Source of the DNA: Lutibacter sp. A80
GTDB taxonomy: Bacteria > Bacteroidota > Bacteroidia > Flavobacteriales > Flavobacteriaceae
Direction: 5' to 3'
Assembly (NCBI RefSeq): GCF_022429645.1
Contig: NZ_CP092480.1
Span: 2,400,501-2,464,500, forward strand
DNA length: 64,000 nt
The stretch's first letter is position 1. Each line of letters starts with the position of its first letter. The notes beneath the pieces were generated by a model. That model saw nothing but the letters and a program-made list of their open reading frames with translations, did no database searches and was not told where the DNA came from. Of the stretch, positions 1-64,000 are shown in pieces. Position numbers and translations under genes: made by a program.

Positions 1-1400
1 CTGTTGCTGCAATACTTACCTTAGCCACATCTTCATCGGTAATCGTTACGGTTGCTACATCTTTCGATGCATCAATAGTCGCATTGGAATCTCCTGAAGT
101 AATAGCGTCTAAAGTAACAATCACTGTTTCACTTGCCTCTAAAATAGCATTATCTACAACATCTACTGCAATCGTTACGGATGTATTTCCTGCTGGAATC
201 GTTGCTGTTCCTGTTAATGCAATATAATCTTCCGTTGCATTTGCTGTACCGGTTACAGTGTAACTAACAACTGTAGCTATACCTGATGCATTACTGATAC
301 TTATTCTAAACTCACCATTATCATTTGGCTCACTTGCTGTCGCATCTGTTGCTGCAATACTTACCTTAGCCACATCTTCATCGGTAATCGTTACGGTTGC
401 TACATCTTTCGATGCATCAATAGTCGCATTGGAATCTCCTGAAGTAATAGCGTCTAAAGTAACAATCACTGTTTCACTTGCCTCTAAAATAGCATCGTTT
501 ACTACGGTAACAGCTATTGTATTTGATAAGTCTCCTGCTGGGATTGTTACGGTTCCACTTAATGGTGTATAATCTTCCGTTGCATTTGCTGTACCAGCTA
601 CAGTGTAACTGATTACTGTTGCTACATCACTAGCATTACTGATACTTATTGTAAATTCTCCATTATCACTTGGCTCACTTGCTGTCGCATCTGTTGCTGC
701 AATACTTACCTTAGCCACATCTTCATCGGTAACCGTTACGGTTGCTACATCTTTCGATGCATCAATAGTCGCATTGGAATCTCCTGAAGTAATAGCGTCT
801 AAAGTAACAATCACTGTTTCACTTGCCTCTAAAATAGCATCGTTTACTACGGCAACAGCTATTGTATTTGATAAGTCTCCTGCTGGGATTGTTACGGCTC
901 CACTTAATGCTGTATAATCTTCCGTTGCATTTGCTGTACCAGTTACAGTGTAACTGATTACTGTAGCTACATCACTAGCATTACTGATACTTATTGTAAA
1001 TTCTCCATTATCACTTGGCTCACTTGCTGTCGCATCTGTTGCTGCAATACTTACCTTAGCCACATCTTCATCGGTAATCGTTACGGTTGCTACATCTTTC
1101 GATGCATCAATAGTCGCATTGGAATCTCCTGAAGTAATAGCGTCTAAAGTAACAATCACTGTTTCACTTGCCTCTAAAATAGCATCGTTTATTACGGCAA
1201 CAGCTATTGTATTTGATAAGTCTCCTGCTGGGATTGTTACGGTTCCACTTAATGCTGTATAATCTTCCGTTGCATTTGCTGTACCAGTTACAGTGTAACT
1301 GATTACTGTAGCTACATCACTAGCATTGCTGATACTTATTGTAAATTCTCCATTATCACTTGGCTCACTTGCTGTCGCATCTGTTGTTGCAATACTTACA
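1..1400 (-). repeat. Tandem 345-bp Calx-beta repeats, nearly identical
   Basis: The motif GCTGCAATACTTACC recurs at 6, 351, 696 and 1041, and a variant occurs at 1386, an exact 345-bp (115-codon) period. The first about 140 bp of each unit is almost identical. The second half varies: copy 1 resembles the more distant unit near 2580-2740, while copies 2-4 resemble each other. This mosaic suggests unequal recombination or gene conversion within the gene. The array may continue past the left edge. Confidence 0.9.
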
Positions 1401-4400
1401 TTGGCTTCATCATTATCGGTAATCGTTCCTGTAGCCTCTCCTTTTCCTTCTGAAATCGTTATTGCTTGGCCATTTGAATCACTTAAAGTAATTATTCCTT
1501 TAAAAGTTTCTGTTGGTTCTAATATTAAATCTCCTAATATATCTACTGGAATAGCAACAGTTGTACTTCCTGCTGGTATGGTATAAGTAGTTCCACTTTG
1601 AGCAATAAAATCTGTTGTTGCTGTTGCTGAATCTGCGGTTGTAGAAAAACTTAACTCAACATCTTCTTGTGCTTCTCCATTCATTGTTACTAATAAATTC
1701 ATTTTCTGAGCACTCTCGGTCTCTACTATTGAATTATTGGCAATACTTATTGTATACACATCATCATCCTTAATTGTTCCAATGACTTGTGTATCGTAAG
1801 CAACTAATGCATTACTACTATTTGAGAAGTTTAAATAAAAACTTTCTATTGGTTCCGCAATAGTATCTTCTGTTGTTGGAACTGATATGGTGATAGATTC
1901 TTCTCCTGTTGATTCTGTTCCTGTAAAATTCAATGGCCCTGAAGTTGTTGAATAATCTAAATCATCTAAAGCAATGGCTGAATCATCTGCGGTTGCATAA
2001 TCTATACTTACACCTCCTTGAACATTTCCAGTTAAAACTACTGTAAATACTGCATTATTTCCTTCATCTACTGTTACATCTTCAACAGAAAGCGTAGCTG
2101 TATCATTATCATTCAATACTGCTGTTGCTTGATTATCAAATGTCACCAGTGTATTACTAATGTCACTTAAATTCAGTACAAAATTTTCCACTGCTTCTAA
2201 ATAACTATCATCATTTGTAGGAACTGTAACTGTATAAAACTCTGCATCAGTTCCTGTAAAAGTAAGTGTACTAGATGTGTTTGTATAATCACCTGGTTCA
2301 ATAGCTGACCCATCTGCGGTTGCATAATTAATAGTAAATCCGCCCTGAACGTCTCCTGTTAAGCTTACCGTAAATACGGCATCTGCTCCTTCTGTAACTG
2401 TAATATCTCCAATTGCTAAGGAAGCTGCATCATTATCTGAAATGGTTACTGTTGCTTCATCATTATTAGTATCAATACTAGTATCAGCATCACCTGAAGA
2501 AATCGTATTTAAAGTTGCAATTACTGTTTCAGATGTTTCTAAGATATCATCTTCTTTAACATCTACTGCTATAGTTACAGATGTCTGTCCTGCTGGAATC
2601 GTTGCTGTTCCTGTTAATGCTGTATAATCAACCGTTGCATCTGCTGTACCGGTTACGGTGTAACTTACATCCGTATCAACATCACTGGCATTACTGATAC
2701 TTATTGTAAACTCACCATTATCACTTGGCTCACTCGCTGTTGCATCTGTTGCTGCAATGCTTACTAATGCCGTATCTTCATCATCTATAGTAACTGTGGC
2801 TTCATTTGTTATTCCTACTGAAATATCTGCATCACCAGAAGTAATAGCGTCTAAAGTAACAATCACTGTTTCACTTGCCTCTAAAATATCATTATCTACA
2901 ACTAAAACATCTATTGTTGCTGATGTACTTCCTGCTGGAATTGTTACGGTTCCGGTTAAAGTAGCATAATCTGTTGCTGAAGTTGCATCCCCTGAAATTG
3001 TATAACTGATTACAGTTTCAGTTGAAGATGCTAAGCCCATACTTACCGTAAACTGTCCGTCTGTACTTGGCTCGCTTGCTGTTGCTTTATTTGCTGTAAT
3101 ATTTACCGTAGTTTTATCATTATCGGTAATTGTACCTAAACCACTAGCATCTGAAAAAGTTATTAATCTTCCTCCAAAGTCATTTTCACTTAAATTAACT
3201 GTAAAGGTTTCTGTTGGTTCTAAAATATCATCGCCATTAACAACTATTGTTATGGTTTGTTCTTCATCTTTTGCTCCACTAAAAGTGATAGTATCCGTTT
3301 GGTAAATATAATCTAAACCAGCTAAGGCATCAATATTAGCAGTTGTGTAGTTTACAGAGAATGGACCATCGGTAGATTTTCCATTATGTGTTACTGTAAA
3401 TACATAATCTACTGTTGCTCCTCCATCATCTTCTACTTTTGTAACATCATCAATAGTTAAAGTAACCTCATCATTATCTATAATATTTCCAATCCCTGTT
3501 GAAATTGGTCCATTATTTAAAGTTACATTTTGACTGTTAGTTACTAATGAACTTAAAATACCACTAAATAATTCTGTTGGCTCAGCAATATCATCATCTG
3601 TAATAGTTACAGAAACTGTTTGTGGGTTAGATTTTGAACCTCCAAAAGTTAATGTGTCTGAAGAAATAGCATCATAATCTGAACTTGAAAGTGCGGAACC
3701 CTCTGATGTTGAAAATATAACTGTTACTTCATTTTGAATTTCTAAACTAGATGTAATTGTAAAATCTGCTGTACCACTAGCAACATCTTCATTCACGGTA
3801 AATCCAGCAATTGAAATAACTGCATTATCATCATCATTAATAGTACTTGTTGCTGTAGCTGTACCAATAGAAACTTGTTGACCATTAGCATTTACTAATG
3901 AAATTGTACCTGTAAATGATTCTTGAGGTTCAGTAATTACATCTCCAAGTACATTTACTGGAATATTAACAAATAAATCACCCGGGGAAATGGTATATAG
4001 TTCATTTGTTTGCGCTGTAAAATCTGTATCAGTTGCTGTACCATTTATTGTTGTAAACGAAATAACAATTTCTTCTTGAGCGGCAATATCTATCCTTGCT
4101 TCAAAATTATGTAATATGTTTCCATTTTCTTCAAAAGCTGTAAAACCAACTAAATTTATTGCTGTTACTGGATCATTATCTGTAATTGTTCCTATACCTT
4201 GTGCTTTAACTATTGATGCGCTACCTGTACTTAATATATTACTTAAATCAACTGTATATGTTTCGGTTGGTTCAGCAATTAAATTATCAATTATAGGAAT
4301 TGTAATTGTTTGTGTATCTCCTGTTATTGAACCTGCTGGGAATGTTACTGCAGTTCCTAAAGTTCCTGCAGTTAATGTATAATCGGATGGTTGGTTTGCA

Positions 4401-7400
4401 GGGTTTGCTCCTGTACCATCATTTGTTGTAAAGTCTACTGTTAATGCATCTTGAATATGCCCCGTTAAGGTTACCGTAAATACTGCTGTACCACTAGCAA
4501 CATCTTCCGTTACTGTTACATCATTAATAACAACGCTTGCAGCATCATTATCTGTAATAGTACTTGTTGCTGTTGGTGTTGGAATAGTTATTGCCTGACT
4601 ATTTGCAACTAAATTACTTAATGTTCCTTTTAATGTTTCTGAAGGTTCTACTAAATCATCATTATTAATAGTAACTTCTACAGTTTGAACTAAATCCTTT
4701 GTACCACCAAAAGTACGCGTAGTTGTGCCAACGGCTGTATAATCTGAACCTGCTAAGGCATTTCCTATAGCTGTTGCAAAATCTACCGTAAATTCATTTT
4801 GAACATTTCTACTAAGGGTTATTGTGAATACTGCTGTACCTGCAGCTTCATCAACATTAAATCCTGAAATTGAAAGTATTGCTGGATCGTTATCTTCAAT
4901 TGTATAAGTTGCTGTTGGTTTAGTTAAGGTAACTTGTTGCGCATTATAATTATTTTCACTAATTACTGCTGTAAATGTTTCTTCTGGTTCTGTTATATCA
5001 TCACCTAAAACATCTATTGGGATATTTACTGATGTGCTATCCGCTGGAATTGTTATTGTTGTGTATGTAGGTGTTGTATAATCATTTCCATTTAATGCTG
5101 TTCCTTCAGAAGTATCATAATTAAGTACAATGTCTTTTTCAGCAGCAATATTTGTACTTACAATATAATTGATTGTTTGAGTTCCGTCTGTTTCAGTTAC
5201 TGTTTTATCTTCTAATGTTATTTCAACAATATCATTATCTTCTATAGTCGCTGTTGCAACATCTCCTTCTACTGTAAATTCAACTTGTTGATTATTCTTA
5301 TTATTTATAGTAATAGTACCTGTGAATGTTTCTGTAGGTTCTGCAATTTCATCACCTGCAATAGTTGTTGCTAAAATATTTACATTCGCTGTTGAAAATG
5401 CTGGTAAATTAACATCTACATCAGATTGAGCTGTGAAATCACTTAGTGAAGTAGCTGTACCATTAGAGGTTGCAAACTTTAATAAAATTGGATATTGTGA
5501 TTGAATATTTTGACTTACATAAAAATTAGCTGTTTGCGGTGCTTCTGTTTCAGTAATTGTCGCAAAACTATGTAAGGTTAATTCTACAATGTCATTATCT
5601 ATAATTGTACCTAATCCCTCAGCATCAGAAAAACTAACTTTAGATTGCCCCGATGCGTTTAAATCTGTAAGATTAATATTGTAAGTTTCTGTAGGTTCTG
5701 CAATTGTATTTTCTACAATAGTAACATCAATACTTTTTGTTGTTCCATTTATTGAACCTGCTTCAAAAACAATTGGTGTTGAATTAATTGCGACATAATC
5801 ACTTGTAGCTTCTGCTGAAATATTGGCTGTAGCATAATTAAAAGAAACTGCTTCTTGAATTTCACCTGTTAACGTTACTGTAAATGTTGCTGTTCCATCA
5901 GCTTCATTTACTTCTACATCATCAATTGCCAAGGTTGCCGAATCGTCATTTGTGATGATTCCTGTTCCGATAGTATTCCCAAAAGTTATAGCACGTCCAT
6001 TATTTACCAAGTTACTTAATTCAACAGTAAATGTTTCATCAAGTTCTACTTTTGTATTTCCATTTACAAGTACCGTTATAGTTTTTGTAGTTTCTCCAGG
6101 AGCAAAAGTTAAAGTTCCTGATTTTTCAACATAATCTGAATCTTCAATAGTTGTTGCATTCTCATCTGCTGTTGTGTAATCTACTTTTACCTCAGCGTCT
6201 GAAATTTTTGATAAGGTAACTGTAAAATCATAGTTTGTAGTTCCACTATTCCCTTCATTATGAGTTACGGAATTTACAATAGCTACGGTTGGTGTATCAT
6301 CATTAGTAATGGTTCCAACGGCAGAATCTTGAGCAAATGTAATTGCTGTACTTGGTGCACTTACTGGTACTATATTACTTAAATTTACTTTGAATGTTTC
6401 ATCTAATTCTACCTTTTCATCTCCGTTGATAGTAACATCTATAGTTTTAGTTTCATTTGTTGTTCCTTCAAATGTTAAAGTACCAGAACTTGCAACATAA
6501 TCTGAGTCTGTTGTTGTAGCAGTATCGTCGGCAGTTGTATAGTCTACTGAAAGTCCGTCTTCAACATCCATACTTAAGGTTACGTTAAAAGTTAAGGTTT
6601 GTGTTCCAGAATGTCCTTCCGTAATAGTTTTATCTGCAATTGAAAGTGTTGCATTATCATCATTAGTAATGGTACCAATTCCTGTTTGTGCAGCGGAATT
6701 TATGGTAATATTTTTACCAGGAGCATTTACAGATGATAATACTACATTAAAAGTTTCGTTACTTTCAACAGCTGTATCTCCATTTACTTCAATTGTAATG
6801 GTTTGAGTTTCTCCAATACTTCCACTTCCTCCAGTAAAGTTAACAAGACCTCCACCAGCAGTAAAATCGGTTGGTGCTTTTGCTATACCATTTTGTGTAT
6901 AGAATGAAACGCTATAACCGCCAACTACCTCAGCTCCAGAATGTGTTACTATAAATTCGAAATTGGTTGTTCCACTATTTGTTTCAACTTGAGTAACACC
7001 TTCTATTGATAAAAATGCTGCATCATTGTCTTCATTATTTACAGAGACATCTTCTGGGTCTAGTAAGTCGTAATTGCTATCAATTGTTAATAATTCATTT
7101 ACCGTATTTTCAATAGTATACGCAATTGTACCATCAACTAAACTATCATCAACACCTGTAACTGTAATAGTTTGTGGAATATTCCAATTTAAATTAGTAA
7201 ATGTTAATTGTGATAAATTTACAGTACCTTCTGCAATATTGTTACTTGCAATATCTACAACTACAACTTGGGTTTGATCTAAGTCTGTACCTGGTTTACT
7301 TGTTAAAACCACCGTAAATGTTGCTGTTCCTCCAGCTTCAGTGGTTGTTAATGTTGTTGGTGTTACAATAAACCCTGCAGTATCGTTATCATTATTTACA

Positions 7401-10400
7401 ACTGCAACATCATCAACAACCATTGTATTGTAATTTGGATCGGTTGAAGCAGCCGCACTAGTAACAATAGTATAACCAACATTTCCATCAACTATGTTAT
7501 CATCTTTACCTGTTACAGTAACAGTTTGTGGTGAATTCCAATTATTTGCATCAAAAGTTAATGTACTTGTTGAAACTGTTCCTTCAGTAGTATCACTACT
7601 TATTAAGGTAATTGTAACATCGTGTGTTGGTTCTGTATCTAATACAACTGTAAATGTTGCTTCTCCTCCAGCTTCAGTAGTTGGACCACTTATTGTTGAA
7701 ACCGTCACCCCAGCTGTATCATTATCTATATTAGTTACACTTACATCGGCAGGATCAACATTTTCGTACCCTGATAAATCATCAGTTAAGCCTTTGTTTG
7801 TTGTTAAAACTATGGTATAAGGAATATCTCCATCGTCCACATTGTCATCTACACCAGTTACCGTTACAGTTTGTGGTTGATCCCAATTATCTGCATCAAA
7901 AGTTAATTTATTTGTACTAACTGTTCCTTCTGTTAAATCATTACTATCAACATCAAATACAACATCTCCTGTTGGTGCAAAAGGTAATACAACTGTAAAT
8001 GTTGCAGTGCCACCAGATTCAGTAGTTGGACCACTTATTTCTGAAACTAAAACTGTATTATCAGCTAACGCATTTACAGTAACAGTAAAACTACAAGTTT
8101 CTGTATTTCCTGCTGCATCTTTAACTGTATAAGTTACTGTTGATGTTCCTAATTTAAAATTATAAACTACAAGCGGATTAATACCCCCAGAAGTAGGATC
8201 CGGTATAGATCCTGTAGCCTCTAGTTCTATGATACCTGCTCCAGTTATAGCCCAACTTAATTCTGTTACAGCACAATTATCACCATAAATTGGTGCTATT
8301 ATACCCGAGATAAGTGTACCTAAACCTTCAGCAGTTGCTGCATCTTGCGTTATATTGTTTTGACATGTAATTGATGGGGCCTGATTATCTGTAACAACCA
8401 CATCAAAACTTACTGTTCCTGCATTTGGTATTGTTGCATGGTCTGCAACAATCCAAGTAACTGTTGTTGTTCCTTTTTCAAATACTTGACCGTTTAAAGT
8501 TGTATTTAGAGGGTTATTTAACAGAATTGTTGCTCCGGTTAATGCGTAGGTTATAGTTGGAGCCGTATCACAATTATCTGTTGGATCCCATGAATCATCT
8601 GTATGTGTATATGTACAAACATTTGCATCAACTACTTTATTTTTATCATTTAAATCATCTAAAGTTGGTGCTTCTGTGTCTTCAACTGTTACTGTTGTTG
8701 AAATAACATCTGAATTTCCAGCAGCGTCTGTTACTTTTAACCAAACTGTATTTGGACTAGTTGTAATGTCATCACATTCAAATTCTACTGATTCACCATA
8801 ACCACTTAATTCACTTTTTGAAATTTGATAAGTAACAATTCCACAATTATCTGAAGAGTTATTATCAATTTGAGAAGGAACAACCTCTACTTTACCATTT
8901 CTTCCTAATGCTACAGTTGCAGTTTGTGCACTAGCTGTAGGATTTTCATTATCTTTTACATTTACTGTAAATGAACAAGTTTCAGAATTTCCTGAAGCAT
9001 CTTTTGCTGTCCAGGTAATTGTTGTAATACCTTTTTGAAATACAACTCCATTAAGATCTGTTCCAGTAGCAGGAGAAGCTCCATTATTTGCGGAATATGT
9101 AATTGTTGGTGTTGCACCATCACAATTATCGGTTGCAGTAGCATTCCAATTCAAAGTTGAACCATCATGTGTATAAGTACACTCTCCTGAATCTGTATCA
9201 ACAATTTGTTCTCCTGAAACAGGGCAATCAATCTCTGGAGCTGTTATATCTTCAACTGTTACTAATGCAGTCGCTGTTGAAACATTGCCATTTTCATCAG
9301 TAACTGTTAATGTAACTGTATTAGTTGCTACATTTGCACCTAAATTAGTACAATCAAAATCTGTTTTATCTATAGCTAAACTTGCTATTCCACAACTATC
9401 ATTTGAACTATTATCTATTTGAGCTGCTGTAATTGTAGCATTTCCTGAAGCATCTAATTCAACAGTAATATCTTGTGTTTTTGCTATTGGTTTTACTTTA
9501 TCTACAACAGTTATAGTTGTTTTACAAATAGCTGTATTTTCTGCTATATCTGTTACTGTTAAAGTTACCTCGTTAGCACCTATATTGGTACAATTAAACG
9601 TATTTGGTGAAACTGTACGCGTTACAATTGAACAATTATCCGTTGAACCTGCTGAAATGGTATTTATATCTGCTTCAGATAAAGTATAAGTTCCTGCTGT
9701 ACTTAATTCAACTGTAATTGATGTACATGCTGCTACTGGAGCAATCTCATCTTCAACAGTTACTGTTGCATTACAAGTTGATTCATTACCACTTGTATCT
9801 GTAACTGTTAACTTAACAATATTATCCCCATAATCTGCACAAGTAAATGCTGTTTTACTTGCTACAATACTTTGTATTCCACAACTATCATTAGAACCAT
9901 TGTCAATATCAGCTGCTACTATTGAAGCGTTTCCTAAAGCATCTAATTGAATATTAATATTTTGACAAATAGCTGTTGGTAATTGATTGTCTTCAACTGT
10001 AACTGTATAAGAACATTGTACTGAATTATTAGATCCATCAATGGCTGTCCAAGTTACCGTAGTAGTTCCTTTATTAAATTCTTGTCCGTTTAGTGTTGTA
10101 TTTGCTGAATCATCTGCAAGAACAGTAGCTCCAGATAACGCATAGGTTAAACTTGAAATAGAACCACAAATATCTGTTGCAGTAGCATCCCAAGCTGTAT
10201 TATTGTGCGTATACGTACAAGTATTAAGGTCTGTATCAACAGTTTTGTTAGTTGTACAAGTAATTATTGGCTCTACACTATCTTCAACTGTTACTGTTGC
10301 AGTAGTTGTAGAAATATTGTTGTTGTTATCCGTAACGGTTAATGTAACAGTATTTGCACCTAAATTACTACAATCAAAATCTGTTTTATCTATAGCTAAA

Positions 10401-13400
10401 CTTGCTATTCCACAAGCATCATTAGAATCATTATTAATATCAGCTGCTTCAATACTTGCATTTCCTGAAGCATCTAACTGAACAATAATATCTTGTGCAA
10501 TTGCAGTTGGATTTATGTTATCTACAATTGTAACTATGGCTGTACAAGTATCAGATTTTCCTGAAGTATCCGTAACTGTTAAAGTTACCTCGTTAGTACC
10601 AATATTAGTACAATCAAAAGTTGAAATACTTGGCGTATATGTTAATTCGCAGTTATCATAAGAACCATTATCTATATCTAATCCTGTTATGGTTGCTTCT
10701 CCATTATCATCTAAATAAACTACAATATTTTTACATACTGCAACAGGATTTATATCATCTTCAATAGTAACTGTAGTATTACAAGTTGCACTATTTCCAT
10801 TAACATCGGTTACTGTTAATGTTACTGTATTTTCTCCAAAATTAGTACAATCAAAATCTGTTTGACTTGCCGTAATAGTTGCTATTCCACAGGTATCACT
10901 TGATCCATTATTTATATCTGCAGCTGTAATGGTTGCATTACCCGATGCATCTAATTTTAATGTTATTGGTTTGCATAAAGCAGTTGGTGGTGTTACATCT
11001 TGAACAGTAACGGTTGCATCACAGGTAGAAACATTTCCGTAAATATCGGTTACTGTTAAAACTACCGGATTTTCTCCAACATCTACACAACTAAATGAAT
11101 TTGTAGAGATTTGATAAGTAATAGTTCCACTAGGATCTGTTGAACCGTTATCAATATCGGCTGCAACAATTGAAGCATTTCCGGTAGCATCTAGATCTAC
11201 AGTAATATTTTGACAAATGGCAGTTGGCCCTTCATTATCTTCAATAATAATTTGGTAAGAACCCGTATTACTGTTACCATATATATCTGTTGCTGTCCAA
11301 ACCACATTATGAGTTCCAACAGTAAAACTTTCTCCAATAATACTTGTAGTAGTATCCGTTCCAACGGCAGTTGCTCCATCAATAGAATAGGTAATTGTTT
11401 CTAAAGTACAATTGTCTGTTATTGGAATATCCCAAGCACTATCTGCTACACTTGTAGCTGTATAAGTATCTATACCTGAATCTAAATTTCTTGTTTGTGT
11501 TGCTACAGGGATTATTGTTGGGTTTTCAGTATCTGTAATAGTAAACATAGTAGTACAAGTAGCACTTTCATTATTACTGGAATCATACAATTTCCAAAGT
11601 ACTTCTGTTGGATTTGCAGTTGTTCCAACAGGAATTTGCGCGCCCACTAAAGTAGTATGAACATCCGTTCCAACTTCTGCGCCTCCATTAATAGAATAGG
11701 TTAATTTAGAAGTTGATGCATTATCATTAAGATCATACGGGTCGAATTCTGAACTTGTTACAGTAAAAAAACAAGATCCAATATCTGCATTTCTACTAAC
11801 CTCTGCATCTGCACAACTATTAATAATAGGATCTTCAATATCTTTTACAATAACATCAATGGTACACGATGCTGTATTTCCACTTTCATCTGTGGCAGTC
11901 CAAATAACAGGTGTAGTTCCTACTGGGAATGTTTCTCCTGCAAGTGTCTCATCATTATTATAATTATTTTCTAAAGTAACTTCACAATTGTCTGAAAAAC
12001 TTGTTGGGTCAAATTCTGTACCACTAGTAGTATAAAAAGCTTCCCCAGTATCTGTATTTCTATTAAATTGATCACCTGTAGGACAAGCTATTTCGGGGTC
12101 TTGATTATCTGTAACTGTAATATTAAACTTATATATAAAAGAGTTTCCAGATTCATCAACCACAAAGTAGGTTACTTCTGTATCACCTACAAGAAAATTA
12201 TATCCAGGAACGGCTTCAGAAGGCGAAACTGTAATTACAAGATCTTCTTGAGCGGTAACATTATCAATAAATGTTGGAGGTATATAATTAACTTGTGCAG
12301 TACAATCATCAATACCTGTATCTACAGAAACACTTGAAGGAGCTGTTTCTAAGCGTGGTAATTCTGTATCTACAATATTTACGTAGAAATTTGCAGTTCC
12401 AACATTACCACTATCATCAGTAGCAGTCCAAGTTACTGAGTTTCCACCCATTTGCATTTCTTCATTATCTAAAGTAGATACTCCAAATTCATTTACTATT
12501 TTAGTTACAATTCCACAGTTATCTGTTGCAGTAACATCATCAAACTCTCCATCCTTTACAGTATAATAATTTTTATTAGGATCTGTACTTCTAATTTGAT
12601 TTCCTGGCACAACCAAAATTGGTGGTTCATCATCGGTGATTGTTAATATAAATGAGCAAGTTGCTGTTTGATTGTTAGTATCAGTAGCTGTCCAAGTAAT
12701 TTCAATTTCACCGGTTGTTCCTGCTCCTTGCCCTCTAGGTATGCTAACTCCAGAAAGTGTATTAGTACCTGTTACTGGTAGACCTGTTTCAGGATTTATA
12801 AAACTCCAAGTTAACGTAGGTGTGCTACAATTATCATTAAACGCAGTTACGTCAAATTCATTCCCTACTACTTTATATGAACATGTACCTGCATTTGCGC
12901 TTCTTGTTGGATTTTCAGTTAAGCAAGATAATGTAGGTGGCGTATCGGTAATAACTACATCAAAAGAGCAGGTAGCTATATTTCCATTATTATCTGTTGC
13001 TGTATAGGTAACTGTTGTTGTTCCAACACTAAATAAAGTTCCTGGAGAATGTGTTGATGTAAAAGATTTCATACCACTACAAGCATCAGTTGCTATAAGT
13101 GAAGGCCAAGAAACCGCAACTTGACAACCACTACCGGCTGCAACTGCTGTTATTTCTGCAGGGCAATTTGATATTACAGGCGCTTCATTATCGTATACTG
13201 TAACTTTTTGATTGTGTATTGTTGTATTACCAGATTCATCTGTTAATACCCATCTTACATTTGTTGTTCCTAATAAAAATGTTGCAGGCGCATTGTTTGT
13301 AATTGTAATAGCTTCGGGAGCTGTACAATTATCGGTTGCTGTTGGCGGTGTTAATGTAAATGTTTTGGTACAAGTACCAGCATCTACATCTACAGTTACG

Positions 13401-14773
13401 TCTTCAAAAGGCGTATCTAAAATAGGTGCTTCTTCATCTTTAACCGTAAAAGTAAAACTACAGGTTTCAGAATATAAAGTACCTCCTATTGTTTGAGTTG
13501 CTGTCCAAGTTATGGTATTTGTACCTTTAGGAATGGTTGCTCCAGCTAACGTTGTATTTGAAGGCGCTCCAGCTAAATCGTGCCTCATTGTTCTTCCATC
13601 TCCAGAAATTGATACAAATGTTGCATCATAAATTGTACTTCCTGTTGGAACTGTATAACCACATGCTCCAATAGCTGTTGTTTGAGTAACATTATTCGGA
13701 CAACTAATAATTGGTTTAAAAGAATCTACTACAGTTACATTTACATCACAAGTAGTTGTATTAGCTGGATTTGTATCTTTAGCTGTCCAAGTAATTGTAT
13801 GATCTCCTATTGCTAATTGTGTTCCATTTAAATACTCTGTTTCTGTTAAACTGTTAGTGTATGAAACTTCACAATTATCAGAAACTGCCGGTGTAAATTC
13901 ACTACCTACTACTGTATAATATTCTACATAAGGATTATTATATTCTCTATAATAGGTTTCTGTTGGGCAATTAATTACAGGCGCTTCATCATCTGTAACT
14001 GTAACTTTTTGCGTGTGATATACATAATTACCTCTTGCATCTCTTGCACTCCAGTAAATAGGTGTTTCACCAACATTAAAAGATGTTGGACTTGTTGATG
14101 GTGTAATTTCAGTTGAATCATCGCAATTATCAGTTGCTGTAGGTGTTCCAACAACAACATTTGTTGCTGTACAACTTCCAGCGTCTGCACTAACTGTAAT
14201 ATCTTCAGGCCAATTTACTTGTGGATCTTCTTTATCTATAATTCGTATATCATAAGTACAACATTCATTAGTGTCTGTACCATTAGTAGCTGTCCAAGTA
14301 ACAGTAGTGATTCCTTTATTTAAAACCACACCATCTAAACTAGAACCAGTACCTGTTGTTTTTCCACTTAAAGTATACGCAAGCGTTGTTCCAGCTGTAC
14401 TTGTTGAAATATCTAATTCTGCACCACTAACTGTATATGTACAAAAACCTGGGTCGGTATCTCTGGTTTGGTATCCTTTGCATTCTACTGCTGGCGGATC
14501 ATCTGAATTAATGGTTACTGTCGTTGTACAAGTTACAACATTCCCTGATGCATCGGTTAAAGTCCAAGTAACATCCGTAGTAGTTCCCGCTGCAAATGTT
14601 GCTCCAGCTAAAGTACTAGAACTATTAATATTATTTACAACTGTAACATTACTAGCACCTGAACAGTCAGTAATATTATATGGATCAAACTCTTTACCAT
14701 TTACTGTATAATCTCCAGAATCAACTTGTCTACAAATTTCACCAGTATTACCAGAATCATCAAAATCTCCAGG
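1..14773 (-). CDS. Giant HYR/Calx-beta repeat surface protein, C-terminal continuation (no own start, runs off left edge)
   Basis: This is one uninterrupted minus-strand frame, in phase with the gene that starts at 20845 and separated from it only by the TGA at 14774-14776. I checked the frame near 14222, 12002, 9002, 7022, 5042 and 2, and each reads as repeat protein. From the N-terminal side: HYR-type units of about 85 residues with conserved Cys and DNC motifs (to about 8100); three units with an EGTVSxxxLTFxxxNWxxPQTVTVTG core (about 8060-7030); then about 20 Calx-beta-like units of about 115 residues ending in TDND-type motifs. Such proteins in Flavobacteriia are exported adhesins, and the expected C-terminal sorting domain lies outside the window. 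There is no start codon with a credible upstream context, so this is the downstream part of a broken gene, not a separate gene. The family role is inferred from domain type only; the ligand is unknown. Confidence 0.85.
28..7022 (-). repeat. Array of about 20 Calx-beta-like domains
   Basis: Unit boundaries are marked on the plus strand by TCATTATC-type strings (reverse complement encodes NDN/DND) at about 7022, 6655, 6295, 5945, 5590, 5230, 4885, 4545, 4172, 3825, 3470, 3113, 2785, 2430, 2113, 1760, 1408, 1063, 718, 373 and 28. Each unit has the Calx-beta pattern: an ATFTVTL strand, then a DY/TxxxGTLTF block, then IxVxIxxDxxxExxETF. Calx-beta folds usually bind Ca2+ through acidic loops. I see no Cys codons in the units I translated, unlike the HYR part. 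Confidence 0.8.
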
Positions 14774-14776
14774 TCA
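14774..14776 (-). other. In-frame TGA interrupting the giant HYR protein
   Basis: The frame reads APNFE, stop, PGDFDDSGN. Comparable units in the same protein read KPVITCPSS or AVECKGY at this place, so the expected residue is Cys (TGT or TGC) and one base change gives TGA. The frame downstream stays open for 14.7 kb. Confidence 0.85.
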
Positions 14777-17700
14777 TTCAAAGTTTGGAGCATCATCATC
14801 AACAACTGTAACTATCTGTGTGTCAGTTGATTTTTTTCCATGAATATCTTCTACATGCCATGTAACTGTAGTTGTTCCAATACTATAAGTATTATCACTT
14901 TGATTATTCCAAACATATAAAACCCCACAATTATCACTTGTTGTAGGTGTTCCTAAACTTACGCTTTTAGCATAACAACCAGAATTTGTATTTACTATAA
15001 CATCTGCTGGAGCTGTAATTGAAGGAGCCTCATTATCATTTACAAATACATAAAAACTGCAATTATTTGTATATAATGTACCATCTATTGTTTGTGAAGC
15101 CGTCCATGTAACTAAAGTTGTACCTTGAGGAAAAACTTCACCAGCTAAACTTGCTGAATTATTAAAATCGTTAGTTAGTGTTGCACCGGCTGTGGTTGAA
15201 GTAGCGTCAAATTCAGTTCCTACAGCTGTATAATCACATTCACCTGAATCTGTATCTTTTGATTGATCTCCAACACAGGTAATAGAAGGGTATAAATCTG
15301 AAACTACATTTACAGTAATTGTACAAGTTTCAATATTTCCTGATGCATCTGTTGCTGTCCATACAATAGTATTAACACCTTCATTAAGTTGTTCATTTGT
15401 TAAATTTGTACCAGACCCCGTTGTTGCTCCGGAAAGCACATAGGTAAAAGAATCGATTTCGCAATTATCAGTTACAACAGGCTTAAATTCATTATTTCCT
15501 ACAGCATAATAACTTTGGTTTTTATCGTACACCCTAGTGTATGCACTAGAAGGACAGGTAATAACAGGTTTTACATTATCTTCTACTGTTACGCTTAAAG
15601 TTTTTACTGTTTCATTACCATAATTATCTTTTACAGTCCAAGAAACTTCAGTTGTTCCAATAGGAAATTGCTCATACGCTAATGATAAATAATTATTTCT
15701 ATCATTAATAACTGTATTGTTAGACAATGTACAATTATCAGTAATACTTTGTGGATCAAATTCATCTCCAACTACTGTATAATAACAATCTGTACTAGAC
15801 GTGTATTTGGTAACAGAAACTGTTGAACTATCATCTTCTAAAAGTTCAAAAGCTGGAGCTGTTTCATCTATAACCTCCACTTGATATTGCATAGTTGCAA
15901 CATTGCCACCTGCATCTGTAACTGTCCAAACTACTACAGTAATTCCAACAGGAAATTCGTATCCTGCCAATGTTTCTGTACCGTTTTGATTGTTTACTAA
16001 TGTAAATGTTGTACAATTATCTGTAATTGTTACTGGGTCAAACTCTGTTCCAACTGTAAAATAACTACAACTAGTAGCAGGTGCAATTCTTGTTTGATTT
16101 GCCACTGTTGATATTGTTGGTGCTTCAGCATCTTTAACTGTAATATTAAAACTACAGCTATCTGTATTTCCTTTTGAGTCTTCTATAGTCCAAACAACTG
16201 TATGTACTCCTGCATCTAAAACTTTACCATCTAATGTAGTTGATGTACCTCCAGAAACACCATCAAGTGTATAAGTAATTATTAAATCTTCAGTAGCGTC
16301 ACAATTATCGAGTAAATCTGTTGGATCAAATTCGGAACCACTTATGGTATACTCACAACTTGTTGAAGGTATATTTCTAATTTCGTTTCCATAACATTCA
16401 AATGTTGGTGCTTGGTTGTCTGATACAGTAATAGTATAAGCATCTGCAACTACTGAATTCCCGTGAATATCTTCAACAGTCCAAACAATTATATATGGAT
16501 TGGCATCTGATACCAATTGTAGTCCTGCTAAAGTATTCGTTCCAGTAAACTCTGTTACACCATTTTTAGTAATAACGTATTTAGATGTAGGATCTTCGCA
16601 ATTGTCTGCTACATTTCTTAAATCGAAAGATGTATCAGTTATGGTATAATAACATTGTGCAGGATCTGTATTTTTAGTTACATTTATTTCTGATGGAAGA
16701 TCAAACGTTGGATCTTGTGTATCTGTAACTTCAATATAAATAGTACAAGTACTTGTATTGTCAAATTCATCTACAGCAGTCCAAGTAATCTCATGACTTC
16801 CTACTGGTAATTCTTTCCCTTCTAAGGTTGTTGTTCTATCAAACGAGTTGGTTACTTCTGTTAAAGCACAACCATCAGCTGTTGTTGCGTCGAACTCTGT
16901 TCCTGAAACAGTATAAAAACAGAAATCATCAGCTGCTACTCTTTCAAAAGGAGCTGCCTCTGTACTACCTGCAGGACAGGTTAATTGCGGAGGAGTTAAA
17001 TCTTCAACAATAACATTAAAACTCATTTTAGTAACATTCCCTGATGCATCAATAGCTGTATAGGTAATTTTTGTAGTTCCTAACGAAAACTCTGATCCAC
17101 TTTCTAAGTTTTTAGTTGGACTTGATGTATAAGAAATAGAAGGTGGTGTGCTATCGCAATTATCTGTAACATCTGGTTCATTCCAATTAATTTCTATCGT
17201 ATCACAACCAGCACTAATATTCTGATGAATATCATCTATATTAGAAATAATAGGTGGTGTATCATCTGTAACAGTAACTCTAAAAGTACTAGACTTAGAA
17301 TTTACCCCATCACTTACAGTCCAAACTATGGTATTAATTCCTGGTTCAATTTGTATACCAGCTAAAGTAGTTGCTGTAACTGGCGTACCTCCGTTAATAG
17401 TATATGATACTGAATCAACAGAACAATTATCAGAATATGTTGCGTCAAACTCTGTTCCATTAACTGTATAGTAACAATTATCAGCATCTGTTCCTTTGTA
17501 TTGATTTCCAACGGTTAAAACCGAAGGTGCTTCATTATCAATTACTGTTTTAGTAAACATTAAAGGATCTGAAGTATTTGTACCATCAGAAGCAGTCCAT
17601 GTTATTATATTATCACCTTTAGAAAGGGTTTTACCAGTTAATGATCCTGTTCCAGATAAAGTTGTTGCACCTGTAACAGTATAAGACAACGTAGTACCCG

Positions 17701-20700
17701 ATGTACAATTGTCAATAGCTATTGGATCTAATTCTGAACCTTTTACTACATAACTACAAGTACTTGGATCTACATTTAAATCAGCATCTACAGTACCTAA
17801 AGTAGCTGTTAATGTAGGAGCAATAGCATCTGCTACTGTAACTGTAGCATTACACGTAGCAATATTTCCTGCAGCATCTTTAACAGACATTACCACTGGA
17901 TTAGCTCCAACATTTGTACAATTAAAAGTAGTTCTGCTTAAAGTTATTACTAAATCACCTTCAGCAGTACAATTATCCGTTGCACCACCATTTACATCGC
18001 TTACAGTTAAGGTTGCTATACCCGAATCGTTTAAATATATGGTTGGTGATAAACAACTTATTACTGGTTCTTGGTCATCTGAAATAATTACATCAAAACT
18101 ACAGGTATTGCTAATATTACCTGCTTCGTCTGTTGCAGTATAGGTAACGGTGGTGGTTCCAACATTAAAAGAGTCTCCTGGAGTATGTGATTTTGTCCAA
18201 ACTAAAGTGCCCGAACAATTTTCAGTTGCTGTAGGCTCAGTCCAAGTTACTATTGCTGAACATTCACCAGTATCAGTACCTTGAGTAATAGTTGAAGGAC
18301 AATTACTAATAACTGGTTTTTCAGTATCTTCAACCGTTACATCAAAAGAGCAAGTTTCACTATTATTTCCAGCTTCATCTGTTGCTATATAAGTAACTGT
18401 TGTTGTTCCAATAGGAAAAACTGTTCCTGGAGTATGCGATTTTGTCCAAACTATATCTCCAGTACTTGTACAATTATCGGTTACAGAAGGTTCTGTCCAA
18501 GATACTATTGCTGTACATTCTCCTGCATCATTTGACTTGGTGATATTAGAAGGACATCCTAAAATTTCTGGAATTTCATTATCTAACACTGTAATTGTAA
18601 AACTATCAGGAAATTCATTTCCACTTGCATCAGTTGCTGTATAGGTAATTATTGTTTCTCCAACCGGAAAAACACTACCATTAGTTAAGCCTTCAGTTGG
18701 ACTTGATGCATATGTTAAACTTTGAACGCTACAATTATCTTCTGAAGTTGGGGCTGTCCAAGTTACAGTTGCACTACAACTACCTGGAGTATTATCAACT
18801 AAAATATCTTCAGGTAAATCTTCAATGGTTGGGACTTCATTATCTGTAATAATTACATCAAAACTACAACTATTTTTATTTCCAGAAGCATCTGTAACTT
18901 CAAACGTATTTGTTGTTGTACCAATAGGAAATGTACTTCCACTTGCTAAACCTGCTGTTTGAACTGTTGAAGCTCCTCCAGTACAATTATCTGTTCCAAC
19001 AGGTGCTGTATAATTAATTACGGCACCACAAACTCCAGTAGTTGCCGTTTGTGAAATATTCGCTAGACAATTAATTACGGGAACCTGATTATCAGTTACA
19101 ATAATATCAAAGCTTGCTGTATTTTCATTTCCGTCAGCATCAATTACAGTATAGGTAATTGTTGTTGTTCCAATAGGAAAAGTATCTCCTGAAGTTAATC
19201 CTGTAGTTGGACTTGATACATAGGAAATAGAAGGTGTGCTGTCGCAATTATCGGTAGCTGTTGGTTCAGTCCAACTTACTTTAGCTCCGCAATCATCTGC
19301 ATCATTGTTTTTTGAAATGTTTGTAGGTAAATTAATTATTGTAGGATTTTGTTCATCACTTATAGTTACTGTAAAACTACAAGTTGCAATATTATTTGCT
19401 CCATCGGTTACAGTAACTTCAATATTAGTTACTCCTTTATTAAAAGTTACACCATTTAAAGTTGTACTAGTTCCAGAAGTTGCACCTGTTAAATTATATG
19501 AAACTGTTGGCGTACCGCAATTATCTTCTATTGTTGCATTCCAAAAATCGTCTTTATGTGTATAAGTACAAGAATCTTGATCAGTTGTTGCTGTTTGATT
19601 TTCTTCACAAGTTACTTTTGGGGGTTCTTTGTCTGCCACTGTAACATAGAAAATACAGGTCGCTGTATTTCCTGCTTCATCAGTCACCGTCCAAGTAACA
19701 GTTGTTGTACCAGGTGAAAATGTTACCCCTTCTAATGTAGTTCCTGTTCCCGTTGTTGCTCCCGTTAAAACATATTCAACAGAGGATACAGTACAATTAT
19801 CGGCACCACTTGCATCCCAATCAGTATCACTATGATTATAAGAACAACCATTATTTGCTGAAACATTAAGTTGATCATCGTCAACGCCAACACAGGTGAT
19901 TTCAGGATTAATATCATCTATTAAAGTAACATTAAAATTATAGGTATTTTGGTTACCTGCTTCATCTGTAGCTGTTATAACAACTGGCTGAACTGTATTA
20001 TGACCTGCTATTTCAGAACCTGCAACTGGATTTTGTGTTAATGTAACAATCCCGCCGCAATTATCTGAAACTGTAATAAAGTTAGATGTATAATCTGGTA
20101 ACGTTGTACTACAAGATTCGTCATCTGGATTTAAAATTTGATCACCAGGATCTGAAGTAAAAGTTGGTGGAGTATTTTCTAACGCAACTGTTAATGGTTC
20201 TGTTGACTCACAACCTTCAGCACTAATTGCTCTTATAGTGTAATTTGTATCTGCTGTTATAGCTATAGTATATGGTAAATCAGCAATTTTTGATGCATTT
20301 GCTTCGTCCCATAATTCATAAGTACTACCATTTGTTGCTGTTGCAGAAATTTCAAAAGAAGTATTATAACAAACTGGATCTCCAGAATTTATTGTAGCAG
20401 TAATGTCAGTTGGTAACGGGTTTACGGTAATTGTTTCTGTAAATAGATCATTTACTTCACTTACTGGTAAAAGACCAAACTCAAATGACACACTCACCAA
20501 AGAATAAGTAGTTGTAGCACTAGGTGTTACTTCTATAGGAGTTCCTCCATATGTTAAACTTTCCGGGTCTGGGTTACTACTATAATCAGTAATAATATAA
20601 TTAGTTGTACCATCAGAATAAACAACTGTATATGGCCCAACTCCTGTATCAATTATTACCTCTAAAGTAGTACTTTCTCCATCACAAATTGCTGTGGGAG

Positions 20701-20845
20701 AACCATCCTTAACTTGAATTACGGCTTGTGCTGTTAATTGCTGATTAAATCCTATAAAAAGAAATAAACTTAAAAAAAGTAAAATGAACAAATTATTGCG
20801 TTTAGCAATAATTTGCTTATGAGGGGTTGGTAGTTGTTGATTCAT
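14774..20845 (-). CDS. Giant HYR-repeat surface protein, N-terminal part (2023 aa before a premature TGA)
   Basis: The protein starts MNQQLPTPHK and has a long polar n-region, then a hydrophobic segment (about residues 19-37) ending LTAQA, a Sec signal peptide. Residues about 40-220 are two Ig-like segments. From about 220 to the stop there are roughly 20 HYR-type units of about 85 residues, each with a DxxPxIxC entry, a central DNC motif, FPxGTTTVTYTATDxxGN and a CSFxVTVxD exit. HYR units form beta-sandwich stalks in adhesins. The ORF ends at a TGA inside a unit and lacks any T9SS sorting domain, so on its own it should enter the periplasm but not be exported by T9SS. It follows the ompA-like gene after a strong palindromic terminator and so probably has its own promoter. 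With the downstream frame the gene has at least 6,948 codons. The adhesin role is inferred. Confidence 0.85.
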   Translation of the reverse strand: MNQQLPTPHKQIIAKRNNLFILLFLSLFLFIGFNQQLTAQAVIQVKDGSPTAICDGESTTLEVIIDTGVGPYTVVYSDGTTNYIITDYSSNPDPESLTYGGTPIEVTPSATTTYSLVSVSFEFGLLPVSEVNDLFTETITVNPLPTDITATINSGDPVCYNTSFEISATATNGSTYELWDEANASKIADLPYTIAITADTNYTIRAISAEGCESTEPLTVALENTPPTFTSDPGDQILNPDDESCSTTLPDYTSNFITVSDNCGGIVTLTQNPVAGSEIAGHNTVQPVVITATDEAGNQNTYNFNVTLIDDINPEITCVGVDDDQLNVSANNGCSYNHSDTDWDASGADNCTVSSVEYVLTGATTGTGTTLEGVTFSPGTTTVTWTVTDEAGNTATCIFYVTVADKEPPKVTCEENQTATTDQDSCTYTHKDDFWNATIEDNCGTPTVSYNLTGATSGTSTTLNGVTFNKGVTNIEVTVTDGANNIATCSFTVTISDEQNPTIINLPTNISKNNDADDCGAKVSWTEPTATDNCDSTPSISYVSSPTTGLTSGDTFPIGTTTITYTVIDADGNENTASFDIIVTDNQVPVINCLANISQTATTGVCGAVINYTAPVGTDNCTGGASTVQTAGLASGSTFPIGTTTNTFEVTDASGNKNSCSFDVIITDNEVPTIEDLPEDILVDNTPGSCSATVTWTAPTSEDNCSVQSLTYASSPTEGLTNGSVFPVGETIITYTATDASGNEFPDSFTITVLDNEIPEILGCPSNITKSNDAGECTAIVSWTEPSVTDNCTSTGDIVWTKSHTPGTVFPIGTTTVTYIATDEAGNNSETCSFDVTVEDTEKPVISNCPSTITQGTDTGECSAIVTWTEPTATENCSGTLVWTKSHTPGDSFNVGTTTVTYTATDEAGNISNTCSFDVIISDDQEPVISCLSPTIYLNDSGIATLTVSDVNGGATDNCTAEGDLVITLSRTTFNCTNVGANPVVMSVKDAAGNIATCNATVTVADAIAPTLTATLGTVDADLNVDPSTCSYVVKGSELDPIAIDNCTSGTTLSYTVTGATTLSGTGSLTGKTLSKGDNIITWTASDGTNTSDPLMFTKTVIDNEAPSVLTVGNQYKGTDADNCYYTVNGTEFDATYSDNCSVDSVSYTINGGTPVTATTLAGIQIEPGINTIVWTVSDGVNSKSSTFRVTVTDDTPPIISNIDDIHQNISAGCDTIEINWNEPDVTDNCDSTPPSISYTSSPTKNLESGSEFSLGTTKITYTAIDASGNVTKMSFNVIVEDLTPPQLTCPAGSTEAAPFERVAADDFCFYTVSGTEFDATTADGCALTEVTNSFDRTTTLEGKELPVGSHEITWTAVDEFDNTSTCTIYIEVTDTQDPTFDLPSEINVTKNTDPAQCYYTITDTSFDLRNVADNCEDPTSKYVITKNGVTEFTGTNTLAGLQLVSDANPYIIVWTVEDIHGNSVVADAYTITVSDNQAPTFECYGNEIRNIPSTSCEYTISGSEFDPTDLLDNCDATEDLIITYTLDGVSGGTSTTLDGKVLDAGVHTVVWTIEDSKGNTDSCSFNITVKDAEAPTISTVANQTRIAPATSCSYFTVGTEFDPVTITDNCTTFTLVNNQNGTETLAGYEFPVGITVVVWTVTDAGGNVATMQYQVEVIDETAPAFELLEDDSSTVSVTKYTSSTDCYYTVVGDEFDPQSITDNCTLSNNTVINDRNNYLSLAYEQFPIGTTEVSWTVKDNYGNETVKTLSVTVEDNVKPVITCPSSAYTRVYDKNQSYYAVGNNEFKPVVTDNCEIDSFTYVLSGATTGSGTNLTNEQLNEGVNTIVWTATDASGNIETCTITVNVVSDLYPSITCVGDQSKDTDSGECDYTAVGTEFDATSTTAGATLTNDFNNSASLAGEVFPQGTTLVTWTASQTIDGTLYTNNCSFYVFVNDNEAPSITAPADVIVNTNSGCYAKSVSLGTPTTSDNCGVLYVWNNQSDNTYSIGTTTVTWHVEDIHGKKSTDTQIVTVVDDDAPNFE

Positions 20846-21222
20846 ATTGTCTGTTAGATGACTTAATCTTTATAAATTTAAACATTTAGTTTAAACCTAT
20901 ATATTTCTAGAAGTCTATAAATCAAATTGAAATTAAATCTAAAAAAACATTTTGAATTATTAACACTTCTAATAGCTATCAAATTTAAATATTTTTTTTT
21001 AATCAAGAGTAAATAATCTTGTAACTTAATCATTGATATAAAATACTAATATACTGAATTTTAAACAAAAAAAAGCATTTTCCTTTTGGTTTATTATTAC
21101 AAGTTAGAAAATAATATTGTAATTTTTAAGGACAAAAACACAAAAAATCAATCATCTATAACTACAAAATGCCACATATATGTGGCATTTTGTAGTTAAA
21201 TAAGTATTTACTATTTGTTATT
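20846..21222. other. 377-bp intergenic region upstream of the giant HYR gene
   Basis: Very AT-rich, with no ORF. It holds the 38-bp palindrome described separately and the 5' leader of the giant gene. On the minus strand TAGGTTTA (20899-20892) is a 7/8 match to the Bacteroidota -7 element TAnnTTTG, with TTTG at 20926-20923, but the 23-bp gap is longer than the usual 19-20. I regard this promoter as possible only. Confidence 0.5.
21160..21197 (-). terminator. 38-bp perfect palindrome, likely terminator of the porP-ompA genes
   Basis: Arm AACTACAAAATGCCACATA (21160-21178) is followed without a spacer by its exact reverse complement (21179-21197). It lies 25 nt past the ompA-like stop. On the minus strand it is followed after about 10 nt by a T-rich stretch. 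It could also act in the opposite direction. Confidence 0.7.
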
Positions 21223-22821
21223 TTATTCTTCAACTGTTTGATTAATAGCTTCTGGGTTTAAAATCACAAATTCTGTTCTTCTATTTAATTGATGTTCTGC
21301 TTCTGTACATTTAACACCATCGGAACACTTATTAACTAATTGTGTTTCCCCATAACCTTGACCTGTAATTCTTGAAGGATCTATACCTTGTGAAACTATC
21401 CATTCTACAGTTGATTTTGCACGTCTATTCGATAAATGCCAATTATATGAATATGTCGCTCTACTATCAGTATGTGAACCTGAGGCAATCTTTATGTTCG
21501 GGTATTTTATCATTATTTGTACCACTTTTGTTAATTCTACCTCGGCATCTGGACGGATAAACGATTTGTCTAAATCAAAATAAATTGGATCTATTTTTAT
21601 CAATAGCTTACCATCTACATTTACAAACTCATTAGAATCTAAACTTAAGCCTAGCTCTAATTCTAAATCGCGTTCGTTTGTGGTGGTAAATTCTTCACTA
21701 TCTTCGCTGTAACTTTCTTTTGTTCCAACAACTTTATAGGCTGTTTCACAGTCTACTTTAAAACTAAATGCTGCAAACTTATCAGCTATTACACTTTCTA
21801 GTTTTTCTCCTTCTGCATCATATAATGTCACTAAGGCTCCTGGTAGTAATGCTCCTGATTGTTTTTCACGTACTTGACCTGATACTAACTGCTCACATGG
21901 CAATGCGTTTTCAGCTGCTTCAAAATAATAAATATCATCATCGCCTTTTCCACCTTCTCTATTTGATGAAAAATGTCCCCAATTTTCTCCTGGCTTTTTT
22001 ACAAACGAAAAATCATCTCCTGCACTATTGATTGGATATCCTAAGTTTTTTGACGCTGTTAATGCGCCTGCTTCTTTTATTTGAACCTTATACACATCTA
22101 ATCCACCGTTCCCTTCAAAATAACCATCTGACGAATAATAAAGCATATTATGCTCGTCTATAAATGGAAACATCTCTTTGCCTGTTGTATTTACATTTGG
22201 CCCTAAATTTTGTGGTGTACCATAACTACCATCTTCATTAATAGCTACTACAAATATATCTGTAGATCCTAATGTCCCTGGCATATCTGAAGTAAAATAC
22301 AACTTATCTTCTTCTGCGTTTAATGATGGGTGTCCTGTTTGGTAATTATCGCTATTAAATGGCATAGGGGTTATATCGGTCCATTCGCCATCTTCACCTA
22401 CTGTTGCTTTATATAACTGGATTAAAACCCAACCTTCTTCATCTTTTGTTATCGATTTATTTATATAGTTATTTCTTGAAAAATAAACCGTTTTTAAATC
22501 TTTAGTAAAGGCTACGTTAGATTCGTGATACTTTGTGTTTATTGTTTCTGAAAAACGCTCTACATCTATTAATTCTCCTTGCTCGCCTATGGTTCCTTTA
22601 AATAATTCTAGATAAGGTTGATGGTTGTAATACCAATTCCTTTTGCGTATCGATTTATCTTTTCTAGAGGAGGCAAATACTGCTTCATTTTCTCCATAAT
22701 AGGCAACTCCAAAATCTGCTAATTTTGTGTTCTCAGAAATGTTTTTTATGGTATATTCAAATTCTTGTGCTTGTAAATAACTTGCACAAAACAATAGAAC
22801 AATCAGTGTAATTTTTTTCAT
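21223..22821 (-). CDS. OmpA-family protein with PD40 propeller repeats and a carboxypeptidase-regulatory-like domain
   Basis: 532 aa with a Sec signal peptide (residues 1-18, ending YLQA). Residues about 60-300 carry PD40/WD40-like repeats (LYFTSDMPG..STDIFVV, LYYSSDGYFEGNGGLDVYKV, FSSNREGGKGDDDIYYF). Residues about 310-390 look like a carboxypeptidase regulatory-like Ig fold (SGQVREKQSGALLPGALVTL). Residues about 405-520 are an OmpA C-terminal domain (IYFDLDKSFIRPDA; GSHTDSR; NRRAKSTVEWI; GYGETQLVNKC) that should bind peptidoglycan. It starts 17 bp after the porP-like gene and is probably co-transcribed. In Bacteroidota this OmpA type commonly follows PorP/SprF and giant type B CTD proteins, so it probably anchors or supports the export or attachment of the neighbouring adhesin. 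That specific role is inferred. Confidence 0.9.
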   Translation of the reverse strand: MKKITLIVLLFCASYLQAQEFEYTIKNISENTKLADFGVAYYGENEAVFASSRKDKSIRKRNWYYNHQPYLELFKGTIGEQGELIDVERFSETINTKYHESNVAFTKDLKTVYFSRNNYINKSITKDEEGWVLIQLYKATVGEDGEWTDITPMPFNSDNYQTGHPSLNAEEDKLYFTSDMPGTLGSTDIFVVAINEDGSYGTPQNLGPNVNTTGKEMFPFIDEHNMLYYSSDGYFEGNGGLDVYKVQIKEAGALTASKNLGYPINSAGDDFSFVKKPGENWGHFSSNREGGKGDDDIYYFEAAENALPCEQLVSGQVREKQSGALLPGALVTLYDAEGEKLESVIADKFAAFSFKVDCETAYKVVGTKESYSEDSEEFTTTNERDLELELGLSLDSNEFVNVDGKLLIKIDPIYFDLDKSFIRPDAEVELTKVVQIMIKYPNIKIASGSHTDSRATYSYNWHLSNRRAKSTVEWIVSQGIDPSRITGQGYGETQLVNKCSDGVKCTEAEHQLNRRTEFVILNPEAINQTVEE

Positions 22822-22838
22822 ATTTCTGTGGTTTTTTA

Positions 22839-23747
22839 TTAAAAGAATCTTGGACTCTTAACATTTTTTCTATTAAAGTCAAATAATAACAGTATCTCGT
22901 GAGATCCTGAGTTAAAATCGCCAAACTTTGTAATGGTATGATCATATGCATAACCTAATCTAAAGTCATTATTTACTTGAAAACCGATCATTCCACTTAT
23001 TGAATCATCAAATCTATGTGACAAACCTAATTCAACTCTCTCATCTATTAATAAGTTTAACGATAAATCTACTGATAATGGAGCACCTTCTGTTGCTTTT
23101 ATCATTGTTGATGGTTTTAATTTTAGATTATCTGCTATATCAAATACATATCCTGAGGTTAAGAAATAGTGCATCTTCTCTGATGCGGTACTTACAATTC
23201 CTCCGTCTTTTTCTAAATGACGTGTTTCTAAAAAGTTCGGTACAGATAATCCTGCATAAAACTTATCGGTATAATAATAAACTCCGGCTCCAAAATTTGG
23301 TGAGGTTTCGTGAACTGGTATATTTAATGGATCTGGATCTATCATTAGCAATTCCCGTACATCCATAAAGGTAACTCCGGCTTTTAATCCAAAGGCTAAG
23401 CGACCTGTACTTGATGTGAAAATTGTATAGGAAAAATCTGCATAAATATTGTCTTCTTTTACAGGACCTATTTCATCGTGTATTACTGATAATCCTAATC
23501 CTACTGCACGCCCTATTGGTGCGTGTGCTGCTAAAGTAAAAGTTTGTGGTGCTCCTTCTACTCCTACCCACTGTGTCCTTCCTAATATGCCTATACTTGG
23601 AACACCTTTGGATCCAGCATAAGCAGGATTTAAAATGTTCATATTGTACATATACTGTGTATATTGAGGGTCTTGCTGACCGTAAACAGTTGTCAGTGAC
23701 ATTAAGGCTAAAACCCCTAAAATTAATCTAAATTTTTTCATAAACAT
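22839..23747 (-). CDS. PorP/SprF family type IX secretion membrane protein
   Basis: 302 aa. The signal peptide ends near VYGQ, followed by the family hallmark QDPQYTQYMYNMNILNPAYAG and beta-strand-rich sequence typical of a 14-strand outer-membrane barrel (TQWVGVEGAPQTFTLAAHAP, GLGLSVIHDEIGP, AGLSVPNFLE, YAYDHTI at the end). PorP/SprF proteins work with T9SS; SprF of Flavobacterium johnsoniae is needed to export the adjacent type B CTD adhesin SprB. Lying directly after a giant gene with a type B CTD, this is most likely its dedicated partner. A second ATG at 23741 gives MKKFRLILG and is an equally good start. A terminator-like hairpin separates it from the adhesin gene, so its expression may be reduced by read-through or have a separate promoter. 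Confidence 0.92.
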   Translation of the reverse strand: MFMKKFRLILGVLALMSLTTVYGQQDPQYTQYMYNMNILNPAYAGSKGVPSIGILGRTQWVGVEGAPQTFTLAAHAPIGRAVGLGLSVIHDEIGPVKEDNIYADFSYTIFTSSTGRLAFGLKAGVTFMDVRELLMIDPDPLNIPVHETSPNFGAGVYYYTDKFYAGLSVPNFLETRHLEKDGGIVSTASEKMHYFLTSGYVFDIADNLKLKPSTMIKATEGAPLSVDLSLNLLIDERVELGLSHRFDDSISGMIGFQVNNDFRLGYAYDHTITKFGDFNSGSHEILLLFDFNRKNVKSPRFF

Positions 23748-23754
23748 GGTTTAA

Positions 23755-23796
23755 AAAATATGGAAGGAAAGAGCGATCTAATAAACGCTCTTTCCT
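23755..23796 (-). terminator. Hairpin between the giant adhesin gene and porP-like gene
   Basis: Inverted repeat AGGAAAGAGCG (23765-23775) and CGCTCTTTCCT (23786-23796), an 11-bp stem with a 10-nt loop. On the minus strand it is followed by TATTTTTT. It starts about 12 nt after the adhesin stop and ends just before the porP-like start, fitting an intrinsic terminator or attenuator that sets the adhesin:porin ratio. Confidence 0.7.
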
Positions 23797-23808
23797 AAAT
23801 TAGTGTTT

Positions 23809-24112
23809 TTATTTTCTTAAATAGATCCAACCTGTTTGAGGTTTTCTTTCATCATTATTAAAATAAATGGTATAGAAATATGTACCTGTAGGAAGTTGAT
23901 CGTTAGTAAAGTTCCATCTTCCTGTTGAATATCCATCCCACCATTCTGGTGTTTGATATGGATTTCCATCATGTTTGTACTCATATACTTTATTACCATA
24001 TCTATTTACAATTTCCATAGAGAAGTTCGGATACAATACCTCTAAGTACTCAATCTCGAATACGTCATTCACTCCATCTCCATTTGGTGTAAACCCTTCT
24101 GGTATAGTTAAT
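23809..24112 (-). other. Gliding-motility-associated type B C-terminal sorting domain (encoded)
   Basis: The final about 100 codons of the giant adhesin carry GFTPNGDGVNDVFEI, IVNRYGNKVYEY, LPTGTYFYTI and GWIYLRK, the well-known pattern of the type B (CHU_C/SprB-like) CTD. It directs T9SS export and surface attachment with a PorP/SprF partner. Confidence 0.92.
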
Positions 24113-27100
24113 GGAATTATTGGCTCTGTAGCTATTTGATCCATATCATCTTCAAAAATATCATCATTATTAGGTGTAGAGTCTATGTCAAGCTCGTTTG
24201 CTGCAGTTATTTCTGCAACGTTTAACCAATCTCCTAATGGATTAACGTAAGCTGTAATTACCATTGTTTCTGAAGCACCGTTTAATACAGTTCCTAAAGT
24301 CCAAACTCCTGAACCATCATCGTAACTTCCTGTAGAAACATTAACACTAACAAAATTATATCCTGTTGGTAATAAATCAACTACTTGCACACCAGTTGCA
24401 TCACTTGGACCATTATTACTTACCGTAATTGTAAAGTCTACATTTGTTTCAGCATATGGTTGTAATACACCCGTTGTACTAACTGGACCTTGATTACCAA
24501 GAGATAAATCAACTTCTTTTGTTAACTCTAAATCAATAACTTTAATTGGATCGGTTGCGATACAACTTGTGTTATTTGATAAATCAGTATCTATTTGATG
24601 CATTTCAGTAATTTCAGCACAGTTTAAATAATCTCCTGCTGCATTTACTATTGCATCAACAAACAATGTTTCTGTTTCTCCATTTAAGATTGTTCCAACT
24701 ATCCATTTTCCAGTTTCATAATCATATACTCCTTTAGATAATCCGTGAGTTACATAAGTATAACCTGTAGGTAATAAATCTGTAACAACTACTTCTGTTC
24801 CATCTATAGTACCACCATTAATCAATCTAATTTCAAAAGAAACTACATCTCCAACTAATGGTTCAATATTATTTGCCATTACAGTTTTTTCAACTTTTAA
24901 ATCTAATTCTTGATATGGAGGTACCGATGCACTATCATAATCATCTTCATTTACATCACCATTATTTGGCGTAGAATCTACATCTATTTCATTGGCTGCT
25001 GTTATTTCTGCAATGTTAAGATAATCACCACTTTCCATAACTATTACATCTACTATTAATACTGCAGTATTTCCTACTTCAATAAAACTAATATCCCAGA
25101 TTCCTGTTATTGGATCGTAAATTCCTATTGATTGACTATAATTAACAAAATCATATCCTGATGGAATTAAGTCTGTAACTTGAACTCCAGTTGCTTCTGT
25201 TGGACCATCATTGTTTACTCTAATTTCAAATGAAATCATATCTCCTACTTCAGGATTAACCACATCATCTACAACCGTTTTAGTTAAACTTAAATCTATA
25301 TAAGCTGTTGGTACAATTGAAACACTTCCTACATTATTTGTAGTATCTGAATCTGATTGGTCTGCAATTACTGCACGTGTTGTGTTTGTAATTGTTTGTC
25401 CTAATGTTCCATCATTAACTGTTGCTGTTATGTTTAATGTTGCTGTTGCTCCATTTGCTAATTCTCCAATTGTCCACAATCCTGATCCATAATTATATGT
25501 TCCTGATGCTGTTGAATTACTTACATAAGTAACTCCTACTGGTAAATTATCTATTAAACTTACACCTGTGGCAGCACTTGGTCCGTTATTTGTAACTGCA
25601 ATAGTATAAGTAATTGTATCGCCCTCATTTGGAGTAGCATTACTTACTGTTTTTACAGTTGCTAAATCTGAACTTGTAACTACAATTGTTGCGTTAGCAT
25701 CATCTTCTGTTAAGTTTGAATCTATTTGGTCTTGGGTATTAGACACTGTGTTTATTAATGTCATTCCACCTTGATCCATTCCTACAATTGCTTCTATAAC
25801 TATAGTTTCTTCTTCTCCAGATTCTAGTAAATCAACTTTCCAATTTGGTGCGTTCCACGTTCCATCACTTGGCATAACATTCGCATAGGTTAAACCTGCT
25901 GGTAAAGCATCGGTTACTACTAAATTGGTAACTTTTGCTGGACCGTTATTTCTAACCGTAACAGTGTAAGTTACTGTATCTCCTGCATTTGGTGTAGCAT
26001 TATCTACAACCTTAGTCAATACTATATCTGCATGGTTTTCTACAATTATTATTGCATCTAAATCATCTCCTTCTGTTGTTGGATCTGATTGATCTCCTGT
26101 TGCTGCTGTAGTTATATTTGTTATAGTTTCTCCTGCAGTATCAATAGCAACGGTTGCTGTAATATTTAAGGTTGCTGTTGCTCCATTTGCAATAGTTCCA
26201 ATATTCCAGTTTCCATCTCCAGAGTTATAGCCTCCAGATTGATTATCACTTACATAAGTAACTCCTGCTGGTAATAAATCTACTAAACTTACACCTGTAG
26301 CATCACTTGGTCCGTTATTTGTAACTGCTATACTATAAGTAATGGTATCTCCTTCATTTGGAGTTGGATCACTTACCGTTTTTACTGTTACTAAGTCTGA
26401 ACTTGTTACTACAATTGTTTCGTTATCATCATCTTCTGTTAAGTTTGAATCTACTTGGTCTTGTGTATTTGACACGATGTTTGTCAATGTCATTCCACCT
26501 TGATCCATTCCTACTAGAGCTTCTATAACTAACGTTTCAAACTCTCCAGACTCTAATAAATCTACATTCCAATTTGGTGCAGTCCATGTTCCATCACTTG
26601 GCATAGCTCCATTTGGTACATATGTTAAACCTGTTGGTAAAGCATCTGTTACAACTAAGTTAGTAACTTTTGCAGGCCCATTATTAGTAACTGTAATAAC
26701 ATATGTTACAATATCTCCAACATTTGGTGTCGCATTATCTACAACCTTAGTCAAGACAATATCTGCATAATTCTCAACTTCAATAGTAGCTTCTAATTCA
26801 TCTCCTGCTGTTGATGGGTCTGTTTGATCTCCTGTTGCTGCAGTGGTAGCATTTGTAATAAAAGTTCCTGCAGTATCTACATCTACTGTTGCAGTAATAT
26901 TCAAGGTTGCTGTTACACCGTTTGCTATAGCTCCTATTGTCCATATTCCTGATCCACTATTAAAAGCGTCTCCTTGATCATCGCTTACATAAGTAACTCC
27001 TGCTGGTAATAAATCTGTTAAACTCACCCCTGTAGCATCACTTGGTCCGTTATTAGTAACTGCTATAGTATAAGTAATTACATCTCCTTCGCTTGGAGTT

Positions 27101-30100
27101 GGATCACTTACGGTTTTTACTGTTACTAAGTCTGAACTTGTTACTACAATTGTTTCTCTATCATCATCTTCTGTTAAGTCTGAATCTACTTGGTCTTGTG
27201 TATTTGAAACTATGTTTGTTAACGTTTGACCACCTTGATCCATTCCTACAATTGCTTCTATAACTATGGTTTCCTCTTCACCAGATTCTAGTAAATCAAT
27301 ACTCCAATTTGGTGCTGTCCAAGTACCATCACTTGGCATAACATTCGCATAGGTTAAACCTGTTGGTAAAGCATCAGTTACAAGTAAACCTGTAACTTTT
27401 GCAGGTCCGTTGTTTCTAACTGTTACTGTATAGGTTACTGTATCGCCAGCATTTGGTGTTGCATTGTCTACTACTTTAGTTAACACTACATCAGCATAAT
27501 TCTCAACATCAATATCAGCGTCTAAATCATCTTCAGGGAACCCTTCAGTTGTTGTATCTGGGTCTGTTTGATCACCTGATGCTGCAGTTGTTACATTAGT
27601 TATTCTTTGTCCTGAGGTATCTTCATCAACTGTGGCTACAATATTTAAAGTTACCGTTTTACCAACATCAATACTTCCAACCATCCAGTTTCCGTCACCA
27701 CTATTGTACGCACCTGACTGATTATCTCCCACATAGGTAACACCTGCTGGTAATAGATCTACAAGACTCACATTTGTTGCAATACTTGGTCCATAATTAG
27801 TAACTGCTATTGAGTAAGTAATGGTCTCTCCTTCTACTGGATTTGGATTACTTACCGTTTTTATTGTTACTAAATCTGAACTAGTTACTACAATTTCCTC
27901 TTCTAAATCATCTCCATCTGTTGTTGGATCTAATTGATCTCCTGAAGCAGGATTATCAATAATATTAGTTATTGGTGTTTGATCAAATGTTCCTTGTGCA
28001 GTAACAAGTGCATCTAAAGTTAAGGTTGCTGACTCTCCAATATCAATTATTCCAATTGTCCAAGTCATATTTCCGGCAATATCAGCATAAGTATTTACTG
28101 AACCTCCCGTAGCTACATGAGTTACATACTCAAGACCTGCTGGTAGATTATCAATTAAACTTACTCCTGTAGCAACACTTGGTCCATTATTAACCACTGT
28201 AATCGTATATTTAACGATATCGCCTTCATTAGGATTACTATTATCTACAGTTTTAGTTGTTACTAAATCTGTAACACCTAGTGGCGTTGTTGTTGCTTCA
28301 TCTTGATCATCTTCTTCTGGATCATTATTTCCATGTATTGAATTTGGATCATCTTGATCTGCATATACAACTTCGGCAGTATTTGTATAAATTCCACTTT
28401 CATTAACAACAGCTCTAATTGTTAAGGTTGCAACACTTCCATCAACTAAATCTCCTAAATCCCAAAGACCTGTAGTTGGTCCACTTGGATGATAATCTCC
28501 TTGACTTACAGTTATTGGATTTGGATCTGGTGATAACGTATAACCTGTAGGTAATACATCTAATACATCAATATTAGTAGCATCACTTGGACCTTCATTA
28601 GTAACTGTAATGGTAAAAGTAACTTCCGAACCAACTTCTGGTGTAGCATTATCTACCCTTTTTTCTACTACTAAAGCAGCTTGTGCATACATCTCATCAA
28701 CATCTGTTGAACTATTATTACTAGGATCTGGATCTACTGGCTCATTAAACCCATTTGATTCTGGTAAAGCAGCACTTGCTGTATTTACAATATCTCCAGT
28801 ATAACCACTAGGAACATTTATTGTTACCGTATATGTTACAGTATCTCCTGAATTTAATGTTGTAATAGTATCTACTATATCTCCTGAGCCTGAAGAACCA
28901 TTTCCAGTCCAAGTTGTAACAGCTTCTAAATTCGAAATAATATCATCATTTACAATAACGCCTGCAGCATCCGCTGGTCCATTGTTTGTAACCGTTATCG
29001 TATAAACAAGTGGTAAACCTGGTGTATACGTATCAGAATTATCTGTTTTTACAACCTGAATATCTGCTTGCGCTATATATATAATAGTTACTAATGCATC
29101 ATTAGATTGATTTCCTTCATCATCCTCAACATTATATGTTATTGGAGTTGGACTTAAAATAAATCCATCTTCAGGGTCAAAAGTAATTTCACCTGTTACT
29201 AAGTCTACATTCCAAGTTCCTTCTCCTGGAATTTCATAACTTGTAATATCTCCATTGGCATCTGTAACAATATTTATTGCTGTACCTGGATCTACTAAAC
29301 TAACCGTTGTAGGGTCATAAGTATCTCCTGTTGTATCATTATCCAATACATCAACTGTAACTGTTTCATTTGCAGGATAACCTTCATTACCATTATTATC
29401 AACATCATCTGTTGCTATTGGTGCATAATCTACATGTATAAATGCTTCATTAGACGTGTTTCCTTCGTCATCTTTAATTGTATAAGGAATTGGTGTTGGA
29501 TCTAACGTATAATCAGCTGCATCACCATTTGCTATCGATTCAGGTGTAAATGTTACAACACCTGATGCAGTAATTTCCCAAGTTCCTTCTCCTGAAACAA
29601 CTAATATAGTTTCATTTGTTAATGGGCTAGATGGATCTAAATCTATCGTTGAAGGATCAACAATATCTCCATCTAAATCATTATCTGATACATTAACACT
29701 AACTGAAGTTAAAGGCACATTTCCTGGTGTACTATAATCATCTGTTGCTACTGGAACATAATCAATTGTTACTGTTGCATTGTTCGATTTATTTCCATCA
29801 TTGTCTTTTATTGTATATTCAATTACTGTTGGATCATCATTAAATGTTGAAAGTGGTGTAAAAGTAATTTCACCAGAAATTGGATGAACACTCCATGTAC
29901 CTTCACCAGGAACTGTAAAACCAATTACATCTCCATCACTATCAATAGAAACATCTGTTACCGTTATTGAAGGTACTGGCATTACTAAACTTACAGATTC
30001 TGGTTCAACTGAACCATCAGCATCACTATCGACATCGTCATTTCCTACTCCTGTTGCAACTATATTATCTATTAAAACATCAATTGTAACTGCATCACCT

Positions 30101-31596
30101 GGTGTATTTCCAAGACTTTCGTCATTAACAGCCACTGGTGGAATTTCAACGAAGTATATAGAAACTGTTGCTTCATTTGAAACATCTCCATCATTATCTT
30201 CAATTGTATATGTTATAGGTGTTGGATCTCCCGTAAACCCAGTTTCTGTTGTAAATGTAATTTCTCCAGTTGTATTATCAACTGTCCAAACTCCTTCACC
30301 CGGAACAATTAATTGGTCTAATGTTCCATTAACATCCGCATCTGAATCTGTAGCTCCTGGACTAGTAATATTAATTGTTGAAACTTGTACTGTACCATCT
30401 GGATCAGTATCAACACCATTTGTATTATCAGCAATTAAATCAATAATTACAGATGGTTCTGTTGCATGACTATGACCTGTACTAATATCATCTTCAGCAA
30501 TTGGAAATGCATTCACTTCAACTTCTTCCTGTAAATCATTTCCATCATCTGTTAGATCTGTTTGATCTCCTGAAGCAGGTGTCGTTAAATTTAGAATACT
30601 AGTACCTTGTGTACCTTCATCAATAGAAACATCAATTGTTAAAGTTACTGTTGCATCCACTGCAATGTCTCCAATAGTCCAAACTCCTGAAGCTTGATTA
30701 AATGCTGTTCCAGGTGGAGCTAAATGACTCACATACGTTACTCCAGCAGGAAGAATATCTGTTAAACTAACTCCGGTTGCCGCTGTAGGACCATCATTGT
30801 TTTCAACTGTTATTGTGTACCTAATTACATCACCTTCATTTGGATTGTTTGCAGATGAACCTGCAACAGAAACTGCTGAAACAGTTTTAATAGTTACTAA
30901 ATCTGCTATATTAACAGGTACTATATCTGCTGCATCTTGATCGTCTTCATTAATATCATCATTACCTGGTGTAGAATCTGGATCATACTGGTCAGCTCCG
31001 ACAATTTCTGCAAAATTGGTATATTGTCCTGTTGGAAGCACCGTTGCAGTTATTTCTAAAGTTGTAGAAACACCTGGCGCAATACTAGCAATAACCCAGT
31101 TTCCATCTACAGAAGTATACGCAGAGGAAGCGTCTACCACTCCATTAACTGTATGTGAAACATAACTAAAACCTGTTGGTAAATAGTCTTTTACGTGCAC
31201 ATTTGTAGCGGTATTTGGACCATTATTATTAGTTACTGTAATGGTGAATATAACATTTTCTCCAACGTTTGGCGCTGGTTCGTTTACCGTTTTTGTTAAT
31301 TCTAAATCTGCAGCTGGAAGTGGTGTAGGAGTAACAGAATCATCATCATCTTCATTGCTTCCTACTCCATTACCTGGAGTAGAATTGGAATCTTTTTCTG
31401 GGTTTCCAGGAGCACCTATATTTGTTACTTCAGCTGTGTTTGTATAATTTCCTGTTGTTGTTAAGGTTGCTGTTATATCTAATGTTGCACTATCTCCATT
31501 GGCTAAATCTCCAACAGCCCAAACTATAGTTGGGTCTCCTGAGGTAGCAGGATCTGTACTCACCAATGTATATCCATCAGGTAAATAGTCTGTGAC
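23809..31596 (-). CDS. Giant DUF11/CshA-like adhesin, C-terminal part with T9SS type B sorting domain (after in-frame TAG)
   Basis: This frame continues the gene that starts at 36450 and is split from it only by the TAG at 31597-31599. The first possible start, TTG at 31566, lies inside a DUF11 unit with no visible ribosome site, so I do not take this as an independent gene. Order: end of one DUF11 unit, two more DUF11 units, four CshA-fibril-like units (about 30515-29080; EGTWxVxxxTGEITFxP then PTPITYTIxDxxGNxSN), thirteen DUF11 units of about 120 residues (KTVxxxxPNEGDxITYTIxVTNNGPSxATGVSLxDLLPAG), then a C-terminal about 100-residue domain (IPEGFTPNGDGVNDVFEI, YPNFSMEIVNRYGNKVYEY, LPTGTYFYTIYF, ending GWIYLRK). 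That last domain is the gliding-motility-associated type B CTD recognised by T9SS. The next gene is porP/sprF-like. Confidence 0.88.
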   Translation of the reverse strand, partial: VTDYLPDGYTLVSTDPATSGDPTIVWAVGDLANGDSATLDITATLTTTGNYTNTAEVTNIGAPGNPEKDSNSTPGNGVGSNEDDDDSVTPTPLPAADLELTKTVNEPAPNVGENVIFTITVTNNNGPNTATNVHVKDYLPTGFSYVSHTVNGVVDASSAYTSVDGNWVIASIAPGVSTTLEITATVLPTGQYTNFAEIVGADQYDPDSTPGNDDINEDDQDAADIVPVNIADLVTIKTVSAVSVAGSSANNPNEGDVIRYTITVENNDGPTAATGVSLTDILPAGVTYVSHLAPPGTAFNQASGVWTIGDIAVDATVTLTIDVSIDEGTQGTSILNLTTPASGDQTDLTDDGNDLQEEVEVNAFPIAEDDISTGHSHATEPSVIIDLIADNTNGVDTDPDGTVQVSTINITSPGATDSDADVNGTLDQLIVPGEGVWTVDNTTGEITFTTETGFTGDPTPITYTIEDNDGDVSNEATVSIYFVEIPPVAVNDESLGNTPGDAVTIDVLIDNIVATGVGNDDVDSDADGSVEPESVSLVMPVPSITVTDVSIDSDGDVIGFTVPGEGTWSVHPISGEITFTPLSTFNDDPTVIEYTIKDNDGNKSNNATVTIDYVPVATDDYSTPGNVPLTSVSVNVSDNDLDGDIVDPSTIDLDPSSPLTNETILVVSGEGTWEITASGVVTFTPESIANGDAADYTLDPTPIPYTIKDDEGNTSNEAFIHVDYAPIATDDVDNNGNEGYPANETVTVDVLDNDTTGDTYDPTTVSLVDPGTAINIVTDANGDITSYEIPGEGTWNVDLVTGEITFDPEDGFILSPTPITYNVEDDEGNQSNDALVTIIYIAQADIQVVKTDNSDTYTPGLPLVYTITVTNNGPADAAGVIVNDDIISNLEAVTTWTGNGSSGSGDIVDTITTLNSGDTVTYTVTINVPSGYTGDIVNTASAALPESNGFNEPVDPDPSNNSSTDVDEMYAQAALVVEKRVDNATPEVGSEVTFTITVTNEGPSDATNIDVLDVLPTGYTLSPDPNPITVSQGDYHPSGPTTGLWDLGDLVDGSVATLTIRAVVNESGIYTNTAEVVYADQDDPNSIHGNNDPEEDDQDEATTTPLGVTDLVTTKTVDNSNPNEGDIVKYTITVVNNGPSVATGVSLIDNLPAGLEYVTHVATGGSVNTYADIAGNMTWTIGIIDIGESATLTLDALVTAQGTFDQTPITNIIDNPASGDQLDPTTDGDDLEEEIVVTSSDLVTIKTVSNPNPVEGETITYSIAVTNYGPSIATNVSLVDLLPAGVTYVGDNQSGAYNSGDGNWMVGSIDVGKTVTLNIVATVDEDTSGQRITNVTTAASGDQTDPDTTTEGFPEDDLDADIDVENYADVVLTKVVDNATPNAGDTVTYTVTVRNNGPAKVTGLLVTDALPTGLTYANVMPSDGTWTAPNWSIDLLESGEEETIVIEAIVGMDQGGQTLTNIVSNTQDQVDSDLTEDDDRETIVVTSSDLVTVKTVSDPTPSEGDVITYTIAVTNNGPSDATGVSLTDLLPAGVTYVSDDQGDAFNSGSGIWTIGAIANGVTATLNITATVDVDTAGTFITNATTAATGDQTDPSTAGDELEATIEVENYADIVLTKVVDNATPNVGDIVTYVITVTNNGPAKVTNLVVTDALPTGLTYVPNGAMPSDGTWTAPNWNVDLLESGEFETLVIEALVGMDQGGMTLTNIVSNTQDQVDSNLTEDDDNETIVVTSSDLVTVKTVSDPTPNEGDTITYSIAVTNNGPSDATGVSLVDLLPAGVTYVSDNQSGGYNSGDGNWNIGTIANGATATLNITATVAIDTAGETITNITTAATGDQSDPTTEGDDLDAIIIVENHADIVLTKVVDNATPNAGDTVTYTVTVRNNGPAKVTNLVVTDALPAGLTYANVMPSDGTWNAPNWKVDLLESGEEETIVIEAIVGMDQGGMTLINTVSNTQDQIDSNLTEDDANATIVVTSSDLATVKTVSNATPNEGDTITYTIAVTNNGPSAATGVSLIDNLPVGVTYVSNSTASGTYNYGSGLWTIGELANGATATLNITATVNDGTLGQTITNTTRAVIADQSDSDTTNNVGSVSIVPTAYIDLSLTKTVVDDVVNPEVGDMISFEIRVNNDGPTEATGVQVTDLIPSGYDFVNYSQSIGIYDPITGIWDISFIEVGNTAVLIVDVIVMESGDYLNIAEITAANEIDVDSTPNNGDVNEDDYDSASVPPYQELDLKVEKTVMANNIEPLVGDVVSFEIRLINGGTIDGTEVVVTDLLPTGYTYVTHGLSKGVYDYETGKWIVGTILNGETETLFVDAIVNAAGDYLNCAEITEMHQIDTDLSNNTSCIATDPIKVIDLELTKEVDLSLGNQGPVSTTGVLQPYAETNVDFTITVSNNGPSDATGVQVVDLLPTGYNFVSVNVSTGSYDDGSGVWTLGTVLNGASETMVITAYVNPLGDWLNVAEITAANELDIDSTPNNDDIFEDDMDQIATEPIIPLTIPEGFTPNGDGVNDVFEIEYLEVLYPNFSMEIVNRYGNKVYEYKHDGNPYQTPEWWDGYSTGRWNFTNDQLPTGTYFYTIYFNNDERKPQTGWIYLRK
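25667..28280 (-). repeat. Higher-order tandem repeat of DUF11 pairs, period about 735 bp
   Basis: The string TCTGAACTTGT or its close variant recurs at 25667, 26396, 27131 and 27875 (spacings 729, 735 and 744 bp). Each period encodes two alternating DUF11 types, one starting SDLVTVKTVS and one starting ADIVLTKVVDNATPN. Adjacent copies are close to identical over long stretches, so the pair was duplicated as a unit. Confidence 0.85.
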
Positions 31597-31599
31597 CTA
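31597..31599 (-). other. In-frame TAG interrupting the giant DUF11 adhesin
   Basis: The frame reads GPNDATGV, TAG, VTDYLPDGYTL. Sister units read ATGVQVTDLIPSGY and ATGVQVVDLLPTGY, so a Gln (CAG) is expected and a single C-to-T change gives TAG. The frame then continues open for 7.8 kb to the natural stop. Confidence 0.88.
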
Positions 31600-34500
31600 A
31601 ACCCCAGTTGCATCATTTGGCCCAGAGTTACTTACAGTTAACGTAAATATAACATCCTCTCCAATATAAGGAGTTGGATTATTAATAGTTTTTTCAAGTG
31701 AAATATTTACTAGTGGATTTCCACCTATTGTTACACTAGCATCATCATCTTCATTTATACTATCATTTCCAGGTGTAGAATCTGGATCAATATTATCAGA
31801 TCCACTTATTTCTGCATAATTCGTATGTGATCCTGTAGTTTCAATTATAATATTATAAGTAAGAAGCTTAGTAGCTCCTCCAGAAATACTTAATCCTGAC
31901 CAATTTAACTCATTAGCTCCTGCATTATATGTTCCGCCATCGCTTATACTACCTGGTACAATAGAAAAACCACTAGGTAATTTATCTTTAACAGAAACAT
32001 CTGTCGCTTCATATACGCTTGTTTGGTTGCGTATTTCAATTTGATAAGTAAGCATATCTCCTACAAAATAAGGAGATGAAGTAGGGTTAATAATACTTTT
32101 ACTTAAATTTAAATCAACTTCTGGATAAATTGTAATAAATACAGTGTCACTTGTTGTAGCACATGGGCTATTATCAACTGTCCATTCAAACTCATAAGTT
32201 CCTGGTTCAGTACTTGCAATTATAGTATTTGGATTATTTACCTCTAATATATTTGGTATTGAAGGCCCTCCAATAAATGTCCAAGTTCCAATACCGGAAT
32301 TTGGAGTAGTTGCATTCATTGTCACTACAGTAGTTTCCTCTAAAAATTGATCAGGACCAGCATTCGTATTTGCTTCCGCTTGTGTTACCGTTACTAAAAC
32401 AAAATCTTCTAAAGAACACTCTCCTCCAGGATTACTTACTGTCCATTTAAATTCATAAACACCTTCCTCTAATCCAGACACCGTTGGATTGATAACTCCT
32501 GAATCTGAAAAAGAGACTGTACCTGAGCCCAAAGGTTGAGATTCAACTGACCAAAGACCAACATCTGAACCGTTTATTGGATCGGCATTTAAACCTGTGC
32601 TTAATACAGGTGTGATATTAGTTTTACAGAGTTCTTGATCTAAGCCAGCGTTAGCTGGAGCTGGTGGGTTTCCAGAAAAAATTATAGTTACAGAAGCTGT
32701 TTTAGCTGTACATATTTCATTTGAAACAGTCCATGTAAATGTATAAGAACCATCTTGTAAATTATCTGGGTCTGCTATTGTTAAACCAGTAGTAGGACTA
32801 TTTGGACTATCAATAACAATATCTCCTGGTGTATAGCCAGCAGGAACATGAGGAGTTGCTTCATTTAATTCCCAAACCCCAATACCAAACGCAGGTGCAG
32901 TTGCTTCTAATTCTGTAAATAATTGACAAGAACTACTACCGTTTACAGTAATAATATTAGGATCGCTAGGTTCTGCATATACACGCACAACAACTTCATC
33001 CTTTATACTTGGGCAATTACCTGAAGTTGAAGAATTCCATTCAAAAACATAAACTCCCTCTATTAAATTGGTAAATGTTTCATTTTCAGTGGTTGATCCT
33101 ATTTCTACTGGAATTGTTGGCCCGCTAGCTAAAGTCCAAGTTCCAGTATCTGGAGCTACATTATTTGCTGCCATTGTTACAGAATTCGTATCTCCTAAAC
33201 AAATTTCTTGATTTGGTCCAGCAATTGGTTCTATAGTTGGTGGCGCAGTAGTTGTAACAGTTATTGAATCTGAAGATTCACAAGATCCACCTTTATCTAT
33301 AGTGTATGTAAACACATAAGTATCTCCAGGAACAATTGTATAATTAGTAACATTTGTTGAAGCGATTACTGCTCCATTAGGAACTGCATTTACGCTAGTA
33401 AGAACCCATTCTACAGGAACTCCACCACCTTCATTACCTTGTAAAAGCACACTCGTTGCATTACATAAATCTTGATCTACCCCTGCAACAGCTGTAGCTA
33501 CAACATTAAACGAAACGTCTGCTGAGCTTGGAGGGCATATACCTCCGTTTGAAATTGTCCAACGAAATGTGTACGAGCCAGACATCAATCCTGTTACAGC
33601 TGATGTTGGGTCATTGATATCGAAATTAGGTGTATTTGGACCTGATACAACAGACCAACTTCCTATATTACCAGGTTCTACAGGTGCATTTCCTGTTAAT
33701 ATTGTTGTAGTATCATTACAAACATCTGCTATTGCAGCAGTTGTAGCAATTTCCGCAGGTAAACCTACCGTAAATTTCATTGGCTCTGAAACAACAGATG
33801 ATCCACAACCATTTGTAACTACATATTCAAATTCATAATTACCCGGAGCCAAACCGTCAAGTTGAGCATTAATATCATTTTCATTAGTTGAATTTCCATA
33901 AGTCCAAGAACTATCTCCTGATAATTGATTCCAAGTTCCAGTTAAGCCATTAGGTAAAGCATCTGCATTAATTCCCAATATTACTGAATTCCCTGAAGTA
34001 TCAGCACAAACTACTTGATCATCACCTGCATAAAAAGTTGCAGGTAAATCTGCAATTGTAATAGTTACGGAGTCTGATTTATCATCACAAGCTGTATTTG
34101 AAACAGTCCATAAAAACTCATATACTCCTGGTGATAATTCTGATGAAATAGTAACTGTTTCAGAAGCACTTGGTAATTCTGATACAGTCGGACCTGAAAT
34201 TTGTGTCCATTCTCCTGTTGAACCAGCTTCTAAAGGCGCTGCTATTAAATCATAACTTGTAACTGAGGCATCGTAACATTGATCATCTCCTGCATCTGGT
34301 AAAGATGCCGTAAAATTCGAAGTTATAATTTCAACACTACTAGATGCAGTTCCACAAGCAGGATTTGTACCCACAACAGTCCATGTAAATTGATAAGGTC
34401 CGTCAACATGTGTAGCATCTACAGATGGTTCCAAACCTATAACATAAGTATCTGGTTCTGTAGCATCAACAAAAGAAACACCAGCAGTAGGTCCAGAAGT

Positions 34501-36450
34501 TTGAGTCCATACTCCAGTCTCTCCAGTACCTAATGGATTTCCAGGCAATTGATACACACCAGCACAGGCATTATTTGAAAAGGGTACAAATGTAAAAGGT
34601 GGTGGTGCTATTGATACTGTTAATTGCATATCATCTACAGAATCAACTCCTCCATCACCAGCTTCAATATGCCATCTAAAAATATATACACCATTAATAA
34701 GTCCATTAACTGTAGGATTATAAACATTTTTAATACCACCAACAAAATTTGCTGTATTTGGACCAGATACTTGAGACCAATACCCCGTATTTGGTTCTGG
34801 TTGGTTCCCCGAAAGAATCGCATCTGTATCTCCACAAGACAATGCTACATCTGTTCCTGCATTGGTACCAACTCTATAGATATTACCTTCTGAATAATCT
34901 CTTGAAACTATAATATTAATTTCATCTGAAACTGAGCCACAATTAGTTCTAATATCACCATCAGTATCTCTTAACACTCTTATAGTATAAGTTCCTATTT
35001 CCGTTAAACCAGAAAAGTTGAAATTATAAGGACCTGTACCTGATACACTTAAATTTAAGTCACCAATACCTATCCCCGCTGGTGCACTAATTAACTCATA
35101 ATCAAAATCGTTACCCCCTGAAAATATTATTGGAATAGAACCAGAAGTAGCTTCAGGAGCTAAAATTTCATTTATTACACCTCCGTTTAATTCTATTGAA
35201 GATGCAGGAGCTATGTGACTTATTGTAAACGTTTCAGTAGAACTACATATTTCATCAGTTCCTAATGATAATGGAGGACCTAAATCTGGCCCTGTTATAG
35301 TATATGTAAATGTATAAGAATCACCAATACTAGTTGCTGGAAAAGTAACTAAAGTAGTAGCACTTGTACTTGAAACGATATTAACCCCAGAAGGTGATCC
35401 AACAACTTGCCACTCAGCAGTTTCACCAGCATATAAAGGTGTATTTGCCTCTAAAACAGCAGACGAAACAGATGAACAAAAAACTTGATTTGTATTAATC
35501 CCTACAGCATCTGTAACATCTTGAGTTGCAGCAGGCACAGTAATTTTTACAGTATCAGTTCCTGAAGCACAAGGCCCAGAAACAGTCCAACGCATTATAT
35601 ATTCTCCTTCTACTAAGTTTGATAATGAACTTTCATTATTATTAATATCTCCAATAGTAGGTGTTGAAGGACCTGAAACAAAAGACCAAACTCCAATTTG
35701 CCCACCAGTTCCGTTTCCACCTATTGAAGCATCAAGATTTGTACTTTGAGTTACTGAATAACATTCACTAATATCTTGGTCTGCACCTGCATCTACAGGT
35801 ATTTCTCCACCATAATTTGTAACCTCAACAGTATCGCTTGAGCTACAACTATCGCTGCTTATTGTCCAACGTAAAACCGAAACACCTACAGAAGTATCTG
35901 GAAGTGTTAATGTTGCATTTGGATTATTTAAATCTGAAATACTTATCTCAACAGGTGGTCCTGATTCTACTGTCCATGTACCAATTTCTCCGGCTCCAGT
36001 ATCTGCAGGATTAGCACTTAATTGATAACTACCAGGACAACCTTCAATTGCAGAACCAGCATCAGCTATAGTATTTGAATTAACTGTAAACGTTACTTCC
36101 TGAAAAGTTGTAGAAGAATCCGAACATATAGATGTTAATCTAAACGAGTAAACATTACCTCCAGTTATCCCTAAAACATTTGTTACCGGACTACTTGGAT
36201 CAACAATTACTACTGGAGGTCCATCAACTTGTTCCCAATTAGAGGATGCCGTATTACCGGAACTAACAACTCCCTGTAATGTTAAGGTTTCAGATTCGCA
36301 AATTGTTAAATCTAAACCAGCATTTACAGTACATATTTGCGCATACAACGAATTAGTTGCAACAATGGTACTCAAAAACAACACAAAGGTTAAAAGTGTT
36401 TTTTTGAAGTTTAAGCCAGATTTTTTTTTGACAACGTAATTTTTTTCCAT
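31597..36450 (-). CDS. Giant PKD-like/DUF11 adhesin, N-terminal part (1617 aa before a premature TAG)
   Basis: Starts MEKNYVVKKKSG, with a hydrophobic core at about residues 17-33 and cleavage near LYAQ. Residues about 40-1440 hold about 15 PKD/Ig-like units of about 95 residues, most with an NAGxDQxxC opening, a W(T/S)xxSGP centre and a GxYxFxWTVSN close. A first DUF11 unit starts near residue 1442 and a second is cut by the TAG. The whole gene, counting the TAG as a residue, has 4213 codons before its natural stop at 23809. The N-terminal fragment alone lacks the T9SS sorting domain. It is the first gene of the minus-strand adhesin, porP, ompA group. The role as a cell-surface adhesin or gliding-type filament is inferred from architecture and the type B CTD downstream. 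Confidence 0.88.
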   Translation of the reverse strand: MEKNYVVKKKSGLNFKKTLLTFVLFLSTIVATNSLYAQICTVNAGLDLTICESETLTLQGVVSSGNTASSNWEQVDGPPVVIVDPSSPVTNVLGITGGNVYSFRLTSICSDSSTTFQEVTFTVNSNTIADAGSAIEGCPGSYQLSANPADTGAGEIGTWTVESGPPVEISISDLNNPNATLTLPDTSVGVSVLRWTISSDSCSSSDTVEVTNYGGEIPVDAGADQDISECYSVTQSTNLDASIGGNGTGGQIGVWSFVSGPSTPTIGDINNNESSLSNLVEGEYIMRWTVSGPCASGTDTVKITVPAATQDVTDAVGINTNQVFCSSVSSAVLEANTPLYAGETAEWQVVGSPSGVNIVSSTSATTLVTFPATSIGDSYTFTYTITGPDLGPPLSLGTDEICSSTETFTISHIAPASSIELNGGVINEILAPEATSGSIPIIFSGGNDFDYELISAPAGIGIGDLNLSVSGTGPYNFNFSGLTEIGTYTIRVLRDTDGDIRTNCGSVSDEINIIVSRDYSEGNIYRVGTNAGTDVALSCGDTDAILSGNQPEPNTGYWSQVSGPNTANFVGGIKNVYNPTVNGLINGVYIFRWHIEAGDGGVDSVDDMQLTVSIAPPPFTFVPFSNNACAGVYQLPGNPLGTGETGVWTQTSGPTAGVSFVDATEPDTYVIGLEPSVDATHVDGPYQFTWTVVGTNPACGTASSSVEIITSNFTASLPDAGDDQCYDASVTSYDLIAAPLEAGSTGEWTQISGPTVSELPSASETVTISSELSPGVYEFLWTVSNTACDDKSDSVTITIADLPATFYAGDDQVVCADTSGNSVILGINADALPNGLTGTWNQLSGDSSWTYGNSTNENDINAQLDGLAPGNYEFEYVVTNGCGSSVVSEPMKFTVGLPAEIATTAAIADVCNDTTTILTGNAPVEPGNIGSWSVVSGPNTPNFDINDPTSAVTGLMSGSYTFRWTISNGGICPPSSADVSFNVVATAVAGVDQDLCNATSVLLQGNEGGGVPVEWVLTSVNAVPNGAVIASTNVTNYTIVPGDTYVFTYTIDKGGSCESSDSITVTTTAPPTIEPIAGPNQEICLGDTNSVTMAANNVAPDTGTWTLASGPTIPVEIGSTTENETFTNLIEGVYVFEWNSSTSGNCPSIKDEVVVRVYAEPSDPNIITVNGSSSCQLFTELEATAPAFGIGVWELNEATPHVPAGYTPGDIVIDSPNSPTTGLTIADPDNLQDGSYTFTWTVSNEICTAKTASVTIIFSGNPPAPANAGLDQELCKTNITPVLSTGLNADPINGSDVGLWSVESQPLGSGTVSFSDSGVINPTVSGLEEGVYEFKWTVSNPGGECSLEDFVLVTVTQAEANTNAGPDQFLEETTVVTMNATTPNSGIGTWTFIGGPSIPNILEVNNPNTIIASTEPGTYEFEWTVDNSPCATTSDTVFITIYPEVDLNLSKSIINPTSSPYFVGDMLTYQIEIRNQTSVYEATDVSVKDKLPSGFSIVPGSISDGGTYNAGANELNWSGLSISGGATKLLTYNIIIETTGSHTNYAEISGSDNIDPDSTPGNDSINEDDDASVTIGGNPLVNISLEKTINNPTPYIGEDVIFTLTVSNSGPNDATGV

Positions 36451-37073
36451 ATAAATTGTTTTTTTGACTTTCTAAACATTTAAAATGTAATTTTAAATGT
36501 TTAGGTTTTATTTATAAATTCACTTATCCTCCTACACAACATTACATGCAATACAGAAAGTTGTATTTATTTTAATTTTAACTAATATATAACTTTATTC
36601 CTTAATTTCTATAATCAAATATTAAATTACAATTAAATATATATCAACACTTTAACAGATTAGTTGTTTAAAATTTAATATAACTCAATATAATTTAACT
36701 AAACGACAAATAAAATGAAAAAAAATATCACCCACATAAACCTTATTCATTAATTAATAAAATACATATTATCTTAAATAAAGAACTTGAAAACTAACAT
36801 GAACAGCTACTTTTATTAAATTAAAATAAGACTTCAAATTTTTGACACTTAAAAAATTAAATAGTCACTAATAAAATTAACTATATTTTTAAATAATTAA
36901 ACGCAATATGCGCTATAAAATATAACTATAGAAAACATATTAATATTGAAATATTCTATAAAAAAACAACCATATAAAATTCATTTAAAAGCATTTTAAG
37001 AATCGTTAATACTAAAATATGTTTTAAATTTAAAACCTTCTTAAAGCTTATTAAAATAACGTATGTAAAAAAA
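36451..37073. other. 623-bp AT-rich intergenic region upstream of the DUF11 adhesin
   Basis: No ORF or RNA gene recognised. It contains an inverted repeat with 14-bp arms at 36472-36504 in the adhesin leader and a 16-bp palindrome GTTTTAAATTTAAAAC at 37021-37036 downstream of the serine hydrolase gene, which might be a weak terminator. I found no convincing TAnnTTTG promoter for the adhesin on the minus strand. The length is unusual for this gene-dense window and suggests room for regulation. Confidence 0.5.
36472..36504 (-). promoter_or_regulatory. Inverted repeat in the leader of the giant DUF11 adhesin gene
   Basis: CTAAACATTTAAAA (36472-36485), a 5-nt spacer, then TTTTAAATGTTTAG (36491-36504) is a perfect 14-bp inverted repeat 21 nt upstream of the start codon. 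It could be an operator or a leader hairpin. Its core TAAACATTTA also occurs 34 nt upstream of the other giant gene (20879-20888). With such AT-rich sequence, function is uncertain. Confidence 0.4.
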
Positions 37074-38411
37074 CTATTGAATAGCTCCTAAAATTTCACT
37101 TAAAAAAGTATCTAAATTAAAATCTGGATGCTCAGTCAAACCAAACTTAACAACAACAACATCTTTTGAAGGGATTATAAACACATGCTGCCCTTGATAC
37201 CCGTTACAAGAAAATAAATCTTTTGGCACATTTGGATATACACCACCTGCATTTAACCAAAATTGAGCACCATATTCCCCGTTTGAAGTATTTGTAGGTG
37301 TTTTTGTATAGTCGACCCAACTTTTATTTAAAATTTGTTCACCATTCCAGTTTCCTTCATTTAAATATAAGAGTCCAAATTTTGCCCAATCGCGCGCAGT
37401 AGCCCAACCATAGGAAGATGCAATATAATTTCCTGAAATATCGGTTTCAATTACCATAGAATTCATTCCAATTTTATCTATTAGTTCTGTATACCAGAAA
37501 TCTAAATATTCTTGGTGTGTTTTAAACTGATTTCTAATAAATCCAGAAAGTAAATTTGTAGTTCCAGAAGAATAATTCCAACTTTCGTTAGGTTTACTTA
37601 TTAAAGGTTTTTCAAGTTGTATTTTAGTCATATCTTCAGCTAAAAACAACATTTTTGTAACATCTGAAATAGTATTATAATCTTCAACCCACTCCAAACC
37701 ACTATTCATTTGCAATAAATTATTTAACGAAATTTTTGAACGTTCATCATTTTCCCATTCCGGAAATAAATTGGTAGCATTTACATTAATTTTTCCTTGT
37801 TTTTCCAAAATACCTAAAACAGCACTTGCAATACTTTTTGTCATAGACCAACCCAATAATTTTGATTCATTTGTAAATCCTGGAGCATATTTTTCGGCAA
37901 TTATTTGATTTTTATAAACAACAACAACAGCTCGTGTTCTTTCAATAGTATCTCCTGGTTTATCGAAAGCATTAGCTACCGCGGTATTTAAAGCAGCATA
38001 ATTTACCGCACTAAATAAAGTATCTTTTTGAGATAAATTTCCATAAGGATACGGTTTATTTATGGTTATACTTTTTCTATTTGGCTTAAATTTCACATTT
38101 TCATCACCATTAGGAAGCAAAACACAACCAATACCTTCTTTATAAATTGCCTTTCTTGGTTTTAACCCAAATACTGTAGAAGTAACAGATTTTTCTTTAG
38201 CATCAATAACATTTTTCGCTAAATTTATTGGACTAAACCCATTATCTCCAGCCTCAATAGAGACAATATCTCTATCAGCTTCAAACGTACAAGAACACAC
38301 ACTTTTAGCTGAAAACCCAGTAATTATATTTAATCTCGGGTAATTATAAACTACAATTCCTACAATAACAGCCAACAAAAGAATCAGGCCTAATTTCAGT
38401 ATTTTTTTCAT
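37074..38411 (-). CDS. Serine hydrolase, beta-lactamase (class C)/DD-peptidase family, membrane-anchored
   Basis: 445 aa with an N-terminal hydrophobic segment (residues about 5-23), so it is probably anchored in or exported across the inner membrane. The catalytic SxxK motif is S189-M-T-K192 in GWSMTKSIASAVLG. The YxS motif is the NYSSGTTNLLSG segment near residue 280, and the C-terminal VFIIPSKDVVVVKFG stands where the HxG/KTG strand lies in this family. Relatives include esterases, 6-aminohexanoate-dimer hydrolases and peptidases; the substrate cannot be told from sequence. It is divergent from the tetR efflux operon with 103 bp between starts, so it may be co-regulated, but no promoter on its side was clear. 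Confidence 0.85.
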   Translation of the reverse strand: MKKILKLGLILLLAVIVGIVVYNYPRLNIITGFSAKSVCSCTFEADRDIVSIEAGDNGFSPINLAKNVIDAKEKSVTSTVFGLKPRKAIYKEGIGCVLLPNGDENVKFKPNRKSITINKPYPYGNLSQKDTLFSAVNYAALNTAVANAFDKPGDTIERTRAVVVVYKNQIIAEKYAPGFTNESKLLGWSMTKSIASAVLGILEKQGKINVNATNLFPEWENDERSKISLNNLLQMNSGLEWVEDYNTISDVTKMLFLAEDMTKIQLEKPLISKPNESWNYSSGTTNLLSGFIRNQFKTHQEYLDFWYTELIDKIGMNSMVIETDISGNYIASSYGWATARDWAKFGLLYLNEGNWNGEQILNKSWVDYTKTPTNTSNGEYGAQFWLNAGGVYPNVPKDLFSCNGYQGQHVFIIPSKDVVVVKFGLTEHPDFNLDTFLSEILGAIQ

Positions 38412-38449
38412 TTGACAAGTTTAAAATTTAAATCTAAAATACTATTTAT

Positions 38450-38480
38450 TTTGTCAACTGAATAAAAGATTATAAATTTG
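38450..38480 (+). promoter_or_regulatory. Bacteroidota-type promoter of the tetR efflux operon
   Basis: TTTG at 38450-38453 and TAAATTTG at 38473-38480 are separated by 19 bp, an exact match to the -33/-7 consensus (TTTG, TAnnTTTG). The expected transcript start is near 38487, inside the operator, giving a leader of about 28 nt. Confidence 0.75.
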
Positions 38481-38481
38481 C

Positions 38482-38495
38482 TAACCATTTGGTTA
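38482..38495. promoter_or_regulatory. Putative TetR-family operator
   Basis: TAACCATTTGGTTA is a perfect inverted repeat (TAACCA, TT, TGGTTA) placed two bases after the -7 element and 20 bp before the tetR start. A site covering the transcript start fits autorepression by the first gene of the operon. Confidence 0.65.
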
Positions 38496-38514
38496 AACTA
38501 TACAGTTAATATTA

Positions 38515-39129
38515 ATGAAAAAAGAAAAAAATATCACAACCGAAACATCGATACTAAACGCAGCAAAAAGTATTTTTGAACGCAAAGGAATGGACGGCGC
38601 ACGTATGCAAGAAATTGCAGATGCAGCAGGTATAAACAAAGCACTATTACATTATTATTACCGAAACAAACAATTGCTTTTTGAAGCCGTTTTTAAAAGC
38701 GCATTTTTAAAATTAGCACCGCAATTAAACGAAGTATTAAATAGCGACGCAAGTTTAAATGATAAAATAAAAGGATTTACAAAGAACTACATTTCTTTTA
38801 TAATCAATCATCCATACCTTCCTAATTTTATAATAAATGAATTAAACAGAAGTCCAGAATTTGTTCAAAAATTTATTTCAGAAAAACATTTTCCTAATAT
38901 TCAAAAATTCAAACAACAGGTTACAGAAAATGTAAATGATGGAAAAATAAGACCCATTAAAGCCGAACAACTTTTTATAAATATTATGGCTTTAAATATT
39001 TTTCCGTTTGTTGCAGCTCCTCTACTAAAAGGCTTTTTATCTATAGACAATAACGATGACTATAGGCAACTTATGGAAGAACGAACTACCGAAGTTTCTA
39101 ATTTTATAATTAATGCTTTAAAAGTTTAA
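38515..39129 (+). CDS. TetR/AcrR family transcriptional regulator (CecR-like position)
   Basis: 204 aa. Residues about 10-55 form the TetR N-terminal DNA-binding domain: ILNAAKSIFERKGMDGARMQEIADAAG, then the recognition part INKALLHYYYRNKQLLFEAVF. The rest is a helical ligand-binding and dimer domain. It is the first gene of an efflux operon, 4 nt before the outer-membrane factor gene, and its promoter carries a perfect palindrome, so it most likely represses itself and the transporter until an effector binds. The arrangement recalls CecR upstream of ybhGFSR in enterobacteria, although here it is in the same transcript as a tolC-like gene. The effector is unknown. Confidence 0.9.
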   Translation: MKKEKNITTETSILNAAKSIFERKGMDGARMQEIADAAGINKALLHYYYRNKQLLFEAVFKSAFLKLAPQLNEVLNSDASLNDKIKGFTKNYISFIINHPYLPNFIINELNRSPEFVQKFISEKHFPNIQKFKQQVTENVNDGKIRPIKAEQLFINIMALNIFPFVAAPLLKGFLSIDNNDDYRQLMEERTTEVSNFIINALKV

Positions 39130-39133
39130 AAAA

Positions 39134-40390
39134 ATGAAAAAAACACTTTTTTTACTCATCCTATTCTTTTCTCAAATACTATTTTCTCAAGAAAAATTAA
39201 ACTTAGAAACCTGTTATTTTTTATTGAATAAGAATTATCCTTTAGCAAAACAAAAAGACATATTTGCTAAACAAAACAATATAGATTTAGCGGCAATTGC
39301 AACTAAAAAATTACCAAAATTGGAGTTATCGGCACAAACAACATATCAGTCTGACGTAACAAAAATGCCGATTTCAATACCGAATATAACAGTTGAACCT
39401 CCAAACAAAGATCAATACAAAGCAACGCTTTCAATAAATCAGCTAATTTATAATGGTGGCCAAATAGACGCGACAAAAAAAGTAAGTGAAGCTACTTTAA
39501 AAGAACAACAAAAAAATGTTGAAGTAAATTTATACCAACTTAAAAATAACGTAAACGCATACTATTTTTCAATACTGCTTTTTAATGAAAAAATTGAATT
39601 GTTACACGCTAAAAAAAAGCTTTTAGAAAGCAAATTAACAGAGGTTAAAGCAGGAATTGAATTTGGAGCATTATTACCAACTTCAGATAGTGTTATTGAA
39701 GCTGAAATATTAAAAATTAAACAGCAACTAGATGAGATAACATCAAATAAAAATAGTTTAATTATATCTTTAGCACAGCTAATTGGCACTGAAATACCAA
39801 CAACAATTGAACTTGAAACACCCCTAATTACAACAACTTTTAATACAGAACTAAATAGACCAGAATTAACACTTTTTCAACTTCAAAAAGAAAAAATTGA
39901 ATCTTCAGAAAGCTTACTTTCAAAGCAAAACTCACCAATGTTATTTGGCTTTGCAACTGGCGGCTACGGAAATCCAGGTTTAAATATGCTCGACAATTCA
40001 TTTCAAACTTTTTATCAAGTAGGTATTAAATTAAATTGGAATGTTTTTGATTGGAATGCCTCAAAAAAACAACAAAAATCGTTATTGATAAACAAAGAAA
40101 TTGTTGAAAATAAAAAACAGGTTTTTGAATTAAATACAACCATACAACTACAGCAAAAACAAACAGACATTAACAAACTTTCTAATCTTATAAAATCGGA
40201 CAAAGAAATTATTGAATTACGAAAAAAGGTATTAAAATCGGCTGCATCGCAACTTAAAAACGGTGTTATAACAGCTTCATCATACATTACGGAAGTCACC
40301 AATTTATTTGAAGCAGAAAACAACTTACAAACTCATAAAATTGAAATGCTTTTAGAAAAAGCAAACTACAACACTTTAAAAGGAAATTAA
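39134..40390 (+). CDS. TolC-family outer membrane efflux protein
   Basis: 418 aa. Sec signal peptide MKKTLFLLILFFSQILFSQ. The body has two OEP repeats of long amphipathic helices (residues about 25-210 and 240-415), with KLPKLELSAQTTYQSDV near the start of the first beta-barrel part and VGIKLNWNVFDW in the second. These proteins form the trimeric exit duct of tripartite efflux pumps. The next gene, 2 nt away, is the periplasmic adaptor, followed by ABC-type ATPases and permeases, so the duct probably serves an ABC exporter and not an RND pump. Confidence 0.9.
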   Translation: MKKTLFLLILFFSQILFSQEKLNLETCYFLLNKNYPLAKQKDIFAKQNNIDLAAIATKKLPKLELSAQTTYQSDVTKMPISIPNITVEPPNKDQYKATLSINQLIYNGGQIDATKKVSEATLKEQQKNVEVNLYQLKNNVNAYYFSILLFNEKIELLHAKKKLLESKLTEVKAGIEFGALLPTSDSVIEAEILKIKQQLDEITSNKNSLIISLAQLIGTEIPTTIELETPLITTTFNTELNRPELTLFQLQKEKIESSESLLSKQNSPMLFGFATGGYGNPGLNMLDNSFQTFYQVGIKLNWNVFDWNASKKQQKSLLINKEIVENKKQVFELNTTIQLQQKQTDINKLSNLIKSDKEIIELRKKVLKSAASQLKNGVITASSYITEVTNLFEAENNLQTHKIEMLLEKANYNTLKGN

Positions 40391-40392
40391 TT

Positions 40393-41280
40393 ATGAATAA
40401 TTACAAAATACTACTCTTAATTTTAGCCGTAACAAGCAGCTTACTGTCTTGCAATAATAACGATAGAGCAGATGGTTACGGTAATTTTGAAGCCACAGAA
40501 ATTACAATTTCAGCTGAAAATAATGGAAAACTATTACACTTTGAAATTGAAGAAGGCGCAACTCTAAAAAAAGGAGATTTTATTGGTTATATAGATACCA
40601 TATCTTTAGCTTTAAAAAAACAACAATTACTTATTTCTAAAGAAATTGTGTATTCAAAATCCAAAGGAGTTTTATCTCAAATAAACGTGTTAAATGCCGA
40701 ATTAAAAACGGCTAAAATCTCAAAAAACAGAATCGAAAACCTACTTAAAGAAAATGCCGCAACAAAACAACAATTAGATGCCATAGATGGTAAAATTGAT
40801 GTTTTAAATCAACAAATAAGAAGTATAGAAATCCAAAATGCACCAATAGTTAACGAATTAAAAAGTTTAGATATTCAATTAGAACAAATCCAAGATCAAC
40901 TTAAAAAAAGTAACATTATAAATCCTGTTACAGGAACTGTTTTAGTAAAATATGCAGAACCAAACGAACTAGTTTCTTTTGGAAAACCACTTTATAAAAT
41001 TGCAGATTTAACCACTATGCAATTACGAGTTTATGTTAGTGAAACTCAATTGTCAAACATTAAAATAGGACAAGAAGTAACCATAAAAATTGACGAAGGA
41101 GACACCATGGAAAATTATACAGGATCAATTTCATGGATTGCTTCCGAAGCAGAATTTACACCTAAAATAATACAAACAAAAGATGAACGTGTAAACCTTG
41201 TTTATGCAGTAAAAATTAATGTTAAAAACAATGGTAGTTTAAAAATTGGAATGCCAGCTGAAATGTGGATTTCAGAATAA
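40393..41280 (+). CDS. HlyD/YbhG-like periplasmic adaptor lipoprotein
   Basis: 295 aa. An N-terminal lipobox (LLSC, Cys20) suggests a lipid-anchored adaptor. Residues about 35-65 are the first half of a biotinyl-lipoyl-like fold (GYGNFEATEITISAENNGKLLHFEI), residues about 75-175 are a coiled-coil hairpin rich in K, Q and L, and then comes the second lipoyl half (NIINPVTGTVLVKYAEPNELV) with a beta-barrel and membrane-proximal domain. It bridges the ABC permeases and the TolC-like duct. The order after tetR matches YbhG of the YbhGFSR exporter family. Confidence 0.9.
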   Translation: MNNYKILLLILAVTSSLLSCNNNDRADGYGNFEATEITISAENNGKLLHFEIEEGATLKKGDFIGYIDTISLALKKQQLLISKEIVYSKSKGVLSQINVLNAELKTAKISKNRIENLLKENAATKQQLDAIDGKIDVLNQQIRSIEIQNAPIVNELKSLDIQLEQIQDQLKKSNIINPVTGTVLVKYAEPNELVSFGKPLYKIADLTTMQLRVYVSETQLSNIKIGQEVTIKIDEGDTMENYTGSISWIASEAEFTPKIIQTKDERVNLVYAVKINVKNNGSLKIGMPAEMWISE

Positions 41281-41296
41281 TTGCTTTATATTAAAA

Positions 41297-42199
41297 ATGA
41301 GTATTTCTGTAAAAAATATTAGCAAATCGTACAAAAAAGTAAATGCTTTACAAAACATTACTTTCAATATAAAAGAAGGTGAATTATTTGGGCTAATTGG
41401 ACCAGATGGAGCAGGTAAAACAACATTATTCAGAATTTTAACCACACTTTTAATTCCAAATAAAGGAAAAGCTACGGTTGCCAATTTTGACATTCTTAAA
41501 GATTACAAAAAAATTAGAAATAATGTAGGATACATGCCTGGACGGTTTTCGCTGTATCAAGATTTAACTGTTGAAGAAAATTTAGAATTTTTCGCTACAA
41601 TTTTTGGAACTACCATTCAGCAAAATTACGATTTAATAAAAGATATTTACATTCAAATTGAACCTTTTAAAACCCGAAGAGCAGGAAAACTATCTGGCGG
41701 AATGAAACAAAAATTAGCGCTTTGTTGCGCCTTAATTCATAAACCTAAAGTACTATTTTTAGATGAACCAACCACTGGTGTTGATCCTGTTTCACGAAAA
41801 GAATTTTGGGAAATGTTAAAACGTTTACAAACTAAGGGAATTACCATTTTAGTTTCTACACCTTATATGGATGAGGCCGCTTTATGCGATAGAATTGCGC
41901 TTATTCAAGACGGAAAAATCCTAGAAATTGACACACCAAAAGCTATTGTAAAACACTATCCAAATCCAATATATAATATTCGTTCCAATAATATGTATCA
42001 ATTAATAAACAGTTTAAATGAGTATAAATATAAGCACAGTGTCTATCCTTTTGGTGAATTTGTACATTATACAGATAGCAGAACAGATTTTAACCCAAAA
42101 GAAATAAAAACATATTTAGAATCTAAAAACTTTTATAATATAGAAATTGAAGAAACACAACCAACCATAGAAGATACTTTTATGGAATTGGCAAAGTAA
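41297..42199 (+). CDS. ABC transporter ATP-binding protein (YbhF N-half-like)
   Basis: 300 aa from ATG 41297 (MSISVKNISKSYKK), 16 nt after the adaptor stop. A longer frame from 41246 overlaps the adaptor gene and adds an atypical N-terminus, so I reject it. Walker A is GPDGAGKTT, the Q-loop region is YMPGRFSLYQDLTVEENL, the signature is LSGGMKQKLALCCAL, Walker B is VLFLDEPTTGVDP. The H-loop position reads TPYMDEAALCDR, with Pro where most ATPases have His. It has a C-terminal extension ending in a TIEDTFMELAK tail typical of drug/export ABC-2 ATPases. Together with the next ATPase it matches the two halves of E. coli YbhF. Confidence 0.9.
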   Translation: MSISVKNISKSYKKVNALQNITFNIKEGELFGLIGPDGAGKTTLFRILTTLLIPNKGKATVANFDILKDYKKIRNNVGYMPGRFSLYQDLTVEENLEFFATIFGTTIQQNYDLIKDIYIQIEPFKTRRAGKLSGGMKQKLALCCALIHKPKVLFLDEPTTGVDPVSRKEFWEMLKRLQTKGITILVSTPYMDEAALCDRIALIQDGKILEIDTPKAIVKHYPNPIYNIRSNNMYQLINSLNEYKYKHSVYPFGEFVHYTDSRTDFNPKEIKTYLESKNFYNIEIEETQPTIEDTFMELAK

Positions 42200-42225
42200 A
42201 TAAAGACCAATATAGAGCGAATTTA

Positions 42226-42305
42226 CGTCAACCTGAACCTGTTTAAGGTTCTCATAATAATTGAAAAACTATATAGTGAGATTCTGAAACAAATTTAGAA
42301 TGACG
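42226..42305. repeat. REP-like inverted repeat between the two ATPase genes
   Basis: Two 29-nt arms (42226-42254, starting CGTCAACCTGAACCTGTTT, and 42277-42305, ending AATTTAGAATGACG) are imperfect reverse complements around a 22-nt centre. The sequence belongs to the CGTCA..CTGAACTTGTTTCAG..CTCA type of intergenic repeat seen in flavobacteria. It fills the only sizeable gap in the operon and might fold into an mRNA hairpin. Confidence 0.7.
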
Positions 42306-42324
42306 AGTTTAATAATGAAGAAAA

Positions 42325-43050
42325 ATGAAACAAGAAAATGTAATACACGTTGAAAACCTTACCAAAAAATTTGGAGATTTTACGGCTGTAAACAACATTA
42401 CTTTCGAAGTTAAAAAAGGTGAAATATTTGGTTTTTTAGGAGCCAATGGAGCAGGAAAAACCACCGCAATGAAAATGTTGATTGGAATCTCCACACCAAC
42501 ATCTGGAGCAGCAAATGTAGCCGGTTTTAATGTGTTTACAAACGCCGAAGCAATTAAAAAAAATATTGGCTATATGAGTCAGAAATTTGCTTTGTATGAT
42601 GATTTAACTGTAAAAGAAAATATTACATTTTTTGGAGGTATTTATGGCTTAAATCGTAAACAAATAAATGAAAAAAGATGCCAGTTAGTTGAAGAATTAG
42701 GCTTGCAAAACATTACAAACAAACTTGTAGGCTCGCTACCACTAGGTTGGAAACAAAAAATATCTTTTTCAGTAGCTCTTTTACACAATCCAAAAATTGT
42801 GTTTTTAGATGAACCAACTGGTGGTGTAGATCCAATTACTAGACGTCAATTTTGGGAAATGATTTATAAAGCTGCTCACCAAGGCACTACCATTTTTGTA
42901 ACAACGCATTATATGGACGAGGCGGAATATTGCGATAGAGTATCTATAATGGTAAACGGTAAAATTGAAGCTTTGGATACACCTAAAAAATTAAAAGAAC
43001 AATTTAATGTAAATAACATGAATGATGTGTTTTTAAAATTAGCAAGGTAA
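42325..43050 (+). CDS. ABC transporter ATP-binding protein (YbhF C-half-like)
   Basis: 241 aa. Walker A is GANGAGKTT, the Q-loop region is YMSQKFALYDDLTVKENI, the signature is altered to LPLGWKQKISF in place of LSGGQ, Walker B is IVFLDEPTGGVDP, and the H-loop is TTHYMDEAEYCDR. The LPLGWKQ form is typical of the second nucleotide-binding half of YbhF-type exporters, so this protein probably pairs with the preceding ATPase as a heterodimer. It is followed 22 nt later by the first permease gene. Confidence 0.9.
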   Translation: MKQENVIHVENLTKKFGDFTAVNNITFEVKKGEIFGFLGANGAGKTTAMKMLIGISTPTSGAANVAGFNVFTNAEAIKKNIGYMSQKFALYDDLTVKENITFFGGIYGLNRKQINEKRCQLVEELGLQNITNKLVGSLPLGWKQKISFSVALLHNPKIVFLDEPTGGVDPITRRQFWEMIYKAAHQGTTIFVTTHYMDEAEYCDRVSIMVNGKIEALDTPKKLKEQFNVNNMNDVFLKLAR

Positions 43051-43072
43051 ACCAACTAACAGTAAGTAAATT

Positions 43073-44179
43073 ATGAAACGTTTTATAGGATTTATAAAAA
43101 AAGAATTTTACCATATTATTAGAGATAAACGTTCGTTGTTTATTCTTTTTGGTATGCCAATTGCACAAATAATGTTATTTGGTTTCGCCATTACCAACGA
43201 AATCAACAATGTAGATATTGCTATTTTAGACCATTCAAAAGATGTAACAACCAAAGAAATTATTAATAAAATTTCAGCTTCAAAATATTTCAGCATTAAG
43301 CAAATGCTAGAAAAAGAAGAAGATATTGCTTCAGTCTTTAAAAAGGGCCACGTTAAGGCAGTTTTAAATTTTGAACAAAACTTTAGTGAGAATTTAATTA
43401 AAGAAAATAAAGCTAACATACAAATTGTTACAGATGCTACAAACCCAAACACAGCCAATACAATTAGTAATTATATTAATGCTATTGTAATTCAATATCA
43501 AAAAGAATTAAATAAAAATAGTGTCTCAAATTACCAAATAAATACTAGAACACGTTTAGTTTACAATCCAGAATTAAAAAGCGTATATATGTTTGTACCT
43601 GGTGTAATGACAATGATTCTTATGCTAGTATCTGCTATGATGACATCTATTTCCATAACTAGAGAAAAAGAATTAGGGACAATGGAAATTCTATTAGTAT
43701 CACCTCTAAAACCTTTTCAGGTTATTATTGGTAAAGTTTTTCCGTATATTTTTCTATCTATAATTAATGCAATCATTATTATTTTATTAAGCATTTTTAT
43801 TTTTAAAATGCCTGTTCAAGGAAGTTTATTTTTATTAGGATTAGAAAGCGTGTTATTCATTATAACATCATTAGCATTAGGTATTTTAATTTCAACAATT
43901 TCTACTACACAACAAACCGCTATGATGATTTCTTTAATGGGATTAATGCTTCCTGTTATTTTGTTATCTGGCTTTATTTTTCCTATTTCAAGTATGCCTT
44001 TACCAATGCAAGTAATAAGTAATATTGTTCCTGCCAAATGGTTTATAATTATTATAAAAGGCATTATGTTAAAGGGTGTTGGGTTGCAATATATATGGAA
44101 AGAAACGCTGATTCTAGCAGGAATGACTGTTTTTTTTATTGGATTAAGCGTAAAGAAATATAAAATTAGATTAGAATAA
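43073..44179 (+). CDS. ABC-2 type permease (YbhS-like)
   Basis: 368 aa. A first membrane helix (about residues 20-40, SLFILFGMPIAQIMLFGFAI) is followed by a periplasmic domain of about 140 residues, then five or so helices from residue about 175 (GVMTMILMLVSAMM; VFPYIFLSIINAIIIILLSIF; LFIITSLALGILIST; MISLMGLMLPVILLSGFIFP; ILAGMTVFFIGL). The REKELGTMEILLVSPL motif after the second helix and FIFPISSMP are ABC-2/YbhS family markers. It should form the transmembrane channel with the next gene product. Confidence 0.92.
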   Translation: MKRFIGFIKKEFYHIIRDKRSLFILFGMPIAQIMLFGFAITNEINNVDIAILDHSKDVTTKEIINKISASKYFSIKQMLEKEEDIASVFKKGHVKAVLNFEQNFSENLIKENKANIQIVTDATNPNTANTISNYINAIVIQYQKELNKNSVSNYQINTRTRLVYNPELKSVYMFVPGVMTMILMLVSAMMTSISITREKELGTMEILLVSPLKPFQVIIGKVFPYIFLSIINAIIIILLSIFIFKMPVQGSLFLLGLESVLFIITSLALGILISTISTTQQTAMMISLMGLMLPVILLSGFIFPISSMPLPMQVISNIVPAKWFIIIIKGIMLKGVGLQYIWKETLILAGMTVFFIGLSVKKYKIRLE

Positions 44180-44254
44180 GTTTTACAATTTCTGAAGGAA
44201 CATAAAAATATTTAAAACACCTGATACAGAATACTAGTTACCAGATACTACAAA

Positions 44255-45376
44255 ATGAAAACAATACTATACATAATACAAAAGGAATTCAAACAAATCT
44301 TTAGAAATAAAGGAATGCTTCCTATTATTTTTATTATGCCTATAATGCAGCTTTTAATATTGTCAAATGCTGCTACTTTTGACATTAAAAATATAAAGTT
44401 TGGATATATTGATAATGACCATACATCAACCTCCAGAGAATTGATTGAAAATTTTAATGCGTCAACATATTTTAATGTACTAAATGATTTTCCTTCAGAA
44501 AAATTAGCAATTTCAGAAATGTTAAACGGAAAAGTAGATGTTGTTTTAGAAATTCCAGAACATTTTGAACGTGACTTACAAACCGAAAAATACAACAGTT
44601 TAGGTGTAACCATTAACGCAATAGATGGTGCAGCTGCAGGCGTAGAAAATGTTTATGTAACTCAAATTATACAACGTTTTAATCAAAAAATAAAAGTGGG
44701 GTTATCTCATATTTCAGACACACAAATTAAACCTGTATACATTGAGACCATTCCTTTGTTTTGGTACAACAAAACCCTAAACTATAAAACATTTATGGTG
44801 CCAGGAATATTGGTTTTACTTGTAACTATGATTATTTTATTTTTATCTGGAATGAACATTGTTCGTGAAAAAGAAATTGGCACTTTAGAGCAAATAAATG
44901 TTACACCAATAAAAAAAAGTCAATTTATAATAGGTAAACTTTTTCCGTTTTGGATCATAGGATTAGGGTTATTATCTATTGGATTAATTATTGCAAAACT
45001 TGTTTTTAACGTTCCAATGGTTGGTAGCTTAGCGCTGATGTATTTATACACTTCCGTTTATATTTTGGTAGTTTTAGGTATTGGGTTATTTATTTCAAAT
45101 TTTACAGACACGCAACAACAAGCTATGTTTATCTCTTGGTTTTTTATGGTTATTTTTATTCTAATGAGCGGCTTATTTACACCTATAGAAAGTATGCCAA
45201 AATGGGCTCAAACAATTACAGAATTTAACCCAATTAGATACTTTGTAGAAATTATGCGAATGGTAATGCTAAAAGGATCCGGGTTAAACGACGTACTTCC
45301 TCAACTAATAAAAACAACTATTTACGCTGTTATTATGAATGGTTTGGCTGTTTGGAGCTATAAAAAAACCTCATAA
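44255..45376 (+). CDS. ABC-2 type permease (YbhR-like)
   Basis: 373 aa with the same layout as the previous permease: N-terminal helix (IIFIMPIMQLLILSNA), periplasmic domain, then a C-terminal bundle with GILVLLVTMIILFLSGMNIV, REKEIGTLEQINVTPI, FPFWIIGLGLLSIGLIIAKL, ISWFFMVIFILMSGLFTPIESMP. It ends the operon, 75 nt after the YbhS-like gene. The pair of related permeases with two ATPases supports a heterodimeric exporter for drugs, lipids or other small amphiphiles; the cargo is unknown. Confidence 0.92.
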   Translation: MKTILYIIQKEFKQIFRNKGMLPIIFIMPIMQLLILSNAATFDIKNIKFGYIDNDHTSTSRELIENFNASTYFNVLNDFPSEKLAISEMLNGKVDVVLEIPEHFERDLQTEKYNSLGVTINAIDGAAAGVENVYVTQIIQRFNQKIKVGLSHISDTQIKPVYIETIPLFWYNKTLNYKTFMVPGILVLLVTMIILFLSGMNIVREKEIGTLEQINVTPIKKSQFIIGKLFPFWIIGLGLLSIGLIIAKLVFNVPMVGSLALMYLYTSVYILVVLGIGLFISNFTDTQQQAMFISWFFMVIFILMSGLFTPIESMPKWAQTITEFNPIRYFVEIMRMVMLKGSGLNDVLPQLIKTTIYAVIMNGLAVWSYKKTS

Positions 45377-45429
45377 TACTTCTCAACTAAAAAAGATACT
45401 AATTACAACATTTAACAATTTCTATTTTG

Positions 45430-45456
45430 TAATTTTGTATTTAGAATCATTCTAAA
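45430..45456 (+). promoter_or_regulatory. sufS promoter -7 element overlapping a Fur-family-like box
   Basis: TAATTTTG (45430-45437) matches the Bacteroidota -7 element; I see no clear -33. Directly after it, TTTAGAATCATTCTAAA (45440-45456) is a perfect palindrome of two 8-bp arms around one base. It has the 7-1-7 geometry of Fur/PerR/Zur boxes and covers the likely transcript start. Iron or oxidative control of an Fe-S assembly gene would fit, but the binding protein is not shown here. Confidence 0.6.
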
Positions 45457-45464
45457 AAAAGAAA

Positions 45465-46679
45465 ATGATAGATATTGATAAAATTAGAGCTGATTTTCCT
45501 ATTCTAAAAGAAACAGTAAATGGAAAACCATTAGTTTATTTAGACAATGCTGCAACAAGTCAAACACCACAAGTTGTAATAAATTCCATTGTAGATTATT
45601 ACACCACTATAAATTCCAATATTCATAGAGGCGTTCATACCTTAAGTCAAAAAGCTACCGATGCTTACGAACAAGCTCGTTTAAAATTACAACAGCATTT
45701 TAATGCTAAAAAAAACTATGAAATTATACTAACCGCAGGTACAACACACAGTATTAATATTGTTGCTACTGGCTTTACCTCATTATTAAATAAAGGTGAT
45801 GAAATTATAGTTTCTGCCCTAGAACACCATTCAAACATAGTTCCTTGGCAAATGTTATGCGAACGTACTGGAGCCATTTTAAAGGTTATTCCAATGAATT
45901 TAGATGGTGATTTAGTACTTACTGAATACGATAAATTACTATCTAACAAAACAAAGCTAGTTTTTGTAAATCACGTTTCAAATGCTCTAGGTACCATAAA
46001 CCCTATTGAAGAAATTATTGAAAAAGCACATAATGTAAACGCAGCAGTTTTAATTGATGGCGCACAAAGTTGCCCACATATTAAACCCGATGTTCAAGCT
46101 TTAGATGTAGATTTTTACGTAGCATCTGCTCATAAATTATGTGGACCAACAGGTGTTGGTATTTTATACGGAAAAGAAGAATGGTTGAACAAATTGCCTC
46201 CTTACCAAGGTGGTGGTGAAATGATTAAACAAGTTACTTTTGAAAAAACAACTTATGCCGATTTACCGCATAAATTTGAAGCAGGTACACCAAATATTGC
46301 TGGAGGAATTGCCTTTGGAACAGCCATTGATTATATGAATGAAATTGGCTTTAAAAATATTGCCGCTTACGAAGATGAATTATTAAACTATGCTACCAAA
46401 AAATTACTTGAAATTGAAGGTTTAAAAATTTATGGAACTTCAAAACATAAAACCTCCGTAATTTCATTTAATATTGGAACAATTCATCCGTACGACATTG
46501 GTTCAATTATCGATAAATTAGGAATTGCTGTAAGAACTGGACATCACTGTGCGCAACCAATAATGGATTTTTATAAGATTCCTGGAACTGTACGTGCCTC
46601 TTTTTCGTTTTACAATACCTTTAAAGAAGTAGATATGTTATACGAAGCTTTATTAAAAGCTAAAATGATGTTATCATAA
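45465..46679 (+). CDS. sufS: Cysteine desulfurase, SufS type
   Basis: 404 aa, the usual SufS length. It takes sulfur from L-cysteine with pyridoxal phosphate and delivers it for Fe-S cluster assembly in the cytoplasm. Visible motifs: YLDNAATSQTP near the N-terminus, TAGTTHSIN, EHHSNIVPW, DGAQSCPH, the PLP lysine in ASAHKLCGPTG, and the catalytic Cys at about residue 362 in RTGHHCAQP, the group II (SufS) form. It stands alone here, without sufBCD or sufE next to it, and has its own promoter with a Fur-family-like palindrome. A terminator follows. Confidence 0.95.
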   Translation: MIDIDKIRADFPILKETVNGKPLVYLDNAATSQTPQVVINSIVDYYTTINSNIHRGVHTLSQKATDAYEQARLKLQQHFNAKKNYEIILTAGTTHSINIVATGFTSLLNKGDEIIVSALEHHSNIVPWQMLCERTGAILKVIPMNLDGDLVLTEYDKLLSNKTKLVFVNHVSNALGTINPIEEIIEKAHNVNAAVLIDGAQSCPHIKPDVQALDVDFYVASAHKLCGPTGVGILYGKEEWLNKLPPYQGGGEMIKQVTFEKTTYADLPHKFEAGTPNIAGGIAFGTAIDYMNEIGFKNIAAYEDELLNYATKKLLEIEGLKIYGTSKHKTSVISFNIGTIHPYDIGSIIDKLGIAVRTGHHCAQPIMDFYKIPGTVRASFSFYNTFKEVDMLYEALLKAKMMLS

Positions 46680-46726
46680 GTTTTAAAGTTGCAAAGTAAA
46701 AAGTTTGAAAATCATTCAAAAATAGC

Positions 46727-46762
46727 AAACCTAACAAGTTTTAAAAACCTGTTAGGTTTTTT
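46727..46762 (+). terminator. Intrinsic terminator after sufS
   Basis: AAACCTAACA (46727-46736) pairs with TGTTAGGTTT (46750-46759) around a 13-nt loop and runs into a T tract to 46762. It sits about 50 nt past the sufS stop. Confidence 0.8.
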
Positions 46763-46776
46763 AAGTTATAATTTGT

Positions 46777-46841
46777 AATTCTTGTAAAAACAGGAATCTA
46801 AAACAGGCGTAAATATGGATTCTTACCTTCGCAGGAATAAC
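46777..46841. repeat. Degenerate REP-like inverted repeat
   Basis: The string GATTCTTACCTTCGCAGGAA and the imperfect reverse complement AATTCTTGTAAAAACAGGAATC resemble the ATTCCTGCGAAGGCAGGAAT-type intergenic repeat common in flavobacteria. It lies in the gap between convergent sufS and rnhA genes. Confidence 0.5.
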
Positions 46842-46907
46842 AGGGAAATTGAAAAAAAACAACTCCAAACTAACTTTAAATTGTTAATTCATAATTACCA
46901 ATCAACG

Positions 46908-47540
46908 CTACTTTCTTCCAAAATCAGCTGGAATTTCACCCCAAGCTTTGGTTTCCCACTTTAATATTTTGGTAGTATAAGTATGCTCTTTCAACCATTT
47001 TTCGGCACGTTTTACAAAATCGAACAATAATTTATTTTTTGAAGTTATTTGTAAATTGGTTCTACATTGCCCTTTTTTAACCCAAGAAATAGCAATTTTA
47101 GAATCTGAATAAATTGGAATATCTAAATTTCGTTGTTTTAAATAGCCCAATCCGTGAACTAAAGCTAAAAACTCACCAATATTATTAGTTCCTTGCTCAA
47201 AAGGTCCTTGAATAAATAATTGCTTTTTATCTTTTGTAGTTACACCTCTGTATTCCATTTTCCCTGGATTACCGGCACAAGCAGCATCTACAGCAATTGA
47301 ATTTAATATCGGTTTTCCATATTTTTTTAATTCCTCTGCAGAAAGCTTTACTGTTTTTGTGTCTTTACCAACATAATCTTTGTAATTTCCTTTAAAAGCA
47401 GCTTCAGCAGCTTCTTTTGAAGCAAAAGATTTGTATTGTGCACCCGTAAAGTTCGAAATTTGCTTTTTACAGACATTCCAAGAAGTAAAAACGCCTTTTT
47501 TATGACCATTCCAAACTACATAAAACTTTTTTTTTGCCAT
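46908..47540 (-). CDS. rnhA: Ribonuclease HI with N-terminal viroplasmin-like domain
   Basis: 210 aa. Residues 1-50 are a caulimovirus viroplasmin-type domain (KKKFYVVWNGHKKGVFTSW, KSFASKEAAEAAF) that binds RNA/DNA hybrid or dsRNA. Residues about 75-210 are RNase H1: SIAVDAACAGNPG (first Asp), NNIGEFLALVHGL (Glu), PIYSDSKIAISWV (second Asp). It cuts the RNA strand of RNA/DNA hybrids. This domain pair is common in Bacteroidota and eukaryotic RNase H1. It starts 4 nt after purN and is co-transcribed with it. Confidence 0.92.
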   Translation of the reverse strand: MAKKKFYVVWNGHKKGVFTSWNVCKKQISNFTGAQYKSFASKEAAEAAFKGNYKDYVGKDTKTVKLSAEELKKYGKPILNSIAVDAACAGNPGKMEYRGVTTKDKKQLFIQGPFEQGTNNIGEFLALVHGLGYLKQRNLDIPIYSDSKIAISWVKKGQCRTNLQITSKNKLLFDFVKRAEKWLKEHTYTTKILKWETKAWGEIPADFGRK

Positions 47541-47544
47541 AAAA

Positions 47545-48111
47545 CTATAAATCTAATACAACTTGTTCTATAATTTTTGGGAAAAACTCATACTCTAATT
47601 TATGTATTTTTTTAGCTACATCTTCAGCTGTATCGGTTTTTAAAACTTCAAATCGCTCTTGAAATACAATAGCTCCTTCATCATAATTTTCGTTTACATA
47701 ATGAATTGTAATTCCAGATTCAGTTTCATTATTTTTAACCACAGCTTCGTGCACATGCATTCCATACATTCCTTTACCTCCATATTTAGGCAACAAAGCA
47801 GGATGTATATTTAGTATCTTATTTGGAAATGCTTCAATAATTTCGGTTGGAATTTTCCATAAAAAACCCGCTAAAACAATAAAATCTGCTTTTTCTTTTA
47901 AAATAGTTAAAATTTTATCCGAAGTAAAAAAATCACTTTTATTAAAGTTTATACTACTAACATTTAATCTTTTAGCACGTTCTAAAACTTTAGCATCCTT
48001 CTTATTTGATAGCACTTGAACAACAGATATAAATTTATTATTTTTAAAGTATTTAATAATATTTTCGGCGTTAGTTCCTGAACCAGAGGCTAATATAACA
48101 ATACGTTTCAT
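47545..48111 (-). CDS. purN: Phosphoribosylglycinamide formyltransferase
   Basis: 188 aa, the normal PurN length. It transfers a formyl group from 10-formyl-THF to GAR in purine synthesis. The N-terminal loop VILASGSGTNAENII (residues 5-19) binds GAR phosphate. The catalytic Asn-His pair is in LNIHPALLPKYGGKGMYG and the Asp is in YDEGAIVFQ, after the ESGITIHYVNE segment. It heads a minus-strand pair with rnhA and is divergent from acpP. Confidence 0.95.
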   Translation of the reverse strand: MKRIVILASGSGTNAENIIKYFKNNKFISVVQVLSNKKDAKVLERAKRLNVSSINFNKSDFFTSDKILTILKEKADFIVLAGFLWKIPTEIIEAFPNKILNIHPALLPKYGGKGMYGMHVHEAVVKNNETESGITIHYVNENYDEGAIVFQERFEVLKTDTAEDVAKKIHKLEYEFFPKIIEQVVLDL

Positions 48112-48334
48112 CTAAAAATTTATTATTTTTTATAATTTTTTAAAAAAGAAAAAGTAAAAAATTATATGATATTGTATCACAAATAAAACAAATAATTAGT
48201 AACTTTCGCCGCTTAAATAAAAAAACTTTTATTATTTTTAATCTGTTAATAAGTACTTTTATTAATTAAAAGATTTTCATTTAAATAAAGTTTTATATTT
48301 TTGCCGAGTAATTAAATTTAAAAATTAAAGAATT
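48112..48334. other. Divergent intergenic region purN/acpP
   Basis: 223 bp with no ORF. The plus-strand promoter of acpP is at its right end. TAACTTTC at 48200-48207 is a 7/8 match to the -7 element on the plus strand but has no well-spaced -33. No clear minus-strand promoter for purN was found. Confidence 0.5.
48274..48303 (+). promoter_or_regulatory. acpP promoter
   Basis: TATTTTTG at 48296-48303 is a full match to TAnnTTTG. The -33 position has only a T-run (48274-48277). Transcription would start near 48310, giving a leader of about 25 nt before ATG 48335. Confidence 0.6.
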
Positions 48335-48571
48335 ATGTCAGACATTGCATCAAGAGTAAAAGCCATTATCGTAGATAAATTAGGCGTTGACGAAAATGAA
48401 GTAACAATAGAAGCTAGCTTTACTAACGATTTAGGAGCAGACTCACTTGATACTGTTGAGTTAATTATGGAATTCGAAAAAGAATTCGATATTCAAATTC
48501 CAGACGATCAGGCTGAAAACATCGGTACTGTTGGTCAAGCAATTAGCTATATAGAAGACGCAAAAAAGTAA
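48335..48571 (+). CDS. acpP: Acyl carrier protein
   Basis: 78 aa, acidic, with the phosphopantetheine site Ser37 in [15 protein letters not shown]. It carries growing acyl chains in type II fatty acid synthesis. It is followed 6 nt later by fabF and then rnc, the usual acpP-fabF-rnc order. Confidence 0.97.
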
Positions 48572-48577
48572 TTTTAT

Positions 48578-49828
48578 ATGGAAATTAAACGAGTTGTAGT
48601 AACTGGACTTGGGGCATTAACACCAATTGGAAACACTGTTGAACAATTTTGGAATGGGCTAACTAATGGAATTAGTGGTGCCGCTCCAATCACGTATTTT
48701 GATGCGTCCAAGTTCAAAACTCGTTTTGCTTGTGAGCTTAAAAACTTTGATGTTAAAGATCATCTTGACAGAAAAGAAGCTCGAAAAATGGATAGATTTA
48801 CACAGTATGCCATGGTGTCTACTGAAGAAGCTATTCAAGATTCTAAACTAGATTTAGAAAATATTGATAAAAATAGAGTTGGTGTTATTTGGGGAGCCGG
48901 AATTGGTGGATTAGAAACATTCCAAAATGAATGTATCAGTTTTGCTAAAGGTGACGGTACTCCTAGATTTAACCCATTTTTTATTCCTAAAATGATAGCT
49001 GATATTGCTCCTGGTCAAATTTCTATAAAATATGGATTTAGAGGACCAAACTTTGCAACAGTTTCAGCTTGCGCATCATCATCTAATGCTATAATTGATG
49101 CCTTAAACTATATTCGTTTAGGATATGCAGATGTAATGGTTTCTGGAGGTTCAGAAGCAGCAGTTACAATTGCAGGTATGGGAGGATTTAACTCGTTACA
49201 AGCACTTTCTACAAGAAATGATGACCCTTCAACAGCATCAAGACCTTTTGACAAAGACAGAGATGGTTTTGTTTTAGGTGAAGGTTCTGGAACATTAATA
49301 CTTGAAGAATATGAGCACGCTATTGCTAGAGGTGCTAAAATTTATGCTGAAGTTGGTGGAGGCGGTTTATCTGCCGATGCTTACCACATTACAGCTCCTC
49401 ACCCAGACGGTTTAGGCGCTTATAATGTTATGGCAAATTGCTTAAAAGATTCTGGATTAAAACCTGAAGATGTTGATGCCATAAACATGCACGGAACTGC
49501 TACTCCTCTTGGTGATATTGCAGAGTCTAAAGCAATAATAGAAGTTTTTGGTGAGCATGCATATGCACTTAACATTAACTCAACTAAGTCAATGACAGGT
49601 CATTTATTAGGTGCTGCCGGAGCAGTTGAAGCTATCGCTTCAATACTTGCTATTAATAACGGTATTGTACCTCCTACAATCAATCATTTTAATGATGATG
49701 ATCAAATTGACAGTAAATTAAACTTTACGTTTAATAAACCTCAAAAACGTACTGTAAACGTTGCCATGAGTAATACTTTTGGCTTTGGAGGACACAATGC
49801 TTGTGTACTCTTTAAAAAATTTGAATAA
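48578..49828 (+). CDS. fabF: Beta-ketoacyl-ACP synthase II
   Basis: 416 aa. The thiolase-fold condensing enzyme elongates acyl-ACP with malonyl-ACP. The catalytic triad is visible: Cys in VSACASSSNAI (about residue 164), His in NMHGTATPLGD, and His in STKSMTGHLLGAAGAVEA. N-terminal VVVTGLGALTPIGN and C-terminal NTFGFGGHNACVLFKK are family signatures. It is co-transcribed with acpP and rnc. Confidence 0.97.
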   Translation: MEIKRVVVTGLGALTPIGNTVEQFWNGLTNGISGAAPITYFDASKFKTRFACELKNFDVKDHLDRKEARKMDRFTQYAMVSTEEAIQDSKLDLENIDKNRVGVIWGAGIGGLETFQNECISFAKGDGTPRFNPFFIPKMIADIAPGQISIKYGFRGPNFATVSACASSSNAIIDALNYIRLGYADVMVSGGSEAAVTIAGMGGFNSLQALSTRNDDPSTASRPFDKDRDGFVLGEGSGTLILEEYEHAIARGAKIYAEVGGGGLSADAYHITAPHPDGLGAYNVMANCLKDSGLKPEDVDAINMHGTATPLGDIAESKAIIEVFGEHAYALNINSTKSMTGHLLGAAGAVEAIASILAINNGIVPPTINHFNDDDQIDSKLNFTFNKPQKRTVNVAMSNTFGFGGHNACVLFKKFE

Positions 49829-49840
49829 CAAAACACCTGA

Positions 49841-50581
49841 ATGAACTTCATTCGAAAAATTATTGATACTCGTACTGAAAATGACGAGACTTTTTACTTA
49901 GAATTAAAAAAAGTAATAGGGTTTAAACCTAAAAATTTAAATTATTATAAGAAAGCTTTTGTTCATCGCTCCATAAAAGAAGTAGATGAAAAAACAGGCC
50001 TTCCTGTTAACTATGAACGCTTAGAGTTTTTAGGAGATGCAATGCTAAGTTCTATTATTGCTGCATATCTATTTGAAGAAGTACCTTCTGGAGATGAAGG
50101 ATATCTTACTAAAATGCGCTCTAAAATTGTTAGTAGAGACCATTTAAATGAACTTGGAAAAGACTTAGATCTATTTAGATTTGTTAGAAGTAATGTAGCA
50201 AAATCTAAATTTGGAGAAAACGTACACGGAAACATTTTTGAAGCATTAGTTGGTGCCATTTATTTAGATAGAGGTTATAATTATTGCAAAAAATTTATTT
50301 TTAAAAGAGTTGTTGTACCCTATGTAGATGTACCAAAATTAGAAGGAAAAATAACAAGCTACAAAAGTTTATTTATTGAATGGTGCCAAAAAGTTAAAAA
50401 CGATTTTGTTTTTGAAGTTTATGAAGATTCTGGAAACGATATAACAAAACACTTTAGCGTTAAATTATTTTTAGACGGTAAAATAGTTGCAAAAGGAAGA
50501 GCTACATCTAAAAAGAAAGCCGAAGAAACTGCCGCAAAAAGAGCATATTACGCATTCCAACAAGAAATTTCTAACTTTTAG
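49841..50581 (+). CDS. rnc: Ribonuclease III
   Basis: 246 aa. An RNase III domain carries the signature ERLEFLGDAMLSSIIAAYLFEE (residues about 61-82), and the second catalytic acidic region is in GNIFEALVGAIYLDRGY. A C-terminal dsRNA-binding domain has DITKHFSVKLFLDGKIVAKG then SKKKAEETAAKRAYYAF. It processes rRNA precursors and other dsRNA. The start is 12 nt after the fabF stop. Confidence 0.96.
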   Translation: MNFIRKIIDTRTENDETFYLELKKVIGFKPKNLNYYKKAFVHRSIKEVDEKTGLPVNYERLEFLGDAMLSSIIAAYLFEEVPSGDEGYLTKMRSKIVSRDHLNELGKDLDLFRFVRSNVAKSKFGENVHGNIFEALVGAIYLDRGYNYCKKFIFKRVVVPYVDVPKLEGKITSYKSLFIEWCQKVKNDFVFEVYEDSGNDITKHFSVKLFLDGKIVAKGRATSKKKAEETAAKRAYYAFQQEISNF

Positions 50582-50701
50582 CTATAGCTTATCACTGCAA
50601 AATATTTTACAAATTTACACTTAACGAATACGATTTCGTAAAATAATTAGTTACTGTTATTAAACAGTAGTACTTTTACAAAATTAATATTCATTCTTTA
50701 T
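50582..50701 (+). promoter_or_regulatory. Possible terminator hairpin and promoter between rnc and the IPExxxVDY gene
   Basis: A small hairpin (TACTGTT 50652-50658, AACAGTA 50663-50669) overlaps TACTTTTA (50671-50678), a 7/8 match to the -7 element, with TTAG 20 bp upstream (50647-50650). Either it weakly ends the rnc transcript or it starts the pyk transcript; the sequence does not decide. Confidence 0.35.
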
Positions 50702-51157
50702 ATGCAGGTATTCACATTTGATTTAGAAGATGATTATTTATTAATTGGAATTCATTCAACCGAAGAAGACTATAGATTGGCTTATTTAATAAATCAACAT
50801 TTAAACACTAAATTTGTTAGATATAAACATAATTTAGATTTTGAAAATTCTACTATCGAATTCCCTTTATTTGAATATAAAGATGAAAAAACTTACTTAA
50901 ATTATTATTTAATAAATAATAAATGCATACAAGTTGTTGACGATCAATATAACGATGGTTTATTTGGAGGAAATTACAGTACAACCTCTTATTTATTACC
51001 AGAAATAAAGAAAGTTGACTTCTTATTAAAAATTGAAGGATGTACATCTGAGTTTATTTTAGAATTAGTTGATAAATTAAATAAAATAAGCGAAATTATC
51101 ACTTCATTTCAAATTGAAACAAACACATTAAAATCAAAATATAATCTAATTTTTTAA
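50702..51157 (+). CDS. IPExxxVDY family protein
   Basis: 151 aa, no signal peptide or membrane segment, so probably cytoplasmic. It carries the family motif in the form LPEIKKVDFLLKIEG at about residues 100-114. The family is a small uncharacterised one restricted to Bacteroidota, commonly beside pyk and rnc as here. The stop is 2 nt before the pyk start, so the two are translated together. No biochemical role is known to me; linkage hints at a link to pyruvate kinase or to the rnc/fatty-acid cluster, which is inference only. Confidence 0.85.
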   Translation: MQVFTFDLEDDYLLIGIHSTEEDYRLAYLINQHLNTKFVRYKHNLDFENSTIEFPLFEYKDEKTYLNYYLINNKCIQVVDDQYNDGLFGGNYSTTSYLLPEIKKVDFLLKIEGCTSEFILELVDKLNKISEIITSFQIETNTLKSKYNLIF

Positions 51158-51159
51158 CA

Positions 51160-52599
51160 ATGGCAGAAAACAGAAAACGCACCAAAATCGTAGCTACATT
51201 AGGTCCCGCATGTGGAACTAAAGAAATAATAGAACGCATGATGGAATCAGGTGTAAATGTGTTCAGAATAAATTTTTCACATGCTGACTACTCAGATGTA
51301 GAAGAACGCGTTAAAATAATAAGAGAAATTAACGAAAAACGCGACTTTCATGTTGCGGTTTTAGCAGATTTACAAGGTCCAAAATTACGCGTAGGTGTTA
51401 TGGCTGAAGGTGTAGAGCTTGAAGTAGGAGACACATTTACTTTTACTACTGAAAAATGTGAAGGTACCGACAAAAAAGCATTTATGACCTATCAAAATTT
51501 TCCAAAAGATGTTAAAAAAGGTGAACACATTTTGGTAGATGATGGAAAATTATTATTTGAAGTAATTGACACTGACCGCGAATTAAATGTTACAACTAAA
51601 GTACTTAGAGGTGGTCCACTAAAATCTAAAAAAGGAGTTAACTTACCAAATACAAAAATTTCTTTACCAGCTCTTACAGAAAAGGACAAGAAAGATGTAG
51701 TTTTTGCAATTGGTTTAGATGTTGACTGGATTGCGTTATCTTTTGTTAGAACACCTGAAGACTTAATACAATTACAAGAGATTATTAAAGAAAATTCAGA
51801 TCATAGTATTCCTATAATTGCAAAAATTGAAAAGCCTGAAGCTGTATCTAATATAGATAAGTTAACACCACACTGCGATGCCTTAATGGTTGCACGTGGA
51901 GATTTAGGTGTTGAGGTTCCAATGGAAAAAGTTCCATTAATTCAAAAACGTTTAGTTTTAAAAGCTAAAAAAGCTCATATTCCAGTTATAATTGCTACAC
52001 AAATGATGGAAACTATGATTGATAATCAAGTTCCAACTAGAGCTGAAGTTAATGATGTAGCTAACTCAATTATGGATGGTGCAGATGCTGTAATGCTTTC
52101 TGGTGAAACATCAGTAGGTGCTTTTCCTTTAGAAGTAATAAAACAAATGCGTAAAATAATTGAAAGTGTAGAAAACTCTCCACTAATTTCAATGCCAGAA
52201 ACGTATGTACAATGTATTAATGAACGTTTTATTTCTAAAACTATATGTCACCAAGCCGCTTTAATGGCAAACTCTATTAATGCTGAAGTTATTACAACGT
52301 TAACAGATTCTGGATTTACTGCTTTCCATATTTCATCTTGGAGACCAAAATCTAACATTCTTGTATTCTCTTCTAACAAAAGAATTTTAGCAATGCTAAA
52401 TTTACTTTGGGGTGTTAAAGGTGTTTATTATGATCGTTTTGTTAGTACAGACCAAACAATTGAAGATATTAATACTTTAGCTGCCGAAAGAGGTTATTTA
52501 CACGACGGTGACTATGCTATTAACATTACTTCTATGCCAGTAAAGAAAAGAGGTATGGCCAATACAATGCGTATTACAGAATATAAAAAAAATAGCTAA
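51160..52599 (+). CDS. pyk: Pyruvate kinase
   Basis: 479 aa, normal length. It makes pyruvate and ATP from phosphoenolpyruvate and ADP, the last step of glycolysis. Visible are RTKIVATLGPACGTKE at the N-terminus, FRINFSHAD, DLQGPKLRVG, the B-domain start near residue 70, KGVNLPNTKISLPALTEKD, the active-site strand IPIIAKIEKPEAV, MVARGDLGVEVP, and ATQMMETMIDNQVPTRAEVNDVANSI. The C-terminal domain is complete. It is convergent with the DUF2891 gene with only 2 nt between the ends. Confidence 0.97.
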   Translation: MAENRKRTKIVATLGPACGTKEIIERMMESGVNVFRINFSHADYSDVEERVKIIREINEKRDFHVAVLADLQGPKLRVGVMAEGVELEVGDTFTFTTEKCEGTDKKAFMTYQNFPKDVKKGEHILVDDGKLLFEVIDTDRELNVTTKVLRGGPLKSKKGVNLPNTKISLPALTEKDKKDVVFAIGLDVDWIALSFVRTPEDLIQLQEIIKENSDHSIPIIAKIEKPEAVSNIDKLTPHCDALMVARGDLGVEVPMEKVPLIQKRLVLKAKKAHIPVIIATQMMETMIDNQVPTRAEVNDVANSIMDGADAVMLSGETSVGAFPLEVIKQMRKIIESVENSPLISMPETYVQCINERFISKTICHQAALMANSINAEVITTLTDSGFTAFHISSWRPKSNILVFSSNKRILAMLNLLWGVKGVYYDRFVSTDQTIEDINTLAAERGYLHDGDYAINITSMPVKKRGMANTMRITEYKKNS

Positions 52600-52601
52600 A
52601 C

Positions 52602-53705
52602 TTAGTTACTTTTTAAAGTAGCATATAAAGCAAAAGAAGCTAACCAATGGGCTCCGGCATATTCGCCAGAGTCCATTTTTTTATAACTATAGTCGAAGTG
52701 TTTATTGGCTAATTGAAGCATTTTATCATTTCCTAAGGTATTTCCTATTTCGTATAAACACCAAGCTCTACTAAAATTTAAACCATCTAAATGAGCTAAT
52801 TTACCGTCGGATCTATCTGTAACCTCTGCTACTTCTAAATAATTTTCTGGTTGTGTTCTAAAATTAGGTAAAAATGCATCTAACCAAGTTATATATTCAT
52901 CTTTAGGAAGTACTTTTAACATTAGAGCAGCTTCTTGTAAACAAGGCGATAAAAAATCAAATCCTCCAGGTTCCCAACTAATTGGGCAGTTAACATCATT
53001 TAAATAATATTCTTTAGATTTTGCTATAATAATGGCTTCTAATTGAGGCGCATATTTTTTGGCATAGTCTAACGCAAAAGACATTCCAAATGCAGTATTT
53101 GGGTGTTCTCCTACCCTAATTGGATATTTTAATTTTGGTAAAAACTCAATATATTTTTGTTCTATTAAATCTACTAATGGTTTTAAATTTTCATTTAATT
53201 GTATAGCTTCTGGTGTTTTCCAATCTTGCAAAGTTTCCGATACTTTTAAAAGCCAAGCCCATCCATACGTACGTTCAAAACTTTTATTATGAGTATCATC
53301 AAAATATGCAACTTCTTTTAAAATATTTTGTTTTGTAATTGTAGTATTTAACTTATCCCAAATAGCTTCTTTATGTTCAAAATTAGGTAATTCACGTAAA
53401 ATATTTAGTAAAGTCCAATGCCCATGAACAGAAGAATGCCAGTCAAAACACCCATAAAAAGCTGGATGCAACTCCGAAGGCTCTTTTAAATAAGTAGCAT
53501 CGCCTAAAACCTGTCCTAATTTATTAGGGTATTCCTGATCAATACAATCGAAAGCAAAATGATATAAATAATTAGCACTTTTGGTATCTAAAACCGGTTT
53601 GGTATATACTGTTTCTGGCTGGGTTTTAGTTACTAATTCTTTTGGTTGGTCTTTACAACTTAATGTAAGGACAAATATTAGTGTAATTATTAAGGTTTTC
53701 TTCAT
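52602..53705 (-). CDS. DUF2891 family lipoprotein
   Basis: 367 aa. N-terminal MKKTLIITLIFVLTLSC has a lipobox with Cys17, so it is probably a membrane-anchored lipoprotein. The rest fits the DUF2891 family: FYGCFDWHSSVHGHWTLLNILRELP near residue 85, RTYGWAWLLKV, YPIRVGEHPNTAFGMSFALDYA, and FDFLSPCLQEAALML. It looks like an all-helical (alpha/alpha) fold; conserved W, H, E and D suggest an enzyme, but no function is established. It starts 2 nt after the M28 peptidase stop, so it is translationally linked to it. Confidence 0.85.
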   Translation of the reverse strand: MKKTLIITLIFVLTLSCKDQPKELVTKTQPETVYTKPVLDTKSANYLYHFAFDCIDQEYPNKLGQVLGDATYLKEPSELHPAFYGCFDWHSSVHGHWTLLNILRELPNFEHKEAIWDKLNTTITKQNILKEVAYFDDTHNKSFERTYGWAWLLKVSETLQDWKTPEAIQLNENLKPLVDLIEQKYIEFLPKLKYPIRVGEHPNTAFGMSFALDYAKKYAPQLEAIIIAKSKEYYLNDVNCPISWEPGGFDFLSPCLQEAALMLKVLPKDEYITWLDAFLPNFRTQPENYLEVAEVTDRSDGKLAHLDGLNFSRAWCLYEIGNTLGNDKMLQLANKHFDYSYKKMDSGEYAGAHWLASFALYATLKSN

Positions 53706-53707
53706 TA

Positions 53708-56014
53708 TTAAAGTTTTATATTCGATTTTATTATTGTGGCATCATTTAATACAAATGGCATTGGCATCATAGTACTAGGCCTTGGTTCTATTTTAAAAAG
53801 CGGATTTGTTAGTAAATCGTATTTAGATTCAAAAATATCAAATTCTAATTGTTGATTTTCAGAAACAACCAACTCTAAATCTATAATTTCGTTTTCTGAA
53901 GTTCTATAATAACTTAAAACAGTACCAGGTTTAAGTTTAAGAACGTCTTTTGTTGTAGCTTTTTTTAATGGAACTTCATTTACTTTAAATTGCATAAATT
54001 CCATTGAAGAAGGAGTTCTTAATTCTATTTTATTTGCATTTCTATTAGAATAAATACTTAAACAAACTCTTCTATTTGAATTAATAATAGTATCTGAAAC
54101 AATAGTAATTGTTGGTTGTTTTAACGGTACTATTTCTGCCTGCTTATGTAAGTTAATTTTTGTATTGTATTTACTAGCAGATGAATTTTCTTTGTAATTT
54201 CCTTTTATAGGATTATCACCTAAAAATTGTGTTGTAAAACTATCAATTTTTGTATTATAACTTCCCCAATAAGCTTCATTAATAGTAGTATCATAAACAT
54301 AAACAATGCTATTAGGTTCTTTGCGCTCTTCAGAATAACCTGAATTTACACTTGCGGAAATTAATGCCATAAAACCTATCAATAAAAATAAATAATATGC
54401 TTTTTTCTGGTTTTTATACTGTTGAAAAATTGGGATTAGCAATCCAAAAAGCAATACGGTAAAAACAGTGCTTATCACCAACATTTTTAAACCTAAACCA
54501 ACAGGAAACATTTTTATTAGAGGTGAAAAAATAATTAGTATTGGCAATACTGCAATTGAAAACAAGATTAAATTATTTTGCTGTTTACCAAATAATAAAA
54601 TTGCCAATATTAATAATAAAATAAATACAGGAATTATAAAAAAGGCTGCGCCTGGTAAGTAAAAAGCAATTCCAAAATTAATAAGAATCCAACTAAAAAT
54701 TGGAACGATTAACAGATCTTGTGCCGTTCTTTTCTTAAAAAAACCTTTATAAAACCAAAAGCATATTGCTAAAGTTAAAGCTACAAAGGCAGCAATATAA
54801 TAATAACCATTATAAGTAAATCCGTGTAAAATATTTGTGTAATTTGGATGTATTTTCAATAAAAACTTCCATCCATAAAAAGCACCTAAACTAGTAATTA
54901 ATAAAGAGCCTACAAAAGGAATAAGTCCTTTTAAAACACCAATAATTGTAAGTTTTTTGTTTGAAAACCCAGCTCCTAATAAAACTAAAAATAACAATGT
55001 ACAAATTAACACCATTGGTAATACCCAAGAAAATGGATAAAATACTATTCCAAAATAAGGAAAATTGAAATACACAAAATCTTCTTCAGCTTTTAAATTT
55101 TCTAAGTCGGAATTTGAAAAATAATTTAAACCAGCCATTAAATACGAAGCTTGATGTTGTAAAGTATTTAAATCTAACCGATTAAATATATCTTGCGCAG
55201 TATGATAATCGAAAAAATCATCAATAAATGCAAAATTAAAACCATCAATATTTTTATTTTCTCTAAAAACGGTTAAATCCGTATCGTTTGGCAACATTTT
55301 ATAAACGCTATACATCAAAGAATTTGCAACCGGATACGGTGTGTTTGCCTTTTTAAAAGCTTCAATTAATTTTTTATTTCCACCATTAGTTTCAACTAAC
55401 ATATAACTAGGTCCTCCACTACCACGAGCTTCAAAATTTAAAACAAGTCCAACATCTTTTGCCCACGGATGGTAATTAACAAATGCATTTGCACCTAACA
55501 ATCCCAATTCTTCAGCGTCTGAAATACAAATAATTATATCGTTTTTAGGAACCTTATTTTCAGCTAAAAAAGCACGAACTCCTTCTAAAATAACAACAAC
55601 ACCACTTCCTGCATCACTTGCACCAAAAGAAGAATGTGGACTCGAATCGTAATGTGTAAGTAGCAACAATGCCTTACCGCTTTCAGAACCTTTAATTCTT
55701 GTTAAAATATTTTTTGTAGCTGTAGCTGTTCTTCTACTATTTATAGCTAATTGTTCTTGAATTTCTACTTTCAAACCAAGCTTCTCGAATTCCTCAACTA
55801 TATAATTTCTAACAACTGCATGTTCTTTAGACCCCGTATAATGTGGTTTTTTTGAAATATTTTTTAAATGAGCGAGTGCTTTTTCTGTAGAAAATTCTGT
55901 TTCTGTTACATTAGTTTCAGCACCTAAATTTGGAAGTAAGGTGTAAAAACTAAAATAAATTCCGGCAATCAATATTAAAATTGAAACTGCATTACTATAT
56001 TTTTTTAAAACCAT
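53708..56014 (-). CDS. Membrane M28 family zinc aminopeptidase
   Basis: 768 aa. One N-terminal helix (about residues 8-28) is followed by an extracytoplasmic M28 domain at about residues 60-310: LLLTHYDSSPHS (His ligand), GASDAGSGVVV (bridging Asp), ISDAEELGLLGA (catalytic Glu and Glu ligand), NFEARGSGGPS and FFDYHTAQDIF (last His). From about 340 to 555 there are about seven or eight membrane helices, then a C-terminal beta-rich domain of about 190 residues. The layout resembles eukaryotic ERMP1/Pff1-type proteases. It probably cleaves peptides in the periplasm. It is followed by a DUF2891 lipoprotein gene. Confidence 0.9.
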   Translation of the reverse strand: MVLKKYSNAVSILILIAGIYFSFYTLLPNLGAETNVTETEFSTEKALAHLKNISKKPHYTGSKEHAVVRNYIVEEFEKLGLKVEIQEQLAINSRRTATATKNILTRIKGSESGKALLLLTHYDSSPHSSFGASDAGSGVVVILEGVRAFLAENKVPKNDIIICISDAEELGLLGANAFVNYHPWAKDVGLVLNFEARGSGGPSYMLVETNGGNKKLIEAFKKANTPYPVANSLMYSVYKMLPNDTDLTVFRENKNIDGFNFAFIDDFFDYHTAQDIFNRLDLNTLQHQASYLMAGLNYFSNSDLENLKAEEDFVYFNFPYFGIVFYPFSWVLPMVLICTLLFLVLLGAGFSNKKLTIIGVLKGLIPFVGSLLITSLGAFYGWKFLLKIHPNYTNILHGFTYNGYYYIAAFVALTLAICFWFYKGFFKKRTAQDLLIVPIFSWILINFGIAFYLPGAAFFIIPVFILLLILAILLFGKQQNNLILFSIAVLPILIIFSPLIKMFPVGLGLKMLVISTVFTVLLFGLLIPIFQQYKNQKKAYYLFLLIGFMALISASVNSGYSEERKEPNSIVYVYDTTINEAYWGSYNTKIDSFTTQFLGDNPIKGNYKENSSASKYNTKINLHKQAEIVPLKQPTITIVSDTIINSNRRVCLSIYSNRNANKIELRTPSSMEFMQFKVNEVPLKKATTKDVLKLKPGTVLSYYRTSENEIIDLELVVSENQQLEFDIFESKYDLLTNPLFKIEPRPSTMMPMPFVLNDATIIKSNIKL

Positions 56015-56139
56015 TGCTAAAACTTAAATCATTTAAAAATAGTTGAATTATTTATTTTTATGTCTTAAAAACAAAATAATTTACATTAAAATTACAATTT
56101 TTTAGCAATACTAGGCACATAATTTTACTATAAATAAAG

Positions 56140-56147
56140 TATCTTTG
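56140..56147 (+). promoter_or_regulatory. -7 element of the alkaline phosphatase gene
   Basis: TATCTTTG matches TAnnTTTG, 25 nt before the start codon. No convincing -33 TTG was found upstream, so the promoter is moderately supported. Confidence 0.45.
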
Positions 56148-56172
56148 AAGCTACTTATTTATGTGAAAAATT

Positions 56173-57588
56173 ATGAATAGAAGAAAATTTTTTAAAAACG
56201 GATCATTATTTGCTATTGGGTCAACTTTACTAAACCCTTTCGATTTAAGTGCTACAACGCTAGAACCCGACTTAATAGACAAAAACAAAAAAGCAAAAAA
56301 TATAATTATACTTGTAAGTGATGGTATGAGTACCGGAACTTTAAATATGGCTGATTTATACCTTTCAAGAAAAACTGGGAAAGGAAGTAATTGGCTTCAA
56401 TTATATAAAGACAATAAAGTAAATAGGGCGTTAATGGATATGGCTTCTGCAAGTTCTATTGTTACAGACTCTGCTGCCGCAAGTTCTTCTTGGGGAGGTG
56501 GTTTTAGAATAAATAATGGAGGTTTAAATGTTGGACCTAATGGTGAAGAACATTTACCAATTTGGCAAAAATTTAAAAAAGCAGGAAAAATGGCTGGGTG
56601 CGTTACAACCGTACCAATTACACATGCTACACCAGCTGGTTTTTGTGTAAACAGTAAAAGCAGAAACGATCAAGAAGGAATTGCTAAAAAGTATTTAGCC
56701 CAAAAATTTGATGTTATGATGGGTGGTGGAAATAATTATTTTTCTGCCGATTCCAGAAAAGATAAAGTTGATATGTACCAAAAATTTAAATTAGGTGGAT
56801 ATCAAGTGGTTAAAAATAGAAATGAAATGTTAGAAGCAGCTAACAACCAACCTATTTTAGGTGTTTTCTATAATGATGCACTGCCTTATACTGCTGATAG
56901 AAACAACAATAAAGAACTTACTCAAAAAATTCCAACATTGGGTGAAATGACACAAAAAGCTATTGATGTTATGAAACATAATAAGGAAGGTTTTGTGTTA
57001 CAAGTAGAAGCTGGAAAAGTAGATTGGGCAGCTCATGGTAATGATATTGCTGGTTTAATTTACGACCAAACAGCACATGATGAAGCTGTTAAAGTTGCAA
57101 TAGATTTTGCAGAAAAGGATAAAAATACACTCGTTATAATTACTACAGATCACGGAAACGCAAATCCTGGAGTAATTTACGGTAAAAATGCTAATAAACA
57201 GTTTGACAGTATTCAAAACTATAAACATACCAATGATTGGATTTTAAACGGTTTTGGAAATGAAACATCAATTTCTCAAATAAAAGAAAGAATTGAATAT
57301 GCTAATAATTTTGAAGTGACAGATGATGAAGCTAAGTTACTTTTAAGTTATTATACTTCTATTAAAGCTGAAAACGGCTTATATAATTATAAACATTTAC
57401 CATTTAATGAATTAGCCAAAATTCAAAAAAAGCATAATTCTGTTGGGTGGATAAGTATGCAACACTCTGCCGATTATGTGGAACTTGCAATGTATGGCCC
57501 TGGTAGTGATTTATTAAAACCTTATATTAAAAATACCGACTTGCATTATTTAATGCTTGAAGCGGCAGAAGTTGAAAATAACTTTTAA
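56173..57588 (+). CDS. Alkaline phosphatase, PhoA family
   Basis: 471 aa. N-terminal NRRKFFKNGS looks like a twin-arginine signal, followed by GSLFAIGSTLL, so the folded metalloenzyme is probably exported by Tat. Catalytic parts: VSDGMSTGT (metal Asp and substrate), the nucleophile Ser in TDSAAASSSWGGG, THATPAGF, QVEAGKVDWAAHGND, ITTDHGNANPG and a late His in MQHSADYVELAMYG. It releases phosphate from phosphomonoesters. An insertion at about residues 370-430 (KERIEYANNF to LAKIQKKHN) is larger than in E. coli PhoA. I saw no PhoB-type box upstream. Confidence 0.92.
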   Translation: MNRRKFFKNGSLFAIGSTLLNPFDLSATTLEPDLIDKNKKAKNIIILVSDGMSTGTLNMADLYLSRKTGKGSNWLQLYKDNKVNRALMDMASASSIVTDSAAASSSWGGGFRINNGGLNVGPNGEEHLPIWQKFKKAGKMAGCVTTVPITHATPAGFCVNSKSRNDQEGIAKKYLAQKFDVMMGGGNNYFSADSRKDKVDMYQKFKLGGYQVVKNRNEMLEAANNQPILGVFYNDALPYTADRNNNKELTQKIPTLGEMTQKAIDVMKHNKEGFVLQVEAGKVDWAAHGNDIAGLIYDQTAHDEAVKVAIDFAEKDKNTLVIITTDHGNANPGVIYGKNANKQFDSIQNYKHTNDWILNGFGNETSISQIKERIEYANNFEVTDDEAKLLLSYYTSIKAENGLYNYKHLPFNELAKIQKKHNSVGWISMQHSADYVELAMYGPGSDLLKPYIKNTDLHYLMLEAAEVENNF

Positions 57589-57620
57589 AAAAGTTACAAC
57601 TTACATATTAACTTATCTAC

Positions 57621-57660
57621 ACATCTCATTCTTAATTTATATAAGAATGAGATGTTTTGC
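57621..57660 (+). terminator. Terminator after the alkaline phosphatase gene
   Basis: ACATCTCATTCTTA (57621-57634) pairs with TAAGAATGAGATGT (57642-57655), a perfect 14-bp stem with a 7-nt loop followed by TTT. It is a strong hairpin 33 nt past the stop codon. Confidence 0.85.
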
Positions 57661-57801
57661 ATAAATCATTTTTTACTAAAATTTTAGAATTACTCCTATT
57701 AAAAAGTCTTTTTATTGGTTTAAAAACTATAAAAATCAAATAAATTAAACAGCAAATTGCGAAAACCGAAACAACTTTTCACTTTTCTAATAAACAATCC
57801 T

Positions 57802-57809
57802 TATTTTTG
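57802..57809 (+). promoter_or_regulatory. metG promoter -7 element
   Basis: TATTTTTG is a full match to TAnnTTTG, placing the transcript start near 57815. This rules out a start codon at 57807 and supports ATG 57831. Confidence 0.65.
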
Positions 57810-57830
57810 CACTTTCTTAAAACAATTTTG

Positions 57831-59888
57831 ATGAGCAATTCAAAAAGATATACAATTACAGCCGCATTACCATATACTAATGGTCCAGTTCATATTGGAC
57901 ATTTAGCAGGAGTATATGTACCCGCTGATATTTATGCGCGTTATTTACGTAATACAGCAAACGATGTTTTATTCGTTTGTGGATCAGATGAACACGGTGT
58001 TCCAATTACATTAAAGGCAAAAAAAGAAGGTGTTACACCACAAGACATTGTAGATAAATACAATGCAATAATTAAAACTTCTTTTAAAGATTTTGGTATT
58101 TCTTTTGATAATTATTCTAGAACCTCAGCAAAAGTTCACCACGAAACAGCTTCAGAGTTTTTTAAAAAATTATATGACGAAGGTAAATTTATTGAAGAAG
58201 CTAGCGAACAGTTATACGACGAAGAAGCTAAGCAATTTTTAGCTGATAGATTTGTTGTTGGTACCTGTCCTAAATGTGGTTTTGAAGAAAGTTATGGAGA
58301 TCAATGCGAAAATTGTGGCACAAGTCATAACGCTACAGATTTAATAAATCCAAAATCTGCAATTACAGGAAATGTACCAACTACTAAACTAACAAAACAC
58401 TGGTACCTTCCTTTAGATAAATACGAAACCTGGTTACGCGAATGGATTGTTGAAGGTCATAAAAACGATTGGAAAACAAATGTATTAGGTCAAGTAAAAT
58501 CGTGGTTAGACGATGGTTTAAAACCTAGAGCTGTAACCCGCGATTTAGATTGGGGAATTCCAGTTCCTGTTGAAGGTGGAGAAGGAAAAGTACTATACGT
58601 ATGGTTTGATGCACCAATTGGTTATATTTCTTCAACCAAAGAATGGGCAGCACGTGAAGGAAAAAATTGGGAACCTTACTGGAAAGATAAAGACACAAAA
58701 TTAATTCACTTTATTGGAAAAGATAATATTGTATTTCACTGTATTATTTTTCCAACAATGTTAAAAGCCGAAGGAAGTTATATTTTACCTGAAAATGTAC
58801 CAGCAAACGAATTTTTAAATTTAGAAGGTGATAAAATTTCAACTTCTAAAAATTGGGCTGTTTGGTTGCACGAATATTTAGAAGATTTTCCAAATCAGCA
58901 AGATGTATTGCGTTATACCTTAACAGCAAATGCACCAGAAACTAAAGATAATGATTTTACGTGGAAAGATTTTCAGGCTAGAAACAACAACGAATTAGTA
59001 GCCATTTTTGGTAACTTTATAAACCGTGTAGTTGTATTAACTAATAAATATTACCAAGGTGTAATTCCTGAACCTAACGAGTTTACAGATGTAGATAATG
59101 AAACACTAGAAAAATTACAAAAATATCCATCTATAATAGCAAGCTCTATCGAGCGTTACCGCTTTAGAGAAGCATCTCAAGAATTAATGAATTTAGCGCG
59201 TTTAGGTAATAAGTATTTAGCTGATGAAGAACCATGGAAACTAATTAAAACAGATCCAGAACGCGTAAAAACTGTTATGTATGTTGCGCTTCAAATTGCA
59301 ACAGGATTGTCTGTTGTTTCCGAACCTTTTTTACCATTTTCTGCTGAAAAACTAAGACAAATTTTGAATATTTCTAATGAATTAAAATGGAGTGATGTTG
59401 AAGAACATACTGAATTAATTGCAGCAAATCATACCATTGGAAAAGCTGAATTATTATTCGCTAAAATTGAAGATGCAGCTATACAAATTCAACTAGAAAA
59501 ATTAGAAGCAACAAAATTAGCTAATGAAGCTGAAAACAAAATTGTAGAACCACAAAAAGAAACTATCGAATTTGATGATTTTACAAAGCTAGATATGCGT
59601 GTAGGAACAATTATTGAAGCCGTAAAAGTGCCAAAAACTAAAAAATTATTACAACTTAAGGTCGATGTTGGTATTGATACAAGAACTATTGTTTCTGGTA
59701 TTGCAGAAAGTTTTAAACCAGAAGATATTATTGGGCAAAAAGTAACTGTTTTAGTAAATTTAGCACCAAGAAAACTACGCGGTGTTGAAAGCCAAGGTAT
59801 GATTTTAATGACTGATACACCAGATGGAAAACTTGCTTTTATTGAACCAGATAACGATTCAGTAAAAAACGGAGAGCAAGTAAGCTAG
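57831..59888 (+). CDS. metG: Methionine-tRNA ligase
   Basis: 685 aa from ATG 57831 ([18 protein letters not shown]). A longer frame from TTG 57807 begins inside the -7 element and is rejected. HIGH motif PVHIGHLAG, zinc knuckle [18 protein letters not shown] (about residues 146-163), the KMSKS loop as DKISTSKNW, an anticodon-binding helical domain, and a C-terminal EMAP/tRNA-binding domain from about residue 580 ([24 protein letters not shown] to [10 protein letters not shown]). It charges tRNA-Met and initiator tRNA. It is monocistronic, with a promoter and a downstream hairpin. Confidence 0.96.
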
Positions 59889-59895
59889 TATTGAT

Positions 59896-59928
59896 GCTAC
59901 ATGATGCTAAACTTGTTTCAGCATCTTA
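59896..59928. repeat. REP-like short palindrome
   Basis: GATGCTAAACTTGTTTCAGCATC (about 59903-59925) is an imperfect palindrome sharing the AAACTTGTTTCAG core with the REP-like element at 42226-42305. Confidence 0.5.
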
Positions 59929-59951
59929 ATCATATATGTATAAATTATAAT

Positions 59952-59989
59952 GTCACCCTGAATTTTTAGACTCATAAATTCAGGGCGAC
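59952..59989 (+). terminator. Hairpin after metG, REP-like
   Basis: GTCACCCTGAATTT (59952-59965) pairs with AAATTCAGGGCGAC (59976-59989) with one mismatch, followed by GTTTATACTT. It sits between metG and tex and probably ends the metG transcript. The GTCACCCTGAA start links it to the REP-like family of this genome. Confidence 0.65.
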
Positions 59990-60018
59990 GTTTATACTTC
60001 TTTAATTATAATTTCAAA

Positions 60019-62142
60019 ATGCAAATTCTAAACTTTATACAATCAAAAACAAATCTTCCAGTAAAAGGTATTGAAAACACCATACAATTATTAAATGAAG
60101 ATTGTACCATTCCTTTTATTGCTCGTTATAGAAAAGAATTAACAGGAAATTTAGATGAAGTTGAAATTGGAGAAATTGTAAAGTTTAAAACACAGTTTGA
60201 AGAATTAAAAAAACGAAAAGTAGCCATTTTAAAAGCTTTAGAAGAACAAGATGTTTTAACTACAGAATTAAAGCAAAAAATTGAGGCTACAACCAGTTTA
60301 ACTGTTTTAGAAGATATTTACCTTCCTTTTAAGAAAAAACGCAAGACAAAGGCTGAAACTGCGCGAAAAAACGGTTTAGAGCCCTTAGCTAAAATGATAA
60401 TGAGTCAGCGTGTAAACGATTTGGAATATACAGCTTCAAAATATATAAATAATGAAGTTGATACTCTTGAAAAAGCATTAGAAGGAGCACGTTTTATAAT
60501 TGCTGAATGGATTAATGAACGCACTGATATAAGAAATAACATTCGTTATCAATTAGAACGTTTTGCAACCATTAATACTAAAGTTGTAAAAAAGGAAGAA
60601 GGAAATGAAAAAGCACAAAAATTTAGAGATTATTTCGACTGGTCTGAAAGCTTAAATAGAATTCCTTCACATAGATTATTAGCTATTTTACGAGCCGAAA
60701 AAGAAGGATTTATTCGTGTAAAAATTGAAATAGATAACGAGCGTACATTAGCTAAAATGGAAGATAGAATTATTCGCTCAAATAACGAATGTTCTACACA
60801 AATTAGTTTAGCTATAGCAGATTCTTATAAACGATTATTGTTTCCATCATTAGCAAACGAGGCATTAAGTATTGCTAAAGAAAAAGCAGATAATAATGCC
60901 ATAGAAGTATTTGCTAAAAATTTAAAACAACTATTATTAGGTGCTCCCTTAGGTGAAAAAACCATATTAGCTATAGATCCTGGTTTTAGAACTGGTTGTA
61001 AAGTAGTGTGTTTAAATGCACAAGGAGGCCTGGAATATAACGAAACTATTTACCCGCACGCTCCAAAAAATGATACTATTGGAGCTATGAAAAAAATAAA
61101 TTCATTAGTTGATGCTTATAAAATTGAAGCCATAGCTATTGGAAATGGAACTGCTTCGCGTGAAACCGAGCATTTCATACGTAAAATGCGATTTAATAAG
61201 GATGTTGAAGTTTACGTTGTAAGTGAAGCTGGCGCAAGTATTTATTCCGCTTCAAAAATTGCGAGAGACGAGTTTCCAAATTACGATGTTACTGTACGTG
61301 GTTCTGTGTCAATAGGTAGAAGATTAGCCGATCCACTTGCAGAATTAGTTAAAATTGATGCTAAATCAATTGGTGTTGGACAATATCAACACGATGTTGA
61401 TCAAACTAAATTAAAAACTTCATTAGATACTGTTGTAGAAAGTTGTGTAAATTCAGTGGGTGTAAATATTAATACTGCTAGTGTTTCTTTATTAAGTTAT
61501 GTTTCTGGAATTGGTCCAAAATTGGCTGAAAATATTGTAAATTATAGAGATAAAAATGGAGCTTTTACATCTAGAGCAGCCATAAAAAAAGTACCTCGTT
61601 TAGGAAATAAAGCTTTTGAACAAGGCGCAGGTTTTTTACGTATTAAAAATGCAAAAAATCCTTTAGACGATTCTGCAGTACATCCGGAAAGTTATACTAT
61701 AATTACAAAAATGGCTAAGGATGCAAAATGTACGGTTTCCGATTTAATTGGAAATAAGGCAATTCTTCAAAAAATAGATTTAGAAAAATATTGTACCTCT
61801 ACAATTGGAGTTCCAACATTAAAAGACATTATTTCAGAATTAGAAAAACCAGGATTGGATCCACGTTCAAAAGCTAAAATATTTACTTTTAATCAAAACA
61901 TACGCACTATTACTGATTTACACGAAGGTCAATTATTACCCGGAATTGTAAATAACATTACTAATTTTGGCTGTTTTGTAGATATTGGAATTAAAGAAAG
62001 TGGCTTGATACATGTTTCAAACCTATCTGATAAATTTGTAAGTGATGTTAATGCTATTGTTACTTTAAATCAACAAATAATTGTAAAAGTTTTAGAAGTT
62101 GATGTTGCTAGAAAGCGTATTCAGCTTGCTTTAGTAAAATAA
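60019..62142 (+). CDS. tex: Tex family S1 RNA-binding protein
   Basis: 707 aa, the normal Tex length. The N-terminal Tex domain has CTIPFIARYRKELTGNLDE and YLPFKKKRKTKAETARKNGLEPLA. A YqgF/RNase H-like domain from about residue 315 has ILAIDPGFRTGCKVVCL. A helix-hairpin-helix region follows (YVSGIGPKLAENIVNYRDKNG, VPRLGNKAFEQGAGFLRI). The C-terminal S1 domain (LLPGIVNNITNFGCFVDIG, ESGLIHVSNLS) ends the protein. Tex binds nucleic acids and is associated with transcription; the precise role here is not visible. Its stop is 8 nt from the stop of the convergent TonB receptor gene. Confidence 0.95.
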   Translation: MQILNFIQSKTNLPVKGIENTIQLLNEDCTIPFIARYRKELTGNLDEVEIGEIVKFKTQFEELKKRKVAILKALEEQDVLTTELKQKIEATTSLTVLEDIYLPFKKKRKTKAETARKNGLEPLAKMIMSQRVNDLEYTASKYINNEVDTLEKALEGARFIIAEWINERTDIRNNIRYQLERFATINTKVVKKEEGNEKAQKFRDYFDWSESLNRIPSHRLLAILRAEKEGFIRVKIEIDNERTLAKMEDRIIRSNNECSTQISLAIADSYKRLLFPSLANEALSIAKEKADNNAIEVFAKNLKQLLLGAPLGEKTILAIDPGFRTGCKVVCLNAQGGLEYNETIYPHAPKNDTIGAMKKINSLVDAYKIEAIAIGNGTASRETEHFIRKMRFNKDVEVYVVSEAGASIYSASKIARDEFPNYDVTVRGSVSIGRRLADPLAELVKIDAKSIGVGQYQHDVDQTKLKTSLDTVVESCVNSVGVNINTASVSLLSYVSGIGPKLAENIVNYRDKNGAFTSRAAIKKVPRLGNKAFEQGAGFLRIKNAKNPLDDSAVHPESYTIITKMAKDAKCTVSDLIGNKAILQKIDLEKYCTSTIGVPTLKDIISELEKPGLDPRSKAKIFTFNQNIRTITDLHEGQLLPGIVNNITNFGCFVDIGIKESGLIHVSNLSDKFVSDVNAIVTLNQQIIVKVLEVDVARKRIQLALVK

Positions 62143-62150
62143 ACTTAAAA

Positions 62151-64000
62151 TTAAATAGTTAAGTTAACCGAAATAGAAATATTACGACCTGGAGCACTAA
62201 TAGAAGAAGCAAATTCTTTATAATGCACATCAAAAATATTATCTAAATTAACAAAAAAAGTAAGTTTATTATTTAATTTATAATTTGAGTTAATTCCAAA
62301 GGTATTCCACTCTGGAGTTCCATAATAACTATCGGTTAACGCATTATAGGGCGTTTGTTCTACATTGTCTATTCCTTCAATTAAATTATAATCTTCTATT
62401 CGTTTTTTAGCATTAAACTTCCAATTTATATTTGCTTGAAAACGGTCTTTTTCGAATCCAAATTCTAAATTAGCAAACATAGGAGGTATCGACGATAAAG
62501 GTTGTTCTGTATCATACGTTTTACCTTTTGTATAAGTTAAAGAGCCTTTTGTATACCAAGTATCATTTATATTCCCTTTAAAACTAAAAGTACCACCTAA
62601 AATATAGGCATTATCTTTATTTACATTTGCAACTACTATACCTTCCTCACCGTCATACATTATAGTTGAAGCATTGTTAACTTCAAAATAGTCTCTAGTA
62701 ATATAATTATCTAAAAGCGTATAATAAATATTTAAACCTGTTTGAAACTTTTTACTATTAAAAAATTTTAAAACACTGGTTTCAAAACTATAAACATATT
62801 CGGGTTTTAAAGCTATATTTGGAACAGTAACTTGCCCAGATTTTTCTCTTATTTTTCCAACATCATCAATATTAGGAGATCTAAATCCTGAAGAAATTAT
62901 ACTATTTAATTGCCAATTTTCTGAAGGTTTATGTGCAAAACCTATAGTTGCTGTAACTGCTGAATTATTTGATGAAATATCAAAATCGGGTAACTGAATA
63001 AAAGTGTCGTCTATCCAAGTAGCTTTTAATAGCGTATTAATTACTCTTAAACCAGTATTTAATGTCGTTTTTTTATTAATATTTTGCCTGTAATTAACAT
63101 ATGAAGCTAAACTTGTATAGCTACTACCACCATCTGGATAACGAGATTGCACTGTAAAATCTCCATCAAAACCAATAACTTTATTGTCACTAACACTTAA
63201 TATTTTCCCATAAGCATTAGAATGTACTTTATTATAAGTAGCTTCAAAACCATAAGATAATATTCTATCATCTCCCTTGGTTAAGGGTACAAAAAAGTCC
63301 CCGTTTAAACTAAATACATCTACATTTTCTTTTCTATAAGAACGCTCTAAACTAGTAAATTTTCGTTGAACTCTAGATTCTTTAATATTTTGAAATGCTG
63401 CTGTAATAGATCCATTTTCTAACCATTTTTTTTCTGGTTTTATTTTTAATTGTGAAGAAATTAATAAACGTTTTTGTGGACCATAATACCATTCAGCAAA
63501 TTTCAATGCTCCGTCTGAATATTCTGTTAACTTATCAAATCTATTAATATTTGATGATTCGGAATATTGTGCATTAAAAATTATATCTGTTTTGTTAGAA
63601 ATAGGAATTACTAATTTTTGTAATAAATCTAACTGATTATAACTCGTGTTTTGTAGAATTAAATTATCTGAATTTTCAATAGGAACCTCGCTATAATAAC
63701 TATTTGTATTATTTGAATACTCATTTACTTTCCCCCAATCATCAAATCCGTGATTTCTATTTTTCCCCATTTTTAAATCGCCAAAATCACTATAAGAAAC
63801 GCTTGTAAACGAAGCCCATTTTTTATTTCTAATCTCAATATTTCCTTGAGTTGTAAATTCACTATTTATAGAGCTAAACCTTGAATACAAAGCAGTATTA
63901 ACTTGTTTTTCGGCACTTACTTTAGGTGTTTTTGTATAGTAATGAATTACACCTCCCAAAGCATCAGAGCCATACACTACAGATGATGGTCCAAAAACAA
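62151..64000 (-). CDS. TonB-dependent receptor, 5' end cut by the window edge
   Basis: At least 616 codons remain. The visible N-terminal part VFGPSSVVYGSDALGGVIHYYTK is the end of the plug domain, so the true start and signal peptide lie beyond the right edge; the in-frame GTG at 63977 is an internal codon of the plug. The rest is a 22-strand barrel with motifs GFRSPNIDDVGKIREKSGQVTVPN and KPEYVYSFE typical of heme/siderophore/vitamin B12-type receptors. The last residues read APGRNISISVNLTI, the closing barrel strand. The ligand is not determined; a heme or siderophore receptor is the usual guess for this subfamily. Confidence 0.9.
   Translation of the reverse strand, partial: VFGPSSVVYGSDALGGVIHYYTKTPKVSAEKQVNTALYSRFSSINSEFTTQGNIEIRNKKWASFTSVSYSDFGDLKMGKNRNHGFDDWGKVNEYSNNTNSYYSEVPIENSDNLILQNTSYNQLDLLQKLVIPISNKTDIIFNAQYSESSNINRFDKLTEYSDGALKFAEWYYGPQKRLLISSQLKIKPEKKWLENGSITAAFQNIKESRVQRKFTSLERSYRKENVDVFSLNGDFFVPLTKGDDRILSYGFEATYNKVHSNAYGKILSVSDNKVIGFDGDFTVQSRYPDGGSSYTSLASYVNYRQNINKKTTLNTGLRVINTLLKATWIDDTFIQLPDFDISSNNSAVTATIGFAHKPSENWQLNSIISSGFRSPNIDDVGKIREKSGQVTVPNIALKPEYVYSFETSVLKFFNSKKFQTGLNIYYTLLDNYITRDYFEVNNASTIMYDGEEGIVVANVNKDNAYILGGTFSFKGNINDTWYTKGSLTYTKGKTYDTEQPLSSIPPMFANLEFGFEKDRFQANINWKFNAKKRIEDYNLIEGIDNVEQTPYNALTDSYYGTPEWNTFGINSNYKLNNKLTFFVNLDNIFDVHYKEFASSISAPGRNISISVNLTI

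What the first reader, a model, noticed from the sequence alone, without database searches (positions are those of the whole stretch)
1..36450. Two neighbouring giant surface genes each carry exactly one nonsense codon
Both stops separate the signal peptide from the export domain: the N-terminal pieces would enter the periplasm without a T9SS tag, and the C-terminal piece of the DUF11 adhesin has the tag but no signal peptide. One truncation in each of two adjacent adhesins, different stop codons and otherwise clean frames, suggests selection against display (for example laboratory growth), a reversible on/off state by point mutation, or stop read-through. Independent errors in long repetitive genes are the plain alternative.
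Basis: inference. Interest (0 to 1): 0.75.

Follow-up and report, generated by a model that had tools for sequence, protein, structure and literature searches.

The report
Two giant surface genes recently broken
A marine bacterium carries two neighbouring giant surface-protein genes that each contain one premature stop, most likely recent loss-of-function changes rather than a new way of reading the code, so the find is of modest interest.

Summary
In a Lutibacter-like genome (3.93 Mb, one contig) two neighbouring giant T9SS type-B adhesin genes each carry one in-frame stop between signal peptide and secretion domain: TAG at 31597-31599 (gene A, 1617 + 2595 codons) and TGA at 14774-14776 (gene B, 2023 + 8965 codons; its tagged end lies outside the window). 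In about 959 kb of this genome (24%) no other intragenic stop was seen. The four orthologous stretches compared (one for A, three for B) read through in sense. Neither stop region has a close copy in the genome. No suppressor tRNA was seen (incomplete list), no SelB passes its cut-off. With no second stop or frame break in 11,560 downstream codons the stops must be very recent, unless the downstream parts are still read. Best reading: recent loss of two redundant adhesins, while 8 of 10 type-B cargo genes stay open. The nearest relative's gene A is broken independently, by a frame change. Consensus error is the main rival; only reads can exclude it. Side finding: the PorP/PorE-like anchor module beside gene A is identical over 1.7 kb at two loci 737 kb apart, and likewise in the relative, yet differs by 14% between the two genomes.

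The parts
31600..36450 (-). Gene A, upstream piece: signal-like N-terminus, K319L-type PKD domains and the first DUF11 domains (1617 aa)
31597..31599 (-). In-frame TAG inside a DUF11 domain of gene A
   Evidence: sense codon at the aligned place in G011 (L194)
23809..31596 (-). Gene A, downstream piece: DUF11 and CshA-type repeats, T9SS type-B CTD, no signal peptide (2595 aa)
22839..23747 (-). PorP/SprF-family outer-membrane protein, partner of gene A (302 aa)
   Evidence: PF11751 1.5e-87, TIGR03519 269 bits, cut-off 90.55
21223..22821 (-). PorE-like OmpA/PD40/CarboxypepD_reg protein (532 aa)
   Evidence: PorE model 280.5 bits, below its cut-off of 600
22133..23841 (.). 1709-base tract identical to the second copy of this module near G000:C1:3.16 Mb, in opposite orientation
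21160..21197 (-). Inverted repeat, possible terminator between the A cluster and gene B (read by eye; not listed by the terminator scan)
   Evidence: scan
14777..20845 (-). Gene B, upstream piece: signal-like N-terminus and HYR domains (2023 aa)
14774..14776 (-). In-frame TGA in gene B, followed by C
   Evidence: sense codon at the aligned place in G019, G014 and G009 (L204-L206)
1..14773 (-). Gene B, downstream piece; it continues outside the window to L009:7876 (8965 codons in all) and ends in a T9SS type-B CTD, followed by its own PorP and PorE-like genes

Best explanation
Genes A and B encode two very large T9SS type-B surface adhesins, each with a PorP-family and a PorE-like partner. Each has acquired one nonsense mutation very recently, in this isolate or its close lineage. 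The upstream piece should enter the periplasm by Sec but lacks the C-terminal tag; the downstream piece has the tag but no signal peptide, so neither adhesin should reach the surface in full. The loss is tolerated, or was favoured, because these adhesins are fast-evolving and redundant: eight other genes with this tag remain open. Shown: the stops, the open frames, the domains, and their absence from the relatives compared. Inferred: that the stops are real, that translation ends there, and why the loss was tolerated (culture, phage pressure or niche).
For: Only two intragenic nonsense codons among 48 same-frame ORF pairs in 959 kb of this genome, both here (judged by eye). Stops absent from 4 of 4 orthologous stretches: G011 for A, G019, G014 and G009 for B. 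B is one open frame of 10,083 codons in G019. No second lesion in 2595 and 8965 downstream codons, which bounds neutral divergence since the stops to below 0.0096 (A) and 0.0031 (B), against dS of about 0.15 between G000 and G019 in B. 8 of 10 TIGR04131 genes of G000 open. In G019 the syntenic gene A is broken independently by a frame change within about the first 300 residues, while its second locus is open. Fast evolution of B: dN/dS 0.46-0.51 over 5200 codons, mosaic identity.
Against: No reads, no second isolate and no expression data. The downstream frames are so clean that a consensus error or continued reading would look the same. Neither truncated protein appears in another record among the 120 best hits listed, so the stops rest on one assembly. 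The G019 frame change lies in a short T run and could itself be a sequencing error.
Confidence: 0.62

Rival explanations
1. One or both stops are consensus errors of the assembly, and the genes are intact in the cell.
For: Both downstream frames are perfectly clean. Both stops rest on a single record. Relatives have sense codons there. The sequencing method is unknown to me.
Against: Both are substitutions, not the indels that dominate long-read errors (recalled). At this density about 40 further stops would be expected in the other 913 kb scanned, and none was seen (my arithmetic). Neither region has a close copy that could mislead polishing: best other match in the genome 77% over 93 bases (A) and 81% over 52 bases (B).
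Confidence: 0.25
2. The stops are read through (leaky or programmed), so some full-length adhesin is made.
For: The downstream frames are clean. TGA is followed by C, a weak termination context in E. coli (recalled).
Against: Stops absent from 4 of 4 orthologous stretches. No CTA, TCA or TTA anticodon among the tRNAs read, though the list is incomplete: 150 of 415 candidates were scored, and no tRNA-Ala or tRNA-Ile turned up. SelB: 8 matches, none over the cut-off. RF2 present and a probable RF1. Two different stop codons would need two different decoders.
Confidence: 0.06
3. A reversible on/off state of display, with the stops as off states.
For: Locus A is broken in two different ways in two relatives, and recombination between locus A and its second locus is recent in both genomes.
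Against: Neither stop lies in a simple repeat listed by the tandem-repeat scan, and no close donor copy exists for either. The identical tract covers the anchor genes and only the last bases of gene A, not the stop.
Confidence: 0.05

Closest known systems
SprB/SprF and other T9SS type-B CTD adhesins with PorP-like partners (Flavobacterium johnsoniae; PMC9143113, abstract and passages)
   Same: Giant repetitive protein, signal-like N-terminus, type-B CTD, adjacent PorP/SprF-family gene
   Different: Here each cluster also has a PorE-like gene, which the sprB locus lacks according to the passage read; both adhesins are interrupted
Nonsense-truncated motility or surface genes of Flavobacteria, such as gldB with a premature stop in F. 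psychrophilum FPS-S11B (PMC8400371, passages)
   Same: A single premature stop in a gene of the gliding/T9SS surface machinery of one isolate
   Different: There a machinery gene with a phenotype; here two giant cargo genes, no phenotype known
Rough, non-gliding, phage-resistant variants of F. columnare (PMC7345892, passages)
   Same: Loss or change of surface structures under phage pressure or in culture
   Different: No link to phage was tested here; the rough type is described there as prone to revert

Membership tests
T9SS type-B CTD cargo | Type-B CTD over the curated cut-off at the C-terminus | tested here: met
   A and B: TIGR04131 over the 35-bit cut-off; CHU_C
T9SS type-B CTD cargo | Sec signal peptide in the same protein as the CTD | tested here: not met
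   As translated, the stops separate the two in A and B; signal peptides judged by eye
T9SS type-B CTD cargo | Adjacent PorP/SprF-family gene | tested here: met
   PF11751 and TIGR03519 over cut-off beside A and B
Mobile gliding adhesin (SprB type) | PorP-like partner without a PorE-like neighbour (postulate in PMC9143113) | tested here: not met
   PorE-like genes beside both adhesins, 280.5 and 297.6 bits to the PorE model, below its cut-off of 600
Nonsense pseudogene | Premature in-frame stop, with sense codon in orthologues | tested here: met
   4 of 4 orthologous stretches compared
Nonsense pseudogene | Loss of the product in the cell | not testable with these tools
   Needs proteomics
Programmed read-through or selenoprotein | Conserved stop and a decoding tRNA or SelB | tested here: not met
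   tRNA list incomplete
Phase-variable contingency locus | Switching element at the lesion (simple repeat, inversion site or donor copy) | tested here: not met
   Tandem repeats; copies in the genome. Inversion sites were not searched for
Phase-variable contingency locus | Both states present in the population | not testable with these tools
   No reads

The most novel reading that the evidence does not exclude
The adhesin loci form a recombining set in which the anchor module (PorP plus PorE-like) is kept identical between two distant loci by gene conversion while the adhesins diverge, swap C-terminal tags and are switched off one at a time; broken locus A would be a resting copy whose anchor proteins still serve the second locus, so that the displayed adhesin changes over generations.
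Probability: 0.1. Interest if true: 0.55.

Novelty: new member of a known kind. Interest (0 to 1): 0.3.

Why it matters
If real, it is a clean case of two neighbouring giant adhesins, one of nearly 11,000 residues, lost so recently that all else is intact, beside a homogenised anchor module. That makes a comparison of isolates informative about what selects for or against display. It is also a caution for annotation: the pieces would be called four unrelated proteins, two of them tagged but without a signal peptide.

Tried and rejected
Selenocysteine or suppressor reading: not supported; the tRNA search scored 150 of 415 candidates and gave no tRNA-Ala or tRNA-Ile, so it is incomplete. Supply of the stop by a paralogue, by conversion or mis-polishing: no close copy. 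A polar effect of the A stop on B: a perfect inverted repeat and a gap of about 380 bases lie between the clusters, so one transcript is not obvious; the promoter scan gave 16 sites against 17.9 expected and says nothing. Sister isolates with the same truncation: none among the 120 best hits listed in each of two searches (286 and 963 hits in all). The closest, P0004, is 87% identical but ends near residue 950, before the stop. Identifying the strain or its sequencing method from papers: not achieved. Type-A cargo (19 TIGR04183 matches) was only glanced at in 8 loci and not evaluated.

Frame changes were not scanned for systematically; the two noted (G019 gene A, L057) came up while checking N-termini.

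Full report
Where it is. The window is G000:C1:2400501-2464500 of a 3.93 Mb single-contig genome. The nearest named relatives of its PorP gene are Lutibacter (88% to 84% identity for the best seven loci), and G012, placed in the same genus, has the length reported for L. profundi LP1, 2,966,978 bases (abstract start in the listing). The species is not known to me.

The observation. Gene A runs from 36450 to 23809 and gene B from 20845 to L009:7876, both on the minus strand. Each frame holds one stop, TAG at 31597-31599 and TGA at 14774-14776. Both downstream pieces carry the type-B tag. Beside each lie a PorP/SprF-family gene and a PorE-like gene.

How unusual. In 559 kb of this genome 23 same-frame ORF pairs separated by one stop were found; 21 are gene boundaries by eye and 2 are these. 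A further 400 kb gave 25 pairs, none intragenic. 400 kb of G019 gave 24 pairs, none intragenic. An earlier scan, with 150 codons on each side, of 141 sequences (1.76 Mb, window and overlapping loci included) gave 56 pairs, again only these 2. The judgement was by eye and the thresholds miss stops near gene ends.

The same family elsewhere. G000 has 10 TIGR04131 matches, 9 over the cut-off: 8 genes are open from a signal-like N-terminus to the tag, 2 are broken by these stops. G019 has 10: 9 open, 1, its gene A, broken by a frame change. Of 42 matches in six other genomes, I fetched the N-terminal region of 16: 15 open, 1 in a run of N; the others were not fetched. In 77 named loci around the PorP gene, 75 have an ORF just upstream of it; 46 run open to the locus edge and 29 begin inside. 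Of those 29, 24 begin with a signal-like N-terminus, 2 begin in a run of N, 2 are not adhesins, and 1 (L057, Polaribacter) lacks it, with a signal-like piece in another frame just before. No nonsense break was seen among them; two frame breaks (G019 gene A, L057) were. Breaks of such genes are therefore not unique to this genome, but nonsense breaks were seen only here.

Age. Relatives have sense codons at the aligned places: G011 for A, G019, G014 and G009 for B. With no further stop in 2595 and 8965 downstream codons, neutral divergence since the stops is below about 0.0096 for A and 0.0031 for B (95% bounds from zero events). dS between G000 and G019 in B is about 0.15, lowered in places by mosaic blocks of 97-99% identity. 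The stop in B lies in a diverged block between nearly identical ones, so recombination has acted there; whether it brought the stop is not known.

Mechanism. The reading with the least to assume is nonsense loss of two redundant, fast-evolving adhesins. Read-through, recoding and switching were tested as far as possible and found little support. Consensus error cannot be excluded without reads. An even error rate that gives two stops in 45.6 kb would give about 40 in the other 913 kb scanned, and none was seen, so only isolated errors remain possible. Culture or phage pressure as the cause is conjecture; PMC7345892 (passages) describes phage-linked loss of gliding colony type in F. columnare.

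Side finding. The PorP gene is identical, base for base, at 2.42 and 3.16 Mb in G000, and likewise at the two loci of G019, but differs by 14% between the genomes (dS 0.95). The identical tract is 1709 bases in G000 and 2513 in G019. Sites and flanks are syntenic, yet the C-terminal tags are swapped: G000 A matches G019's second locus and G000's second locus matches G019 A (equal bit scores 47.9 and 42.5). This is concerted evolution, most simply by gene conversion (inference). One paper search on this listed 8 of 1,077 papers; by title and abstract none concerned it.

Noticed in passing
window 22133-23841 and G000:C1 near 3.16 Mb (L101); G019 L104 and L107: The PorP plus PorE-like anchor module is identical over 1709 bases between two loci 737 kb apart (2513 bases in G019), but 14% different in PorP between the two genomes: concerted evolution, with C-terminal tags swapped between loci.
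   Followed up: partly
window 21166 to L009:4904: The gene B cluster (about 36 kb) is absent at the syntenic place in G019, where 85 bases separate the flanking matches; G019's gene B lies about 360 kb from its gene A.
   Followed up: partly
G019 gene A (L105) and L057 (Polaribacter sp. MSW5): Two further adhesin genes of this family are broken near the N-terminus by a frame change; sequencing error not excluded.
   Followed up: partly
window 1-1427 and L009 10095-20000: Gene B holds long arrays of about 330-345-base repeats; about 1,000 residues of this region have no aligned counterpart in G019.
   Followed up: no
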